A DNA stretch of 64,000 bases, taken from positions 631,408-695,407 of the forward strand of contig CM040442.1 in assembly GCA_022749755.1 (NCBI GenBank), given 5' to 3'. This document shows positions 1-64,000 of this stretch, piece by piece. A model generated the notes under the pieces. That model was not told the origin of the DNA. It ran no database searches and saw nothing but the letters and a program-made list of their open reading frames with translations. The position numbers were made by a program, and so were the translations under genes. Source of the stretch: Azadirachta indica. Taxonomy: Eukaryota > Streptophyta > Magnoliopsida > Sapindales > Meliaceae. Position 1 is the stretch's first letter, and each line of letters starts with the position of its first letter.

Positions 1-365
1 GATAATTATATTACAAAACGCAAACCTTTCAATTGAGTAAGATAATATTTTTTATTATTCTCATGTGCTCTTTTTTCTTCCCATAATATCAGTGCAAGCC
101 AATCTCACTTTTTTCTTTCTTTTATTTAAAGAACCTTAGATCATGTTTCCAGAATAAGATTTTTAAGTTCTGTAATTCATCCTCCCTACATTGTTAACGG
201 GCTAAATAATAGTTATAAATTTTCATAAATAAATAAATGCATTTTAATTATAAAATTTAAGAGTGAAGTTGCATGTGATGAATTTTGTACTCAAACCTGA
301 TGATATTTATTTGGTGGTTGGATTTCAACTGTTATATAAAAATTTTTTTTTTTGAAAAATTCAAA
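1..365. other. AT-rich sequence without a recognised gene
   Basis: I see no open frame with family resemblance and no RNA gene. The stretch is rich in A/T runs. It precedes a NAC remnant, so it may be decayed upstream sequence of that copy, but nothing in it proves this. Confidence 0.4.
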
Positions 366-1681
366 AATACAAGTGCACACACTCTTATGCCACTATTCAT
401 TGAATACATTGATGTCATGAACGGAGATGAAAAGCTAGTTACCACAAAGACGCCGTTGGCCTTCTACAAGAAAGATAAAAATCTGGTTAGCATAAGAAAA
501 CACCATGGCTACTGAAAAAGTGTATGCATGCTTGACCTGAAAAGCTATGGAAAAATGGGAATGGTAGGATAGCTTTTATGATTTTTAATTAACAACATAG
601 GAGTTATACTATGAATTATCATGACTTATGCGTTATACATGTATAATTTCATATATCTTTAATGTTATTTGATTTGCTTGTCAGATCCATTGGTCCTTTT
701 CGTGTTGTTTACTTGAATGATGATGGTCAAGCAAACTCGACATTGTGAAAGTGGAATTAGAAACGAATCCTGTGATGAGGGAAGTAAGCAAAGCTCAAAG
801 CCAGTTGAATATTAATAAAATTGCTAGCTTAGTATTTCAGGTAACGGAAAATGTAGTGCCTGGGTTTTTGTATATTCAGCTTGACAAAACTAACTATACA
901 TTTTACAATTTATATATGCAATACAGAACCTCTAGGACGGGTTAATTACAGCCTGTAAAAGGATAAAATCGTTTTACAATTGTACTGTACAACCTTCAGA
1001 AAAAACGGCTGCAATGTTGCACCTTTCTTGATCACAAATTGATTCCCGCGTGAGCTGTTCAGTGTACCTGTTGCCGCCTCTTTCTTTGTCCCTTACCGCA
1101 AGCTGTGTGTTTCCAGAGCAAAGAGTTGTGAGCTGGGCCTTTGCCTGGGCTTGTGTCTAGGCTGGATTGGATCTGAGTTAAAAGCCCACTACTTCCAACA
1201 AAGCCGAATATGTGGCGTTGGAATTTTCTGAGATGTCTGTTATTGCAGCATCATATTCTTTTCTTCCTCCAAATAGAAAACTAACCAAATCCACTTAGTC
1301 CTCGGAAGCGCCATTGCTGCTGGTATTCTAATCTTCATGTTTAAGAATGAAAATGATCTAGGAAATGCTTCTTGCTCTAATCCACAATTCTACTTCCCTA
1401 GTTCAAAACCTTATATTCCAAATGATTTTCTCAGTTTTTCTGAACCAGATCTAGGAACCAACCTAGGTTCGGCAAAGTACTGTCTTCTGAAACATGATTC
1501 AGGTCAGTCTCAACACTCGTTTATACATAGTTCGCTCAATGATCATCAGGGTCAGCTAAACCACTGTGAAAACCCTAACTCAGCTGTTGGTTCCTCGTCC
1601 AATACCATCACCATTAATGATTATTCAGAACCCTGCCTCGAACGAGCTTTTCAGTACGCCTGCTGGGCAATTTTCTTATAA
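366..1681 (+). pseudogene. NAC-domain gene remnant (NAC copy 1)
   Basis: A decayed NAC-like copy. Around 440-480 the frame reads TKTPLAFYKKDKN, matching the end of the NAM domain in the neighbouring copies (consensus TKTLVYYKNDQ). Around 683-740 a short frame (VVYLNDDGQ) resembles the third-exon start LCVVY of the better copies. At 1337-1681 a 114-residue frame rich in Asn, Ser, Pro and Phe looks like a NAC C-terminal region. The N-terminal part of the domain (FRP.DE..A.HYL) is not found upstream, and stops separate the pieces. Seen: the motif pieces in one order and orientation. Inferred: they belong to one dead gene. The C-terminal piece could be an unrelated chance frame. Confidence 0.5.
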
Positions 1682-1989
1682 CGTTGACTACTTCCGGTGA
1701 GTGGTGTTTGTACAAGGCCGGCGACTTCATCGGTTATTGCGTTTACAATTTTTCAGTTATGTTGACCTGGAATTTCGTGTCCATGTAGGCTCCGACTGTA
1801 TTAATTAACATGGATCAAATGAATAGCAGCAGCCCAAGTCTGATGGCCCAAGTGATCAGATTGTCCAGTTCCAGCAAGATACTGACTCGGCAATGATATG
1901 GAACTCGTGTCAGCAAAATCCAGCCGGAATAAATAACTCCGATCACTTTGCAACCATTCAATTACGAACCATATCAGCTAACTGCAGGC

Positions 1990-3630
1990 AACAGGTAAGC
2001 GCTAAAACTTATATACATACATCACACCGGTTATTCTGAATTGCTCATTCCTCACTCAGCACCGCAAAAACATACACTTAGAATACAATTTATATCTCCT
2101 GGTATTACCAAAAAATTTATTAGTGTATGATGATTGTTAGCTTAACATGGCCTGAGCTTTGAGTTCCGTGAAAAATTTTTGTGTTATATATTTTAGGAGA
2201 TGCATGAGATTGTGGATTACTCTACTGCGAGGATTGGCTAATAATTAAAAAGGGACCGTATCATCAATCGCTGTGTCGGGCCATTTCATTAAGTAATTTT
2301 GCTTCAGTAAACAGAACAAAAATCTTGAGAGTCGTCAATGTCTATGAGTTAGTGTGTTGATTCCAGTTTGTGAATAAGGGGGATTTCTTGATCTTGTAAC
2401 GTTAGCTACAGAATATCCAAATATCGTGGCTGTGAAAAAGGGTGATTTGCTCTTGTCAATTGAAAATTCAAACTCCTTATGTTTATTGACATCATTTGTA
2501 GTGCTCATCAATATGGTAAATCTAAAAGAATTACATTCAAAGAAGCTGAAATCAAATCCAAAAAGTCCCTTAAAATTAGCCATTCCAAATGATTTCAGAT
2601 ACTTCCTCGCAACAATAGCCTCATATACTGTAATGCTATTAATTGTGAATGCCTTGACTGGATAATTTAGATTGATATATGAACTATCCATTAGGATTTA
2701 ATTTTCACAGAAAGCACCTTTGTCCATCAATAGTCTTCATGTGGCAATTTTTCTATATATGTTGCTTGAGCATCTAGGAAATGTTTCCTGCTTTTTGTAC
2801 TAGCATTTTGCCTTTTTTTTTTTTTTGGTGAGTTAAAGGCTCCCATTATATCCTCCCTAATTGGATGTCGTCTCTTCATTTTCTTTCGTCAATAAATTTT
2901 CTTTGGTTCCGTTGAGATTCTTTAAAAAAGATCCTCAATTTTACTTTGGCTCAAGTACCATGCTATGGCTAGCTCTTGAAAGATTATTCCACAATAGTGC
3001 CTTCAGGTTGCTCTTGTATTTCTTTTTCTCATATTTTTATATGTATCATTTTTCTCTTAAAAACAAAAGAGAAAAAAAAAAAAGATTATTCCACAATAGT
3101 AGTAAAATAAAAGACCCGATACCTTATTCTTTTGCAATGCATGTGTAATGGTTAGTAGTTGAAGAGTCATCTTTTAAAAAGATTCATGGCCATTCAGCAA
3201 TAGTATATATACTTATTTGTTTTATTGTCATCCAGCTAGCTCGCTTTGGTCATCAATAGTTATTTCATCACAAGATTCTTTTTCACTCTGACACTTTAAT
3301 TAATCTGCTACAATTATACACTGTTATTAATTTAAACGACTTTATGTTGCTTCTAGTAATCAGTCTGATATTCATGTGTACTTAATCAAACGAATATCAA
3401 GCTGAAGATTATAGAAAATTAGCCAAGATTAAGTAACAGACAATAATAAACACAAGGCCCAAATAAAAGAGTAAACCCCATAAAGGGCTAGAAATCCCTT
3501 ATTGATCGTAATCCACCCACTCGTCTTAGCTATAGTGAGTTAAATGCAAACATTAAAAGCAATATAACACGCATGTAGCATTTTTATTTTATTTTATTCT
3601 CTCCCGCATTCTAATTAAGTATAATATAGT
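1990..3630. other. Intergenic, no recognised gene
   Basis: Low-complexity intergenic DNA with T runs (about 2812-2826) and A runs (about 3069-3082). A 20-bp sequence, AAAGATTATTCCACAATAGT, occurs twice (about 2979 and 3084). A 79-residue frame at 2426-2665 (+) with a hydrophobic C-terminus ends near a second frame on the opposite strand. I recognise no family in either. Confidence 0.35.
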
Positions 3631-4090
3631 TTAGTCATCATTGACATCACTCTTCCTTCCAGGTTTGTAGTAAACAGCGCAAAGTGCCCATTGAGGTAAC
3701 TGCATTGAAAAACAAATATATACAATTAGAAATCATTATAAAATTTGATAAAAATAACTAATGATTTGTATATTATATGTAACTTATTTCATTTTGATTT
3801 GATAGCGTATACTCCTTCATAAGCCATTGAGTTTTCTCTGTAAATGTTCTATAGTAAACAAAAGATATTTCTTTAAAAATTGACTTTTCATCTTCGCCTT
3901 CAATATTAACAAGACTTTTTGCTATTATTTTCCAAGATACTCGACTTGGAATTTGTCCGTTGATAACCTCTTCATTATTTGGATACTTTTTTTTTAAGTG
4001 TATTAAGAAGTACTTTTTCTCGTTACCAGAATCAATTGCTAAATCTGCATTTAAATCTGCATTGCATTTCATGACATATTTAGAAAACAA
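3631..4090 (-). pseudogene. Partial NAC-domain gene (NAC copy 2)
   Basis: On the minus strand a frame ending near 3775 carries the C-terminal half of a NAM domain: KKYFLIHLKKKYPN, then VSWKIIAKS in the position of FWRKTGK, then FVYYRTFTEKTQWLMKEYTL, which matches TLVYYKNDQ..KTQWLMKEYML in the 17.7-kb copy. After a short intron an acceptor at 3700/3701 opens a last exon (3699-3631) reading LCAVYYK and ending in an acidic tail, parallel to LCVVY in the 8.1-kb and 21.8-kb copies. No first exon with the FRP.DE motif is visible upstream, so the copy is 5'-truncated or its first exon has decayed. The donor after MKEYTLSNQ is weak. Confidence 0.55.
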
Positions 4091-4499
4091 TTTATTGAGT
4101 TCTTTTCAAAAATTTCACTTTTGTCCCTTGTATTTTGGAAAATATACACTTTAGTCACTTTTTAGGAAATTAACACATATCTCCCCTAAGACTTGGAAAA
4201 CCACACTCAGATGTATAGAATATTTAGGGAGCTCCCTGAGTTTAGCTTGAGGGATTTAGGGCACGCTTAATACTCTCAAACTATCTTAAGATTTGTTTCT
4301 TTCATTGAATAAAAACTGGAAATAAGAGAAAAATAATACTTGAAGTGGCTCATTAATATTTGATGTATAAATTTCTGTATCTCGATTTTTTATGTGTAAT
4401 ATTGTCTGTCGCAATATTTAATATGATTTTGACACAATTTTTTAAGGGCAACATTTATTGTTGTCAATCTCTATAATTTGTACACTGTTCGGTTAAGTG

Positions 4500-4930
4500 A
4501 AGTAAAATGATTATGAATTTTTACGTGGTCAAGATGGAAGCAGCTCTCCACTCGTTACAACCAGCCCAAAAAGACAAAAGCAAAGATGTACAACACCTCT
4601 ACTGTAACAACAACTGCAATGATCAAACGTCCAACAATGAGAATAACAGCAAATGCATATTTTATGGTGATGGCAGCATTGTACAGTTAGATTAATATAA
4701 AGCAAGAACACACAATGTATATTAGGGTTACCAGAGCCTAGCCTGGATTGCTTCATATAAAAAATGCAAATTCGTAATACATAGATCATTTCTAGCAAAT
4801 TCTTAACTTGGTATCAGAGCTATATGGCCTCAGGCACCAACACCAACGCATCTTCCTTGAACCGAACAAACATCATCAACACCACCTTTTTCTTTGTTGC
4901 ACCTATATATAAAGCTCACAAACACCAATT
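4500..4930 (+). mobile_element. Copia-type LTR end with PBS and gag start (remnant)
   Basis: TGGTATCAGAGC at 4809-4820 is the classical primer-binding site complementary to plant initiator-Met tRNA. Four bases later an ATG (4824) opens a frame beginning MASGTNTNAS, typical of a copia gag start. It is lost after about 45 codons. The sequence before the PBS should be the 5' LTR, but no second LTR is visible nearby, so its left border is unknown. The remainder of the element is missing. Confidence 0.55.
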
Positions 4931-5261
4931 TTTATAAGTCTTCAGAATTATAGTCAATTTATGAAATTCCCCCTTCCCCTCCGATGGAATAATATGATAG
5001 ATCATATGTGGTTTTAATTTGCTTCTCAGAAATGGCAGTGGGGTTCCAATATTTTGAGATTCTACACAAACACAAACCAAAATGAGATTTTTTCCCCAAG
5101 TGATTTGTCTTTTTGATGGAGAAATCACCACCAGGATGGGCCGTGAACCAACCATGAATTCATTAATTCAAGTTACAATTATAACCAAATTGTGTTTCTG
5201 CTGGCTGAAACCACTAAGCTAGAATAAGAATACTATCAATATGTGCATTTATTTGAAGGCA

Positions 5262-6083
5262 AATCATATATCATCCTCAATTTACTGCTTCAATGACATT
5301 TACACCTCCATTTTAAAAATAATTATCAAACACATCTATTTTATTAACTTTTTCATTAAAATTAATTTCTATTTCAATGTTGATTAATTTAATGATAAAA
5401 ATACCTTTTTAATTTTTATTTGACCAATATAATGACATAAATATTCTTTTTTAATTTTATTTTTAATTTTTTACCCTAATCTACAATTGAAACAATACTC
5501 ATATATTAGCAAATAGTAATTCTAAATTCATTAAATGGTAAGAAAAATAGTCAAATAATATAAAAATAATTAAAAATAATAGTATTTGTTAAAAAAATTA
5601 AATATATGTTGAAAAGTTTACCTTGGATATAAAAATATCATTATTTTTAATTATTTTTATATTATTCGACTTTGTTCCTTGTCACTTAGTGAATTTTTTA
5701 ATTATTAATTAGGGTAAAAAAAAAAAAAAAAAAAAAGAAAAGATGAAAACTTTAAAACCAAAAAAAAAAATGATGGAAACTTTAAAGTCAAAAATCAAAA
5801 AAGAAAAGGTGAAAATTTTAAAATAAAAATAAAAAAGAATTGAAAATAAATTAAACTTTAATTTTTTTATTGAAATTAAATTATCTTATCTTCATATAAC
5901 TAATTTATTTAATTAAAAAAATCAACTAAAAATTATTAAAAAGGTATTTGTGGCATTATATTGGTCAAATAAAGGTTAAAAGAATATTTTCGTTATCAAA
6001 CTATTCAACATTGAGTAGATAGTTAATTTTAATAGAAAAAGTTAATAGAAAGGGTATGTTTGACATTTATTTTCGAAACAGTA
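5262..6083. mobile_element. Foldback/MITE-like element, copy A
   Basis: The two halves are imperfect inverted copies of each other. The left edge (ACATTTACACC...AATAATTATCAAACACATC, 5295-5337) is mirrored by the right edge near 6045-6090, and the AT-rich interior also mirrors, with an 'AATTAGGGTAAAA' type turn near 5470 and 5710. It is extremely AT-rich and has no coding frame. A second copy of the same design lies at 7075-8050. Clear target-site duplications could not be read because the ends have decayed. Confidence 0.55.
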
Positions 6084-7070
6084 TAAATGGCAATGGGGCA
6101 GGTTCAGGGTGAGGTTTGCTATCCCTGAACTTGACCCTACCTCGATTTGAAAGAAACAGGATCAGAGCCAACCCACCCCTGTTTTTAACCTGCCCAACCC
6201 ATCCCCAACCTGCCCCATTTGATCCTATTTGACCAAATTTTTTTAAATTTTAATTTAATTTTATCTTTATAATATTTTTAAGAATAATTATTTTTCAATG
6301 AGAAATCCAATTTATTTTTTTATCTTTTCTTCTTTTATTCTTTTTCCCACAAATCTAATCATACATATATTGATGAAAATTACATTTAAACACTTTTAAG
6401 TTGTTTGTAATTTATGATGAACATTAATTAAAGATTAATTTTAAAATTCTCAATATACTGTAAACTTTTAACCACTTCTTCTAAAAATTAAATAATAAAA
6501 ATAAAATGAAATGAAATCCTAACAAATAATTATGAAATAATATCTAGCAAATTAAATACTCTAATTCTAAAAAAAAATACAAAACCATACAAGAATATTA
6601 CAATAGTAATATTCCAAATAAAAAACACAAAACTCAAATATTCCACAATATCTTTAACTTTCTTCATCATCTTACAAAAAATTAAAAAGGAAAAGTTAAA
6701 AATTTTATTAAAATCATATTCAAAAACTATTCTTGAAATTTAATTATTATATACAATCTTTTTTTTTATGGTGAAATATATATATACATATATATACATA
6801 TACAGGTTAATAGGGTGGGGCGGGTTGAAACGAATAATCTTTCAACTCACCCCAATAATCAAATGGGTTGGGTTTTCTAACCATGAACCCAACCCTAAAC
6901 CTATTTTCTGCCTAAAATTAAACCCCATCCAACCTCAAATGAGACTGGTCGGGTCAGGTCGGGTCTGAGTTCCACAAGTTTGGAGATTTTTACTATTTAT
7001 ATGAAGTAAGAATGTAGATATCATTCAAACAATAAAGTTGGGATCTATACGTCATTTATCCTTTATTTTA
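6084..7070. repeat. GGGGCGGGTT-type repeat block between the two foldback elements
   Basis: GC-richer tracts such as AATGGGGCAGGTTCAGG (about 6092) and GGGTGGGGCGGGTTG (about 6808), with inverted counterparts (CAACCTGCCCCATTTG near 6208, CCCCATCCAACCTC near 6922), flank an AT-rich core. The direct and inverted arrays of GGGGC/GGGTT words are typical of ends of plant foldback or Mutator-like elements. It may be a third element sandwiched between copies A and B. No coding frame is recognised. Confidence 0.4.
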
Positions 7071-7074
7071 GGGT

Positions 7075-8055
7075 AAATGACATCTGGACCCTAATTTATT
7101 TGTTTGGTATTTCGAAAATAATTATCAAATATACCTCTTTTGTTAACTTTTTTTGTTAAAATTAACTATTGATTAGTTTAATAACAGAAATATTCTTAAT
7201 TTTATTTAACTAATATAATGATATAAATACTCTTTTTACAATTTTTAGTTGATTTTTTTAATTAAATATATTAGTTATATGAAGACAGTTTTATTTCAAC
7301 TAAAAAATTAAAAGTTTAGTTTATTTTCAATTCTATTTTTTCATTTTTTATTTAGAAGTTTCCATCACTCTTTTTTTTTGATTTTTTATTTTAAAGATTC
7401 CTCGATTTTTTAATTTTTAATTTTAAAGTTTCCATCTTTTCTTTATTTTTTATTTTCCATCCTAATCCATAATCGAAACAATACTTATATATTAGGATAG
7501 TAATCATAAATTCACTATGATAAGTAAAATAGTTAAATAATATAAAATTAATTAACAACAATAATATTTTTACATCTAAGGTGAAAATTTTTAATATATA
7601 TTCAATTTTCTTGCAATAAATACCATAATTTTAATTTTTTTTATGTTGTTTGACTATTTTTCTTGTTACTTATTGAATTTATAATTATTTTTTACTAAAA
7701 TATGAGTGTTGTTTCAATTGTAGAGTAGGGTAAAAAATGAAAAATAAAAATTGAACAAAAAAGTAGAAACTTTAAAGTTAAAAATAAAAAAGGTAAAAAT
7801 TTTTAAAATAAAAAATAGAATTGAAAATAAATTAAACATTTACTTTCTTAATTAAAATTAAATTGTTTTCATATGATTAATTCATTTAACTAAAAAAATT
7901 AATTAAAAAATTATAAAAAAATATTTATATTAGTTAAATAAAGATTATAAGAGTATTTTTGTCATTGAACCAGTCGCCATGAATTAATAATTAATTTTAA
8001 CCAAAAAAAAAGTTTACAAAAAGGATAATTATTTTCGAAGTGTGGTATAGATATC
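7075..8055. mobile_element. Foldback/MITE-like element, copy B
   Basis: Same design as 5262-6083. The left edge (TTCGAAAATAATTATCAAATATACC) is mirrored by the right edge near 8000-8045 (GGATAATTATTTTCGAAG), and the halves mirror through an AT-rich interior turning near 7600. It ends only about 45 bp before the ATG of the NAC gene at 8100, so the element supplies that gene's upstream region. No coding frame. Confidence 0.55.
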
Positions 8056-8099
8056 GTTACAATAAAATGGGATTCCAGTAAGCCACTGTTGAAATATTG

Positions 8100-9144
8100 A
8101 TGGAAAGAGTTTCAGACACGCAAGCTTCGACGATGAAAATATTGATGTACGATGAAGAAAACGAATTAGCAGTAAATAGTAGCAATAATCACATGCAGAT
8201 GAATCAGAATCCAGAATCTTTACTTGCGGCTAATGATTCTGGGAAAGGCGCACAGGCTTTTGGTGTTAGATTCAAGCCAAGCGATGAATTGCTCGCAAGT
8301 CATTACCTTGCTGGGAAGGTGGCTGCTAGTACTGATGGGTATGTTTTTCAGCAAATCAAAGATGTAGATGTCTATGAGCATGAACCTTCAAAGCTGTCAG
8401 GTACAAGCTAAGCATTATTTTTTATCAAATATTTTCGAAAATTTTATTACGAACAAGCAATATTGATATGTATATATATATATGTATATTTATCAAATGT
8501 TCAGGTTTTGCACATGATTTCGGTCAAGGGAAAATGTACTTCTTTACAACCTTGCAAATGAAATACCGAAATGGAACAAATGTTAGCAGATTAGCCCCAG
8601 GTGGATTTTGGAGGAAAACTGGGAAGGTCTCTGATATTAAAGAGAAAGATCGAAAGCTAATCGCTTCGAAGACTTCACTGGCCTACTACAAAAATGACCA
8701 AAACTCTGTTAAGCCCCTGAAGGAGTATATGCGTCGCGATAATGAATACAAAATGGTAGGTTATACTTTTGTGAAGTGTACTTAATATCTACAAAATGGT
8801 AGGTTATACTTTTGTGAAGTGTACTTAATATCTACAAAATTTTTCTTTGGTATGACATTTTTTTTCATGTTTCTGAATGTTTGCAGTTATCCTCTTTGAC
8901 GCTCTGTGTCGTTTATAACATGCAAAAACATTGTGAGGCCGAAATCGAATGCTATGATAACAAGAACAAGCAAGGTTCACTTCCGGGGAATGTGGAGGGA
9001 TCTGAGAGAAACGACAAGCGAAAGCATTGTGAGACTGAAATCGAATGGTATGACAACAAGAACAAGCAAAGTTCACTTCCTGTAACTGTGGACGGATCTT
9101 CTCCCATTTTTGCTGCAGCTTCTTCACATTCCTTGCTTCCTTGA
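8100..9144 (+). CDS. Divergent NAC-domain protein (NAC copy 3), three exons
   Basis: Gene model join(8100..8400, 8505..8755, 8887..9144), 269 aa, with GT-AG introns that keep phase. NAC proteins are plant-specific DNA-binding transcription factors. Exon 1 has a 55-residue acidic leader, then FGVRFKPSDELLASHYLAGKV (subdomain A, usually FRFHPTDEELV.YYL) and DVDVYEHEPSKL (subdomain B). Exon 2 has MYFFTTLQMKY, GGFWRKTGK (subdomain C core, usually GYWKATGKD) and SLAYYKND..SVKPLKEYM (subdomain D, usually WVMHEYRL). Exon 3 begins LSSLTLCVVYN and holds a roughly 30-residue tandem duplication, HCE.EIE.YDNKNKQ. The ATG at 8100 is the first in frame after a stop-containing upstream region. Trp of subdomain D is replaced. 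Nuclear DNA binding is inferred from the family. The protein is short after the domain, and frames at 9110-9455 suggest a longer ancestral tail lost by frameshift. Confidence 0.75.
8748..8833 (+). repeat. 43-bp perfect tandem duplication across a splice donor
   Basis: The unit at 8748-8790 is repeated exactly at 8791-8833, followed by a 7-bp partial third copy. Each unit holds the exon-2 donor context AAAATG|GTAGGT. Using the first donor (8755/8756) keeps phase with exon 3. Using the second would add 43 bp and a stop codon. Confidence 0.9.
8924..9090 (+). repeat. In-frame tandem duplication inside NAC copy 3 exon 3
   Basis: Two consecutive units starting AARCATTGTGAG encode K.HCE.EIE.YDNKNKQ.SLP (about 8925-8985 and 9017-9080), separated by a divergent linker. 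The copies differ at several bases, so the duplication is not brand new, and the frame has been kept. Confidence 0.7.
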
Positions 9145-9475
9145 GCAGGACTACAATCTAGACTTCTGTCCACAAAATCATATTATGTCCTGCGCTGATA
9201 ATTCTGCTAATTTTCCAAGAAAGCGCCATCGCCCATGCTCTGACCTTCATGGAGTATTTTATGCTGGTGTTTCTAAATCCTCCAACGAGAATTAGAGTAA
9301 CGAATCAAGCTCAAAACCCTGCTGCTAATCTTGAAAGCGAGGTTGCCGTTGACATTCCATTTGCCAAATCTGACCAAAATATGCTAAATTCGGGGATGGA
9401 ACCTTGGGGTAGCACGTGTTCAACTGTGCAGAATCCAGATCATTATCTTGAATAAGATCCAGAAAATATCCTAAA
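9145..9475 (+). pseudogene. Former C-terminal coding tail of NAC copy 3
   Basis: Beyond the stop at 9144, another frame reads on from about 9140 (LEQDYNLDFCPQN...) to 9295, then a third frame continues (VTNQAQNPAANLESE...) to 9455. Composition (Asn, Ser, Pro, acidic) is that of a NAC activation region. The simplest reading is two indels that truncated an originally about 100-residue longer C-terminus. It could also be 3' UTR with chance frames. Confidence 0.4.
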
Positions 9476-9999
9476 TTTCGAAACGGTCAAAATCTTGGTC
9501 CAAGCATGAACCCTGACGGCAACGACGATAGGGTCTTGTCCCTTTATGATCACTTTTCCGCTTACCGGTGGTAGTTGTTGGTGCTGGTGCATCTGCATGC
9601 CCGTCAACTTCATTTTCCTTTTGTATCAGGCTTGAATCTTATGTTTATGTTGGCTCGGTTGGCTTGGCCAGATTTCATTGATATAATGACTTCTCTTAAT
9701 CACGTTTTATGTTTGTCCTTTCTTTTTTAGTATTTATAACAATAAATGAATTGACAATTATGTTTTTCAAAATTCTTATCTTTCTTAATTGCAAAACTCA
9801 CAGCACAATACATCCATGGTGAAAGAAATGTCCAATTTGTTTACGATTGTAATGTGGAAAAGCAAGTGAGCAGCGAGCTTTGAATATAGGATCAATTTGT
9901 CTCCATTATCCTCACATGCTTAGAAAGCGGCGAAATCAAACAGGATTGATTTTTAATTTTGTAATATGCCTTTTAAGAATATACATGAAAATTCGGATA

Positions 10000-10495
10000 T
10001 TTACACTGTTGACATGGGATTTGTTATCAAGTAAAGAGGGATAGGTTGGGAGCTAGTCTTGGCTTTCTGCCCTGGTCGAAAGGAAAAGTACCATTTTTTA
10101 AATAAATCCCAAGAAATTTAAGTAGCAAATTGTTTAAAATTTTTAATACAATATTAAGGAATAAATTAAAAGGAAGGCTTTCAACAATTTTATGAAGCAC
10201 CGACTTTAGATTACATTTTTTTTTCTCTTTAAAATATATAGAAGTTTTTCTACATAAAGTCTTTCTTTCCACACCGACCAATCATTAAAAGAAGTCTTTT
10301 TTATTAAAAAAGAATAGAAATGAAATTTCCATGGCCAGACATGTAGCAAGTTTTTATAATGATAGTGTAAGAAGTAGGGCATTGCTGTTAACAATCGTGA
10401 CTGAGAAGCATTACGTAAACTTCTTGCAATGGTAGTTTTCTTTCTCTGGAGGTTATGTTAACGACCACTGTGTCATAATCAGGACCCAAACCCTC
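10000..10495 (-). pseudogene. Copia gag fragment, 3' part (split by the gypsy insertion)
   Basis: Reading leftwards from 10495 the minus strand encodes a gag stretch with a LGPDYD motif followed by VVNITS and LPLQEVYVMLL, typical of the C-terminal part of the copia gag (UBN2) domain. It breaks at a stop near 10390, and the sequence to about 10000 shows only degenerate frames. It is the direct continuation of the fragment at 15734-16280: the gypsy element sits between them with a 5-bp duplication, and the frame resumes correctly across the site. Confidence 0.7.
10491..10495 (-). repeat. Target-site duplication of the gypsy element (left copy)
   Basis: CCCTC immediately left of the LTR start TGATGC. 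The same five bases are found immediately right of the other LTR at 15734-15738. Five bp is the usual duplication length for LTR retrotransposons. Confidence 0.8.
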
Positions 10496-10798
10496 TGATG
10501 CAATAGACCTGAAGAAGAACATAAAACACAAGAGATAAAGTAATATACTCTTGGCTCACAAGCACAAAGTAATCTTAGGTCAACAGAACAGAATGACGGC
10601 TCCTTCACCAAAATGAGAAACATAATATACCTTGATGGGTTAAGCCAACGTAGCAAACATCACAAAAAGAAAGTAAATAAACCAAATAGAAATAAAAATA
10701 ATTTAAAGTGTTTAAAACGACAACAAATGTATTCAAACGACACAACTAAGTATTAACAATATTAAAGATTGCCAATGATGGACTTCACCGTTACACTA
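10496..10798 (-). repeat. 3' LTR of the gypsy element
   Basis: Aligns along its length with 15425-15733. Both begin TGATGCA on the plus strand and end CACTA, and both share the block GAATGACGGCTCCTTCA. Small indels separate them (303 against 309 bp). Confidence 0.8.
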
Positions 10799-11118
10799 AT
10801 TTCCCCCAGCTTAAGAAGGGCTTGTATCCAAGTCTTTAACAGTAGTTGGAGCATCATCAAGTGGGTAATATTCAAAAAGATCAAACAAATTGAATGTAGC
10901 AGAGATCCTAAGGTTAGGTGGAAGGCTAATCACATATGCATTGTCGCCAATCTTATGTTTGACGTGAAATGGCCTAATCTTTTTGGCTTGTAGTTTGTGA
11001 TAAGTTCCACTAGGGAACCTATGTTTTCAAAGGTGCACCATTACAAGATCCCCCTTTTGAAAGCTTTTGAAACGGCGATGCTTATCTGCAGCAAATTTGT
11101 AATTGGCATTTGCTTGCT

Positions 11119-11310
11119 TTAAGTGTTGTCCTTATGAACCTGTACAATATGATCAGCTAGCCGGGCAGTAGTCTCACTCTTTGGCTTTGGGAGTGAAATA
11201 AGATCGACTGAGTGGTTCGGGACTTTTATATAGACAATAACAAAAGGACGTTTACTAATAGATTGGTTGAGCATGTTATTGTAAGCAAACTCGGCTTGTG
11301 GTAGAGTCAA
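11119..11310 (-). pseudogene. Gypsy integrase, C-terminal part
   Basis: The minus-strand frame carries LPQAEFAYNNMLNQS, then the PF.IVY motif and a DLISLP stretch, which match the end of plant Ty3/gypsy integrases (core end before the chromatin-binding tail). The surrounding 11.3-12.8 kb continues pol in broken frames. It cannot make a working enzyme. Confidence 0.7.
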
Positions 11311-12779
11311 ATCCTATTGTCTAGGTTAGTCACATCCAATGCTTCAAAACATATCTCCAAGTGTTTTATTGGCAACCTCCGTTTGGCCATCAGTTTGTAG
11401 ATAGTAGGCACTGCCGAGTTGCAAAATAGTATCAAATCATTGCCACAAGACTTTCCAGAAATAACTGATAAACTTTACATCATAATTAGAAGTGATGGAT
11501 TTTAGACTGCCATAAAGTTTAACAATTTCCTTAATAAATTAGCAACATGAGTGGTGTCAGATGTCTTTTTACAAGGGATGAAGTAGGCCATTTTAGAGAA
11601 ACGATCCACAACAATAAACACTGAATCTACATGGCATTGGGTGCGAGGCAACCCTAAGACAAAGTCTATTGATAAATGTTGTGCGGTATCGGTAAAGGTA
11701 TGTATGGTCTCGTGTTTTGAGCATGACCTTTAGCACTTTGGCAAATTGCACATCTTTAGACAAATCGGTTAACTTCTTTCTTTATTTGTGGCCAATAAAA
11801 TCTGTCAGCTATCAAGGCTAAAGTCTTGTCTCACCTTGTATGAGCTGGTAGGTTACTTGCATGCATTTCCCTGATAATTTGCTCCCTTGGAGAAGTTCTG
11901 GGGATGCACAATTGGTTGCCTTTAAATAGATAACGCTGCTAAATATGAAAATCAACTATGTTGTCTTTGGCAAGACATTTAGCCTAGTAATTATGAAAGT
12001 CTTCATCATCTTTGTACAAGTCCTTAAGACATTCAAACCCAATTATCTTAGTGCAGATGGTAGTTAGAAGATAAGCTCGCTTACTTAATGCATCAGCCAC
12101 TTTATTTTGGAACCCCACTCTATGCTTGAAGACAAAAGTGAACTTTTGTAGCATTAGGATCTATCTAGCATGCATCCTATTCATCCCCTTTTGAGAGTTG
12201 ACAAATTTTAAGGCTTAGTGGTTGCAGTGTAGTACATACTACTTAATAATAAGAGAATGTTCCTAATGTTAGAGTACTCATATAACAACATATAGCTCTT
12301 GTTCGTAAGTGGTCTATTTTTGGCGGGCATCATTCAGCTATGCACTAAAATACTCCACAAGTCTCCCATCTTGAATGAGTATTGCATTAATTCCGATCAT
12401 AAAAGCATTAGTTTCAACCTCAAATGGTTGGTCAAAGTCTGGCAAGGCTAGAATAGGAGCTATTATAAGCTTCTTTTTGAGTAGATTGAAACTTGCTTGC
12501 TGTGTTTCTCCCTAAATGAATTTCCCTCGTTCCAAGCACTCAGTCAATAGAGCAGCAATAGTACTGAAGTTTCTTATAAACCTGCGGTAGAATGTTGCCA
12601 AACCATGGAAGCTACAAACTTCATATACTTTTTATGGTACATGCCACTCTTGAATTGCACAAATTTTTTGAGGATCCGTCTATGTACCATGCTTTCCAGT
12701 GATAAATCCTAAAAAGAGAAGTTGGTTAGTTAGACATTCACAATTTTTAAGATCTGAAAAAAAATTTATTGTCTTGAAG

Positions 12780-13560
12780 GGTTGTTAAGACTTCCCTTAA
12801 ATGGTATGAGTGCACAATGTTATCTTTACTGAATATTAAAATATCATTAAATTATACCACAATAGATTTTTTAATAAATGGCTTTAAAACCTCGTTCATA
12901 AATCTCATAAAAGTGCTTGGAGCGTTGCATAAACCAAACGGCATAAAGAGTCACTCATGAGCCCCTTTCTTGTTTTGAAAGCCATTTTCTACTTATCTCT
13001 CGGCCGAATTCATATCTGGTGGTATCCGCTTTGTAAATCTAATTGTCAGAACACTTGTGCCTCTGCTAATTTATCTATCATGTCCTTCAATGTTACAATT
13101 GGAAATCTATACTTAATGGTTATTTTGTTGATTGCCTGACTATTAACATACGTCTTCTAAGAACCATCTTTTTTTGGAACTAGTAAGGCGGGAACTGCAT
13201 AGGAACTTAAGCTTACTTGAACCAGTTGTTTTTGAAGCAACTCATCTACTTGTTTTTGCAGGATCTCATGCTCTTATAGACTCATTTTGTAATGAGGAAG
13301 GTTGGGCAAACTTGCTCTTGGAATCAAATCAATCTTGTGTTGAACATCTCTAAATTGAGGCAATTGATTCGATAGCTTCACAAATGCAACCTTAGGGAAT
13401 TCCTGCAAAATTTTTTCGAACTTCACAAGGGAGGTGATCATCTCTGAGGGGTTAATCTTTAGGCAGCAAGGCGAGCACAATAGAACTTTTCTTAAGATCG
13501 TGTTGAAAAGTGTTCCCAAAAATGGTTAAAGGAATCCCACGATTAAGTTGGTCCATGTTC
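12780..13560 (-). pseudogene. Gypsy reverse transcriptase region
   Basis: The frame at 13274-13519 has the RDVQHKIDLIP.ASLPNLPHYKMS segment that precedes the RT fingers in plant gypsy pol. Further on (about 12840-12885) the catalytic box usually read YFDDIL has its tyrosine codon changed to a stop and its first aspartate to asparagine. Several other stops interrupt the region. Confidence 0.7.
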
Positions 13561-13659
13561 TCTCGTTTGCTCTTAATTTCTAAAGGTAACAACGCCATTT
13601 TTCATTTCTACCAATAGAATGCATATGTAATTTCTCTTCCTTTATGAGTTGAATCCTTG

Positions 13660-13960
13660 TCATATTGTCATGGTCTCCCTAATAAGACTTGGCAAGCATC
13701 CATCTCTACTACATAACAAGATATTTCATCTTGGTAATGCTTACCAACGGAAAGAGGTACTCTGCAAATCTCTGTGATGGTAAAAGCTGCACTTTTCTTG
13801 ATCCAGCCAATTTTGTATGGCCTTGGATGAGGTTCTGTCTTTAAACCTAATGCTTTAACAAGGGCCTTTGAAACAATGTTCTCTAAATTACTGCTATCAA
13901 TAATTACATCACATACTTTCTTATTGATTTTACACCGATTACAAAATAGAGAGTTCTGCT
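13660..13960 (-). pseudogene. Gypsy aspartic protease region
   Basis: The minus strand reads VIIDSSNLENIVSKALVKALGL, where the DSG/DTG active-site triad of plant gypsy proteases is altered to DSS. It continues through a PLSVGKHY block to MDACQVLLGRP. The order relative to gag and RT is correct. Confidence 0.65.
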
Positions 13961-14162
13961 GAGAAGCACATGGTTACCTTGGAGCAAGTAGTAACCGTTC
14001 CACAATACACACTATATGCTTCCCTTCATCATCTTCCACAAACTCAGCCCCATCATAGTCTTCCTTCTCAAAATCTACCTTTTCAGTTGGAATCTCATTT
14101 GTTTCTTCCACTATATTAGCTAACCTCATTGTGGACATTCGTTGGATTTGTGGCCTGACTGG

Positions 14163-15096
14163 TTACATCAATAGCACTTGGCAGGGTCCAGCATAAGGAT
14201 TGGGTTTTGTTTGGACTGAAGGAGGCTTCCTTGCATTTCTTCCTCCACTATTAGATGTTTCAGCATTCACCTTGAATGACGGTAGAGCTGCATTGTTATT
14301 AGTCATAAGTGCAACTTTGCTGTCAACATAGTGTTCAGTTGGTGCATGACGATTGTTTTGTCCTCTATAAGATTGAGATTCGACTTTACACATTAAATTC
14401 ACAGCTTCCGACAAGTTCTAGATATAATATTTGATCAATTGGTTATGAATATTCTCTTATAGTCCCGTAACATAACGAACGACCTGCTGCCCTTCACTCT
14501 CATTGAGATTGTTCGCAGCATTAAGTCTGTCAAACTCGTCAGTATATTCACTAACACTCTGACTTCTTTGTCTGCGCTGTTGGTAGCATAAATACAACAT
14601 TTGCTCGTAATCAGTAGGCAAAAACTTGGCTTTCATCATCAATTTCATCCTCGGCCAGTAACGAATGGCTCTTTTACCCTCTCGGCGCCGATTGGATTGT
14701 ACTTGTTCCCACCAAGGAGACGCACCACTTTTGAGTTTATAAGTGACTAGCTTTACTCGTTTCTCTTCTACTATCTCCATATATTCAAAGAAATTTTTCG
14801 ACATTCTGTACCCAATCCAAAAAATCCTCTATATCTACTTGGTCGTCAAAGAACAGAATATCAATCTTGATTTTGTAATCAGAGAACTTTTGATTCCTGT
14901 AGTTTTGAGGATGCTGCCTGTATCTCGGGTCATTTCGCACCCTTTCTTCATCATCATCTTCAATATCAGACACATACTGTCGATGTTGTAGGGGTAAGTC
15001 GTGCTCATCTTCAGAATTAGAATCATCAAGAAACGGTGGCAGTTCATGAATCCTAGCTCGACGGGGCCGAAATCCTAGCACTGGTTCTTCTCGCAA
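14163..15096 (-). pseudogene. Gypsy gag region
   Basis: Consecutive frames (15096-14785, 14804-14457, 14414-14163) cover a retrotransposon gag domain. The first frame has the acidic head and FFDDQVDIEDFLDWV, the second has KSGASPWWEQVQ and QRSQSVSEYTDEFDRL, and the last is a Ser/Asn-rich linker before the protease. Frame changes near 14795 and a stop near 14457 show that it is broken. Confidence 0.75.
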
Positions 15097-15424
15097 TGGT
15101 TGATTCTAAACTTGAGTTGGTGGTCTGTTAGCGTGAGTAAATAAGGGTGGTTCTGGGACTCTACCTGGACGTTCGTCATCTCACTCTCGCTCTTCATCTC
15201 TTTGGGCGTTAAGAGCTTCGATTCCTCCATTTCTAGTGGAAACTATAGCATGGTGAATTTCTAGAGTAAAGGCATCAAATCTTACTTCTAACCTTTGGTC
15301 TACATTCTCCACCGCTATACAAAGGGCCTGCAAACTTCAGTCTTTGCCGACGTTTGGGTGATCTCTTCCATCAGCTTCGGCCATCTGTCTCGAGGAAAAG
15401 AAACTCAGGCTTTCATGCCAAAAT

Positions 15425-15733
15425 TGATGCAGTAAACCTGGAAAAGAACATAAAACACAACAAGAGACAGAGCAATATGCTTTTGGCTCACAAGCATAAA
15501 GTAATTTTGGGTCAACAAAACAGAATGACGGCTCCTTCATCACCAAAATAAGAAATATAATATAACCTAATGGGTTAAGCTAACGTGGCAAACATTCAGA
15601 AAAAGAGAGTGAATAAACCAAATAAAAATAGAAATAGTTTGAACTGTTTAAACGACAACAAAAGTATTCAAACGATACAACTAAATATTAACAATGTTAA
15701 AGTTTGCAAATGATAGACTTCACTGCTGCACTA
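15425..15733 (-). repeat. 5' LTR of the gypsy element
   Basis: Counterpart of 10496-10798. The degenerate initiator-Met primer site lies just inside at about 15410-15422. The outer end CACTA abuts the CCCTC target duplication at 15734-15738. Confidence 0.8.
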
Positions 15734-16280
15734 CCCTCTATGAGAAAGAAGACAAGTGCATCATCAGAAACTTGACTCTTTGCACATCTCATGTCCTCAA
15801 AATAGAAATTTCATCATAAAATAATAATCATTCATGTCGATACCTTTTTTTCTTATATTGTGCATCTCTGACCTGAGTTGCATGATTCTGGCTGTATGTT
15901 TGTGCAGAGAAATTTTTTCTAAATCTTCTTACATCTCCGACGAACTCCTGCGTTCCATAACTAATCCTAATACTCTCTGTCGTTGAAGATAGCAACCAGC
16001 TCATCAACATCTGGTCTTACCTATCCCACACAAGATAATCTAGAGTCTCTATAGTGAATATATTTTGCTCCTGATCAACTTTGACTAACATTTTCCTTGG
16101 TAGAGTTCTGTTCCCATCAATATAGGCTTCAAGGTTATTAGCTCGGATGCTAGGAAGAACCCGTGTTTTCCGGGGGGGACAATTTGTGTTGATCAATTTA
16201 ATTAGGCCTGTAAACACAAAGATTGTATTGGGTGCAGGAGAAGGATTAATGGAGATGGTATTACTGCTACTTGATTCCAT
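15734..16280 (-). pseudogene. Copia gag fragment, 5' part (split by the gypsy insertion)
   Basis: Starting at the ATG at 16280 the minus strand encodes a Ser/Asn leader, a VLPSIRANNLEAYIDG block and, after one stop at about 16017, DQMLMSWLLSS, the signature of plant copia gag (UBN2/retrotran_gag_2). After a frameshift near 15890 it continues with QIMQLRSEMHN towards 15740, where the gypsy element interrupts it. The remainder continues at 10495. No copia pol is visible, so this was already a fragment or was later deleted. Confidence 0.7.
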
Positions 16281-16299
16281 CTCAGTTTTTAGGGAAAGA

Positions 16300-17555
16300 T
16301 ATGCTGTATATTCAATGAAAGATAGCAGCTTGCCCGCTAAGAATACAATGGTGCCTTATTTTATCCTTTTGGCCTTGCAGGTAACCTATACAGTAGTTGT
16401 TGCATCTGTCTATAGGTACAGTTCTCTTGTTGTCTAGTAGTGGTAAGAGACAATGACATAAATGGGCACCGCCTTTGGGCTAAAGTTTGGGCTCAGTATC
16501 CTAGCCCAGCTGCTCCATCAACGCCAACTTAATTCTTCAACAAAGAAGAGGAAAGAAAATGAGTTTTGTTCAAGCAAGAGCTACACATAAATAAGTGAAC
16601 GGACGGCAAACAAAGGCATTATTGAGGACTCTATGTTATAGGAAGGCAGGGCACAATAGTTTGATGACAGAGTTTTAGAAGACTTTAAAGTCTCCAAAAA
16701 CGTTCCAAGGAGAGTGACCGCCAATAATATCATGATACCTTTGACTACTAAGTAAGGAAACAAGTGTATTGTGAACCCGAGCATACAGGAACGGAACCGT
16801 AGCTTCTAAAATGAGAATTGCCATATCAACCCTTTTGTACCCTAAGGGGACAATTAAACCTACTAAATGAGAGAGTACCACATAAGTAGGTTTTCTAATA
16901 ATTAAAGAAATGACAGCAGGCAAAACAAGTGTATAGAGCCTTTCGTTGTAGGTTTCATCCTTGGATCTCCAATCTCCAAAAAGTCTTAAACGAGCCTTTT
17001 TCCATAATTTTGTTCTTTACTTTGTACTCTTTGGATCCCCTTATCAAGAGTTTGGAGGTTAATTTTAGCTGGAAGTTGTTTTATTAGTCTTACAAATTTT
17101 AATTTTTTGTACACCTACTAAACTAGAGATTAAAAATTGTACAAAGAAAAGATATTATCTGTTTATTTATTTATTTTTTTAGTTTTTTAGGTTGCTGAGC
17201 CTAGAGTATAAATGTTTTGGACAGAGCTTGTGCTAGGCTCGGCATGCGGTGGCAAAGCACAAGCCCAGCACGGATGGATAGGGCCATGCCCATGTCCATG
17301 CCATGATAGTACAGTAATCAAGCTTAGACAAGCCGGTATAATACACGAGGCAAACACAACCAATCGATTGTAAACGGTAAAACACACAAGCTCCGACGTA
17401 CGTTCTGATCACTACGACAACAACACGGACTAAATGAAATAGAACCATCAAACAAACCTTTCATCTCAAACACTTCGCCATACACACACACATATATAAT
17501 TGGTTTAATTCACGCGTTCCATTAACTGAAGCTGCAGCATTGGCCCTGCCCAATA
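16300..17555. other. Intergenic, no recognised gene
   Basis: The minus-strand frame 16923-16675 (82 residues, hydrophobic, with SHLVGLIVPLGYKRVD and two possible membrane segments) looks protein-like but matches no family I recognise. It may be an exon of a decayed gene. The rest is AT-rich with no RNA gene seen. Confidence 0.3.
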
Positions 17556-18800
17556 TTATTCTGAATCTGATGAACTCACGTCAGATGTTGAATATTCGCA
17601 TGAATCAGAACTAAAATCATTTTCCTGTTCATCACTCATTTTTCGGCCATCTATTTGTCTCTTGGAATGGTAAATAACACAGAGCCTCCACTACTCTTCA
17701 ACATTTTGCTTTGGCGGTTGATTACCAAGAAGCATATACTCCTTCATAAGCCATTGCGTCTTCGCCGGATTGGTTTTCTGGTCATTCTTGTAGTAGACTA
17801 GTGTGTTCTTTGCAGCGATTGGCTTCCCATCTTTGCGTTTCTCATAAGAAGGTTCCCTGGTATTTTTCCAATATCCCCCTTCTGAGACTTGGACTTTATA
17901 TTTCTTGTTTAAATGTGTGGAAAAAGTACATTTGCCCTTTACCAAAATGATATTCTAGACCTGCATATATGCAAGTTTGATATATAAGAAGATTTATCAT
18001 CACAACAAAATTTGAAATTAAACGAAACTGGAATATGTATATAATAAAAGCTACAAACATACGTGAGTGGTCTGAAGGATCATACTGATAAACATCTACT
18101 TCTTCGATGAGTGAAAAAATTGGGCTGTCAGCAGAACCAGACGCCTTCCCAACAAGATAATGGCTCGCCAACACTTGATCGTTTGGATTGAATCTAATGC
18201 CAACTGCTACTTCTGTTCCCACTTTATAGAATCATCGGCTAGCAAAGAATTTGAAATCTTCGACAAATTGTATGCATTTCTATCATTGGCATGTTTCGAT
18301 GATGATGATGCCGTAATTGCTGGTGAAGATATGGACGAAATTACCGATCGATCTGTAGCTCGTTGCAGGTGTGTAACTTGTAATTGTTTTGCTTTGCATT
18401 AAAATGACAAGCTCTTACTGAGCATATGTAATTTATTAATGTTATTGTTATGTCTTACAATTAGATTCCAATTGTAATTTGAATAGATCAAGAAAGGTAA
18501 TTGGTTGGTCACTGAGTTACAATATTGTTTAAAGGATAGGTACAATTTGTTTGCGATTGTAAGTTGACATTGTATTAATTAAACACAGTGCACATAACCT
18601 AATAAAGTTAAAAGATAAAATAATATGTTCATCCAATGATTTGATAGATCCGTGGGCGCCTTCCATTTGGAGTTCAACCAAAAGCCAATTTGATTTTGAT
18701 TGTAACAGCAAACAACAAAAATGTTCCCTAGCAATTTGATTTTGCCAATATTTTTCAACAAATTTTAACTCACAGACCTCAATTTTCTTTCTCATTAAAA
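17450..18800. repeat. Segmental duplicate block 1 (with 21640-23100)
   Basis: Similarity to 21640-23100 covers the NAC copy and also its flanks. Downstream both share ACTGAAGC.GC.GCA near 17526 and 21687. Upstream both share GTCTTACAATT.GATTCCAATTGTAATTTGAATAGATCAAGAAAGG (18452 and 22635), and the resemblance reaches CTGCCTTCC near 18660/23030. The copies differ at many bases and indels. Confidence 0.75.
17556..18340 (-). pseudogene. NAC-domain pseudogene (NAC copy 4)
   Basis: Close paralogue of the 21.8-22.5 kb gene. It has the same exon layout: exon 1 about 18340-18063, an intron with donor at 18063/18062 and acceptor at 17961/17960, then one long last exon to the stop at 17556. Motifs: AVGIRFNPNDQVLASHYLVGKA, EEVDVYQYDP, GGYWKNT, TLVYYKNDQ, KTQWLMKEYML. 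Lesions: the aligned start ATG is ATT. One missing base at about 18225 brings a TAG before the domain. An extra base near 17930 shifts the frame at MYFF. A TAG at about 17690 precedes the LCVIY segment. The C-terminal tail (acidic, Ser-rich) is longer than in the intact copy. A shorter product from a downstream start is unlikely. Confidence 0.8.
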
Positions 18801-20230
18801 AGGCTGGATGGCCACAACTTATTGGCTAAAAAAAAATTTAAAAATACATTTTAAATTAATATTTTGTTAAGTCATTACCCCACCAAAAAATTTAGTTCAA
18901 CCTATTATAATTTACACCATACATGTTAGGATTTTGTGTTCGAATTCGTGAATTACGCTTGTATGTAATATATTTGGATTCATAGGACAAACAAATTAAA
19001 TAGTTGTAAACCTGCAAAGAAGATAGAATGTTAAACTTAATTAAGCACTATTATGAAATTAAACTTAAAAAAGAAAGCAAGACAATCTTAATTGAAACCC
19101 TAATGATCTATTTATATGTTAGCCAAATGTTTTCAAAATTTATAAAAATTTTCTTAAAACAAAATCAAGAAGGGGAAGAGAAAAGTTAAACACCAATTAA
19201 CGAGAAGAAAAATAAAAGAAAATTGATTTTTTTTCTTTTTAATATAAAAAATAACAAGCGGCAATCAAAATGGTTCGTTTTGGTGTGTCTTATTAAGATT
19301 GCGAGTGAAATAATTTTACTTTCAAAATGTTTAAATATTCTGGGTTGACTGTTTACTTTCTGGGAGCTATGCCTCCTAATTCCTATTAGTGGCCGACGAA
19401 GTCCATTTGTTAATTTTTTTAATTCCTTTATTATTAATTTCATAGAATAAAAGAGAATATAATATACACACAGATTATACAACTTACCGTCATGGGTTTG
19501 GTTTTCTAACTTATCACTTTGCTTTGATGCATGATTGAACGCTATCAAGAAGCATGCATATACAATTTTATATTGAACTTATCAGAAACCTACTTGAGGT
19601 TTGGTGTAATATGTTGAAGGCTCAGAGATTTAATTCTCTGGATCGTAAAAGAATCTATATGCATGATATTTATCTAAGATGTTTGTTATATTTAATTATT
19701 TAAATTTGTAGTTGTAGAAGCACAATAAAATTAGGATATGTCTATACATATGGGTCACCTTGAGGATGATAGAGAAGACAACAATTTTTTCTGTGACATT
19801 TTTCCTTTTTCCATGTTATGTTTGTATGAAAAATAAGATATATTTTTCTAGCAAAGTTTATTATTTTTCCATCATTGAAATGGTCATTGGCTCAAAGAAT
19901 TGACCTTTTCCTAATTAGCTAATTCCTTTTTCTCTTGTATCATTTGAACACCTTACAATTTTAAAATTTTTAAAAATAAAATTTTAATTTACCTATTTTG
20001 TCGATTCTCATTAAAACTAAACTGAAATACAACAAATTACGAACACACTTGATTTGGCAATAATATTCTTGTATGAAAATGAATAAATCGAAAGGTTATA
20101 TGCGATAAAATAATAATATTCTTACAAAAAAGTAGAAGAAAGATATCTGTCCACCATGAATCCAAGATATAACACAACAAAATGCCAGTGTAATGACATT
20201 CAACTTTTGTCAACTTTTGTTCTGTCTGAG
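18800..20230. other. Intergenic, no recognised gene
   Basis: AT-rich sequence without a frame of recognisable family. A 120-residue minus-strand frame at 19548-19186 is low-complexity Lys/Ile/Leu/Phe and is probably chance. Confidence 0.4.
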
Positions 20231-20829
20231 GTCGTGTTCAACATATCTGAAAGCTAGTAGTAAGATCCATCTGAGCTTTTTTGCTGTGATATCAACTCGT
20301 TCCTGCAAGAAAAGTTAAGAAATCTGAAAATCTAATTTCAAGAGGAAGTTCTGCAGGATCAACTTTTCTCACCATGACATGAGAGAGAGACAGGAACGAA
20401 ATAAAAGAAACGGGAGAAAGAGAAAACTAGCTATCATAATGACACTAGCAATAACCTTCTCTTCCAGCTCAAGAAGAGAAATACCAGGACTGTAAATATC
20501 AGAGTTACGAATAGCAACAGCAATTCCCACCCTCGGGGACGCATATGCATCTTTCTGAGATTGAAACAGCATAACTCAACTGCGACCAGCTGAATCTTGT
20601 GGAGAGAGCATGCTAGGTCTTGGATTAGTATCTTCAATGACATCAAGTACTCTAATGCTTTTCCTAACGCCAGAATGTCTCCTTTCCATCGAAAATGTCG
20701 GATTTTTCAGAGCTGTTGTTGCAGAATTTACAGCTCTCGATACTGAGTTAGAATCCACCTGCGTGCTGTCAAAAGGTTCAAATTTCCACAACTCAATATG
20801 CCAAAGGCACCACTGGTTCCTCCCAAGTC

Positions 20830-20860
<31 letters not shown>

Positions 20861-20870
20861 ATTACCCACA
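20230..20870 (-). pseudogene. Unrecognised exon-like fragment
   Basis: The minus-strand frame 20830-20576 has a non-repetitive, protein-like composition (WHIELWKFEPFDS, then a SATTALKNPTFSMERRHSGVRKS region and VLDVIEDTNPRPSML) and ends at a stop near 20576. An overlapping frame continues with QSQKDAYASPRVGIAVAI and LLELEEK, and an acceptor-like TTCTTGCAG near 20303 is followed by ERVDITAKKLRW. This looks like three exons or a frameshifted gene body. I do not recognise the family. It is not NAC, UGT or transposon. Confidence 0.3.
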
Positions 20871-20902
20871 CATTGTCTATATATATATATATATATATAT
20901 GA
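20828..20902. repeat. Paired TA microsatellites
   Basis: Two (TA)n runs at about 20829-20856 and 20878-20900, separated by ATTATTACCCACACATTGTC. They can fold as long AT hairpins. Confidence 0.85.
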
Positions 20903-21640
20903 ATTTTATTCCAATAAACATTTTGAATATATATGATCCTGAAATTAAAGCTGTTTGCCGTACATACACATTAATATTGTTTTCCAATGAGCAATTGGTT
21001 ATGAGTTATAATTTGACCCCTAAATGAAAAATGAAAGCATGTATGCATGAGTATAATAAATCCCCAGATAATATAAGAAAATGTTTTAAGAGTTGTCTCT
21101 TGCTTCAAACAGAGGCTAGGCAGGTCTGAAGCTAAAACAGAACGTACGTTTCTGTTTCAAGCTTTGCAACTTCTCTCAATTAACTTCTCCTCTCTTTTCT
21201 TCATGTATGCCATTCCCCCTTTGGATTCATTGGACTGGCAAGTAAGTGTAACTTCTGCATTAGTATTATATGTTTATTTATTATTTAAATTTACGTAAAG
21301 TCCCTGAGTTTTACCTGAAGATAGTGCCTGCCCTGTTATTTTCTATATGAATAGGTATATAAATATATATATATATAGATATATATATATACAGTTATTT
21401 TAAAAGGAAAACTTATATTTTTGAAAAATTAATCAATTTTTATTTATTGGCTACAAGCATTTAATTTTAACACACCCAATTCATATCGTGGAAAGACATA
21501 CAAGAACGAGTTATGGATGTATATATACATACAAAGGTCTGACAGGTTTTTTACAACAAACTAAACGTAGGGGAAAAGAAATGCAATAAGCAAATAATAA
21601 TTTATTAATTTAACTCTCATCTTCATCATATGCCATCTCC
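20903..21640. other. Intergenic, no recognised gene
   Basis: AT-rich, with another TA run near 21360-21392. No frame or RNA gene recognised. Confidence 0.4.
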
Positions 21641-23100
21641 AATACTTCGCTATATATCTATCGGCTTAATTCGCAGAGTCTTTCAACTGAAGCGGCTGCA
21701 GGATTGCTCCTGCCGAATAATATTACTGATCTAAATCCGATTGATTCATGTCAGACGCCGAGTCTTCGCGTCAATCGGAACTAACTTCATATTCCTCATC
21801 ATCACTCATTTGTTGGCTGCAGTCACCTTGTCTCTTGGATTCATAAACGACACAGAGCGTCCAAGAGAGTTGGACTTTTTGCTTCGGCGGTTGATTATCG
21901 AGAAGCATATACACCTTCATAACCCATTGGGTCTTCACTGGATTGGATTTCTGGTCGTTCTTGTAGTACACTAGTGTACTCTTTGTAGCAATAGGCTTTC
22001 CATCTTTGCCTTTCACATAAGATGGTTGGTCCCTGGTTTTCTTCCAAGATCCACCACTTGGGACTGGGACTTCAGATTTCTTGTTTAAGCGTGCGAAGAA
22101 GTACATTTTCCCTTTACCAAAATCATATGCTAAACCTGCATATATGCACCACGTTTGATATATATATATAAGAGAAGATTTATCATCACAACGACATTTT
22201 GCCCAAGAAATTAAATTAAAAGAAATGGGAATATTTATGTAATAACTTACGTAAGAGATCTGAAGGATGGTGCTGGTAGACATCTACTTCTTTGATAAGT
22301 GAAAAAATTGGGCCGTCAGTGGAACCAGAAACCTTCCCAGCAAGATAATGGCTCGCCAACACTTGATCGTTTGGATTGAATCTAACGCCAACTGCTACCT
22401 TTTGTTCCCACTTTATAGAATCATCGGCTATCAAAGAATTTGAAATCTTCGACAAATTGTATGCATTTCTATCATTGGCACGTTTCGATGTTGACGCCGT
22501 AGTTGGAGTTGAAGCCATTAACGAAATTGCTGATCAAGATCTGTAGCTCGTTGCAGCTTTGTCAACTTGTACTTGTTTTGATTTGCGTTAAAATGGCAAT
22601 CTTATTATATATGATTTATTAATGTTATTGTTTCGTCTTACAATTTGATTCCAATTGTAATTTGAATAGATCAAGAAAGGTAATTGGTTGGTCCCGCTGA
22701 GTAACAACATTTTTGAAAAGGATATGTATTTACAATTTGATTGTGATTCTAAGTTTGACATTATTAATTATAGACAGTGCACAGAGAAATTAAATCCTGG
22801 GTTTCTAATTTGATTGCAATTGTAATTTGATTAGAGAAAAGGTATGTTGGTTCTAGCTTAGCTAGCTAGTGGGGTCCTGGATTTAGATAATAATATACGA
22901 AGAATTTATAAGTTGAGACAGTTATCTTATATTATATTATATATATAACATCATAAAGTTAAAAAAATAAAATAATAGGTTAAATTCAATATTTGATTGG
23001 ATGGACTCAATCCAATCCATAGCGGCTGCCTTCCAGCTGGTGCTCAACAGCCAACAGGAAAGCAATTTCATTTTGTTTTTCAGAAAAAAAGTTAAATAAA
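21640..23100. repeat. Segmental duplicate block 2 (with 17450-18800)
   Basis: Partner of 17450-18800 in the same orientation. It includes the intact NAC copy 5, its promoter side and its 3' side. Confidence 0.75.
21771..22518 (-). CDS. Divergent NAC-domain protein (NAC copy 5), two exons
   Basis: Gene model complement(join(21771..22135, 22251..22518)), 210 aa, with a GT-AG intron and conserved phase. A Ser/Thr-rich leader of about 40 residues is followed by the NAM domain: VAVGVRFNPNDQVLASHYL (A), KEVDVYQHHPSDL (B), MYFFARLNKK and GGSWKKTRD (C), TLVYYKNDQKSNPVKTQWVMKVYMLL (D). Then comes LCVVYESKRQ and an acidic tail. Unlike the 8.1-kb copy, the second intron is absent, so exons 2 and 3 are fused. 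Subdomain C has SW in place of YW and lacks ATGKD, which contacts DNA in typical NAC proteins, so DNA binding may be altered. A TGA cuts the tail about 17 residues before the stop position of copy 4. Nuclear transcription-factor role is inferred from the family only. Confidence 0.8.
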
Positions 23101-24231
23101 TTAACCTCTATCAAATTTAGTCAGTAACTGAGAGAGAAGAAGAAATCCACCCACTTATCTAAAACCGTAGCCACCGACGATACTCCAGCCTCCGACTTGG
23201 TGTTATCCAGCGCTGAAAACGAGACGGAAAATTTTTGGAGATGTTACACGCGCCTTACGCGCCACCATCAAAAGAATAAGTTATTTAAAATTATGCAATA
23301 TCTAGCTGCCGGCACAACCATGAATATATATGAAAATTATGATTCCTTTGAAACAAACAAATTAAAGCTGATTATGACAGATAATTTGCTCGATAATTCA
23401 TCACCCTCAATTTTTTTCTCTGATATAGTCTACATTAATGAAATAAAACGATACTTTTCAAGCTAAAGGGCAGAAGGGCGGAGAGTATCAAGTATATACA
23501 TTACCATTTTGATAACATAATGTACAAACAATTTGATTCAAATTTATGGTTTGTTGAAATAGTTATGAAAGAGAATCCCATAGGACAGGCACATCTAAAA
23601 GATTACTATATATCTTTTTGTTTTTAATGAAAGGGAAAGATAGTGCATAGAAACAAAGCAATCCATTAGTCCCTTGAAGTGCAAGGGAAAAAGCAATTTG
23701 ATTTCAATTGTAACTTGAATTAGATGTCAATATGACATGTTTCCATCCTAGCAGGTGGGGCTTCGAGTCATGTCAACAATTTTTTTTAGACTGTTTTTTT
23801 TTATTTGGGAAACAAGATTCGAACCCATCCTCCGTGGACAATCTTAAATATGTTTTTATTATATTTTAGGGTAGCACTTTGAACCAGAAAAATATAATAT
23901 ATAGAAAACGAAACATCTTTTTTGGAATAACGGTATTTAGTTTTGGAGTTCTGCGTATGCATAAACTGCTGAAAAGCCACACCAAATCAAATAGACACTC
24001 GGTAATGTCCATTCAAGTTACAATCAAAATCAAATCGCGTTTCTGTCCTTCTGTGGGACCCTTTAGCCAATTCTTCACCGGTAAAGCTACTTATAATCAC
24101 AATCAACTTGTAAATATTTCATAATTTTCGTAAAACATTTTCTATATAATTTTCAGACATCTCGGTTTAAGCGAATCAAAACCAGAACAAAATTCAAGCT
24201 GAACAGAGATATAAATAAGCTTATTTCATAT
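23101..24231. other. Intergenic, no recognised gene
   Basis: AT-rich, with an 89-residue plus-strand frame (23197-23466) and an 81-residue frame (23879-24124), neither of a family I recognise. TTTGATTTCAATTGTAACTTGAAT near 23698 echoes the repeated upstream sequence of NAC copies 4 and 5. Confidence 0.4.
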
Positions 24232-24720
24232 ATGGCTTTGTCTTCAACTATGGCTGCTGAGGTATCCTCTCAGAGCACCGCCGATGAAGAAAACGGCTCC
24301 GCGGTAAATACTGTTACCGGTATAGAGTCGGCGATTAATCTCACACATGTTGTTGGTACAAGATTCAGACCAACCGATGAAATTCTCGCCCGTCATTACC
24401 TTGCTGGGAAAGTGTCTGGTAGTACCGATGGCCTAATTTTTCCACTTATCAAACAAGTAGATGTTTACAAGTGTGAACCTTGGCTGCTCTCAAGTAATAT
24501 AAGCACCTACCAACCGGCATAGATTTTTTTTTTTTTTTTTAACAAAATACATCTTACAAATATTAACGCGATGATAAACATCTGCTCTTTCTGTCAAACT
24601 TTCAGGAGATGCACATAATTTTGGTGATGGGATTATGTATTTCTTCACAGCCTTAAAAATGAAATACCATACTGGAACAAATGTCAATAGAGTAGCCGGC
24701 GACGGATTTTGGAGGAAAAC
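24232..24720 (+). CDS. Divergent NAC-domain protein, 3' end lost in gap (NAC copy 6)
   Basis: Exon 1 24232-24493 (ATG at 24232) and exon 2 from 24606 (acceptor TTTCAG), phase kept, running into the N gap at 24721. Leader of about 43 residues, then VVGTRFRPTDEILARHYLAGKV (subdomain A, the closest to the canonical FRPTDEE of all copies), IKQVDVYKCEPWLL (B, canonical CEPW), then MYFFTALKMKY and GDGFWRK (start of C). No lesion is visible in the 124 codons present. The last exon is missing, so intactness cannot be judged. An apparent frame running through the Ns into 24853 joins this gene to UGT sequence and is meaningless. Confidence 0.75.
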
Positions 24721-24820
24721 NNNNNNNNNNNNNNNNNNNNNNNNNNNNNNNNNNNNNNNNNNNNNNNNNNNNNNNNNNNNNNNNNNNNNNNNNNNNNNNN
24801 NNNNNNNNNNNNNNNNNNNN
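24721..24820. other. Assembly gap (100 N)
   Basis: Exactly 100 N, probably a gap of unknown size. NAC exon 2 is on the left and the last 61 bp of a UGT gene on the right. This is also the outer edge of the giant inverted repeat. Confidence 0.98.
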
Positions 24821-24881
24821 GGAAGGCGGTTCTTGCTACAATTCATTGAATGATTTGGCAGAGAAAATCTTATCACTCTGA
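24821..24881 (+). pseudogene. 3' end of a UGT gene, left copy (cut by gap)
   Basis: Encodes the last 19 residues of a family-1 glycosyltransferase (GGSCYNSLNDLAEKILSL, stop TGA 24879-24881), identical to the end of the exon at 60414-61294. Everything upstream is missing because the arm begins at the N gap, mid-codon. Confidence 0.9.
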
Positions 24882-26250
24882 TCAAAGTAACATCGAGGTG
24901 GACCACCTTTACTTTTAACCGCCAGTACTTGTAATATATTATACCTATAAGATCTTAGGCTTGAACAATTGGCTTGCTTATAAATTTTACATTTGATGTT
25001 TATAATTATAAAGATTTGTTGACGTTTTGAGCACTGGCATATATTTTAGCTCTCATGATATTGATTCTCTAAAATGTTACAATGGTTTGGTGTGAAATCA
25101 TTTTGAGCTTGGAACAAGGTTTCCACTCCACGGAAAAGTTGTTATTGTGAATATTTTACTCCTACAAACAATCATCCCTGTCTTTAAAAATAAATTAAAA
25201 TTTTAATCCTATAAAATTTTTTAAATGTGATGTGTCATAATCTTCTTTCAAAATTTAGAAAAGATTAAAATTAGAGGTTAATATCTCTAGTATTAACGAG
25301 ACTGAGCTTTACATGCCTATATAAGGGATAATCTAATAACTCTTATATACATGTAATGTTGATTACACAAATCAATTTAAATGTTAATGCAAAAATATTT
25401 TCCAACATTTTGCTTTTTTTTTAACTGTCGATTATCTCATTTTATCAAAATTTTATAAAAGTCTTTCCAACTACAATAATCAACAAAATGTTCTAGAGAG
25501 TTTGGTTTAGTTGTTAACATAATATCACCAATCTCAGTAAGCTTGCAGAAGAAAAGTTTCCTAAAACTTTTTGTAGTAGCGCATCATATACAAATTTCAT
25601 GCGTAAACAGGCCACTTTGTCTTCCAGTCCAATAAATAAGAACGCTATGTCATCCAAAAAACTAACATTAAGGTGACATGTCATGATCCGACATTACAAT
25701 AATAAAAAAGATAAAAATAAAAGAACTCGTTTTAGGATCCGTTTGGTGTAGTTTTTCAAATAAATTTTTTTAAAGTAGTGCTTTTATTTGTAAAATTTTT
25801 ATGAGTAGAGTTTTTAACAAAAAGTTATTAATCGTTTGGTTATTACAAATAACTTTTGAGAAAATTTGAATAATTACTTTAATAGACAAATTTTTAATAT
25901 TTTATTTTAAAGAAATAACGCAGAATTTTTAAAATAAAATAAAAGTATTTTAAATAATTTTATCTTTTAAAAAAGTTAGAGAAGTTTTACTGTTAAAAAC
26001 CTAAATTTTAAGTTTCTTCCAATAGAAGAAAAATAACTTTTTTAATTCTAAAATTTTTTTTTATTATCAATTAAATGACATTAAAAAATTTTAAAAGAAT
26101 TTTTATTATTAAAAAATTTTTTTTAATCAATAAAAATGTCAAATTAAAGGGACAATTAATTTCTTTTCAATTGATTTAAGGCTAGGCCTTTCCCATTCCG
26201 TGTAACCGTACTTGGGCTTTAAATCCCTAAACAAGCAAAATACAGAACCT
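24882..26250. other. Intergenic, AT-rich (left arm)
   Basis: No gene seen. It holds the substitutions that separate the two arms (25089, 25119, 25790, 25824 and nearby). GGATCCGTTTGGTG at 25735 resembles a MITE terminus, with AT-rich sequence following, but no clear partner end was found. Confidence 0.4.
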
Positions 26251-26265
26251 TCTAGCGAGCCCAAA

Positions 26266-26286
26266 AAGTTTCAACTTCTAGAATTC
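26266..26286 (+). promoter_or_regulatory. Heat-shock element upstream of HSP20 copy A
   Basis: TTCTAGAATTC at 26276-26286 contains alternating TTC/GAA units, preceded by AGTTTC. A TATA-like TATATATA follows at 26373-26380. The order fits a heat-inducible sHSP promoter, although the gene it serves is broken. Confidence 0.5.
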
Positions 26287-26490
26287 ACCAGAGCCTTTAT
26301 CAATCAAAACGAAAACGAAAACGAAAACGATCGTCGATTGCCGCAGACTTACTAGAAATCTCCTGCGCTTGCTATATATACACAAGACTGAGAAGCCTTC
26401 ATATCAGCAAGTTCGAGCAACCAGTCATCGGTATCAGTATTCAGTCTAATACCTTCATTTCATTTAAACCTCTCACTCTTCGAGAAAAGA

Positions 26491-26971
26491 GGTAGTTGAT
26501 TCCAAGCTTCTTTGGAAACCGACGCAGTAACATTTTTGATCCATTCTCCCTCGACATTTGGGATCCATCAGGGACATCCCTTTTCCTTCGTCTTCTTCTT
26601 CACTTTCCTCTTACTTCCCTCAATAGACCTCTACTTTTGTAAACACTCGGGTGGACTGGAAGGAGACCTCGGAAGCTCACGTGTTCAAGGCCGATCTTCC
26701 GAGTCTGAAGAAAGAGGAAGTAAAAGTGGAGATTAAAGATGATAGGGTGCTCCAGATTAGCAGACAGAGGAATATTGAGAAGGAAGACAAGAACGACACT
26801 TGGCATCGCGTGGAGCGTAGCAGTGGCATGTTCACGAGGAGGTTTAGGCTGCTGGAGAATGTGAAAATGGATCAGATTAAGGCTTCAATGGAGAATGGAG
26901 TTCTTACTGTTACTGTTCCCAAGGCAGAAGTTAAAAAGCCTTATATGAAGGCCATTGAAATTTCTGGTTGA
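26491..26971 (+). pseudogene. Class I small heat-shock protein (HSP20) pseudogene A, left arm
   Basis: The alpha-crystallin domain is intact from about 26640 ([20 protein letters not shown]) through [13 protein letters not shown] and [10 protein letters not shown] to a stop at 26969-26971. It ends KAIEISG, usual for class I sHSPs, cytosolic holdase chaperones. The N-terminal arm is broken: the start ATG is gone (GGTAGTTGATTCC where ATGTCGTTGATTCC is expected). A base is missing in the WDPF segment near 26568. A TAG directly precedes the domain near 26622. A short product from an internal ATG would lack the first domain strands. Confidence 0.75.
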
Positions 26972-27190
26972 AGGAATCTCTGTTTGTTATCTTCCTAATT
27001 CAAAAAAAAAAAAAAATGTGTGATGTTATAGAATAATAGATTATCAGGTGTGTAAGTAATATTGTTCTTAATTAATGTAATAATAAAGTGAGGTTACTTT
27101 CAATACATCTTTTGCAATTTGTACTGATAGTTCTTTTAAACTTTGTATTCTCGCTTTAGATTTGATTTTAGCAAAACCTCAAAGCTGAAG

Positions 27191-27526
27191 TCATCCGACA
27201 TATTTGCCGGATTTATATAGAGATATTGTGCGTCCTTCAGAGATTGGATTTATAACCTTATGAACTCTTGAAAATAATGAAGCATCATCAAATTTGACGA
27301 TAGATATATAATGCTTGACTATTAACTCAAACATAATAGCAGCAGTTTTCAAGAAATAATAGAAAAGGGTTTGAGGATCTTCAAGGAATGGAATATGACA
27401 GGACTGCAGGACACTTCGTATAATTAGAGTTGATTTCCCAAACTTGACATAATAATTAGCAGTTAAATTGAAGGAGTAGTCTTCATGGAAGAGCTCCAAA
27501 TGAAGTTTTGAACCATTCACGTCCAC
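27191..27526 (-). other. Uncharacterised 111-codon frame (left arm)
   Basis: Minus-strand frame with ordinary amino-acid composition (SKLHLELFHEDYSFNL at its start). I recognise no family. The corresponding region 3' of HSP20 copy B (34050-34230) is clearly homologous at DNA level but its frame is broken, which argues against a conserved protein. Probably non-coding. Confidence 0.2.
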
Positions 27527-28502
27527 TAAATCATATGCTCTTTAATTATTAAATTATAGGCCATTGTTTAATATCTATTATTATTTTGATTGCAAAAATA
27601 CCTTGATGATATGAACTTCACTCAAAACCTGTGCTAGATTCTATGTAAGCTGCCCTTACCAATAACAGAGGTTCACTTGCTAATTCTATGTAGTCTCTAT
27701 ATAGGCCTGTCTCGGTTGATTGAATTCGATTAAATTCCTGTGTTCCATCACCCGGTTCCATCATTGTCCACTAGAACAAATATTTGCATTTCAGTCTTGT
27801 GACACTCTCATCTGCAGTTGTGACCTTTATCTGTTGTATAGCCTAAATGTCGCAAAGTTTCTATTGATATGTTTGAGACAAACTCCATTGATGTTTGTAG
27901 ATCTATCAATTTGATGTTCAAGAAGCCCAAGAGAGGAAAGTATCTGATTCTTTCTTTCCAATTTATTTTAATTTCCAGCATTTTTCACTGTCTTGCCTGG
28001 TGATTCTCTTGTTCCTGTAATTCATCCCCATTTGACACAAACTACCAAAAGAAGTTTATATAATGATTTAAGTCCTCCATTAGAATTATAGAAAGGTACC
28101 TTCTTGTCATAAGCTTTCTCAAGTTTTGTTGGTTATCACCTCTATTTCTTCACATGCATATTTGTTGATGAAGTTACAAACAAAGCCTTTTCTTCTATTC
28201 ATATTTGGCCATATGTATGTACACACTTATTTGTGGAGTAACAGATTTATTTGGAATAACTGTTTAACAAGGATGAAATTTTAGGCCTCCCTTCAAGGTT
28301 CTGTCTTTACAGAAAAAAATATAACATGTCCGTTTAATGACCATTGAGACCCGAAAAATAATCAATATTTTTCCAACTATTAGTGTATTTGTACTTCCAA
28401 TTCTTTTATTTCTTATACTCATTACCTTGCTCTTCTTCTAAATGCTAAAACAAAGCGATATCACATTATCATGTTATGTTAATCAGGTCCTATTTTGTAA
28501 AG

Positions 28503-31500
28503 GGATAAGAATCCTCTCCTCGTCTTGTGCCTCTTAAACTTTTGAGGATCCAGTGACACATGGTAAATAAGGCTTGAGATTATATTATACCAATTTCACT
28601 ATTTAATTCTAAAACTTACCATATTAAATAGTTAAAACAAAAAAAATTCTAAATCACCTATTTTCATTATCCCTAAATTGAACATCCGTCTATTTTCTTA
28701 CCCCTTCATCGCCAATCGCTTCTCTTTCTTCGTCCTCATTTTCCTTCGCCAAGAACCTACTTTGTCCTTGCTTCTCTTCTTCCCTCTTCATTTTTTATAG
28801 CTATTTTTCTCATTTTAATAAGATTTCTGGAAAATACAAATTGGTTGCAGATTTTGGAATGCTGAGGTTGCGGATTTTGAAGATATAAATTAGGATGTGA
28901 AGTTAAGTTACTGTATTTCTATTTGTTATGGCCTTAGTAATTGAGTTTTGAAGTTTGAATGAAACGTTATAGAATTTTCATAATTATAGCTGATGTTGGG
29001 ATTGCTTATTTGCTTGTATTTTCTTAATGTTGCAAATTAAAACCTCTTGATCTTCTTGCAAATTGCAAATGGCACAAATGGAAAAATTCAATGCATTGGC
29101 AATATGTCTAGTTCTAGCACTTTTTTCTGCAGTCGTCTCTGGGCAAGCTTTTTGCTTGGCTCCGACACTATCCTTGCGCAAATAAAGGAGCTACAGTCGC
29201 AAATTCTGTAGGAAACTCTAAAGTTATGATTTGCTTATCGTTGTTCTTGTCTTGGCTTGCTCTTGTCCTAGGTGGCAATTCGGATTCATAGCTCGTTTTT
29301 GGATCATGTCAAACAATTAATGGTGTCAACAGTCCTCTACTTAAATATGATCTATATATTAATTGTTTCAAGAGTTTTCAACTCAAATAGGACTTATTTA
29401 TTAAACGAATGTTTGGAATATGACCTATTTATTAATTATGTTAGGAGTTTTCAACTCAAATATGACCCATTTATTAAATGGGTGACATAATATGACGCAT
29501 TAAGTAATTTATTAATTGAATAATTGTGTCAGATTGACCCGTTTATTATTCGAATAATCAAGTATACGACCCATTAATAGGGTATATGATCTATTTATTA
29601 ATTGTGTTAAGGATTTTTAACCTATACACAATCTATTTATTAAACAGATGACACGATAAGACCCATTAACCCATTTATTAATCAGGTAATCATGTCGGAT
29701 TGACCCGTTTATTATTCGGATAATTAGGTTAACCTGTTTAATTTAAATCAATTTATACATGACCTGATTGTTTGGATAATTGAGTTGATCTGTTAACTTC
29801 ATAACACGACTTATTAACTTACATATTAATCGAATAATCTTGTCAGATTGACTCGTTAACTTGACTCATTTATTAATCGTGTTAAGGGTTTTTTTTAATT
29901 CAGACACAACTCATTTATTAAACCAGTGTTTTGAACATGACCCATTTATTAATCGTGTCAAGAGTTTTCAACTCAAATACGAACCATTTATTAAATAAGT
30001 GACACGACACAACCCATTAACCCATTTATTAATTGAGTAATTGTGTCAGATTGACTTATTTATTATTCCGATAATCAGATACACGACTCATTAATAGGAT
30101 ACATGATCCATTTATTAATCATGTCAAGGGTTTTCAACTCAGACATGACTCATTTATTAAACACGACATGACCCATTAACCCATTTATTAGTCGAATAAT
30201 CGTGTCAGATCGACCCGTTTAATATTCAGATAATTGGGTTAACCCGTTAACTCATTTAATTTAAATCAATCCGCACATGATCCATTTATTAAATGGGTGA
30301 CACGACACGATAATTTAACCTATTTATTAATCGGGTAATCATGTCGGATTGACCCATTTATTATTCGAATAATCGGTTTTAACCAAATAACTTCACAACA
30401 CGACCTATTAACCACTTTATTAATCATATAATTGTGTTGAATTGACCCGTTTATTATTCAGATAATCAAGTTGTCAAAAGTTTTCAATTCAGACACAACC
30501 TATTTATTAAACGGATAACACAACATGACCCATTAACCCATTTATTAATTGGATAATCGTGTTGGATTGACCCGTTTGTTATTCGAATAATTGGATTGAT
30601 CCGTTAACCTATTTAATTTTAAATAAAAAAATTGTAATGTAGATAATCGAATCCAAGAGCTTAGTTTAATACAATTTTAACTATTGAGTTACAACTATAT
30701 TTTTATTTAAATTGTGAAAACATTATTTATTTATATCATATTTTAAGTTTTTCTTATATTATAATGTTACTTATTTTACATATAATTATTTTAAATTGTG
30801 AATGCTAAATTATTACAAGTACTTAAAATAAAATTATTTAATGAAAAGTATTTTCAAATTAAAAAATTACTAACAATAAAAAAATTAAAAAATTAAAAAC
30901 ATAATGTAATGCATTTATTTCTTTTCTTTTTTATTTTAATTTTTACAATAAAATCAAAGAAGAAAATAGAAAAAATTTAAATTTCTTGTAAAAACTATTT
31001 ATGAACATGAAGTTTTATAAAACTTGATTATGGATAAGATTTTTTTGTAAACTTTTATTATCTAAAAACATATTATTCAATTATTATTCTTAAAAAATAA
31101 AAAATAATTATAGTTTTAATAAAAATTAGTTCTTTTTTTTTATATTTTTTTGCATTATTTCTTACAAAAAGTTTAAATAAATTTTTTCTTTTCATTTTTT
31201 GATTTAGATTTATTTTTAATTAGATAATTTTGTTCTCACTATTGTTTTAAATTTTTGGAATCATTATTCATTTAATCATTCATCTAATGTATATAGTATA
31301 TAACATGGTGTATGTATATTTATTTATTGATTAAGTTAATTTAGTAGTTGAAAATTTAATTTTTGAGTCTCACATACTTATAAATATTTAATATAACCAT
31401 TTTGACACAATTATTATTTTTTATAACATATTAAATAGTTATTAATTTTCATAATCTTATTAATGTAATAGTCATACATTAATATTATTAATTAATAAGT

Positions 31501-32746
31501 GTTAGCAATTAAATTTGAAAGTTTTAGAAAAATAACATGCTAATTAACTAATACGTCACCTCTATTATCATTTATCAATGTACAAAGTATAAATTATTTA
31601 CCAATAGACTTAAATTACTATATATATGCAAATATTCAAATTGTGTTACAATAGATTTAATTTATAATAAGTTTTTTATCATATATTAATTAAGATAATG
31701 TCAAAATTTTTATCAAAATGAAAAGTATTAATTTAATTAATTTATCTTCACTTTTTTCTTAAAATAATTAGCCTCCAATTATAATAAAAAGTAAATACAT
31801 TATTGCAGCAATATGCCTTAAGGTATTTATGTTGATACACTTTAGTTTGAAAATTAAATGATACACTTTACCATATAAGTGTACTATATACTTAAGCCAC
31901 ATTATAACTTTGAAGATTTGGATTCGAATCTTAATAGTCACAAATTTTTTTAAAATATTAACTATATCATTAAATGGTTTAATTGGTTGACATGACCCAA
32001 TTATTTGAATAATAACCGTATCATTAAACGAGTTGGCAAGTTGACACGACTTAATTATCCAAATAATGATCGTATCATTAAACACGTTGGCGGGTTGAAA
32101 AGGTAAAATTCACATACAATTCGATTAATAAAATAGGTGATTAAATAAATTGGCGATTGACGCGATTCGATTACTTGAATAATAATCGTGTCATTAAACG
32201 GGTTGGCAAGTTGACATGACCTAATTACCCGAATATTAATCATGTTATTAAATTGATTAGTGAGTTGAGAAAGTCCAACCCGTACACAACCCGATTAATA
32301 AATAGATGACAGAATCTAACACGATTATTAATCGTGTTGACTGATCTCAATTCAAATTTGAATTTTTTATGTCAGTTTAGTATCGTGTTCGCGGATTAGG
32401 TCTAAAATTGTCACCCATACTTATACTATATATATAATTTTTATTTCAACTTTGGCTTAAAGTTGTTGAGTGGTGGATTCTTGGCAAAGGAAAATGAGGA
32501 GGGAGGAAGAGAAGCGGCCGTCGATGAAGGGAGAAAAAGATAGATGGATGTTAAATTTGGAGATAACGAAAATAGGTAATTTAGATTTTTTTTTTAACTA
32601 TTTAATATGATAATTTTTTATATGGCAGGTTTTTAAATTAAATAGTTAAATTTGTATAATATAATCTCCAACTCTTAATTTTTCTCTTTGCCATGCGTCA
32701 CTGTATCCTCAGAAGCCCCGGAGACATAAGGAGAGGATCCTTATCC
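28503..32746. mobile_element. Mutator-like/foldback element with long terminal inverted repeats (left arm)
   Basis: Terminal inverted repeats of about 270-300 bp: 28503-28800 (GGATAAGAATCCTCTCC...) and 32455-32746 (...GGAGAGGATCCTTATCC). They share blocks such as CTATTTAAT, ATTTTC.TTATC and CTTC.TCGCC.AATC..TTCTC. Inside the left TIR, 29270-30620 is an array of irregularly spaced variants of GACCCGTTTATTATTCGAATAATC and CATTTATTAATCGTGTCA. Inside the right TIR, 31975-32400 holds similar words in inverted orientation. The AT-rich core (30620-31970) has no transposase frame. Non-autonomous. No clear target duplication could be read. Confidence 0.65.
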
Positions 32747-32829
32747 TCCAATAACTGCTTGAAAACTAGAAAACATTAATAGCAAGAAATTTCGGCAATT
32801 TGTTACAAAAATAATTTCAATGCTGCAGA

Positions 32830-34630
32830 TGGAGAACGTTTAAACAGAGTGGTGGAGGGTACTCTTTTCTACGAGAGAGTTTCCTAAAATCACTTCCAAC
32901 ACAATATCATATTTGAATCCAGTCGTCCAATCCAATAAATAAAGACGCCTTGTCATCCAGAAAAAATAATACTGAGACAACATGTTGTGACCCCGATGAG
33001 TGAAGTGATAACAATATATATATATATATATATATATATGTAAATAAAAAAAAATTAAAACATAGAACTTCATTTGACCGACTTAACGCTGGGCCTCTCC
33101 TTGTTTCCCGTTGTATGTAATAAAGCTTGGGCTTGACAGCCCAACACAACCGACATCCAAAGCGTTCTAGTTAACCCGAGATTATAACTCGGAGAATTTA
33201 GAACCTTCGTTAACCAAAACTAAAACGATTTCGATTGCCCGCGAAATTACTAGAAATGTCTTGCGCTTCTTAAATATTACCCAACACTTGTTCATGCTTC
33301 ATATTAGCAAGTTCAAGCAGGCAATCATCAGCATCAACAGTTAATCAAACAGAGTGAGAAAAAATGTCGTTGATTCCAAGCTTCTTCGGAAACCGACGCA
33401 GTTTAGCAGCGTCTTTGATCCATTTTCTCTTGATGTTTGGGATCCATTCAGGGACTTTTCTTTCCCTTCTTCTTTATCTTCACTTTCCTTTCAGTTCCCT
33501 TAAGAAACCTCTGCTTTTGTGAATGCCTGCGTAGACTGGAAAGAAACCCCTGAAGCTTACGTTTTCAAGGCCGATCTTCCGGGACTGAAGAAAGAGGAAG
33601 TGAAGGTAGAGATTGAAGATAACAGGGTGTTTCAAATTGGCGGACAGAGGAATACTGAGAAGGGAGACAAGAACGATACCTGGCATCACGTCGAGCGCAG
33701 TAGTGGTATGTTCTCAAGGAGGTTTAGGCTGCCAGAGAATGTGAAAAAGGACCAGATTAAGGCTCCAATGGCGAATGGAGTTCTTACTGTTATAGTTCCA
33801 AAGGTAGAAGTGAAGAAGCCTGATGTCAAGGCTATTGAAGTCTCTGGTTGAACGAATATCTGGTCTCTATCTTCCTTCATTCATAATTAATTATAAAACA
33901 ATTATATCATATTGTGATGTAATATTGTGATGGTCTGAGATAATATACACTGCGTCTTTATGAAAGGTGTATAATTTTAATGTAATAATGAAATGGATTT
34001 CCTTTAATGTGGCTTTTGCACAAAAATTTAAAAGTTTTTAGGCAAAGCCTCAATATGAAGCCATCGGATGCGGATGCATGTGTAGGATCTTAAGCCGCCC
34101 TCAGATTTGTAACCTTATCAAGTATCCAAAATACGGATGTATATTTGACAATAAACTCCAACATAGTACCGGCCGTACGTCTCCAAGAAATTAAGTATCA
34201 GGGGGTTCCAAGCTAAATAACGGCTCTTGCTTCAATTAGTGCTGCAGAAAGGTTTATGAAAAAATATTGACTTCCATGAAAGAAAACATTCCTGTCCAAA
34301 CAAATCTTACCTTCGTACATTGCCGCCAACATGATATTTAATGAGGCCGTTCTTTAGTAATACTGGATTGCAAAAATTCCTGGATGATATGAAGCTCGCC
34401 AGAAATGACGCTAAATCTACGCAGGGTTCGGCGAAGGCAGCTCTGACCAATAACAGAATTTCATTTTCTATAATCTAGGTAGTCTTGTATGAGGTTCTCT
34501 CTGTTCGATTATTAAACATGTTCTTTACTTTATATAATAATGAAGTCCTTTACTGAAGAGAGAAAGGGGTCAAAATTGTAGAAAGAGGTGTCTTCTTTTC
34601 ATAAGCTTTCTCAAGTTTTCTTGGTTATAT
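32830..34630 (+). repeat. HSP20 tandem-duplication unit 2 (left arm)
   Basis: Partner of 25500-28140, carrying HSP20 copy B. A TA microsatellite (about 33014-33038) lies upstream of the gene. Confidence 0.7.
33364..33851 (+). pseudogene. Class I small heat-shock protein (HSP20) pseudogene B, left arm
   Basis: The ATG at 33364 opens [12 protein letters not shown], the class I sHSP N-terminus. An insertion at about 33402 (TTTAGC) then shifts the frame away from the expected SSVFDPFSLDVWDPF, which continues in another frame. A TAA at about 33502 interrupts the link just before ETSAFVNA. The alpha-crystallin domain ([17 protein letters not shown] ... HHVERSSG ... RRFRLPENV ... NGVLTVIVP) is open to the stop at 33849-33851, ending KAIEVSG. 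Two independent N-terminal lesions make a full protein impossible. The domain has remained open, as in copy A. Confidence 0.8.
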
Positions 34631-35005
34631 GTAACTGCCTTGACCCTGATGTTGTATCTCATAATTGTGAAAGTAAATTGTTTAGAAAAATTTACTAAGA
34701 ATGATGGCAAATGAACAATGTAAAATAAGAAATACAATTTACTTTGATAAAATAATTCAATTACATCAATCCTTACATAGGCAAATAAAGTTACCCATGA
34801 TCATATGTGTAACTACCCATTACTATCCATGATTGCCATGACAAAACATGCGCCACTAATGCTAAAAAAATGCAATATTAAAATAACCACTAAACATGTT
34901 TTCCTAAACTAATGTAAAGAACATGCCCATTGTTTCTTAAAAATAGGAAATAAACTACCCATTAAATTATAACATTCCCTCCCTTAAACTGAATGTTTTC
35001 AAACA

Positions 35006-38000
35006 TCAGTTTAAAGAAAAAAAATAAGAAACACGCTTCCTCAAAATTGAATTCTTCCAATTACAAACACGAAGGAGCTTCCTGAGCCTCAAGAATACTG
35101 CCAATTTGAGGGGCTTGGTAAATATATCAGCAACCTGATCTTCACTCTTGTAGTAAGTAAGATCAATTGCCCCATCCTCTACCAAATTACGCAAGAAGTG
35201 ATACCTCTCATCTATATGCTTACTTTGTTCATATAGAACAGGAATTATCACGGAAAAAGAAATTAGGCCCTTCCTGCTTGAAATAAAGTTCTTCAAGAAT
35301 CTTTCTCAACCAAATAGCTTGACAAACACAAGATGTTGCAGCTACGTATTCGGCTTCAGCAGTTGATAAAGTCACAATAGGCTGCTTCTTTGATGACCAT
35401 GAAACAGCTCCTGAACCCATTATAAAAACATAACCAAAAGTGCTCTCTGTCATCAAGATCTCCAGTATAATCATTGTCTGTGAACCCAATTAAATCTGAC
35501 TTTTCTCCTGGCTTGTAAAACAATCCAAAATCAATTGTTCCCTACAAGTATCTAAAAATTCTTTTGGCAGCTAAAAGATGCAACTCCTTTAGATTTTCCA
35601 TGTACCTGCTAATTCAAGCAATAGCATGCATAATATCTGGGCGAGTTGCGATTAAATACATTAAATTCCCTATCATCTGCTTATAAAGCATGCTGTCAAC
35701 TTTCTTTCCTGCTGGATCTTTCACAAGCTTCAAACCCATCTCTATTGGCGTACTAAGAGAATTACAATTCTTCATCTGGAACCTATCTAAAATTTCTCGC
35801 ACATATTTATTTTGAGAAATAAAAATTCCCGTAGAAGATTGCACCACTTCAATGCCAAGAAAATAATGCATCACACCAAGATCAGACATATCAAACTCCA
35901 TCATCGTAGACTATTTAAAACATTCAAGCATGGCCTTATCATTTCCAACATAAATAAGATCACCTACATATGAGCACACAATAATAATTTTTCCTTCATC
36001 ATCAATTTTAATATAAAGTGTGTGCTCATATAGGTATTTGTGGAATCCTTCTTTTAAAAAATAAGCATCTATAGAGGGTGTACCAAGCTCTCGGTGCTTG
36101 TTTTAGGCCATACAAAGCCTTTTTCAGCTTATAAACTTTATGTTCATTACCAAACTTCACACAACCGGAGGGTTGATCAACAAATACCTGTTCCTACAAT
36201 TCTTCATGCAGAAACGCTGATTTCACATCTAACTGAAAAATAGGCCATGAGTTTTGTGTTGCCATTGCAATCACCAGTCTAATTGTGTCATGTCTGACAA
36301 CTGGAGCAAAAACTTCTCTGTAACCAACACCAAATTCTTGCTTATAGCCTTTAGCTACAAGTCGTGCCTTATATTTGTCAGCTTCATCGTTCTCCTTTAT
36401 CTTTGTCTTGTAAACTCACTTGACACAAATTGTTTTATTTCCTTTTGGAAGATCTGTTAATTCCCAAGTGTTCTTTTAATAGCTGCAATTTCATCATCCT
36501 TTGCCTTCTGCCATTTTAATTCCTTGACAGCATCTTTAAAACTGAAGAATCACGATATGAGAAAAAAGCAAAATATGTGAGTGGGTTTTCAGATTGATCA
36601 ACTCCAGGTACTTCATAATCTAGTATCCATACTTGTCTTCTTCTGATGTGTAACGGTCGTGAGCTGCTCGCAGTATCTTCTCGTCTATCTGCTTCAATCG
36701 GGCTTTGTTGAGCTGTTGGAATTGGATTTTGAGCTGCTGTGAAACTTGTTGCTCGTTTTCTGAAACCTGTTGCACTATCCCATCATTTTCATCGCCAAAA
36801 TCTGCTTGAATTTCCCATCTAGTAATATCTTCATTCCATGCCCACGTCTTTTCTTCATCAAAAATGACATCGCCGCTGATAATGATTTTCTTAGTGTTAG
36901 GATTATATAGCCTGTAGGCTTTTAACTGATCACTAACACCAAAGAAAATACATTTTTCCCCTTTTTCATCCATCTTCTTCTTCTTCTCATCTAGAATATG
37001 GGCATAAGCAATACACCCAAAAATTCTGAAATAATCTACTGCTGGTCTTCATTCGCTCCAAGGTTCTTCTGAAGTCATATTTTAAACAGCAAGAATGGGA
37101 CTTCTATTCCAAATATGAATACTCCAGTTAACTGCTTCAGGCCAAAAACTTTTTGAAATGCCGCTTCCTTCTAAAAGGCTCCACATTATGTTTAGAATTG
37201 TGCGATTTTTCCTTTCACAGACACCATTTTGTTGAGGCGTGTAAGCTGCCGTAAGTTACCTCTTGATTCCATGCATCTCACAAAAATCTGCAAATTCTTG
37301 TGAGTTGTATTCCCCACCACGATCAATACGAAGAACTTTTATAAGACTACCAGCTTCTTTCTCAGCTACTGCTTTGAAATTCTTAAAAGTTGTAAAAGCT
37401 TCTGATTTTTCCTGCACGAAATGAACCCAAGTCTTCCGACTATAATCATCAACGAACGTAATGAAATACCGTTTACCTTCATTAGACATGGGACTTATGG
37501 GCCCGCATAGATCAAAATGAACTAGTTCTAACGCTTTCTTTGCTCTCCAAGATTTTCCTTTTGGAAAGCAATTGCGATGTTGTTTGTTAACAACACAATC
37601 TTCTCAAATTTTAGAGGGAGATGCAAATTGTGGAAGACCTGACACCATTTTCTTCTGCTGTAAAGTCTTTAAACCCCCAAAATGTAGGTGCCCATATCGA
37701 AGATGATATAGCCAAGCTGGATCTTTCAATTTTGCTGAGAAGCAGGAATGCTAGCATTTTGAAGATATAAAGGAAACATGCGATTTATTATTATGCTAAC
37801 TTTAGCAATCAATCCCAGCTTGGAACCCTGAATTCTGCATACCCTTTCTCTTGAAGTTGACCCACACTGAGTAGATTTGATTTAAAATCTGGAACATAAA
37901 GAACATTAGAGACAACTTGACTACGCTTATTCTTTGTTTGGATTTTTACCTTCCCTTTTCCCATGACAGTGATTGTAGAATTATCTCCAAACTTCACGAT

Positions 38001-38060
38001 ATTGCGGAAAGATTCATCCAAATCAGAAAATGCAGCTTTATCTCTGCACATGTGGTTGCC
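35006..38060 (-). pseudogene. Copia pol, broken (left arm)
   Basis: Pieces in order: protease remnant lacking a readable DTG/DSG triad just before HMCRDKAAF (about 38050); NVLYVPDFKSNLLSVGQL; integrase core with HFDLCGP (one frame), FVDDYSRKTWV and RIDRGGEYNSQEF (37489-37256); reverse transcriptase with ARLVAKGY and QLDVKSAFLH in broken frames and the catalytic box YVDD altered to YVGD (about 35955); GVMHYFLGIEV (35904-35614); and RNase H with SWSSKKQPIVTLSTAEAEY. At least six stops or frameshifts are present. The right-arm copy shares the same lesions. Confidence 0.8.
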
Positions 38061-38133
38061 ATAAATTTTGGTGGGTTTCTTCTTTTTGATGGCACACCAT
38101 TAACACAGTGGCTTCCTCTTCTTTCTCATCTTT

Positions 38134-39017
38134 CTATGCAAAGTTAGACCTTTCACCGCGATCTTTGTTTAAATTAGTACGACATTCAGAACGATAATGC
38201 CTATATCTATGATATCGAAAGCATTCAATGTGCGATTTGTCTGCCTTAGACTTAGAGTCTGTTGAACGCTGATTATCACAACCCTTCCATTTTTTTGGAT
38301 TTCCAAAAGCTTGGTTCTCCTCAGATTTGTGGCTTGCATTCTTGCCTGTCCAGTTTCCTTTGCCACGACCCGCTTCTCTTGAATCAGCTGCTGCTTGCAA
38401 TGCTTACTCTTCATTGTCTTGTGCATTTAATATTCGCTCATGGCCTATTAATGAACTATGTAATTCATCAATTGATAGTTGATAAATGTCGTTAGATTCC
38501 TCGATTGAACAAGTGACAAAATTGAATTTTGCCATCATTGATCGAAGAATCTTTTCAATTACGGTGACATCTTTCAGCTTTTTGCCATGGATTCTCATCT
38601 TATTGGCGATTATACCAATGTTCTTGAGAAATAATCAGAAACTGATTCGCCCGATTTCATGTGTAAAGTTTCGAAATCACCACGAAGTGCTTGAAGCTGC
38701 ATTCTTTTTGCGCTTGCTGTTCCTTGACATTTCTTCTTTATGGAATCCCATATTTGCTTGGAGGTATCTTTGCAAAGAATTGTTTCCAAGATTGAACAAT
38801 CAATTACTTGGAAAAGATAACTCTTTGCCTTTAAATCCTTCAACTTTTGTGTTTCAATTTTTGCCCTTTGTGCTGCTGCCAAAACAACTCCTTCGTTTGG
38901 TTCAACTACACCCAATTCAATAATCCGCCAAGACTCCTTTGATCGTAAAAAGTTTTCCATCAACATAATCCAATGATCGTAATGACCATCATGGCGCTGA
39001 ATGGCGTCAAAAGCCAT
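38134..39017 (-). pseudogene. Copia gag, broken (left arm)
   Basis: Frame 39017-38610 starts MAFDAIQRHDGHYDHWIMLME, the usual N-terminus of plant copia gag (DUF4219/UBN2), and runs through SYLFQVIDCSILETI and KSGESVSDYFSR. After a frame change near 38610 it continues RIHGKKLKDVTVIEKILRSM to a stop near 38404. A third frame carries a damaged zinc knuckle in which the second Cys of the CCHC box is His (CFRYHRYRHYRSEC). Confidence 0.8.
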
Positions 39018-39395
39018 AGATAATTACTACTGCAACAAAAGTGAATAACAGGAGAAATATTGCTGTAGCACTCTCTCTATCTCACTTTTCTACCAACCTG
39101 GCTCTGATACCAAACGTAGAAAAATTTAGTCTTAATAATGGCAAATGAACAATGCAAGGGTAAAAAACAAAATTTACTTCGATAAAATAATTCAATTACA
39201 TCAATCCTTACATAGACAAATAAAGTTACCCATGATCATATCTACCCATGATTACCGTAACAAAACTTGCATCGATAATGCTAAAAAAATACAGTATTGA
39301 AAAAAACCGCTAAACATGTTTTCCTAAACTAATGAAGCATTAAAGAACATGACCATTATTTCTTAAAAATAGGAAATAAACTACCCATTATATCA

Positions 39396-40661
39396 TAAAA
39401 AATTGTCGGTAAATAATCGGCATTCAAGAGCTTGTTAATGGAGTAAAAGATGAAGCCTTTTTATAAAAATAGTGACTTCATATTGATTCACGTTAATTTG
39501 TTTCCCTACAAACTTTTTTTCTATCCATAGTAAAAGATTTATTTGGAAATTAAAACAAATTTTTTGGTTTCTCTTTAAGCTCCCGATTGACTTTACATAA
39601 GAGTTCCAATATGTGATTCGGGAATAAATGGTTATATCATGTTTTTTAAAATTGAGAAACTTGATTTTTTACCTTTAAATATGGTGGGTGAGTTAATTTT
39701 GTTAAGTAAAATGTTACTGCATGCATGCAAATAATACCAAAAATGTTAGAACAAAAAACCTTAACCACATACCATTACTTATGACATATATCAGTACTGT
39801 TGAAGTTAATTTTTAATTTTTATGGATGCTTGAATAAAAAAAAAAAAGTACACAATTTTTATAAAATACTCAAGATGTATTAAAGCAATAGACTTAAAGA
39901 ATATCGTGCGTTTTATGATAATGTTATAGTGCAAATTAAGCTCTATGTTGAATATCTAACCTAGATAGAATAGTTTGGTTCTAAAAGGATGTTCTAGTTG
40001 TGTAGAACCTTAGAACAATTTTAAAATCTAAATCACCATTAAATCACAAATTAATACTATCATAAATTGATCATTAAACTATATATATATAAATTTATAA
40101 CTAATAAATACATAATTATTTCACTATATAAACGTAGTGGGTAATTGAAACGGAATTTATACCAAAAACATAAATAAATAATAAATATCTGTTATAAATA
40201 TATATAATTATCAAAGAATTAGGATATAGTGTATTTAAATTTTAAAATACGAAAATATCGAACAAATATCCATCGTTAAAAATCACGAGTGGATACTCGT
40301 AATTAGGCACATACAGACAACCGTTTCATTTCATTCATTATTTGACTTCCGGCAAAGATGTTCAACATCGTCAATGACAAATAAACTCGAAGTCTCTACT
40401 CTTCTGGCGAAATTATTGTTGGAATAACACCAAAACCACCACTATCTAGTGTCAATGTCATACTTGTCTTAAAAAATTACTAGTTAATAGCATTCCGTAT
40501 AATCCAACTCAGCTACACATGTCGTATAATCAAGTAGAAAACGTAAACCATCACAGTTATACATCTACTTGTGTCAGTCAGAGTCAGACTTATCCGCATT
40601 CATGGACTCGTGGTGGCATCTAAAACAAGCGCTTCAATTCTATTAACAGTGACACAAAGAG
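39396..40661. other. Upstream region of the left UGT gene
   Basis: AT-rich, no gene. A TA microsatellite near 40081 differs in length between the arms, and TGCATGCATGCA at about 39718-39729 is a short RY-like run. No clear TATA box was fixed. Confidence 0.4.
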
Positions 40662-42353
40662 ATGGAAAAGCAACGGAAGAGACGATGCCGAGTGGTGCTG
40701 GTAACATGTCCATTCCAGGGACACATTAACCCAATGCTTCAGCTAGGAACAGTTCTTTATTCAAATGGCTTCTCCATCACCGTTGCACACACCAAATGGT
40801 CCAAATCTAATTCCATTAATCCTTCAAATCACCCTAATTTCTATTTCCTGCTCATCCCAGATGGCTTAAATGAGTGCCAATATTCCTCTGGAGATGAAAT
40901 TGCCGTAATTTTGCGTCTCAATGACAATTGCAAAATAACTTTTCAAGAATGTTTGGCTCAGTTTATGGAGCAACTCAAGGCACAAGATGAAATGATATCC
41001 TGCATCATCTACGACGAAATCATGTATTTTGCTGAATCAGTTGCTAATCGACTGGAACTTCCCAGCATCATCCTGCGCCCTGCTAGTGCAAATTTCTTCA
41101 TTTCACGGAGTGCGTTGCTCCAATTCAAGGATGGAGGTAATCTATCCTTGAAAGGTACGCTCATGTTTGTTTCCTCGTAAGAAGATATTTATACCGGACT
41201 CTTTAATTTAGAAATTCTCAGGATCACATCATCAGAAAAATGTTTTCCGAGCTTAGTTTCTGAAATCTGCCTCTCTCTAGTCCTAACCTCTCTTGTAATA
41301 AACGAAATCTTTGTTTTCAAATAATAGGCCTGGAAGTCTTGATATTGGACTGCTGGGCAAAGTATTCTATAGACTATAGCCAAAAAAATGTCGGTGTGGA
41401 CCCCATGAATAATCATTTGCTCATTCTTTACTTCTTTTTGAAGCAGATCATATTGCTAACAATGTTTTGGGATTATAGGTCTTGAATCAGAGGACACAGT
41501 GCCTGATTTTCATCCCCTAAGATTTAAGGACCTACCTTTGTCCAAATTCGGGTCATTGGAAACAATGTCGCAGCTGTTGGATAACGCAAGCCATATCAGA
41601 AGCTCTTCGGCTGTTATTTTCAATACTATGGACTTCCTTGAGCAACCATCATTGGCAAAGATCGAACAGCGTTGCCAAGTTCCACTCTTTTCTATCGGCC
41701 CTCTATATAAATTTGCTCCAGCCTTATCTAGTAGCTTGTTAAAAGAGGACGTCAGTTGCATTACATGGCTTGACAAGCAGACTAAGAATTCAGTTATATA
41801 TGTAAGCCTGGGAAGCTTAACTCTAATAGATGAGAGTGAGCTAGCTGAAATGGCGTGGGGCCTGGCCAATAGTAAACAGCCTTTCCTATGGGTGGTTCGA
41901 CCTGGCTCAGTGTGTGGTTCAGATTGGCTGGAGTCATTGCCTGAAGGATTCAATGAAAGTATTGGAGAAAGAGGGTGCATTGTGAAATGGGCACCCCAGA
42001 AAGAAGTGTTAGCGCATGGCTCAGTGGGAGGGTTTTGGAGCCACTGTGGTTGGAATTCCATTCTGGAAAGCATAAGTGAAGGAGTTCCAATGATTTGCAG
42101 ACCAAATTCTGGAGACCAGAAGGTGAATGCAAGGTACTTGAGTCACGTGTGGAAAGTGGGACTGGAGCTGGAGAATGAGGTGCAGAGAGGGGAAGTAGAA
42201 AGAGCAGTGAGAAGATTAATGGTGGATAAAAAAGGGATGGAGATGAGGCAGAGGGCTAAGGATTTGAAGGAGAAGACTGAACTTTGTATAGGGAAAGGTG
42301 GTTCTTCCTACAATTCCTTGAATGAGTTGGTGAAATTAATCAGTTCATTCTAA
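40662..42353 (+). CDS. UDP-glycosyltransferase, UGT76-like (left arm)
   Basis: Gene model join(40662..41154, 41479..42353), 455 aa, GT-AG intron of 324 bp. Family-1 UGTs transfer sugar from UDP-sugar to small acceptors in the cytosol. The N-terminal [13 protein letters not shown] motif gives the catalytic His21, and its charge-relay Asp is probably Asp118 in CIIYDEI. The PSPG donor box spans residues 335-378: it starts [11 protein letters not shown], contains HCGWNS and ends GDQ. Length is normal for the family. [10 protein letters not shown], the intron position and the IGP.HK/YK segment fit the UGT76 group, whose members act on cytokinins, nicotinates or other phenolics; the acceptor here cannot be read from sequence. 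No lesion is seen. The gene converges with its identical right-arm copy, stop codons 587 bp apart. Confidence 0.9.
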
Positions 42354-42424
42354 TTGTATTTTATAGTTTGATATTTGTCACAGCTAGTTTTCTTACAGTT
42401 TTTCTTATTTTATAATGGGGAAGG

Positions 42425-42458
42425 TGACGTGTTCGTTCGTGCACGAACGAACACGTCA
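42425..42458. repeat. Perfect 34-bp palindrome at the left edge of the spacer
   Basis: TGACGTGTTCGTTCGTG followed by its exact reverse complement, without a central loop. It is GC-richer than its surroundings and overlaps the last 2 bp of the left arm. The right junction at 42867/42868 has no such sequence. Confidence 0.97.
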
Positions 42459-42867
42459 AATTGGTATATGACTTAATTTGGCATACTCTTCTTGTCACAA
42501 TTTACCTTAATTTGTAAATTTCATCCTATTGACAATTATTAACTCAAGACATAAATAAAATAGGATGGGAAAGAAATTGTGCATTTCATTAAGCAATCAA
42601 TTGAAAACGGGTTATGCATTGTTTTCGATAATAATGTCTGAACAAGAAGCCACCTATTTATGGGGTTGGAAGGTGGTTGTCTGTCTCATCAACTATCAAA
42701 TAATACGTAACAATCAAGTGAGTTGCACGCAAGAAGAACAAAATGAAGAGATATGGATTATTTATGCCGATCACACTCTGCAGGCCAACGCGTGTAGGAT
42801 ACATAGGGAGATCAAATGGATCATTTGAGGTGGCGAATTAATATCCATTCTATCAAGCCGTTTACAA
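42427..42867. other. Unique spacer at the centre of the inverted repeat
   Basis: 441 bp with no counterpart elsewhere in the window. It holds an 87-codon plus-strand frame (42565-42828) of no recognised family, and a 9-bp stem CATCCTATT/AATAGGATG around 42527-42577. The left edge carries the 34-bp palindrome described separately. Similarity between the arms stops sharply on both sides. Confidence 0.8.
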
Positions 42868-42940
42868 CACCTTCCCCATTATAAAATAAGAAAAACTGTA
42901 AGAAAACTAGCTGTGACAAATATCAAACTATAAAATACAA

Positions 42941-44632
42941 TTAGAATGAACTGATTAATTTCACCAACTCATTCAAGGAATTGTAGGAAGAACCACCTTT
43001 CCCTATACAAAGTTCAGTCTTCTCCTTCAAATCCTTAGCCCTCTGCCTCATCTCCATCCCTTTTTTATCCACCATTAATCTTCTCACTGCTCTTTCTACT
43101 TCCCCTCTCTGCACCTCATTCTCCAGCTCCAGTCCCACTTTCCACACGTGACTCAAGTACCTTGCATTCACCTTCTGGTCTCCAGAATTTGGTCTGCAAA
43201 TCATTGGAACTCCTTCACTTATGCTTTCCAGAATGGAATTCCAACCACAGTGGCTCCAAAACCCTCCCACTGAGCCATGCGCTAACACTTCTTTCTGGGG
43301 TGCCCATTTCACAATGCACCCTCTTTCTCCAATACTTTCATTGAATCCTTCAGGCAATGACTCCAGCCAATCTGAACCACACACTGAGCCAGGTCGAACC
43401 ACCCATAGGAAAGGCTGTTTACTATTGGCCAGGCCCCACGCCATTTCAGCTAGCTCACTCTCATCTATTAGAGTTAAGCTTCCCAGGCTTACATATATAA
43501 CTGAATTCTTAGTCTGCTTGTCAAGCCATGTAATGCAACTGACGTCCTCTTTTAACAAGCTACTAGATAAGGCTGGAGCAAATTTATATAGAGGGCCGAT
43601 AGAAAAGAGTGGAACTTGGCAACGCTGTTCGATCTTTGCCAATGATGGTTGCTCAAGGAAGTCCATAGTATTGAAAATAACAGCCGAAGAGCTTCTGATA
43701 TGGCTTGCGTTATCCAACAGCTGCGACATTGTTTCCAATGACCCGAATTTGGACAAAGGTAGGTCCTTAAATCTTAGGGGATGAAAATCAGGCACTGTGT
43801 CCTCTGATTCAAGACCTATAATCCCAAAACATTGTTAGCAATATGATCTGCTTCAAAAAGAAGTAAAGAATGAGCAAATGATTATTCATGGGGTCCACAC
43901 CGACATTTTTTTGGCTATAGTCTATAGAATACTTTGCCCAGCAGTCCAATATCAAGACTTCCAGGCCTATTATTTGAAAACAAAGATTTCGTTTATTACA
44001 AGAGAGGTTAGGACTAGAGAGAGGCAGATTTCAGAAACTAAGCTCGGAAAACATTTTTCTGATGATGTGATCCTGAGAATTTCTAAATTAAAGAGTCCGG
44101 TATAAATATCTTCTTACGAGGAAACAAACATGAGCGTACCTTTCAAGGATAGATTACCTCCATCCTTGAATTGGAGCAACGCACTCCGTGAAATGAAGAA
44201 ATTTGCACTAGCAGGGCGCAGGATGATGCTGGGAAGTTCCAGTCGATTAGCAACTGATTCAGCAAAATACATGATTTCGTCGTAGATGATGCAGGATATC
44301 ATTTCATCTTGTGCCTTGAGTTGCTCCATAAACTGAGCCAAACATTCTTGAAAAGTTATTTTGCAATTGTCATTGAGACGCAAAATTACGGCAATTTCAT
44401 CTCCAGAGGAATATTGGCACTCATTTAAGCCATCTGGGATGAGCAGGAAATAGAAATTAGGGTGATTTGAAGGATTAATGGAATTAGATTTGGACCATTT
44501 GGTGTGTGCAACGGTGATGGAGAAGCCATTTGAATAAAGAACTGTTCCTAGCTGAAGCATTGGGTTAATGTGTCCCTGGAATGGACATGTTACCAGCACC
44601 ACTCGGCATCGTCTCTTCCGTTGCTTTTCCAT
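42941..44632 (-). CDS. UDP-glycosyltransferase, UGT76-like (right arm)
   Basis: Gene model complement(join(42941..43815, 44140..44632)), 455 aa. It is identical in protein sequence to the left-arm gene: same His21, Asp118 and PSPG box at 335-378, same intron. The stop codon is 73 bp from the spacer. If both copies are real they form a tail-to-tail pair, and read-through transcription of either would give a transcript able to fold on itself over the whole gene. Confidence 0.88.
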
Positions 44633-45892
44633 CTCTTTGTGTCACTGTTAATAGAATTGAAGCGCTTGTTTTAGATGCCACCACGAGTCCATGAATGCGG
44701 ATAAGTCTGACTCTGACTGACACAAGTAGATGTATAACTGTGATGGTTTACGTTTTCTACTTGATTATACGACATGTGTAGCTGAGTTGGATTATACGGA
44801 ATGCTATTAACTAGTAATTTTTTAAGACAAGTATGACATTGACACTAGATAGTGGTGGTTTTGGTGTTATTCCAACAATAATTTCGCCAGAAGAGTAGAG
44901 ACTTCGAGTTTATTTGTCATTGACGATGTTGAACATCTTTGCCGGAAGTCAAATAATGAATGAAATGAAACGGTTGTCTGTATGTGCCTAATTACGAGTA
45001 TCCACTCGTGATTTTTAACGATGGATATTTGTTCGATATTTTCGTATTTTAAAATTTAAATACACTATATCCTAATTCTTTGATAATTATATATATTATA
45101 ACAGATATTTATTATTTATTTATGTTTTTGGTATAAATTCCGTTTCAATTACCCACTACGTTTATATAGTGAAATAATTATGTATTTATTAGTTATAAAT
45201 TTATATATAGTTTAATGATCAATTTATGATAGTATTAATTTGTGATTTAATGGTGATTTAGATTTTAAAATTGTTCTAAGGTTCTACACAACTAGAACAT
45301 CCTTTTAGAACCAAACTATTCTATCTAGGTTAGATATTCAACATAGAGCTTAATTTGCACTATAACATTATCATAAAACGCACGATATTCTTTAAGTCTA
45401 TTGCTTTAATACATCTTGAGTATTTTATAAAAATTGTGTACTTTTTTTTTTTTATTCAAGCATCCATAAAAATTAAAAATTAACTTCAACAGTACTGATA
45501 TATGTCATAAGTAATGGTATGTGGTTAAGGTTTTTTGTTCTAACATTTTTGGTATTATTTGCATGCATGCAGTAACATTTTACTTAACAAAATTAACTCA
45601 CCCACCATATTTAAAGGTAAAAAATCAAGTTTCTCAATTTTAAAAAACATGATATAACCATTTATTCCCGAATCACATATTGGAACTCTTATGTAAAGTC
45701 AATCGGGAGCTTAAAGAGAAACCAAAAAATTTGTTTTAATTTCCAAATAAATCTTTTACTATGGATAGAAAAAAGTTTGTAGGGAAACAAATTAACGTGA
45801 ATCAATATGAAGTCACTATTTTTATAAAAAGGCTTCATCTTTTACTCCATTAACAAGCTCTTGAATGCCGATTATTTACCGACAATTTTTTA
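44633..45892. other. Upstream region of the right UGT gene
   Basis: Mirror of 39396-40661. No gene. It differs from it by a shorter TA run and one A near 45100. Confidence 0.4.
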
Positions 45893-46273
45893 TGATATAA
45901 TGGGTAGTTTATTTCCTATTTTTAAGAAATAATGGTCATGTTCTTTAATGCTTCATTAGTTTAGGAAAACATGTTTAGCGGTTTTTTTCAATACTGTATT
46001 TTTTTTAGCATTATCGATGCAAGTTTTGTTACGGTAATCATGGGTAGATATGATCATGGGTAACTTTATTTGTCTATGTAAGGATTGATGTAATTGAATT
46101 ATTTTATCGAAGTAAATTTTGTTTTTTACCCTTGCATTGTTCATTTGCCATTATTAAGACTAAATTTTTCTACGTTTGGTATCAGAGCCAGGTTGGTAGA
46201 AAAGTGAGATAGAGAGAGTGCTACAGCAATATTTCTCCTGTTATTCACACTTTTGTTGCAGTAGTAATTATCT

Positions 46274-47157
46274 ATGGCTTTTGACGCCATTCAGCGCCAT
46301 GATGGTCATTACGATCATTGGATTATGTTGATGGAAAACTTTTTACGATCAAAGGAGTCTTGGCGGATTATTGAATTGGGTGTAGTTGAACCAAACGAAG
46401 GAGTTGTTTTGGCAGCAGCACAAAGGGCAAAAATTGAAACACAAAAGTTGAAGGATTTAAAGGCAAAGAGTTATCTTTTCCAAGTAATTGATTGTTCAAT
46501 CTTGGAAACAATTCTTTGCAAAGATACCTCCAAGCAAATATGGGATTCCATAAAGAAGAAATGTCAAGGAACAGCAAGCGCAAAAAGAATGCAGCTTCAA
46601 GCACTTCGTGGTGATTTCGAAACTTTACACATGAAATCGGGCGAATCAGTTTCTGATTATTTCTCAAGAACATTGGTATAATCGCCAATAAGATGAGAAT
46701 CCATGGCAAAAAGCTGAAAGATGTCACCGTAATTGAAAAGATTCTTCGATCAATGATGGCAAAATTCAATTTTGTCACTTGTTCAATCGAGGAATCTAAC
46801 GACATTTATCAACTATCAATTGATGAATTACATAGTTCATTAATAGGCCATGAGCGAATATTAAATGCACAAGACAATGAAGAGTAAGCATTGCAAGCAG
46901 CAGCTGATTCAAGAGAAGCGGGTCGTGGCAAAGGAAACTGGACAGGCAAGAATGCAAGCCACAAATCTGAGGAGAACCAAGCTTTTGGAAATCCAAAAAA
47001 ATGGAAGGGTTGTGATAATCAGCGTTCAACAGACTCTAAGTCTAAGGCAGACAAATCGCACATTGAATGCTTTCGATATCATAGATATAGGCATTATCGT
47101 TCTGAATGTCGTACTAATTTAAACAAAGATCGCGGTGAAAGGTCTAACTTTGCATAG
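46274..47157 (+). pseudogene. Copia gag, broken (right arm)
   Basis: Mirror of 38134-39017 with the same three reading-frame pieces, the same early stop at about 46680 and the same damaged zinc knuckle (47068-47112). Confidence 0.8.
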
Positions 47158-47230
47158 AAAGATGAGAAAGAAGAGGAAGCCACTGTGTTAATGGTGTGCC
47201 ATCAAAAAGAAGAAACCCACCAAAATTTAT

Positions 47231-50200
47231 GGCAACCACATGTGCAGAGATAAAGCTGCATTTTCTGATTTGGATGAATCTTTCCGCAATATCGTGAAGT
47301 TTGGAGATAATTCTACAATCACTGTCATGGGAAAAGGGAAGGTAAAAATCCAAACAAAGAATAAGCGTAGTCAAGTTGTCTCTAATGTTCTTTATGTTCC
47401 AGATTTTAAATCAAATCTACTCAGTGTGGGTCAACTTCAAGAGAAAGGGTATGCAGAATTCAGGGTTCCAAGCTGGGATTGATTGCTAAAGTTAGCATAA
47501 TAATAAATCGCATGTTTCCTTTATATCTTCAAAATGCTAGCATTCCTGCTTCTCAGCAAAATTGAAAGATCCAGCTTGGCTATATCATCTTCGATATGGG
47601 CACCTACATTTTGGGGGTTTAAAGACTTTACAGCAGAAGAAAATGGTGTCAGGTCTTCCACAATTTGCATCTCCCTCTAAAATTTGAGAAGATTGTGTTG
47701 TTAACAAACAACATCGCAATTGCTTTCCAAAAGGAAAATCTTGGAGAGCAAAGAAAGCGTTAGAACTAGTTCATTTTGATCTATGCGGGCCCATAAGTCC
47801 CATGTCTAATGAAGGTAAACGGTATTTCATTACGTTCGTTGATGATTATAGTCGGAAGACTTGGGTTCATTTCGTGCAGGAAAAATCAGAAGCTTTTACA
47901 ACTTTTAAGAATTTCAAAGCAGTAGCTGAGAAAGAAGCTGGTAGTCTTATAAAAGTTCTTCGTATTGATCGTGGTGGGGAATACAACTCACAAGAATTTG
48001 CAGATTTTTGTGAGATGCATGGAATCAAGAGGTAACTTACGGCAGCTTACACGCCTCAACAAAATGGTGTCTGTGAAAGGAAAAATCGCACAATTCTAAA
48101 CATAATGTGGAGCCTTTTAGAAGGAAGCGGCATTTCAAAAAGTTTTTGGCCTGAAGCAGTTAACTGGAGTATTCATATTTGGAATAGAAGTCCCATTCTT
48201 GCTGTTTAAAATATGACTTCAGAAGAACCTTGGAGCGAATGAAGACCAGCAGTAGATTATTTCAGAATTTTTGGGTGTATTGCTTATGCCCATATTCTAG
48301 ATGAGAAGAAGAAGAAGATGGATGAAAAAGGGGAAAAATGTATTTTCTTTGGTGTTAGTGATCAGTTAAAAGCCTACAGGCTATATAATCCTAACACTAA
48401 GAAAATCATTATCAGCGGCGATGTCATTTTTGATGAAGAAAAGACGTGGGCATGGAATGAAGATATTACTAGATGGGAAATTCAAGCAGATTTTGGCGAT
48501 GAAAATGATGGGATAGTGCAACAGGTTTCAGAAAACGAGCAACAAGTTTCACAGCAGCTCAAAATCCAATTCCAACAGCTCAACAAAGCCCGATTGAAGC
48601 AGATAGACGAGAAGATACTGCGAGCAGCTCACGACCGTTACACATCAGAAGAAGACAAGTATGGATACTAGATTATGAAGTACCTGGAGTTGATCAATCT
48701 GAAAACCCACTCACATATTTTGCTTTTTTCTCATATCGTGATTCTTCAGTTTTAAAGATGCTGTCAAGGAATTAAAATGGCAGAAGGCAAAGGATGATGA
48801 AATTGCAGCTATTAAAAGAACACTTGGGAATTAACAGATCTTCCAAAAGGAAATAAAACAATTTGTGTCAAGTGAGTTTACAAGACAAAGATAAAGGAGA
48901 ACGATGAAGCTGACAAATATAAGGCACGACTTGTAGCTAAAGGCTATAAGCAAGAATTTGGTGTTGGTTACAGAGAAGTTTTTGCTCCAGTTGTCAGACA
49001 TGACACAATTAGACTGGTGATTGCAATGGCAACACAAAACTCATGGCCTATTTTTCAGTTAGATGTGAAATCAGCGTTTCTGCATGAAGAATTGTAGGAA
49101 CAGGTATTTGTTGATCAACCCTCCGGTTGTGTGAAGTTTGGTAATGAACATAAAGTTTATAAGCTGAAAAAGGCTTTGTATGGCCTAAAACAAGCACCGA
49201 GAGCTTGGTACACCCTCTATAGATGCTTATTTTTTAAAAGAAGGATTCCACAAATACCTATATGAGCACACACTTTATATTAAAATTGATGATGAAGGAA
49301 AAATTATTATTGTGTGCTCATATGTAGGTGATCTTATTTATGTTGGAAATGATAAGGCCATGCTTGAATGTTTTAAATAGTCTACGATGATGGAGTTTGA
49401 TATGTCTGATCTTGGTGTGATGCATTATTTTCTTGGCATTGAAGTGGTGCAATCTTCTACGGGAATTTTTATTTCTCAAAATAAATATGTGCGAGAAATT
49501 TTAGATAGGTTCCAGATGAAGAATTGTAATTCTCTTAGTACGCCAATAGAGATGGGTTTGAAGCTTGTGAAAGATCCAGCAGGAAAGAAAGTTGACAGCA
49601 TGCTTTATAAGCAGATGATAGGGAATTTAATGTATTTAATCGCAACTCGCCCAGATATTATGCATGCTATTGCTTGAATTAGCAGGTACATGGAAAATCT
49701 AAAGGAGTTGCATCTTTTAGCTGCCAAAAGAATTTTTAGATACTTGTAGGGAACAATTGATTTTGGATTGTTTTACAAGCCAGGAGAAAAGTCAGATTTA
49801 ATTGGGTTCACAGACAATGATTATACTGGAGATCTTGATGACAGAGAGCACTTTTGGTTATGTTTTTATAATGGGTTCAGGAGCTGTTTCATGGTCATCA
49901 AAGAAGCAGCCTATTGTGACTTTATCAACTGCTGAAGCCGAATACGTAGCTGCAACATCTTGTGTTTGTCAAGCTATTTGGTTGAGAAAGATTCTTGAAG
50001 AACTTTATTTCAAGCAGGAAGGGCCTAATTTCTTTTTCCGTGATAATTCCTGTTCTATATGAACAAAGTAAGCATATAGATGAGAGGTATCACTTCTTGC
50101 GTAATTTGGTAGAGGATGGGGCAATTGATCTTACTTACTACAAGAGTGAAGATCAGGTTGCTGATATATTTACCAAGCCCCTCAAATTGGCAGTATTCTT

Positions 50201-50285
50201 GAGGCTCAGGAAGCTCCTTCGTGTTTGTAATTGGAAGAATTCAATTTTGAGGAAGCGTGTTTCTTATTTTTTTTCTTTAAACTGA
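47231..50285 (+). pseudogene. Copia pol, broken (right arm)
   Basis: Mirror of 35006-38060. Pieces: pre-integrase NVLYVPDFKSNLLSVG (about 47383-47433), integrase FVDDYSRKTWV and RIDRGGEY (47802-48035), reverse transcriptase with YVGD in place of YVDD (49320-49334) and GVMHYFLGIEV (49387-49677), RNase H STAEAEYVAA (49802-50062) and the tail VADIFTKPL (49995-50285). All stops and frame changes are shared with the left arm, so they predate the duplication. Confidence 0.8.
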
Positions 50286-50662
50286 TGTTTGAAAACATTC
50301 AGTTTAAGGGAGGGAATGTTATAATTTAATGGGTAGTTTATTTCCTATTTTTAAGAAACAATGGGCATGTTCTTTACATTAGTTTAGGAAAACATGTTTA
50401 GTGGTTATTTTAATATTGCATTTTTTTAGCATTAGTGGCGCATGTTTTGTCATGGCAATCATGGATAGTAATGGGTAGTTACACATATGATCATGGGTAA
50501 CTTTATTTGCCTATGTAAGGATTGATGTAATTGAATTATTTTATCAAAGTAAATTGTATTTCTTATTTTACATTGTTCATTTGCCATCATTCTTAGTAAA
50601 TTTTTCTAAACAATTTACTTTCACAATTATGAGATACAACATCAGGGTCAAGGCAGTTACAT

Positions 50663-52463
50663 ATAACCAAGAAAACTTGAGAAAGCTTATGAAAAGAAGA
50701 CACCTCTTTCTACAATTTTGACCCCTTTCTCTCTTCAGTAAAGGACTTCATTATTATATAAAGTAAAGAACATGTTTAATAATCGAACAGAGAGAACCTC
50801 ATACAAGACTACCTAGATTATAGAAAATGAAATTCTGTTATTGGTCAGAGCTGCCTTCGCCGAACCCTGCGTAGATTTAGCGTCATTTCTGGCGAGCTTC
50901 ATATCATCCAGGAATTTTTGCAATCCAGTATTACTAAAGAACGGCCTCATTAAATATCATGTTGGCGGCAATGTACGAAGGTAAGATTTGTTTGGACAGG
51001 AATGTTTTCTTTCATGGAAGTCAATATTTTTTCATAAACCTTTCTGCAGCACTAATTGAAGCAAGAGCCGTTATTTAGCTTGGAACCCCCTGATACTTAA
51101 TTTCTTGGAGACGTACGGCCGGTACTATGTTGGAGTTTATTGTCAAATATACATCCGTATTTTGGATACTTGATAAGGTTACAAATCTGAGGGCGGCTTA
51201 AGATCCTACACATGCATCCGCATCCGATGGCTTCATATTGAGGCTTTGCCTAAAAACTTTTAAATTTTTGTGCAAAAGCCACATTAAAGGAAATCCATTT
51301 CATTATTACATTAAAATTATACACCTTTCATAAAGACGCAGTGTATATTATCTCAGACCATCACAATATTACATCACAATATGATATAATTGTTTTTTAT
51401 AATTAATTATGAATGAAGGAAGATAGAGACCAGATATTCGTTCAACCAGAGACTTCAATAGCCTTGACATCAGGCTTCTTCACTTCTACCTTTGGAACTA
51501 TAACAGTAAGAACTCCATTCGCCATTGGAGCCTTAATCTGGTCCTTTTTCACATTCTCTGGCAGCCTAAACCTCCTTGAGAACATACCACTACTGCGCTC
51601 GACGTGATGCCAGGTATCGTTCTTGTCTCCCTTCTCAGTATTCCTCTGTCCGCCAATTTGAAACACCCTGTTATCTTCAATCTCTACCTTCACTTCCTCT
51701 TTCTTCAGTCCCGGAAGATCGGCCTTGAAAACGTAAGCTTCAGGGGTTTCTTTCCAGTCTACGCAGGCATTCACAAAAGCAGAGGTTTCTTAAGGGAACT
51801 GAAAGGAAAGTGAAGATAAAGAAGAAGGGAAAGAAAAGTCCCTGAATGGATCCCAAACATCAAGAGAAAATGGATCAAAGACGCTGCTAAACTGCGTCGG
51901 TTTCCGAAGAAGCTTGGAATCAACGACATTTTTTCTCACTCTGTTTGATTAACTGTTGATGCTGATGATTGCCTGCTTGAACTTGCTAATATGAAGCATG
52001 AACAAGTGTTGGGTAATATTTAAGAAGCGCAAGACATTTCTAGTAATTTCGCGGGCAATCGAAATCGTTTTAGTTTTGGTTAACGAAGGTTCTAAATTCT
52101 CCGAGTTATAATCTCGGGTTAACTAGAACGCTTTGGATGTCGGTTGTGTTGGGCTGTCAAGCCCAAGCTTTATTACATACAACGGGAAACAAGGAGAGGC
52201 CCAGCGTTAAGTCGGTCAAATGAAGTTCTATGTTTTAATTTTTTTTTTTTATTTACATATATATATATATATATATATATTGTTATCACTTCACTCATCG
52301 GGGTCACAACATGTTGTCTCAGTATTATTTTTTCTGGATGACAAGGCGTCTTTATTTATTGGATTGGACGACTGGATTCAAATATGATATTGTGTTGGAA
52401 GTGATTTTAGGAAAAACTCTCTCGTAGAAAAGAGTACCCTCCACCACTCTGTTTAAACGTTCT
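50663..52463 (-). repeat. HSP20 tandem-duplication unit 2 (right arm)
   Basis: Mirror of 32830-34630, with the direct-repeat partner at about 57150-59790 in this arm. Confidence 0.65.
51442..51929 (-). pseudogene. Class I HSP20 pseudogene B, right arm
   Basis: Mirror of 33364-33851. Same ATG (51929), same frame-shifting insertion and same TAA before the alpha-crystallin domain. Domain residues are identical to the left copy, ending KAIEVSG at 51442. Confidence 0.8.
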
Positions 52464-52549
52464 CCATCTGCAGCATTGAAATTATTTTTGTAACAAATTG
52501 CCGAAATTTCTTGCTATTAATGTTTTCTAGTTTTCAAGCAGTTATTGGA

Positions 52550-55500
52550 GGATAAGGATCCTCTCCTTATGTCTCCGGGGCTTCTGAGGATACAGTGACG
52601 CATGGCAAAGAGAAAAATTAAGAGTTGAGATTATATTATACAAATTTAACTATTTAATTTAAAAACCTGCCATATAAAAAATTATCATATTAAATAGTTA
52701 AAAAAAAAATCTAAATTACCTATTTTCGTTATCTCCAAATTTAACATCCATCTATCTTTTTCTCCCTTCATCGACGGCCGCTTCTCTTCCTCCCTCCTCA
52801 TTTTCCTTTGCCAAGAATCCACCACTCAACAACTTTAAGCCAAAGTTGAAATAAAAATTATATATATAGTATAAGTATGGGTGACAATTTTAGACCTAAT
52901 CCGCGAACACGATACTAAACTGACATAAAAATTTCAAATTTGAATTGAGATCAGTCAACACGATTAATAATCGTGTTAGATTCTGTCATCTATTTATTAA
53001 TCGGGTTGTGTACGGGTTGGACTTTCTCAACTCACTAATCAATTTAATAACATGATTAATATTCGGGTAATTAGGTCATGTCAACTTGCCAACCCGTTTA
53101 ATGACACGATTATTATTCAAGTAATCGAATCGCGTCAATCGCCAATTTATTTAATCACCTATTTTATTAATCGAATTGTATGTGAATTTTACCTTTTCAA
53201 CCCGCCAACGTGTTTAATGATACGATCATTATTTGGATAATTAAGTCGTGTCAACTTGCCAACTCGTTTAATGATACGGTTATTATTCAAATAATTGGGT
53301 CATGTCAACCAATTAAACCATTTAATGATATAGTTAATATTTTAAAAAAATTTGTGACTATTAAGATTCGAATCCAAATCTTCAAAGTTATAATGTGGCT
53401 TAAGTATATAGTACACTTATATGGTAAAGTGTATCATTTAATTTTCAAACTAAAGTGTATCAACATAAATACCTTAAGGCATATTGCTGCAATAATGTAT
53501 TTACTTTTTATTATAATTGGAGGCTAATTATTTTAAGAAAAAAGTGAAGATAAATTAATTAAATTAATACTTTTCATTTTGATAAAAATTTTGACATTAT
53601 CTTAATTAATATATGATAAAAAACTTATTATAAATTAAATCTATTGTAACACAATTTGAATATTTGCATATATATAGTAATTTAAGTCTATTGGTAAATA
53701 ATTTATACTTTGTACATTGATAAATGATAATAGAGGTGACGTATTAGTTAATTAGCATGTTATTTTTCTAAAACTTTCAAATTTAATTGCTAACACTTAT
53801 TAATTAATAATATTAATGTATGACTATTACATTAATAAGATTATGAAAATTAATAACTATTTAATATGTTATAAAAAATAATAATTGTGTCAAAATGGTT
53901 ATATTAAATATTTATAAGTATGTGAGACTCAAAAATTAAATTTTCAACTACTAAATTAACTTAATCAATAAATAAATATACATACACCATGTTATATACT
54001 ATATACATTAGATGAATGATTAAATGAATAATGATTCCAAAAATTTAAAACAATAGTGAGAACAAAATTATCTAATTAAAAATAAATCTAAATCAAAAAA
54101 TGAAAAGAAAAAATTTATTTAAACTTTTTGTAAGAAATAATGCAAAAAAATATAAAAATAAAGAACTAATTTTTATTAAAACTATAATTATTTTTATTTT
54201 TAAGAATAATAATTGAATAATATGTTTTTAGATAATAAAAGTTTACAAAAAAATCTTATCCATAATCAAGTTTTATAAAACTTCATGTTCATAAATAGTT
54301 TTTACAAGAAATTTAAATTTTTTCTATTTTCTTCTTTGATTTTATTGTAAAAATTAAAATAAAAAAGAAAAGAAATAAATGCATTACATTATGTTTTTAA
54401 TTTTTTAATTTTTTTATTGTTAGTAATTTTTTAATTTGAAAATACTTTTCATTAAATAATTTTATTTTAAGTACTTGTAATAATTTAGCATTCACAATTT
54501 AAAATAATTATATGTAAAATAAGTAACATTATAATATAAGAAAAACTTAAAATATGATATAAATAAATAATGTTTTCACAATTTAAATAAAAATATAGTT
54601 GTAACTCAATAGTTAAAATTGTATTAAACTAAGCTCTTGGATTCGATTATCTACATTACAATTTTTTTATTTAAATTAAATAGGTTAACGGATCAATCCA
54701 ATTATTCGAATAACAAACGGGTCAATCCAACACGATTATCCAATTAATAAATGGGTTAATGGGTCATGTTGTGTTATCCGTTTAATAAATAGGTTGTGTC
54801 TGAATTGAAAACTTTTGACAACTTGATTATCTGAATAATAAACGGGTCAATTCAACACAATTATATGATTAATAAAGTGGTTAATAGGTCGTGTTGTGAA
54901 GTTATTTGGTTAAACCGATTATTCGAATAATAAATGGGTCAATCCGACATGATTACCCGATTAATAAATAGGTTAAATTATCGTGTCGTGTCACCCATTT
55001 AATAAATGGATCATGTGCGGATTGATTTAAATTAAATGAGTTAACGGGTTAACCCAATTATCTGAATATTAAACGGGTCGATCTGACACGATTATTCGAC
55101 TAATAAATGGGTTAATGGGTCATGTCGTGTTTAATAAATGAGTCATGTCTGAGTTGAAAACCCTTGACATGATTAATAAATGGATCATGTATCCTATTAA
55201 TGAGTCGTGTATCTGATTATCGGAATAATAAATAAGTCAATCTGACACAATTACTCAATTAATAAATGGGTTAATGGGTTGTGTCGTGTCACTTATTTAA
55301 TAAATGGTTCGTATTTGAGTTGAAAACTCTTGACACGATTAATAAATGGGTCATGTTCAAAACACTGGTTTAATAAATGAGTTGTGTCTGAATTTAAAAA
55401 CCCTTAACACGATTAATAAATGAGTCAAGTTAACGAGTCAATCTGACAAGATTATTCGATTAATATGTAAGTTAATAAGTCGTGTTATGAAGTTAACAGA

Positions 55501-56789
55501 TCAACTCAATTATCCAAACAATCAGGTCATGTATAAATTGATTTAAATTAAACAGGTTAACCTAATTATCCGAATAATAAACGGGTCAATCCGACATGAT
55601 TACCTGATTAATAAATGGGTTAATGGGTCTTATCGTGTCATCTGTTTAATAAATAGATTGTGTATAGGTTAAAAATCCTTAACACAATTAATAAATAGAT
55701 CATATACCCTATTAATGGGTCGTATACTTGATTATTCGAATAATAAACGGGTCAATCTGACACAATTATTCAATTAATAAATTACTTAATGCGTCATATT
55801 ATGTCACCCATTTAATAAATGGGTCATATTTGAGTTGAAAACTCCTAACATAATTAATAAATAGGTCATATTCCAAACATTCGTTTAATAAATAAGTCCT
55901 ATTTGAGTTGAAAACTCTTGAAACAATTAATATATAGATCATATTTAAGTAGAGGACTGTTGACACCATTAATTGTTTGACATGATCCAAAAACGAGCTA
56001 TGAATCCGAATTGCCACCTAGGACAAGAGCAAGCCAAGACAAGAAGAACAACGATAAGCAAATCATAACTTTAGAGTTTCCTACAGAATTTGCGACTGTA
56101 GCTCCTTTATTTGCGCAAGGATAGTGTCGGAGCCAAGCAAAAAGCTTGCCCAGAGACGACTGCAGAAAAAAGTGCTAGAACTAGACATATTGCCAATGCA
56201 TTGAATTTTTCCATTTGTGCCATTTGCAATTTGCAAGAAGATCAAGAGGTTTTAATTTGCAACATTAAGAAAATACAAGCAAATAAGCAATCCCAACATC
56301 AGCTATAATTATGAAAATTCTATAACGTTTCATTCAAACTTCAAAACTCAATTACTAAGGCCATAACAAATAGAAATACAGTAACTTAACTTCACATCCT
56401 AATTTATATCTTCAAAATCCGCAACCTCAGCATTCCAAAATCTGCAACCAATTTGTATTTTCCAGAAATCTTATTAAAATGAGAAAAATAGCTATAAAAA
56501 ATGAAGAGGGAAGAAGAGAAGCAAGGACAAAGTAGGTTCTTGGCGAAGGAAAATGAGGACGAAGAAAGAGAAGCGATTGGCGATGAAGGGGTAAGAAAAT
56601 AGACGGATGTTCAATTTAGGGATAATGAAAATAGGTGATTTAGAATTTTTTTTGTTTTAACTATTTAATATGGTAAGTTTTAGAATTAAATAGTGAAATT
56701 GGTATAATATAATCTCAAGCCTTATTTACCATGTGTCACTGGATCCTCAAAAGTTTAAGAGGCACAAGACGAGGAGAGGATTCTTATCC
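52550..56789. mobile_element. Mutator-like/foldback element (right arm)
   Basis: Mirror of 28503-32746: terminal repeats at 52550-52845 and about 56490-56789, with subterminal arrays at 52895-53320 and 54670-56020. The length differs from the left copy by a few bases through small indels (for example AAATTTCAAATTTG near 52928). No transposase frame. Confidence 0.65.
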
Positions 56790-57765
56790 CTTTACAAAAT
56801 AGGACCTGATTAACATAACATGATAATGTGATATCGCTTTGTTTTAGCATTTAGAAGAAGAGCAAGGTAATGAGTATAAGAAATAAAAGAATTGGAAGTA
56901 CAAATACACTAATAGTTGGAAAAATATTGATTATTTTTCGGGTCTCAATGGTCATTAAACGGACATGTTATATTTTTTTCTGTAAAGACAGAACCTTGAA
57001 GGGAGGCCTAAAATTTCATCCTTGTTAAACAGTTATTCCAAATAAATCTGTTACTCCACAAATAAGTGTGTACATACATATGGCCAAATATGAATAGAAG
57101 AAAAGGCTTTGTTTGTAACTTCATCAACAAATATGCATGTGAAGAAATAGAGGTGATAACCAACAAAACTTGAGAAAGCTTATGACAAGAAGGTACCTTT
57201 CTATAATTCTAATGGAGGACTTAAATCATTATATAAACTTCTTTTGGTAGTTTGTGTCAAATGGGGATGAATTACAGGAACAAGAGAATCACCAGGCAAG
57301 ACAGTGAAAAATGCTGGAAATTAAAATAAATTGGAAAGAAAGAATCAGATACTTTCCTCTCTTGGGCTTCTTGAACATCAAATTGATAGATCTACAAACA
57401 TCAATGGAGTTTGTCTCAAACATATCAATAGAAACTTTGCGACATTTAGGCTATACAACAGATAAAGGTCACAACTGCAGATGAGAGTGTCACAAGACTG
57501 AAATGCAAATATTTGTTCTAGTGGACAATGATGGAACCGGGTGATGGAACACAGGAATTTAATCGAATTCAATCAACCGAGACAGGCCTATATAGAGACT
57601 ACATAGAATTAGCAAGTGAACCTCTGTTATTGGTAAGGGCAGCTTACATAGAATCTAGCACAGGTTTTGAGTGAAGTTCATATCATCAAGGTATTTTTGC
57701 AATCAAAATAATAATAGATATTAAACAATGGCCTATAATTTAATAATTAAAGAGCATATGATTTA

Positions 57766-58101
57766 GTGGACGTGAATGGTTCAAAACTTCATTTGGAGCT
57801 CTTCCATGAAGACTACTCCTTCAATTTAACTGCTAATTATTATGTCAAGTTTGGGAAATCAACTCTAATTATACGAAGTGTCCTGCAGTCCTGTCATATT
57901 CCATTCCTTGAAGATCCTCAAACCCTTTTCTATTATTTCTTGAAAACTGCTGCTATTATGTTTGAGTTAATAGTCAAGCATTATATATCTATCGTCAAAT
58001 TTGATGATGCTTCATTATTTTCAAGAGTTCATAAGGTTATAAATCCAATCTCTGAAGGACGCACAATATCTCTATATAAATCCGGCAAATATGTCGGATG
58101 A
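57766..58101 (+). other. Uncharacterised 111-codon frame (right arm)
   Basis: Mirror of 27191-27526 with identical translation. No family recognised. Broken in the paralogous block, so probably not a gene. Confidence 0.2.
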
Positions 58102-58321
58102 CTTCAGCTTTGAGGTTTTGCTAAAATCAAATCTAAAGCGAGAATACAAAGTTTAAAAGAACTATCAGTACAAATTGCAAAAGATGTATTGAAAGTAACC
58201 TCACTTTATTATTACATTAATTAAGAACAATATTACTTACACACCTGATAATCTATTATTCTATAACATCACACATTTTTTTTTTTTTTTTGAATTAGGA
58301 AGATAACAAACAGAGATTCCT

Positions 58322-58802
58322 TCAACCAGAAATTTCAATGGCCTTCATATAAGGCTTTTTAACTTCTGCCTTGGGAACAGTAACAGTAAGAACTCCATTC
58401 TCCATTGAAGCCTTAATCTGATCCATTTTCACATTCTCCAGCAGCCTAAACCTCCTCGTGAACATGCCACTGCTACGCTCCACGCGATGCCAAGTGTCGT
58501 TCTTGTCTTCCTTCTCAATATTCCTCTGTCTGCTAATCTGGAGCACCCTATCATCTTTAATCTCCACTTTTACTTCCTCTTTCTTCAGACTCGGAAGATC
58601 GGCCTTGAACACGTGAGCTTCCGAGGTCTCCTTCCAGTCCACCCGAGTGTTTACAAAAGTAGAGGTCTATTGAGGGAAGTAAGAGGAAAGTGAAGAAGAA
58701 GACGAAGGAAAAGGGATGTCCCTGATGGATCCCAAATGTCGAGGGAGAATGGATCAAAAATGTTACTGCGTCGGTTTCCAAAGAAGCTTGGAATCAACTA
58801 CC
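58322..58802 (-). pseudogene. Class I HSP20 pseudogene A, right arm
   Basis: Mirror of 26491-26971, with the same lost start codon, deletion and TAG in the N-terminal arm and the same open alpha-crystallin domain. The heat-shock element is mirrored near 59007-59027. Confidence 0.75.
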
Positions 58803-59042
58803 TCTTTTCTCGAAGAGTGAGAGGTTTAAATGAAATGAAGGTATTAGACTGAATACTGATACCGATGACTGGTTGCTCGAACTTGCTGATATGAAGGCTT
58901 CTCAGTCTTGTGTATATATAGCAAGCGCAGGAGATTTCTAGTAAGTCTGCGGCAATCGACGATCGTTTTCGTTTTCGTTTTCGTTTTGATTGATAAAGGC
59001 TCTGGTGAATTCTAGAAGTTGAAACTTTTTGGGCTCGCTAGA

Positions 59043-60413
59043 AGGTTCTGTATTTTGCTTGTTTAGGGATTTAAAGCCCAAGTACGGTTACACGGAATGG
59101 GAAAGGCCTAGCCTTAAATCAATTGAAAAGAAATTAATTGTCCCTTTAATTTGACATTTTTATTGATTAAAAAAATTTTTTTTTAATAATAAAAATTCTT
59201 TTAAAATTTTTTAATGTCATTTAATTGATAATAAAAAAAAATTTTAGAATTAAAAAAGTTATTTTTCTTCTATTGGAAGAAACTTAAAATTTAGGTTTTT
59301 AACAGTAAAACTTCTCTAACTTTTTTAAAAGATAAAATTATTTAAAATACTTTTATTTTATTTTAAAAATTCTGCGTTATTTCTTTAAAATAAAATATTA
59401 AAAATTTGTCTATTAAAGTAATTATTCAAATTTTCTCAAAAGTTATTTGTAATAACCAAACGATTAATAAACTTTTGTTAAAAACTCTACTCATAAAAAT
59501 TTTACAAGTAAAAGCACTACTTTAAAAAAATTTATTTGAAAAACTACACCAAACGGATCCTAAAACGAGTTCTTTTATTTTTATCTTTTTTATTATTGTA
59601 ATGTCGGATCATGACATGTCACCTTAATGTTAGTTTTTTGGATGACATAGCGTTCTTATTTATTGGACTGGAAGACAAAGTGGCCTGTTTACGCATGAAA
59701 TTTGTATATGATGCGCTACTACAAAAAGTTTTAGGAAACTTTTCTTCTGCAAGCTTACTGAGATTGGTGATATTATGTTAACAACTAAACCAAACTCTCT
59801 AGAACATTTTGTTGATTATTGTAGTTGGAAAGACTTTTATAAAATTTTGATAAAATGAGATAATCGACAGTTAAAAAAAAAGCAAAATGTTGGAAAATAT
59901 TTTTGCATTAACATTTAAATTGATTTGTGTAATCAACATTACATGTATATAAGAGTTATTAGATTATCCCTTATATAGGCATGTAAAGCTCAGTCTCGTT
60001 AATACTAGAGATATTAACCTCTAATTTTAATCTTTTCTAAATTTTAAAGAAGATTATGACACATCACATTTAAAAAATTTTATAGGATTAAAATTTTAAT
60101 TTATTTTTAAAGACAGGGATGATTGTTTGTAGGAGTAAAATATTCACAATAACAACTTTTCCGTGGAGTGGAAACCTGGTTCCAAGCTCAAAATGATTTC
60201 ACACCAGAACCATTGTAACATTTTAGAGAATCAATATCATGAGAGCTAAAATATATGCCAGTGCTCAAAACGTCAACAAATCTTTATAATTATAAACATC
60301 AAATGTAAAATTTATAAGCAAGCCAATTGTTCAAGCCTAAGATCTTATAGGTATAATATATTACAAGTACTGGCGGTTAAAAGTAAAGGTGGTCCACCTC
60401 GATGTTACTTTGA
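59043..60413. other. Intergenic, AT-rich (right arm)
   Basis: Mirror of 24882-26250. No gene. The substitutions that distinguish the arms lie near 59465-60205. Confidence 0.4.
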
Positions 60414-61776
60414 TCAGAGTGATAAGATTTTCTCTGCCAAATCATTCAATGAATTGTAGCAAGAACCGCCTTCCCTCAGAGTCAGCTCCAGTTTCTCCTT
60501 CAAAAGTATGGCCCTTTTCCTCATCTCTTCACCTTCTGTTTCCACCATGAGTCTTTTTACAGCTTTCTCTATCTTCCCTCTCTCAAACTCGCTCTCCAAT
60601 TCCAGGCCCACGTTCCACACATAACAGATGTACCTTACGCTCAGGTTTTGATCCCCAAAAAATGGCTTGCACAGCATTGGAACTCCTTCAGAAATGCTTT
60701 CGAGAGTAGAATTCCAACCACAATGGCTCCAAAACCCACCCACAGCACCGTGAGCTAGCACTTCCTTTTGCGGTGCCCATTCCGCAATGCAACCTCTTTC
60801 TCCCACTCTTTCTTGAAAATTGTTTGGTAATAGTTCCAGGCAATTTGAGCTACGAACCAGACCGCGTCCAACCACCCACAAGAAAGGCTGCTCACTGTTG
60901 GCTAGCCCCCAAGCCATCTCAAGTAGTTCTTTCTCATCCACGCTAGCCATGCTGCCGAAACTTACATAAATGACAGACTTCGAGGCTTGCTTGTTTAGCC
61001 AAGAAATACAATCTGTATCTTCCTTTGGTAATGAACTAGAAATGGCTGGTATTAATTTGTGAAAAGGGCCCAGGGTGAATGTTGGAGCTGAGAAAAGTTC
61101 TTGAACTTTTGTTAGTGCTTCTTTTTCTAGGAAATCCACTGTGTTCACAATGATTGCTGAACACCTTTTCATCGAGTCTGTCAGAGCAGCTCTCAACTCT
61201 AACATAGCATCAGCTGTAGTTTCTCTCGTTAAAGCAACTAGCTTCTTAAGCCGGAGGAACTGGAGCTCGGGCCCCTGGTCCTGTGACATAGATTCTGTTG
61301 CACAATTGGCATATAAGCAATATAATATAAAACAAGACTATAAGACAATCAGAAAGGTGCATGTAGCTTTTATAAATGAATGATTATCAAAGAGTTTGAG
61401 AGAACAAGCCGGATTGGGCTAATTACTCTGTTTCAAATGGACTCATTTCGCACATTTCAGGGGCTAACAGATATAGCACACTCATCTAGATTTAAATATA
61501 GTTGAACGATTTCAATATGGAATTAATTATTCATACTAAAATGTAGGGATATGAAAAACATACCCAGGTAGGAGATGTAACCTTGCTCATGTGGACGAGG
61601 GAAGACAGCAAAGGCTAAAATTGTGACAGCGGGGCTTGTACGCACACTAATTCCTGGAAGCTTGAAATGATCAGCAACACTTTGAGCGAAGTACATAAGC
61701 CCATCATAGATGATACAGGAGATCTGATCGCGAGGATCCTCTGCTTTCGACATCCGTTGTATGCATTCGATCAACG
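60414..61776 (-). CDS. UDP-glycosyltransferase, UGT76-like, 5' end lost in gap
   Basis: Exon 2 is 60414-61294 (acceptor CAACAG at 61300-61295) and exon 1 is present only from 61564 to the N gap at 61777. Phases agree. Exon 1 holds SCIIYDGLMYFAQSVADHF, with the probable catalytic-relay Asp. Exon 2 holds FTLGPFHKL, SVIYVSFGSM and a complete PSPG box ([17 protein letters not shown]...HCGWNS...FGDQ). The N-terminal catalytic His segment must lie in the gap. It is a paralogue, clearly diverged from the arm genes, in the same intron arrangement. No lesion is visible. The last 61 bp form the outermost part of the inverted repeat. Confidence 0.88.
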
Positions 61777-61876
61777 NNNNNNNNNNNNNNNNNNNNNNNN
61801 NNNNNNNNNNNNNNNNNNNNNNNNNNNNNNNNNNNNNNNNNNNNNNNNNNNNNNNNNNNNNNNNNNNNNNNNNNNN
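61777..61876. other. Assembly gap (100 N)
   Basis: Exactly 100 N inside UGT exon 1. The true size is unknown. Confidence 0.98.
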
Positions 61877-62936
61877 GTTATGGGTATTTTTTCACGAAAA
61901 TGAAAAGTTTGGCTAATTTAATAAAAGATTTTCAATCACAGATGATTAGATAAAGTGGGACCAAAAGTAGATAAAGTAGCAGTCGTGGTTAAATATGAAA
62001 TATTTTAAACTTGTAGTAGAAAAAAATTAGGCAACTTCTGTTTCATAAGTTGAATTTATAAATAAAATGAGAAAAATTATTTAGGATTTTTCTTCCATAT
62101 ATTAAAAGAATGAGGATGATAGTGACTATGTTGGTTGAGTTATACTATAAGTGATACTGTAAAATATCATAGGTTAATTTTTCATTTCAAAAGGAAACTT
62201 GATGAAATGAGAACAAATTATTGACTTAAAAACTAGAATACTACTACGTAGGAGACCTTAAAAGTAAAGCCTTATTCCTAAAATTAAAAGATGCATGTAT
62301 AGTATGAGTATGAGGCAGATCTTCAAATCATTGCATCATGCTTTTCAAAAAATTAATTTAAAACGGTGAATGTCCATTATTCCCTATTTTTTTAACTAAT
62401 ATTCTATTATCTCACTATATTTTCTGTAATATCCCATCATCTCTCTAAGTTCTGATTTTATCTTTTAATATTTCTAATATTTTTAATTTTACCATTTATA
62501 AATGAATTAAATTGAAGGGTAAAATTAAAAAATAAAAAGAATTAGAAGATGATAAGATATTAAATAAAATATAGGGAATAATAAAATATTAACTAAAAAA
62601 ATAAGAAGTAATGGGCATTCTCCCAATCCAAAAATTTTTTTAAAATTCCTATCCTAATATTTTAATTATCCTTTGAAAATTCGTATTTCAAAACTTCATT
62701 GAAGTGATGGATATATATTGGACTTCAATAACATATATTGAAAACTGTAAATTTACTCAGTTCTATGGTGCAAATGATACTTTTAACTGAAAACAGCAGA
62801 GAAATCATCTGAACAGTTTATTAATTGTAAACTAACAACATTAATTACATAACAAACAAATGTTAATAATACAAGTGAAAACTACAATATAAGCACGAAC
62901 AAAAAGAAGAATAATAGTCCACCAAAAAAACCTTAT
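61877..62936. other. Intergenic, no recognised gene
   Basis: AT-rich. The first bases should be the start of the UGT gene or its upstream region, but no start-codon context matching the other UGTs is found directly after the gap. The TAAAATTAAAAA/TTTTTAATTTTA type mirror around 62450-62600 suggests a small foldback sequence. Confidence 0.35.
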
Positions 62937-62962
62937 TCAAATTGTGTTCACCAACAAATAAT

Positions 62963-64000
62963 TTTCACCATGCAATGGACTTGAGGCAAGGAAGAAAAGC
63001 TTTTCGAGTGGCTTCATCATCCCATTGCAGAAATTTCCACCACCGGTCATCTCCCTTGATAATGAGTTTACGTTCCGATTCGCTGTTGCCATCAAGTGGA
63101 AGCTTCCTAAGCTCTCGGCAGTGCAATACAACCAATTCTTTCAGACCTGGGAAGGGCAAGGAGTTTGAACAGATGCTCTTCAAGTTTTTTAAATACACGC
63201 AGCAAAGTAATTCAAGTCTTGCAAATGGGATTAGATTTTCCACCGCTTCGGCTGGAACTTCATCCATTTTGATTACTTCTTCCATACTAGGGCAGTTTTT
63301 TATTCGAATACTCTTGAGATTTGGGGCAAAAATGAGGCATGCCACGTGGGTCAACTTTAAGCAAAGGTCTATGTCAACTTTTGTGAGACTTAAGGAAACC
63401 ATGAGTTACCCTGATGTCTTTCACTTCCCCTGTATACTCAGTCTTCAACTCTACCAAATTTTCACAAGCAAACAAGTCAAGTATCTCTAGTTCCCGTAAA
63501 CTTGCTAAAGATAAAACACTGATTGACCCTGAATCATCTAAGAATTGAAGGCGAAGAGATCTAGTACTGCTTTGTAATATAGGAGAGCATGCAAACTTCT
63601 TAAGGTGATCATTTATATGTTTCAAGCAGTGCAATTCTCCTACCAACAGTTCACCGTCTCCACACAGAATGCTGTCTTCTTCTTGTTCAAACGAACCACA
63701 TCGAAACATTCTCAATACCGTAACATCTTTAAATTAGATATCACTTGCGGTGGAATTCTGCGGAGATAGCATGTATACTCCAAACATTTAAGATTAACTA
63801 GGTACTTATAACTCTTCTGGCAACTTTTTTATTTCACTATGTGATAGATAAAGATGCTGTAGGGAAACCAAACTAGAAATTTCAAATTTTGAATGCGATT
63901 TATTAAATGATAAATCTAAAACTCTAAGAGAAATAATGGATTGGAAGAAATTACTTTCAACCAAATCTATACGTTGGCCACGAAGAAACAGAGTCCGAAG
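62963..64000 (-). pseudogene. CC-NBS-LRR disease-resistance gene, 3' LRR part, frameshifted, runs off the window
   Basis: From the right edge the minus strand reads leucine-rich repeats: LRTLFLRGQ, SLRVLDLSFN, LVSLQHLYLSHSEIKKLPEEL, then (new frame after about 63815) YLVNLKCLEY and LRRIPPQVISNLKMLR. A further frame change near 63715 leads to SLASLRELEILDLFACENL, and another near 63395 leads to LTKVDIDLC..LT. The end is the C-terminal signature of RPS2/RPS5-like CC-NBS-LRR proteins: FAPNLKSIRIKNCPSMEEV, LELLCCVYLKNLKSI, KELVVLHCRELRKLPL and WWKFLQWDDEATRKAFLP. Such proteins sense pathogen effectors in the cytosol or at the membrane. Three frame changes make it a pseudogene here unless they are sequence errors near a contig end. 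The NB-ARC part lies beyond the window. Confidence 0.75.

Follow-up and report, generated by a model that had tools for sequence, protein, structure and literature searches.

The window analysed here, a stretch of 64,000 nucleotides of Azadirachta indica DNA placed on C3, contains a contig in which UGT genes, HSP20 genes and a copia element are laid out and then repeated in mirror image. The features of the window are as follows.

1..24720, plus strand: left neighbour contig, redundant with C7:2.43-2.45 Mb where sampled
24721..24820, no strand: 100-N gap that cuts off the left arm (self-BLAST)
24821..61776, no strand: whole contig between the two 100-N gaps, 36,956 bp, collinear with C13:15,890,793-15,910,133 out and back (N gaps, self-BLAST, C13 match)
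24821..42426, minus strand: left arm, the apparent fold-back copy, which stops at the N gap without a flank of its own; C13:15,908,831-15,891,237, minus strand, 99.74%
34683..39398, minus strand: degenerate copia element with LTR remnants, mirrored at 45890-50608
40653..42353, plus strand: inner UGT gene, read as two exons from the open reading frames, the second containing PF00201; mirror copy on the minus strand at 42941-44641
42425..42458, no strand: turning point of the sequence, a perfect palindrome of 34 bp on the left edge of the spacer; DNA hairpin of -18.2 kcal/mol, z -6.55
42427..42867, plus strand: 441-bp spacer, 100% identical to the natural C13 sequence that adjoins the right arm on its left
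42868..60474, plus strand: right arm, in natural C13 order, within the C13 match of window positions 42424-61776 (99.79%)
60475..61776, plus strand: unmirrored outer flank holding most of the outer UGT gene, 100% identical to C13:15,908,832-15,910,133
61777..61876, no strand: second 100-N gap, which closes the contig on the right and cuts the outer UGT gene apparently within its first exon (open reading frame list)
61877..64000, plus strand: right neighbour contig, redundant with C3:5.75 Mb (99.45% over 905 columns), with an LRR_RPS2 domain

The gene content proposed in the initial annotation, made from the letters of the window, is borne out by Pfam matches to the UDPGT, HSP20 and copia gag and integrase domains. 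UDPGT (PF00201) lies in the second exons of both the inner and the outer UGT gene, and Pfam returned nothing for the inner gene's first exon. The LTR remnants of the copia element are ~82.5% alike, so the element is far older than the divergence of the arms. Searches of Rfam returned no match at gathering score. Two tRNA-Asn(att) matches reported by ARAGORN lie in AT-rich sequence, each being the mirror image of the other.

The giant mirror-image stretch described earlier is present in the assembled letters (arms 99.77% identical, 441-bp spacer), and its left arm does begin at the first base after an N gap. The second N gap was absent from the earlier description. Self-BLASTN of the window returned the arms, 24821-42426 against 60474-42868, as the sole long inverted pair, aligned over 17,623 columns at 99.767% identity with 8 mismatches, 20 gap openings and 33 gap bases. 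Chance cannot account for a 17.6-kb inverted repeat at 99.8% identity. The palindrome and its spacer comprise 35,654 of the 36,956 bases of the contig, and the right arm continues into 1,302 bp without a mirror image before the second gap is reached. The turn sits at the edge of the 34-bp perfect palindrome and shows a 3-bp microhomology (GTG/CAC); with up to three mismatches allowed, this palindrome is found at two places in the genome, the contig itself and C13.

The spacer, the right arm and the outer flank (window 42424-61776) together correspond to a single-copy, gap-free stretch of C13 set in an HSP20/UGT cluster, and the left arm is the same stretch reversed. Within 60 kb of C13 fetched around this locus the sequence is free of N and the arm has no inverted partner. 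On the left side of the turn, C13 carries on the HSP20 series with its orientation unchanged, and this sequence (C13:15,888,801-15,890,790) has one full-length place in the genome, C13, among the matches listed. Beyond the right end of the contig, C13:15,910,134-15,912,000 is found at full length solely at C13 and C3:19.52 Mb, again among the matches listed. Both ends of the contig thus lie inside the C13 locus, so that nothing ties the contig to C3. The genome search scores the best candidates only and its copy counts are lower bounds; by this search the end of the inner UGT gene has at least four near-identical places in the assembly, namely the two arms, C13 and C3:19.5 Mb. The locus is present three times in the assembly at 99.7-99.8% identity, in the palindrome contig, on C13 and at C3:19.5 Mb, and the content of the contig is entirely contained elsewhere in the assembly, as in a false duplication. 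Both halves of the contig can be drawn from one single-copy place, C13, if the non-palindromic C3:19.5-Mb copy is taken as allelic; that copy is probably the other haplotype.

The neighbouring contigs are also redundant where sampled. Samples of 1.5 kb and 1.8 kb from the left neighbour match C7:2.43-2.45 Mb at 100% (rounded), and its last 1,985 columns match at 99.85%; the redundancy of this neighbour rests on queries of 1.5-1.8 kb. The matched places at C7 and C3:5.75 Mb continue free of N for ~2 kb beyond the neighbour's end.

In a four-way MAFFT alignment the arms are separated by 16 substitutions and 18 indels, and 14 of these indels fall in runs or microsatellites; the right arm is separated from C13 by 8 substitutions and 19 indels, and the left arm from C13 by 15 and 18. 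By these near-equal distances the arms are about as far from each other as each is from C13. C13 and C3:19.5 Mb differ at 30 informative SNP blocks. Both arms agree with C13 at 22 of these and with the other copy at 4, and the arms are split at the remaining 4: at three the left arm agrees with C3:19.5 Mb and the right with C13, and at one the left agrees with C13 and the right with neither. The left arm therefore follows C3:19.5 Mb at 7 of the 30 blocks (4 of them common to the right arm) and C13 at 23. Private SNP blocks number 0 in the right arm, 3 in the left arm, 4 in C13 and 22 in C3:19.5 Mb, and private indel blocks 6, 7, 6 and 4, respectively. At a single one of the 63 variable blocks the arms share one state while C13 and C3:19.5 Mb share another. 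The agreement of both arms with C13 at 22 of 30 SNP blocks suggests a fold-back of mostly one haplotype, not two haplotypes joined.

We consider it highly probable, from comparison of the assembled copies, that the palindrome arose at the level of the assembly, as a fold-back chimera of the C13 locus that became a redundant, mis-scaffolded contig. Most likely it is not a real feature of the plant, and one ordinary locus of another chromosome has been read out and back. The observations behind this reading are the single-copy C13 locus, the exact turn point, the missing anchors, the redundancy of the sampled neighbours and the near-equal distances among the arms and C13. A molecule or reads from the C13 UGT/HSP20 locus would have run leftwards from ~C13:15,910,133, crossing first the arm and then the 441-bp spacer as far as the outer edge of the 34-bp perfect palindrome; there the copying end would have switched to the opposite strand at the 3-bp match (GTG/CAC) and retraced the 17.6 kb of the arm. 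Either the corrected chimera or a contig assembled from it may then have persisted as a redundant 37-kb contig and been scaffolded on C3 between other redundant contigs. The strand switch would have occurred in the tube or during read processing rather than in the plant, and the hairpin may have helped it. With the contig standing in for the molecule, the fold centre lies at 0.482 of its length (48.2%), near the midpoint as a fold-back read predicts. A simple missed hairpin adapter was rejected as the sole cause, the centre of the palindrome being 441 bp of genuine C13 DNA.

The frequency of such reads bears on this proposal in both directions. Fold-back reads are put at ~0.55-0.6% of ONT genomic reads in the cited parts of PMC12870357, and palindromes at 0.5% of unamplified PacBio reads in those of PMC6218980; PacBio HiFi reads are described in the former as having virtually no fold-backs, which would count against an artefact were the contig built from such reads. 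Also counted against it are the 441-bp offset at the fold, which exceeds the 200-bp limit of PMC12870357, the three SNP blocks at which the left arm agrees with C3:19.5 Mb and the right with C13 (one of them in an AT-rich run), and 4 SNP and 6 indel blocks at which the two arms match C3:19.5 Mb and not C13. We read these blocks as consensus mixing together with errors in C13, and they could be real. A further point is that the contig of the C3:19.5-Mb copy starts in mid-spacer, 163 bp from the hairpin. Finally, a real event in the cell would also leave a switch of template at a hairpin, microhomology included.

This last point leads to the rival in which the inverted duplication is real and very young, being heterozygous, somatic or located elsewhere, and formed by replication template switching at the 34-bp hairpin, its arms alike because they are new. 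The turn at a perfect palindrome with 3 bp of microhomology is what such an event would leave, the spacer is genuine genomic DNA of the plant, and ODIRA has at its core the switching of template at inverted repeats, which there, as the cited portion of PMC10766186 has it, are short and interrupted. However, the C13 copy that both arms follow at most informative SNP blocks is single copy and gap-free, the C3:19.5-Mb copy probably accounts for the other haplotype, and neither contig end bears flank from outside the C13 locus. We regard such a duplication as unlikely, and its more specific form, a hairpin-started fold-back of the C13 UGT/HSP20 locus in some cells or one homologue, caught before mutations accumulated, as decidedly unlikely. 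A real heterozygous or somatic inverted duplication is thus an improbable source of the contig; if it were true, this rare in-plant alternative would make the 34-bp hairpin a natural fold-back site, which is directly testable. The initial annotation had also entertained a genuine plant palindrome of giant size that doubles a UGT gene; this reading finds no support, given a single-copy, gap-free locus on C13 of the same assembly and a contig lacking an outside anchor. A genuine giant palindrome would have distinct unique sequence beside both arms, and here there is an N gap on the left and C13 sequence on the right.

The initial annotation's suggestion of an assembly chimera or duplicated contig, which it took the N gap to favour, is supported, given the single C13 copy and the missing outside anchor; the variant in which two haplotypes are inverted head to head is disfavoured. 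An assembler joining the haplotypes in this way is conceivable in an assembly that retains redundant contigs, and the left and right arms do match C3:19.5 Mb and C13, respectively, at three SNP blocks. Such a join predicts, however, that the left arm match C3:19.5 Mb at most of the 30 blocks rather than 7, and a normal haplotype offers no inverted join at the hairpin. The allele patterns disfavour joined haplotypes and, should the C3:19.5-Mb copy be the second haplotype, largely refute them; we consider this origin very improbable. An old palindrome with arms homogenised by gene conversion, as on the willow W or the mammalian Y, recalls willow W.P1 in arm length and identity (arms ~20 kb, >99% alike, in the cited part of PMC7023750). 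Conversion between arms also figured in the initial annotation. The arms are not closer to each other than to C13, and arm conversion does not explain an identity to a single-copy locus on another chromosome that equals the identity between the arms; moreover, the left arm has no outer boundary. On the C13 distances this origin was rejected and has next to no probability.

If the palindrome is a fold-back artefact, neither a doubled convergent UGT pair nor a giant plant palindrome is to be inferred at this locus, and a likely false claim is removed. In this part of the C3 scaffold, gene numbers are probably too high, for UGT and HSP20 as well as for the neighbouring contigs. The case also provides a worked test for similar contigs, which asks whether a single-copy locus exists elsewhere, whether a contig end leaves that locus, and how the differences between arms compare with those between arm and locus.

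Comparison with known systems is limited here to the portions of each source that are cited. The palindromes of the willow W (PMC7023750) are likewise from a plant, with arms of ~20 kb that are >99% alike on average around a spacer of a few kb. They lie in a female-specific sex-determining region, whereas the contig described here lacks an anchor and what it contains is found as a single copy on another chromosome. The inverted chimeras from phi29 amplification (Lasken and Stockwell 2007, PMC1855051; Pacasus 2018, PMC6218980) share the inversion and the loss, to one side of the turn, of a few hundred bases. At the switch, 2-21 bases are complementary in >70% of their junctions and 3 here; amplification is not indicated for the DNA of this plant, and the arms here are 17.6 kb long. 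As in the false duplications of Ko et al. (2022, PMC9516828), the assembly contains one locus three times over, beside other redundant contigs; the contig also has a fold-back, for which duplication of a haplotype is not enough. Fold-back artefact reads (Heinz, Meyerson and Li 2026, PMC12870357) have a second half that maps to nearly the same place on the opposite strand and a fold near the middle, as here, with a default of at most 200 bp between segments; the present case is a contig rather than a read, and its segments are offset by the 441-bp spacer. The fold would thus seem to work like that of a fold-back read, though outside this default rule.

The initial annotation described a near-perfect large palindrome, and self-comparison of the window confirms that one is present in the assembled sequence: 24821-42426 and 42868-60474 form an inverted pair of 99.767% identity separated by 441 bp, the sole long inverted pair found. 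The window is placed at C3:631,408-695,407 of a 280.8-Mb, 21-contig assembly. Between its two 100-N gaps the palindrome contig measures 36,956 bp, of which only the last 1,302 bp lie outside the palindrome and spacer. An imperfect inverted repeat also occurs at 5447-7760, with 632- and 651-bp arms of 78.6% identity about 1 kb apart. The features delimiting the contig and its turn point are:

24721-24820, 100-N gap, left limit of the palindrome contig
42425-42458, perfect 34-bp palindrome at the left edge of the spacer, the longest in the window
61777-61876, 100-N gap, right limit of the palindrome contig

Pfam searches back the gene calls made from sequence alone, detecting the UDPGT domain in the second exons of both the inner UGT (near the spacer) and the outer UGT (at the contig's right end), together with HSP20, copia gag, integrase core and SH3 domains; the exception is the first exon of the inner UGT, which gave no UDPGT match. 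Because the copia LTR remnants are only ~82.5% identical on self-comparison, this element long predates any divergence of the arms. A fold-back-like element at 28576-32668, mirrored in the right arm, has inverted ends of ~185-195 bp (83-87% identity) and an interior with arrays of 42-170-bp tandem repeats. In neither of the HSP20 copies at 26470-26971 and 33340-33851 does one open frame cover both the N-terminal start region and the alpha-crystallin domain, and both therefore look degenerate.

The contig's content is found in single copy on scaffold C13. The comparison drew on 60 kb of C13, 50 kb surrounding a further copy at C3:19.5 Mb, and 30 kb adjacent to the window. Window 42424-61776 corresponds to C13:15,890,793-15,910,133 at 99.79%, with spacer (C13:15,890,796-15,891,236, its second full copy), right arm and outer flank ordered as in the palindrome's right half. 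The 60 kb of C13 contains no inverted partner of the locus and no N. Left of the spacer, C13 carries four further HSP20 matches oriented like the arm's HSP20 copies, and its order is therefore consistent with a tandem cluster. C13:15.85-15.99 and 16.51-16.53 Mb hold many UGT and HSP20 paralogues and are the natural home of the locus. Among the genome matches listed, sequence near-identical to the inner UGT end occurs four times, in the two arms, on C13 and at C3:19.5 Mb. The C3:19.5-Mb copy holds a 3,389-bp LTR element (C3:19,517,948-19,521,336; 628-bp LTRs, 99.4% identical; ATCA repeated at its ends) within the outer UGT second exon, absent from C13 and the window contig.

A four-way alignment of the arms, C13 and C3:19.5 Mb contains 63 variable blocks. 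Private indel blocks number 6 in the right arm, 7 in the left arm, 6 in C13 and 4 in C3:19.5 Mb, and private SNP blocks 0, 3, 4 and 22, respectively; the other 11 blocks show other patterns, one being an indel that sets both arms apart from C13 and C3:19.5 Mb, which there agree. Pairwise, indel events number 18 between the arms (14 in runs or microsatellites), 19 between right arm and C13 and 18 between left arm and C13, with 16, 8 and 15 substitutions; C13 is therefore at least as close to the arms as they are to each other. Thirty SNP blocks distinguish C13 from C3:19.5 Mb. Both arms match C13 at 22 of these and C3:19.5 Mb at 4. The arms differ at the remaining 4: at 3, of which one lies in an AT-rich run, the left arm matches C3:19.5 Mb while the right arm matches C13, and at the last the left arm matches C13 while the right arm has neither variant. 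The 4 blocks where both arms side with C3:19.5 Mb, and the 3 where only the left arm does, run against the simplest picture, and we read them as consensus errors or haplotype mixing.

The 34-bp palindrome marks the turn. Its DNA folding energy is -18.2 kcal/mol (z -6.55), and a genome search allowing up to three mismatches places it twice, on the window contig and on C13; other window palindromes of at least 16 bp are AT runs no longer than 26 bp and a small number of 16-bp sites. Read leftwards, the path leads through arm and spacer and across the hairpin; at GTG/CAC it then switches strands, resuming at the inner end of the arm. The GTG is common to C13, arm end and junction. The hairpin marks the right arm as the natural one and the left arm as the copy, a polarity that C13 also gives. 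Bases 195-441 of the spacer recur at C3:19,499,367 directly after an N gap. That contig begins mid-spacer, 163 bp from the hairpin, so two assembly contigs have a break or a turn less than 200 bp from one position.

The palindrome contig is without anchor on C3. Its left and right ends correspond to C13:15,908,831 and C13:15,910,133, both internal to the C13 locus. Among the matches listed, C13 flank past the right end is full length only on C13 and C3:19.52 Mb, and for the flank on the turn's left side C13 is the sole full-length place. The neighbouring contigs are redundant, the left one where sampled: its redundancy with C7:2.43-2.45 Mb is based on sampled stretches, namely the 1.5 kb up to position 24720 and the 1.8 kb of 10001-11800, each 100% identical (rounded) to C7 and offset by ~1.792 Mb, and its last 1,985 alignment columns, 99.85% identical. 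The right contig repeats C3:5.75 Mb; beside it are more near-identical stretches at C3:0.72, 2.3 and 5.8 Mb. Beyond the ends of the window contigs, both C7 and C3:5.75 Mb continue N-free for the ~2 kb fetched. Purging of the assembly may have been poor.

These observations make it very probable that the palindrome is an assembly artefact, in line with the chimera reading that the initial annotation had offered as its alternative. A chimeric read of the locus, corrected by normal reads, would yield two near-identical arms with leftover run-length errors. Such a junction would also result from a real event in the plant, but the contig carries no flank from outside the C13 locus, and the C13 path is complete and single-copy; a genuine giant palindrome is thus not upheld.

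The probable artefact has parallels in known chimeras. Phi29 chimeras (PMC1855051) share the geometry of the junction seen here: the sequence is inverted, some bases are lost on one side, and the switch falls at a short stretch of matching bases. The fold-back reads of PMC12870357 are alike except for the 441-bp offset here. As to the willow-W type of palindrome, two features were compared, and here the arms lack differing unique flanks and are not closest to each other. Even a real palindrome at this locus would not be the first, since plant palindromes of such size are described from the willow W chromosome (PMC7023750).
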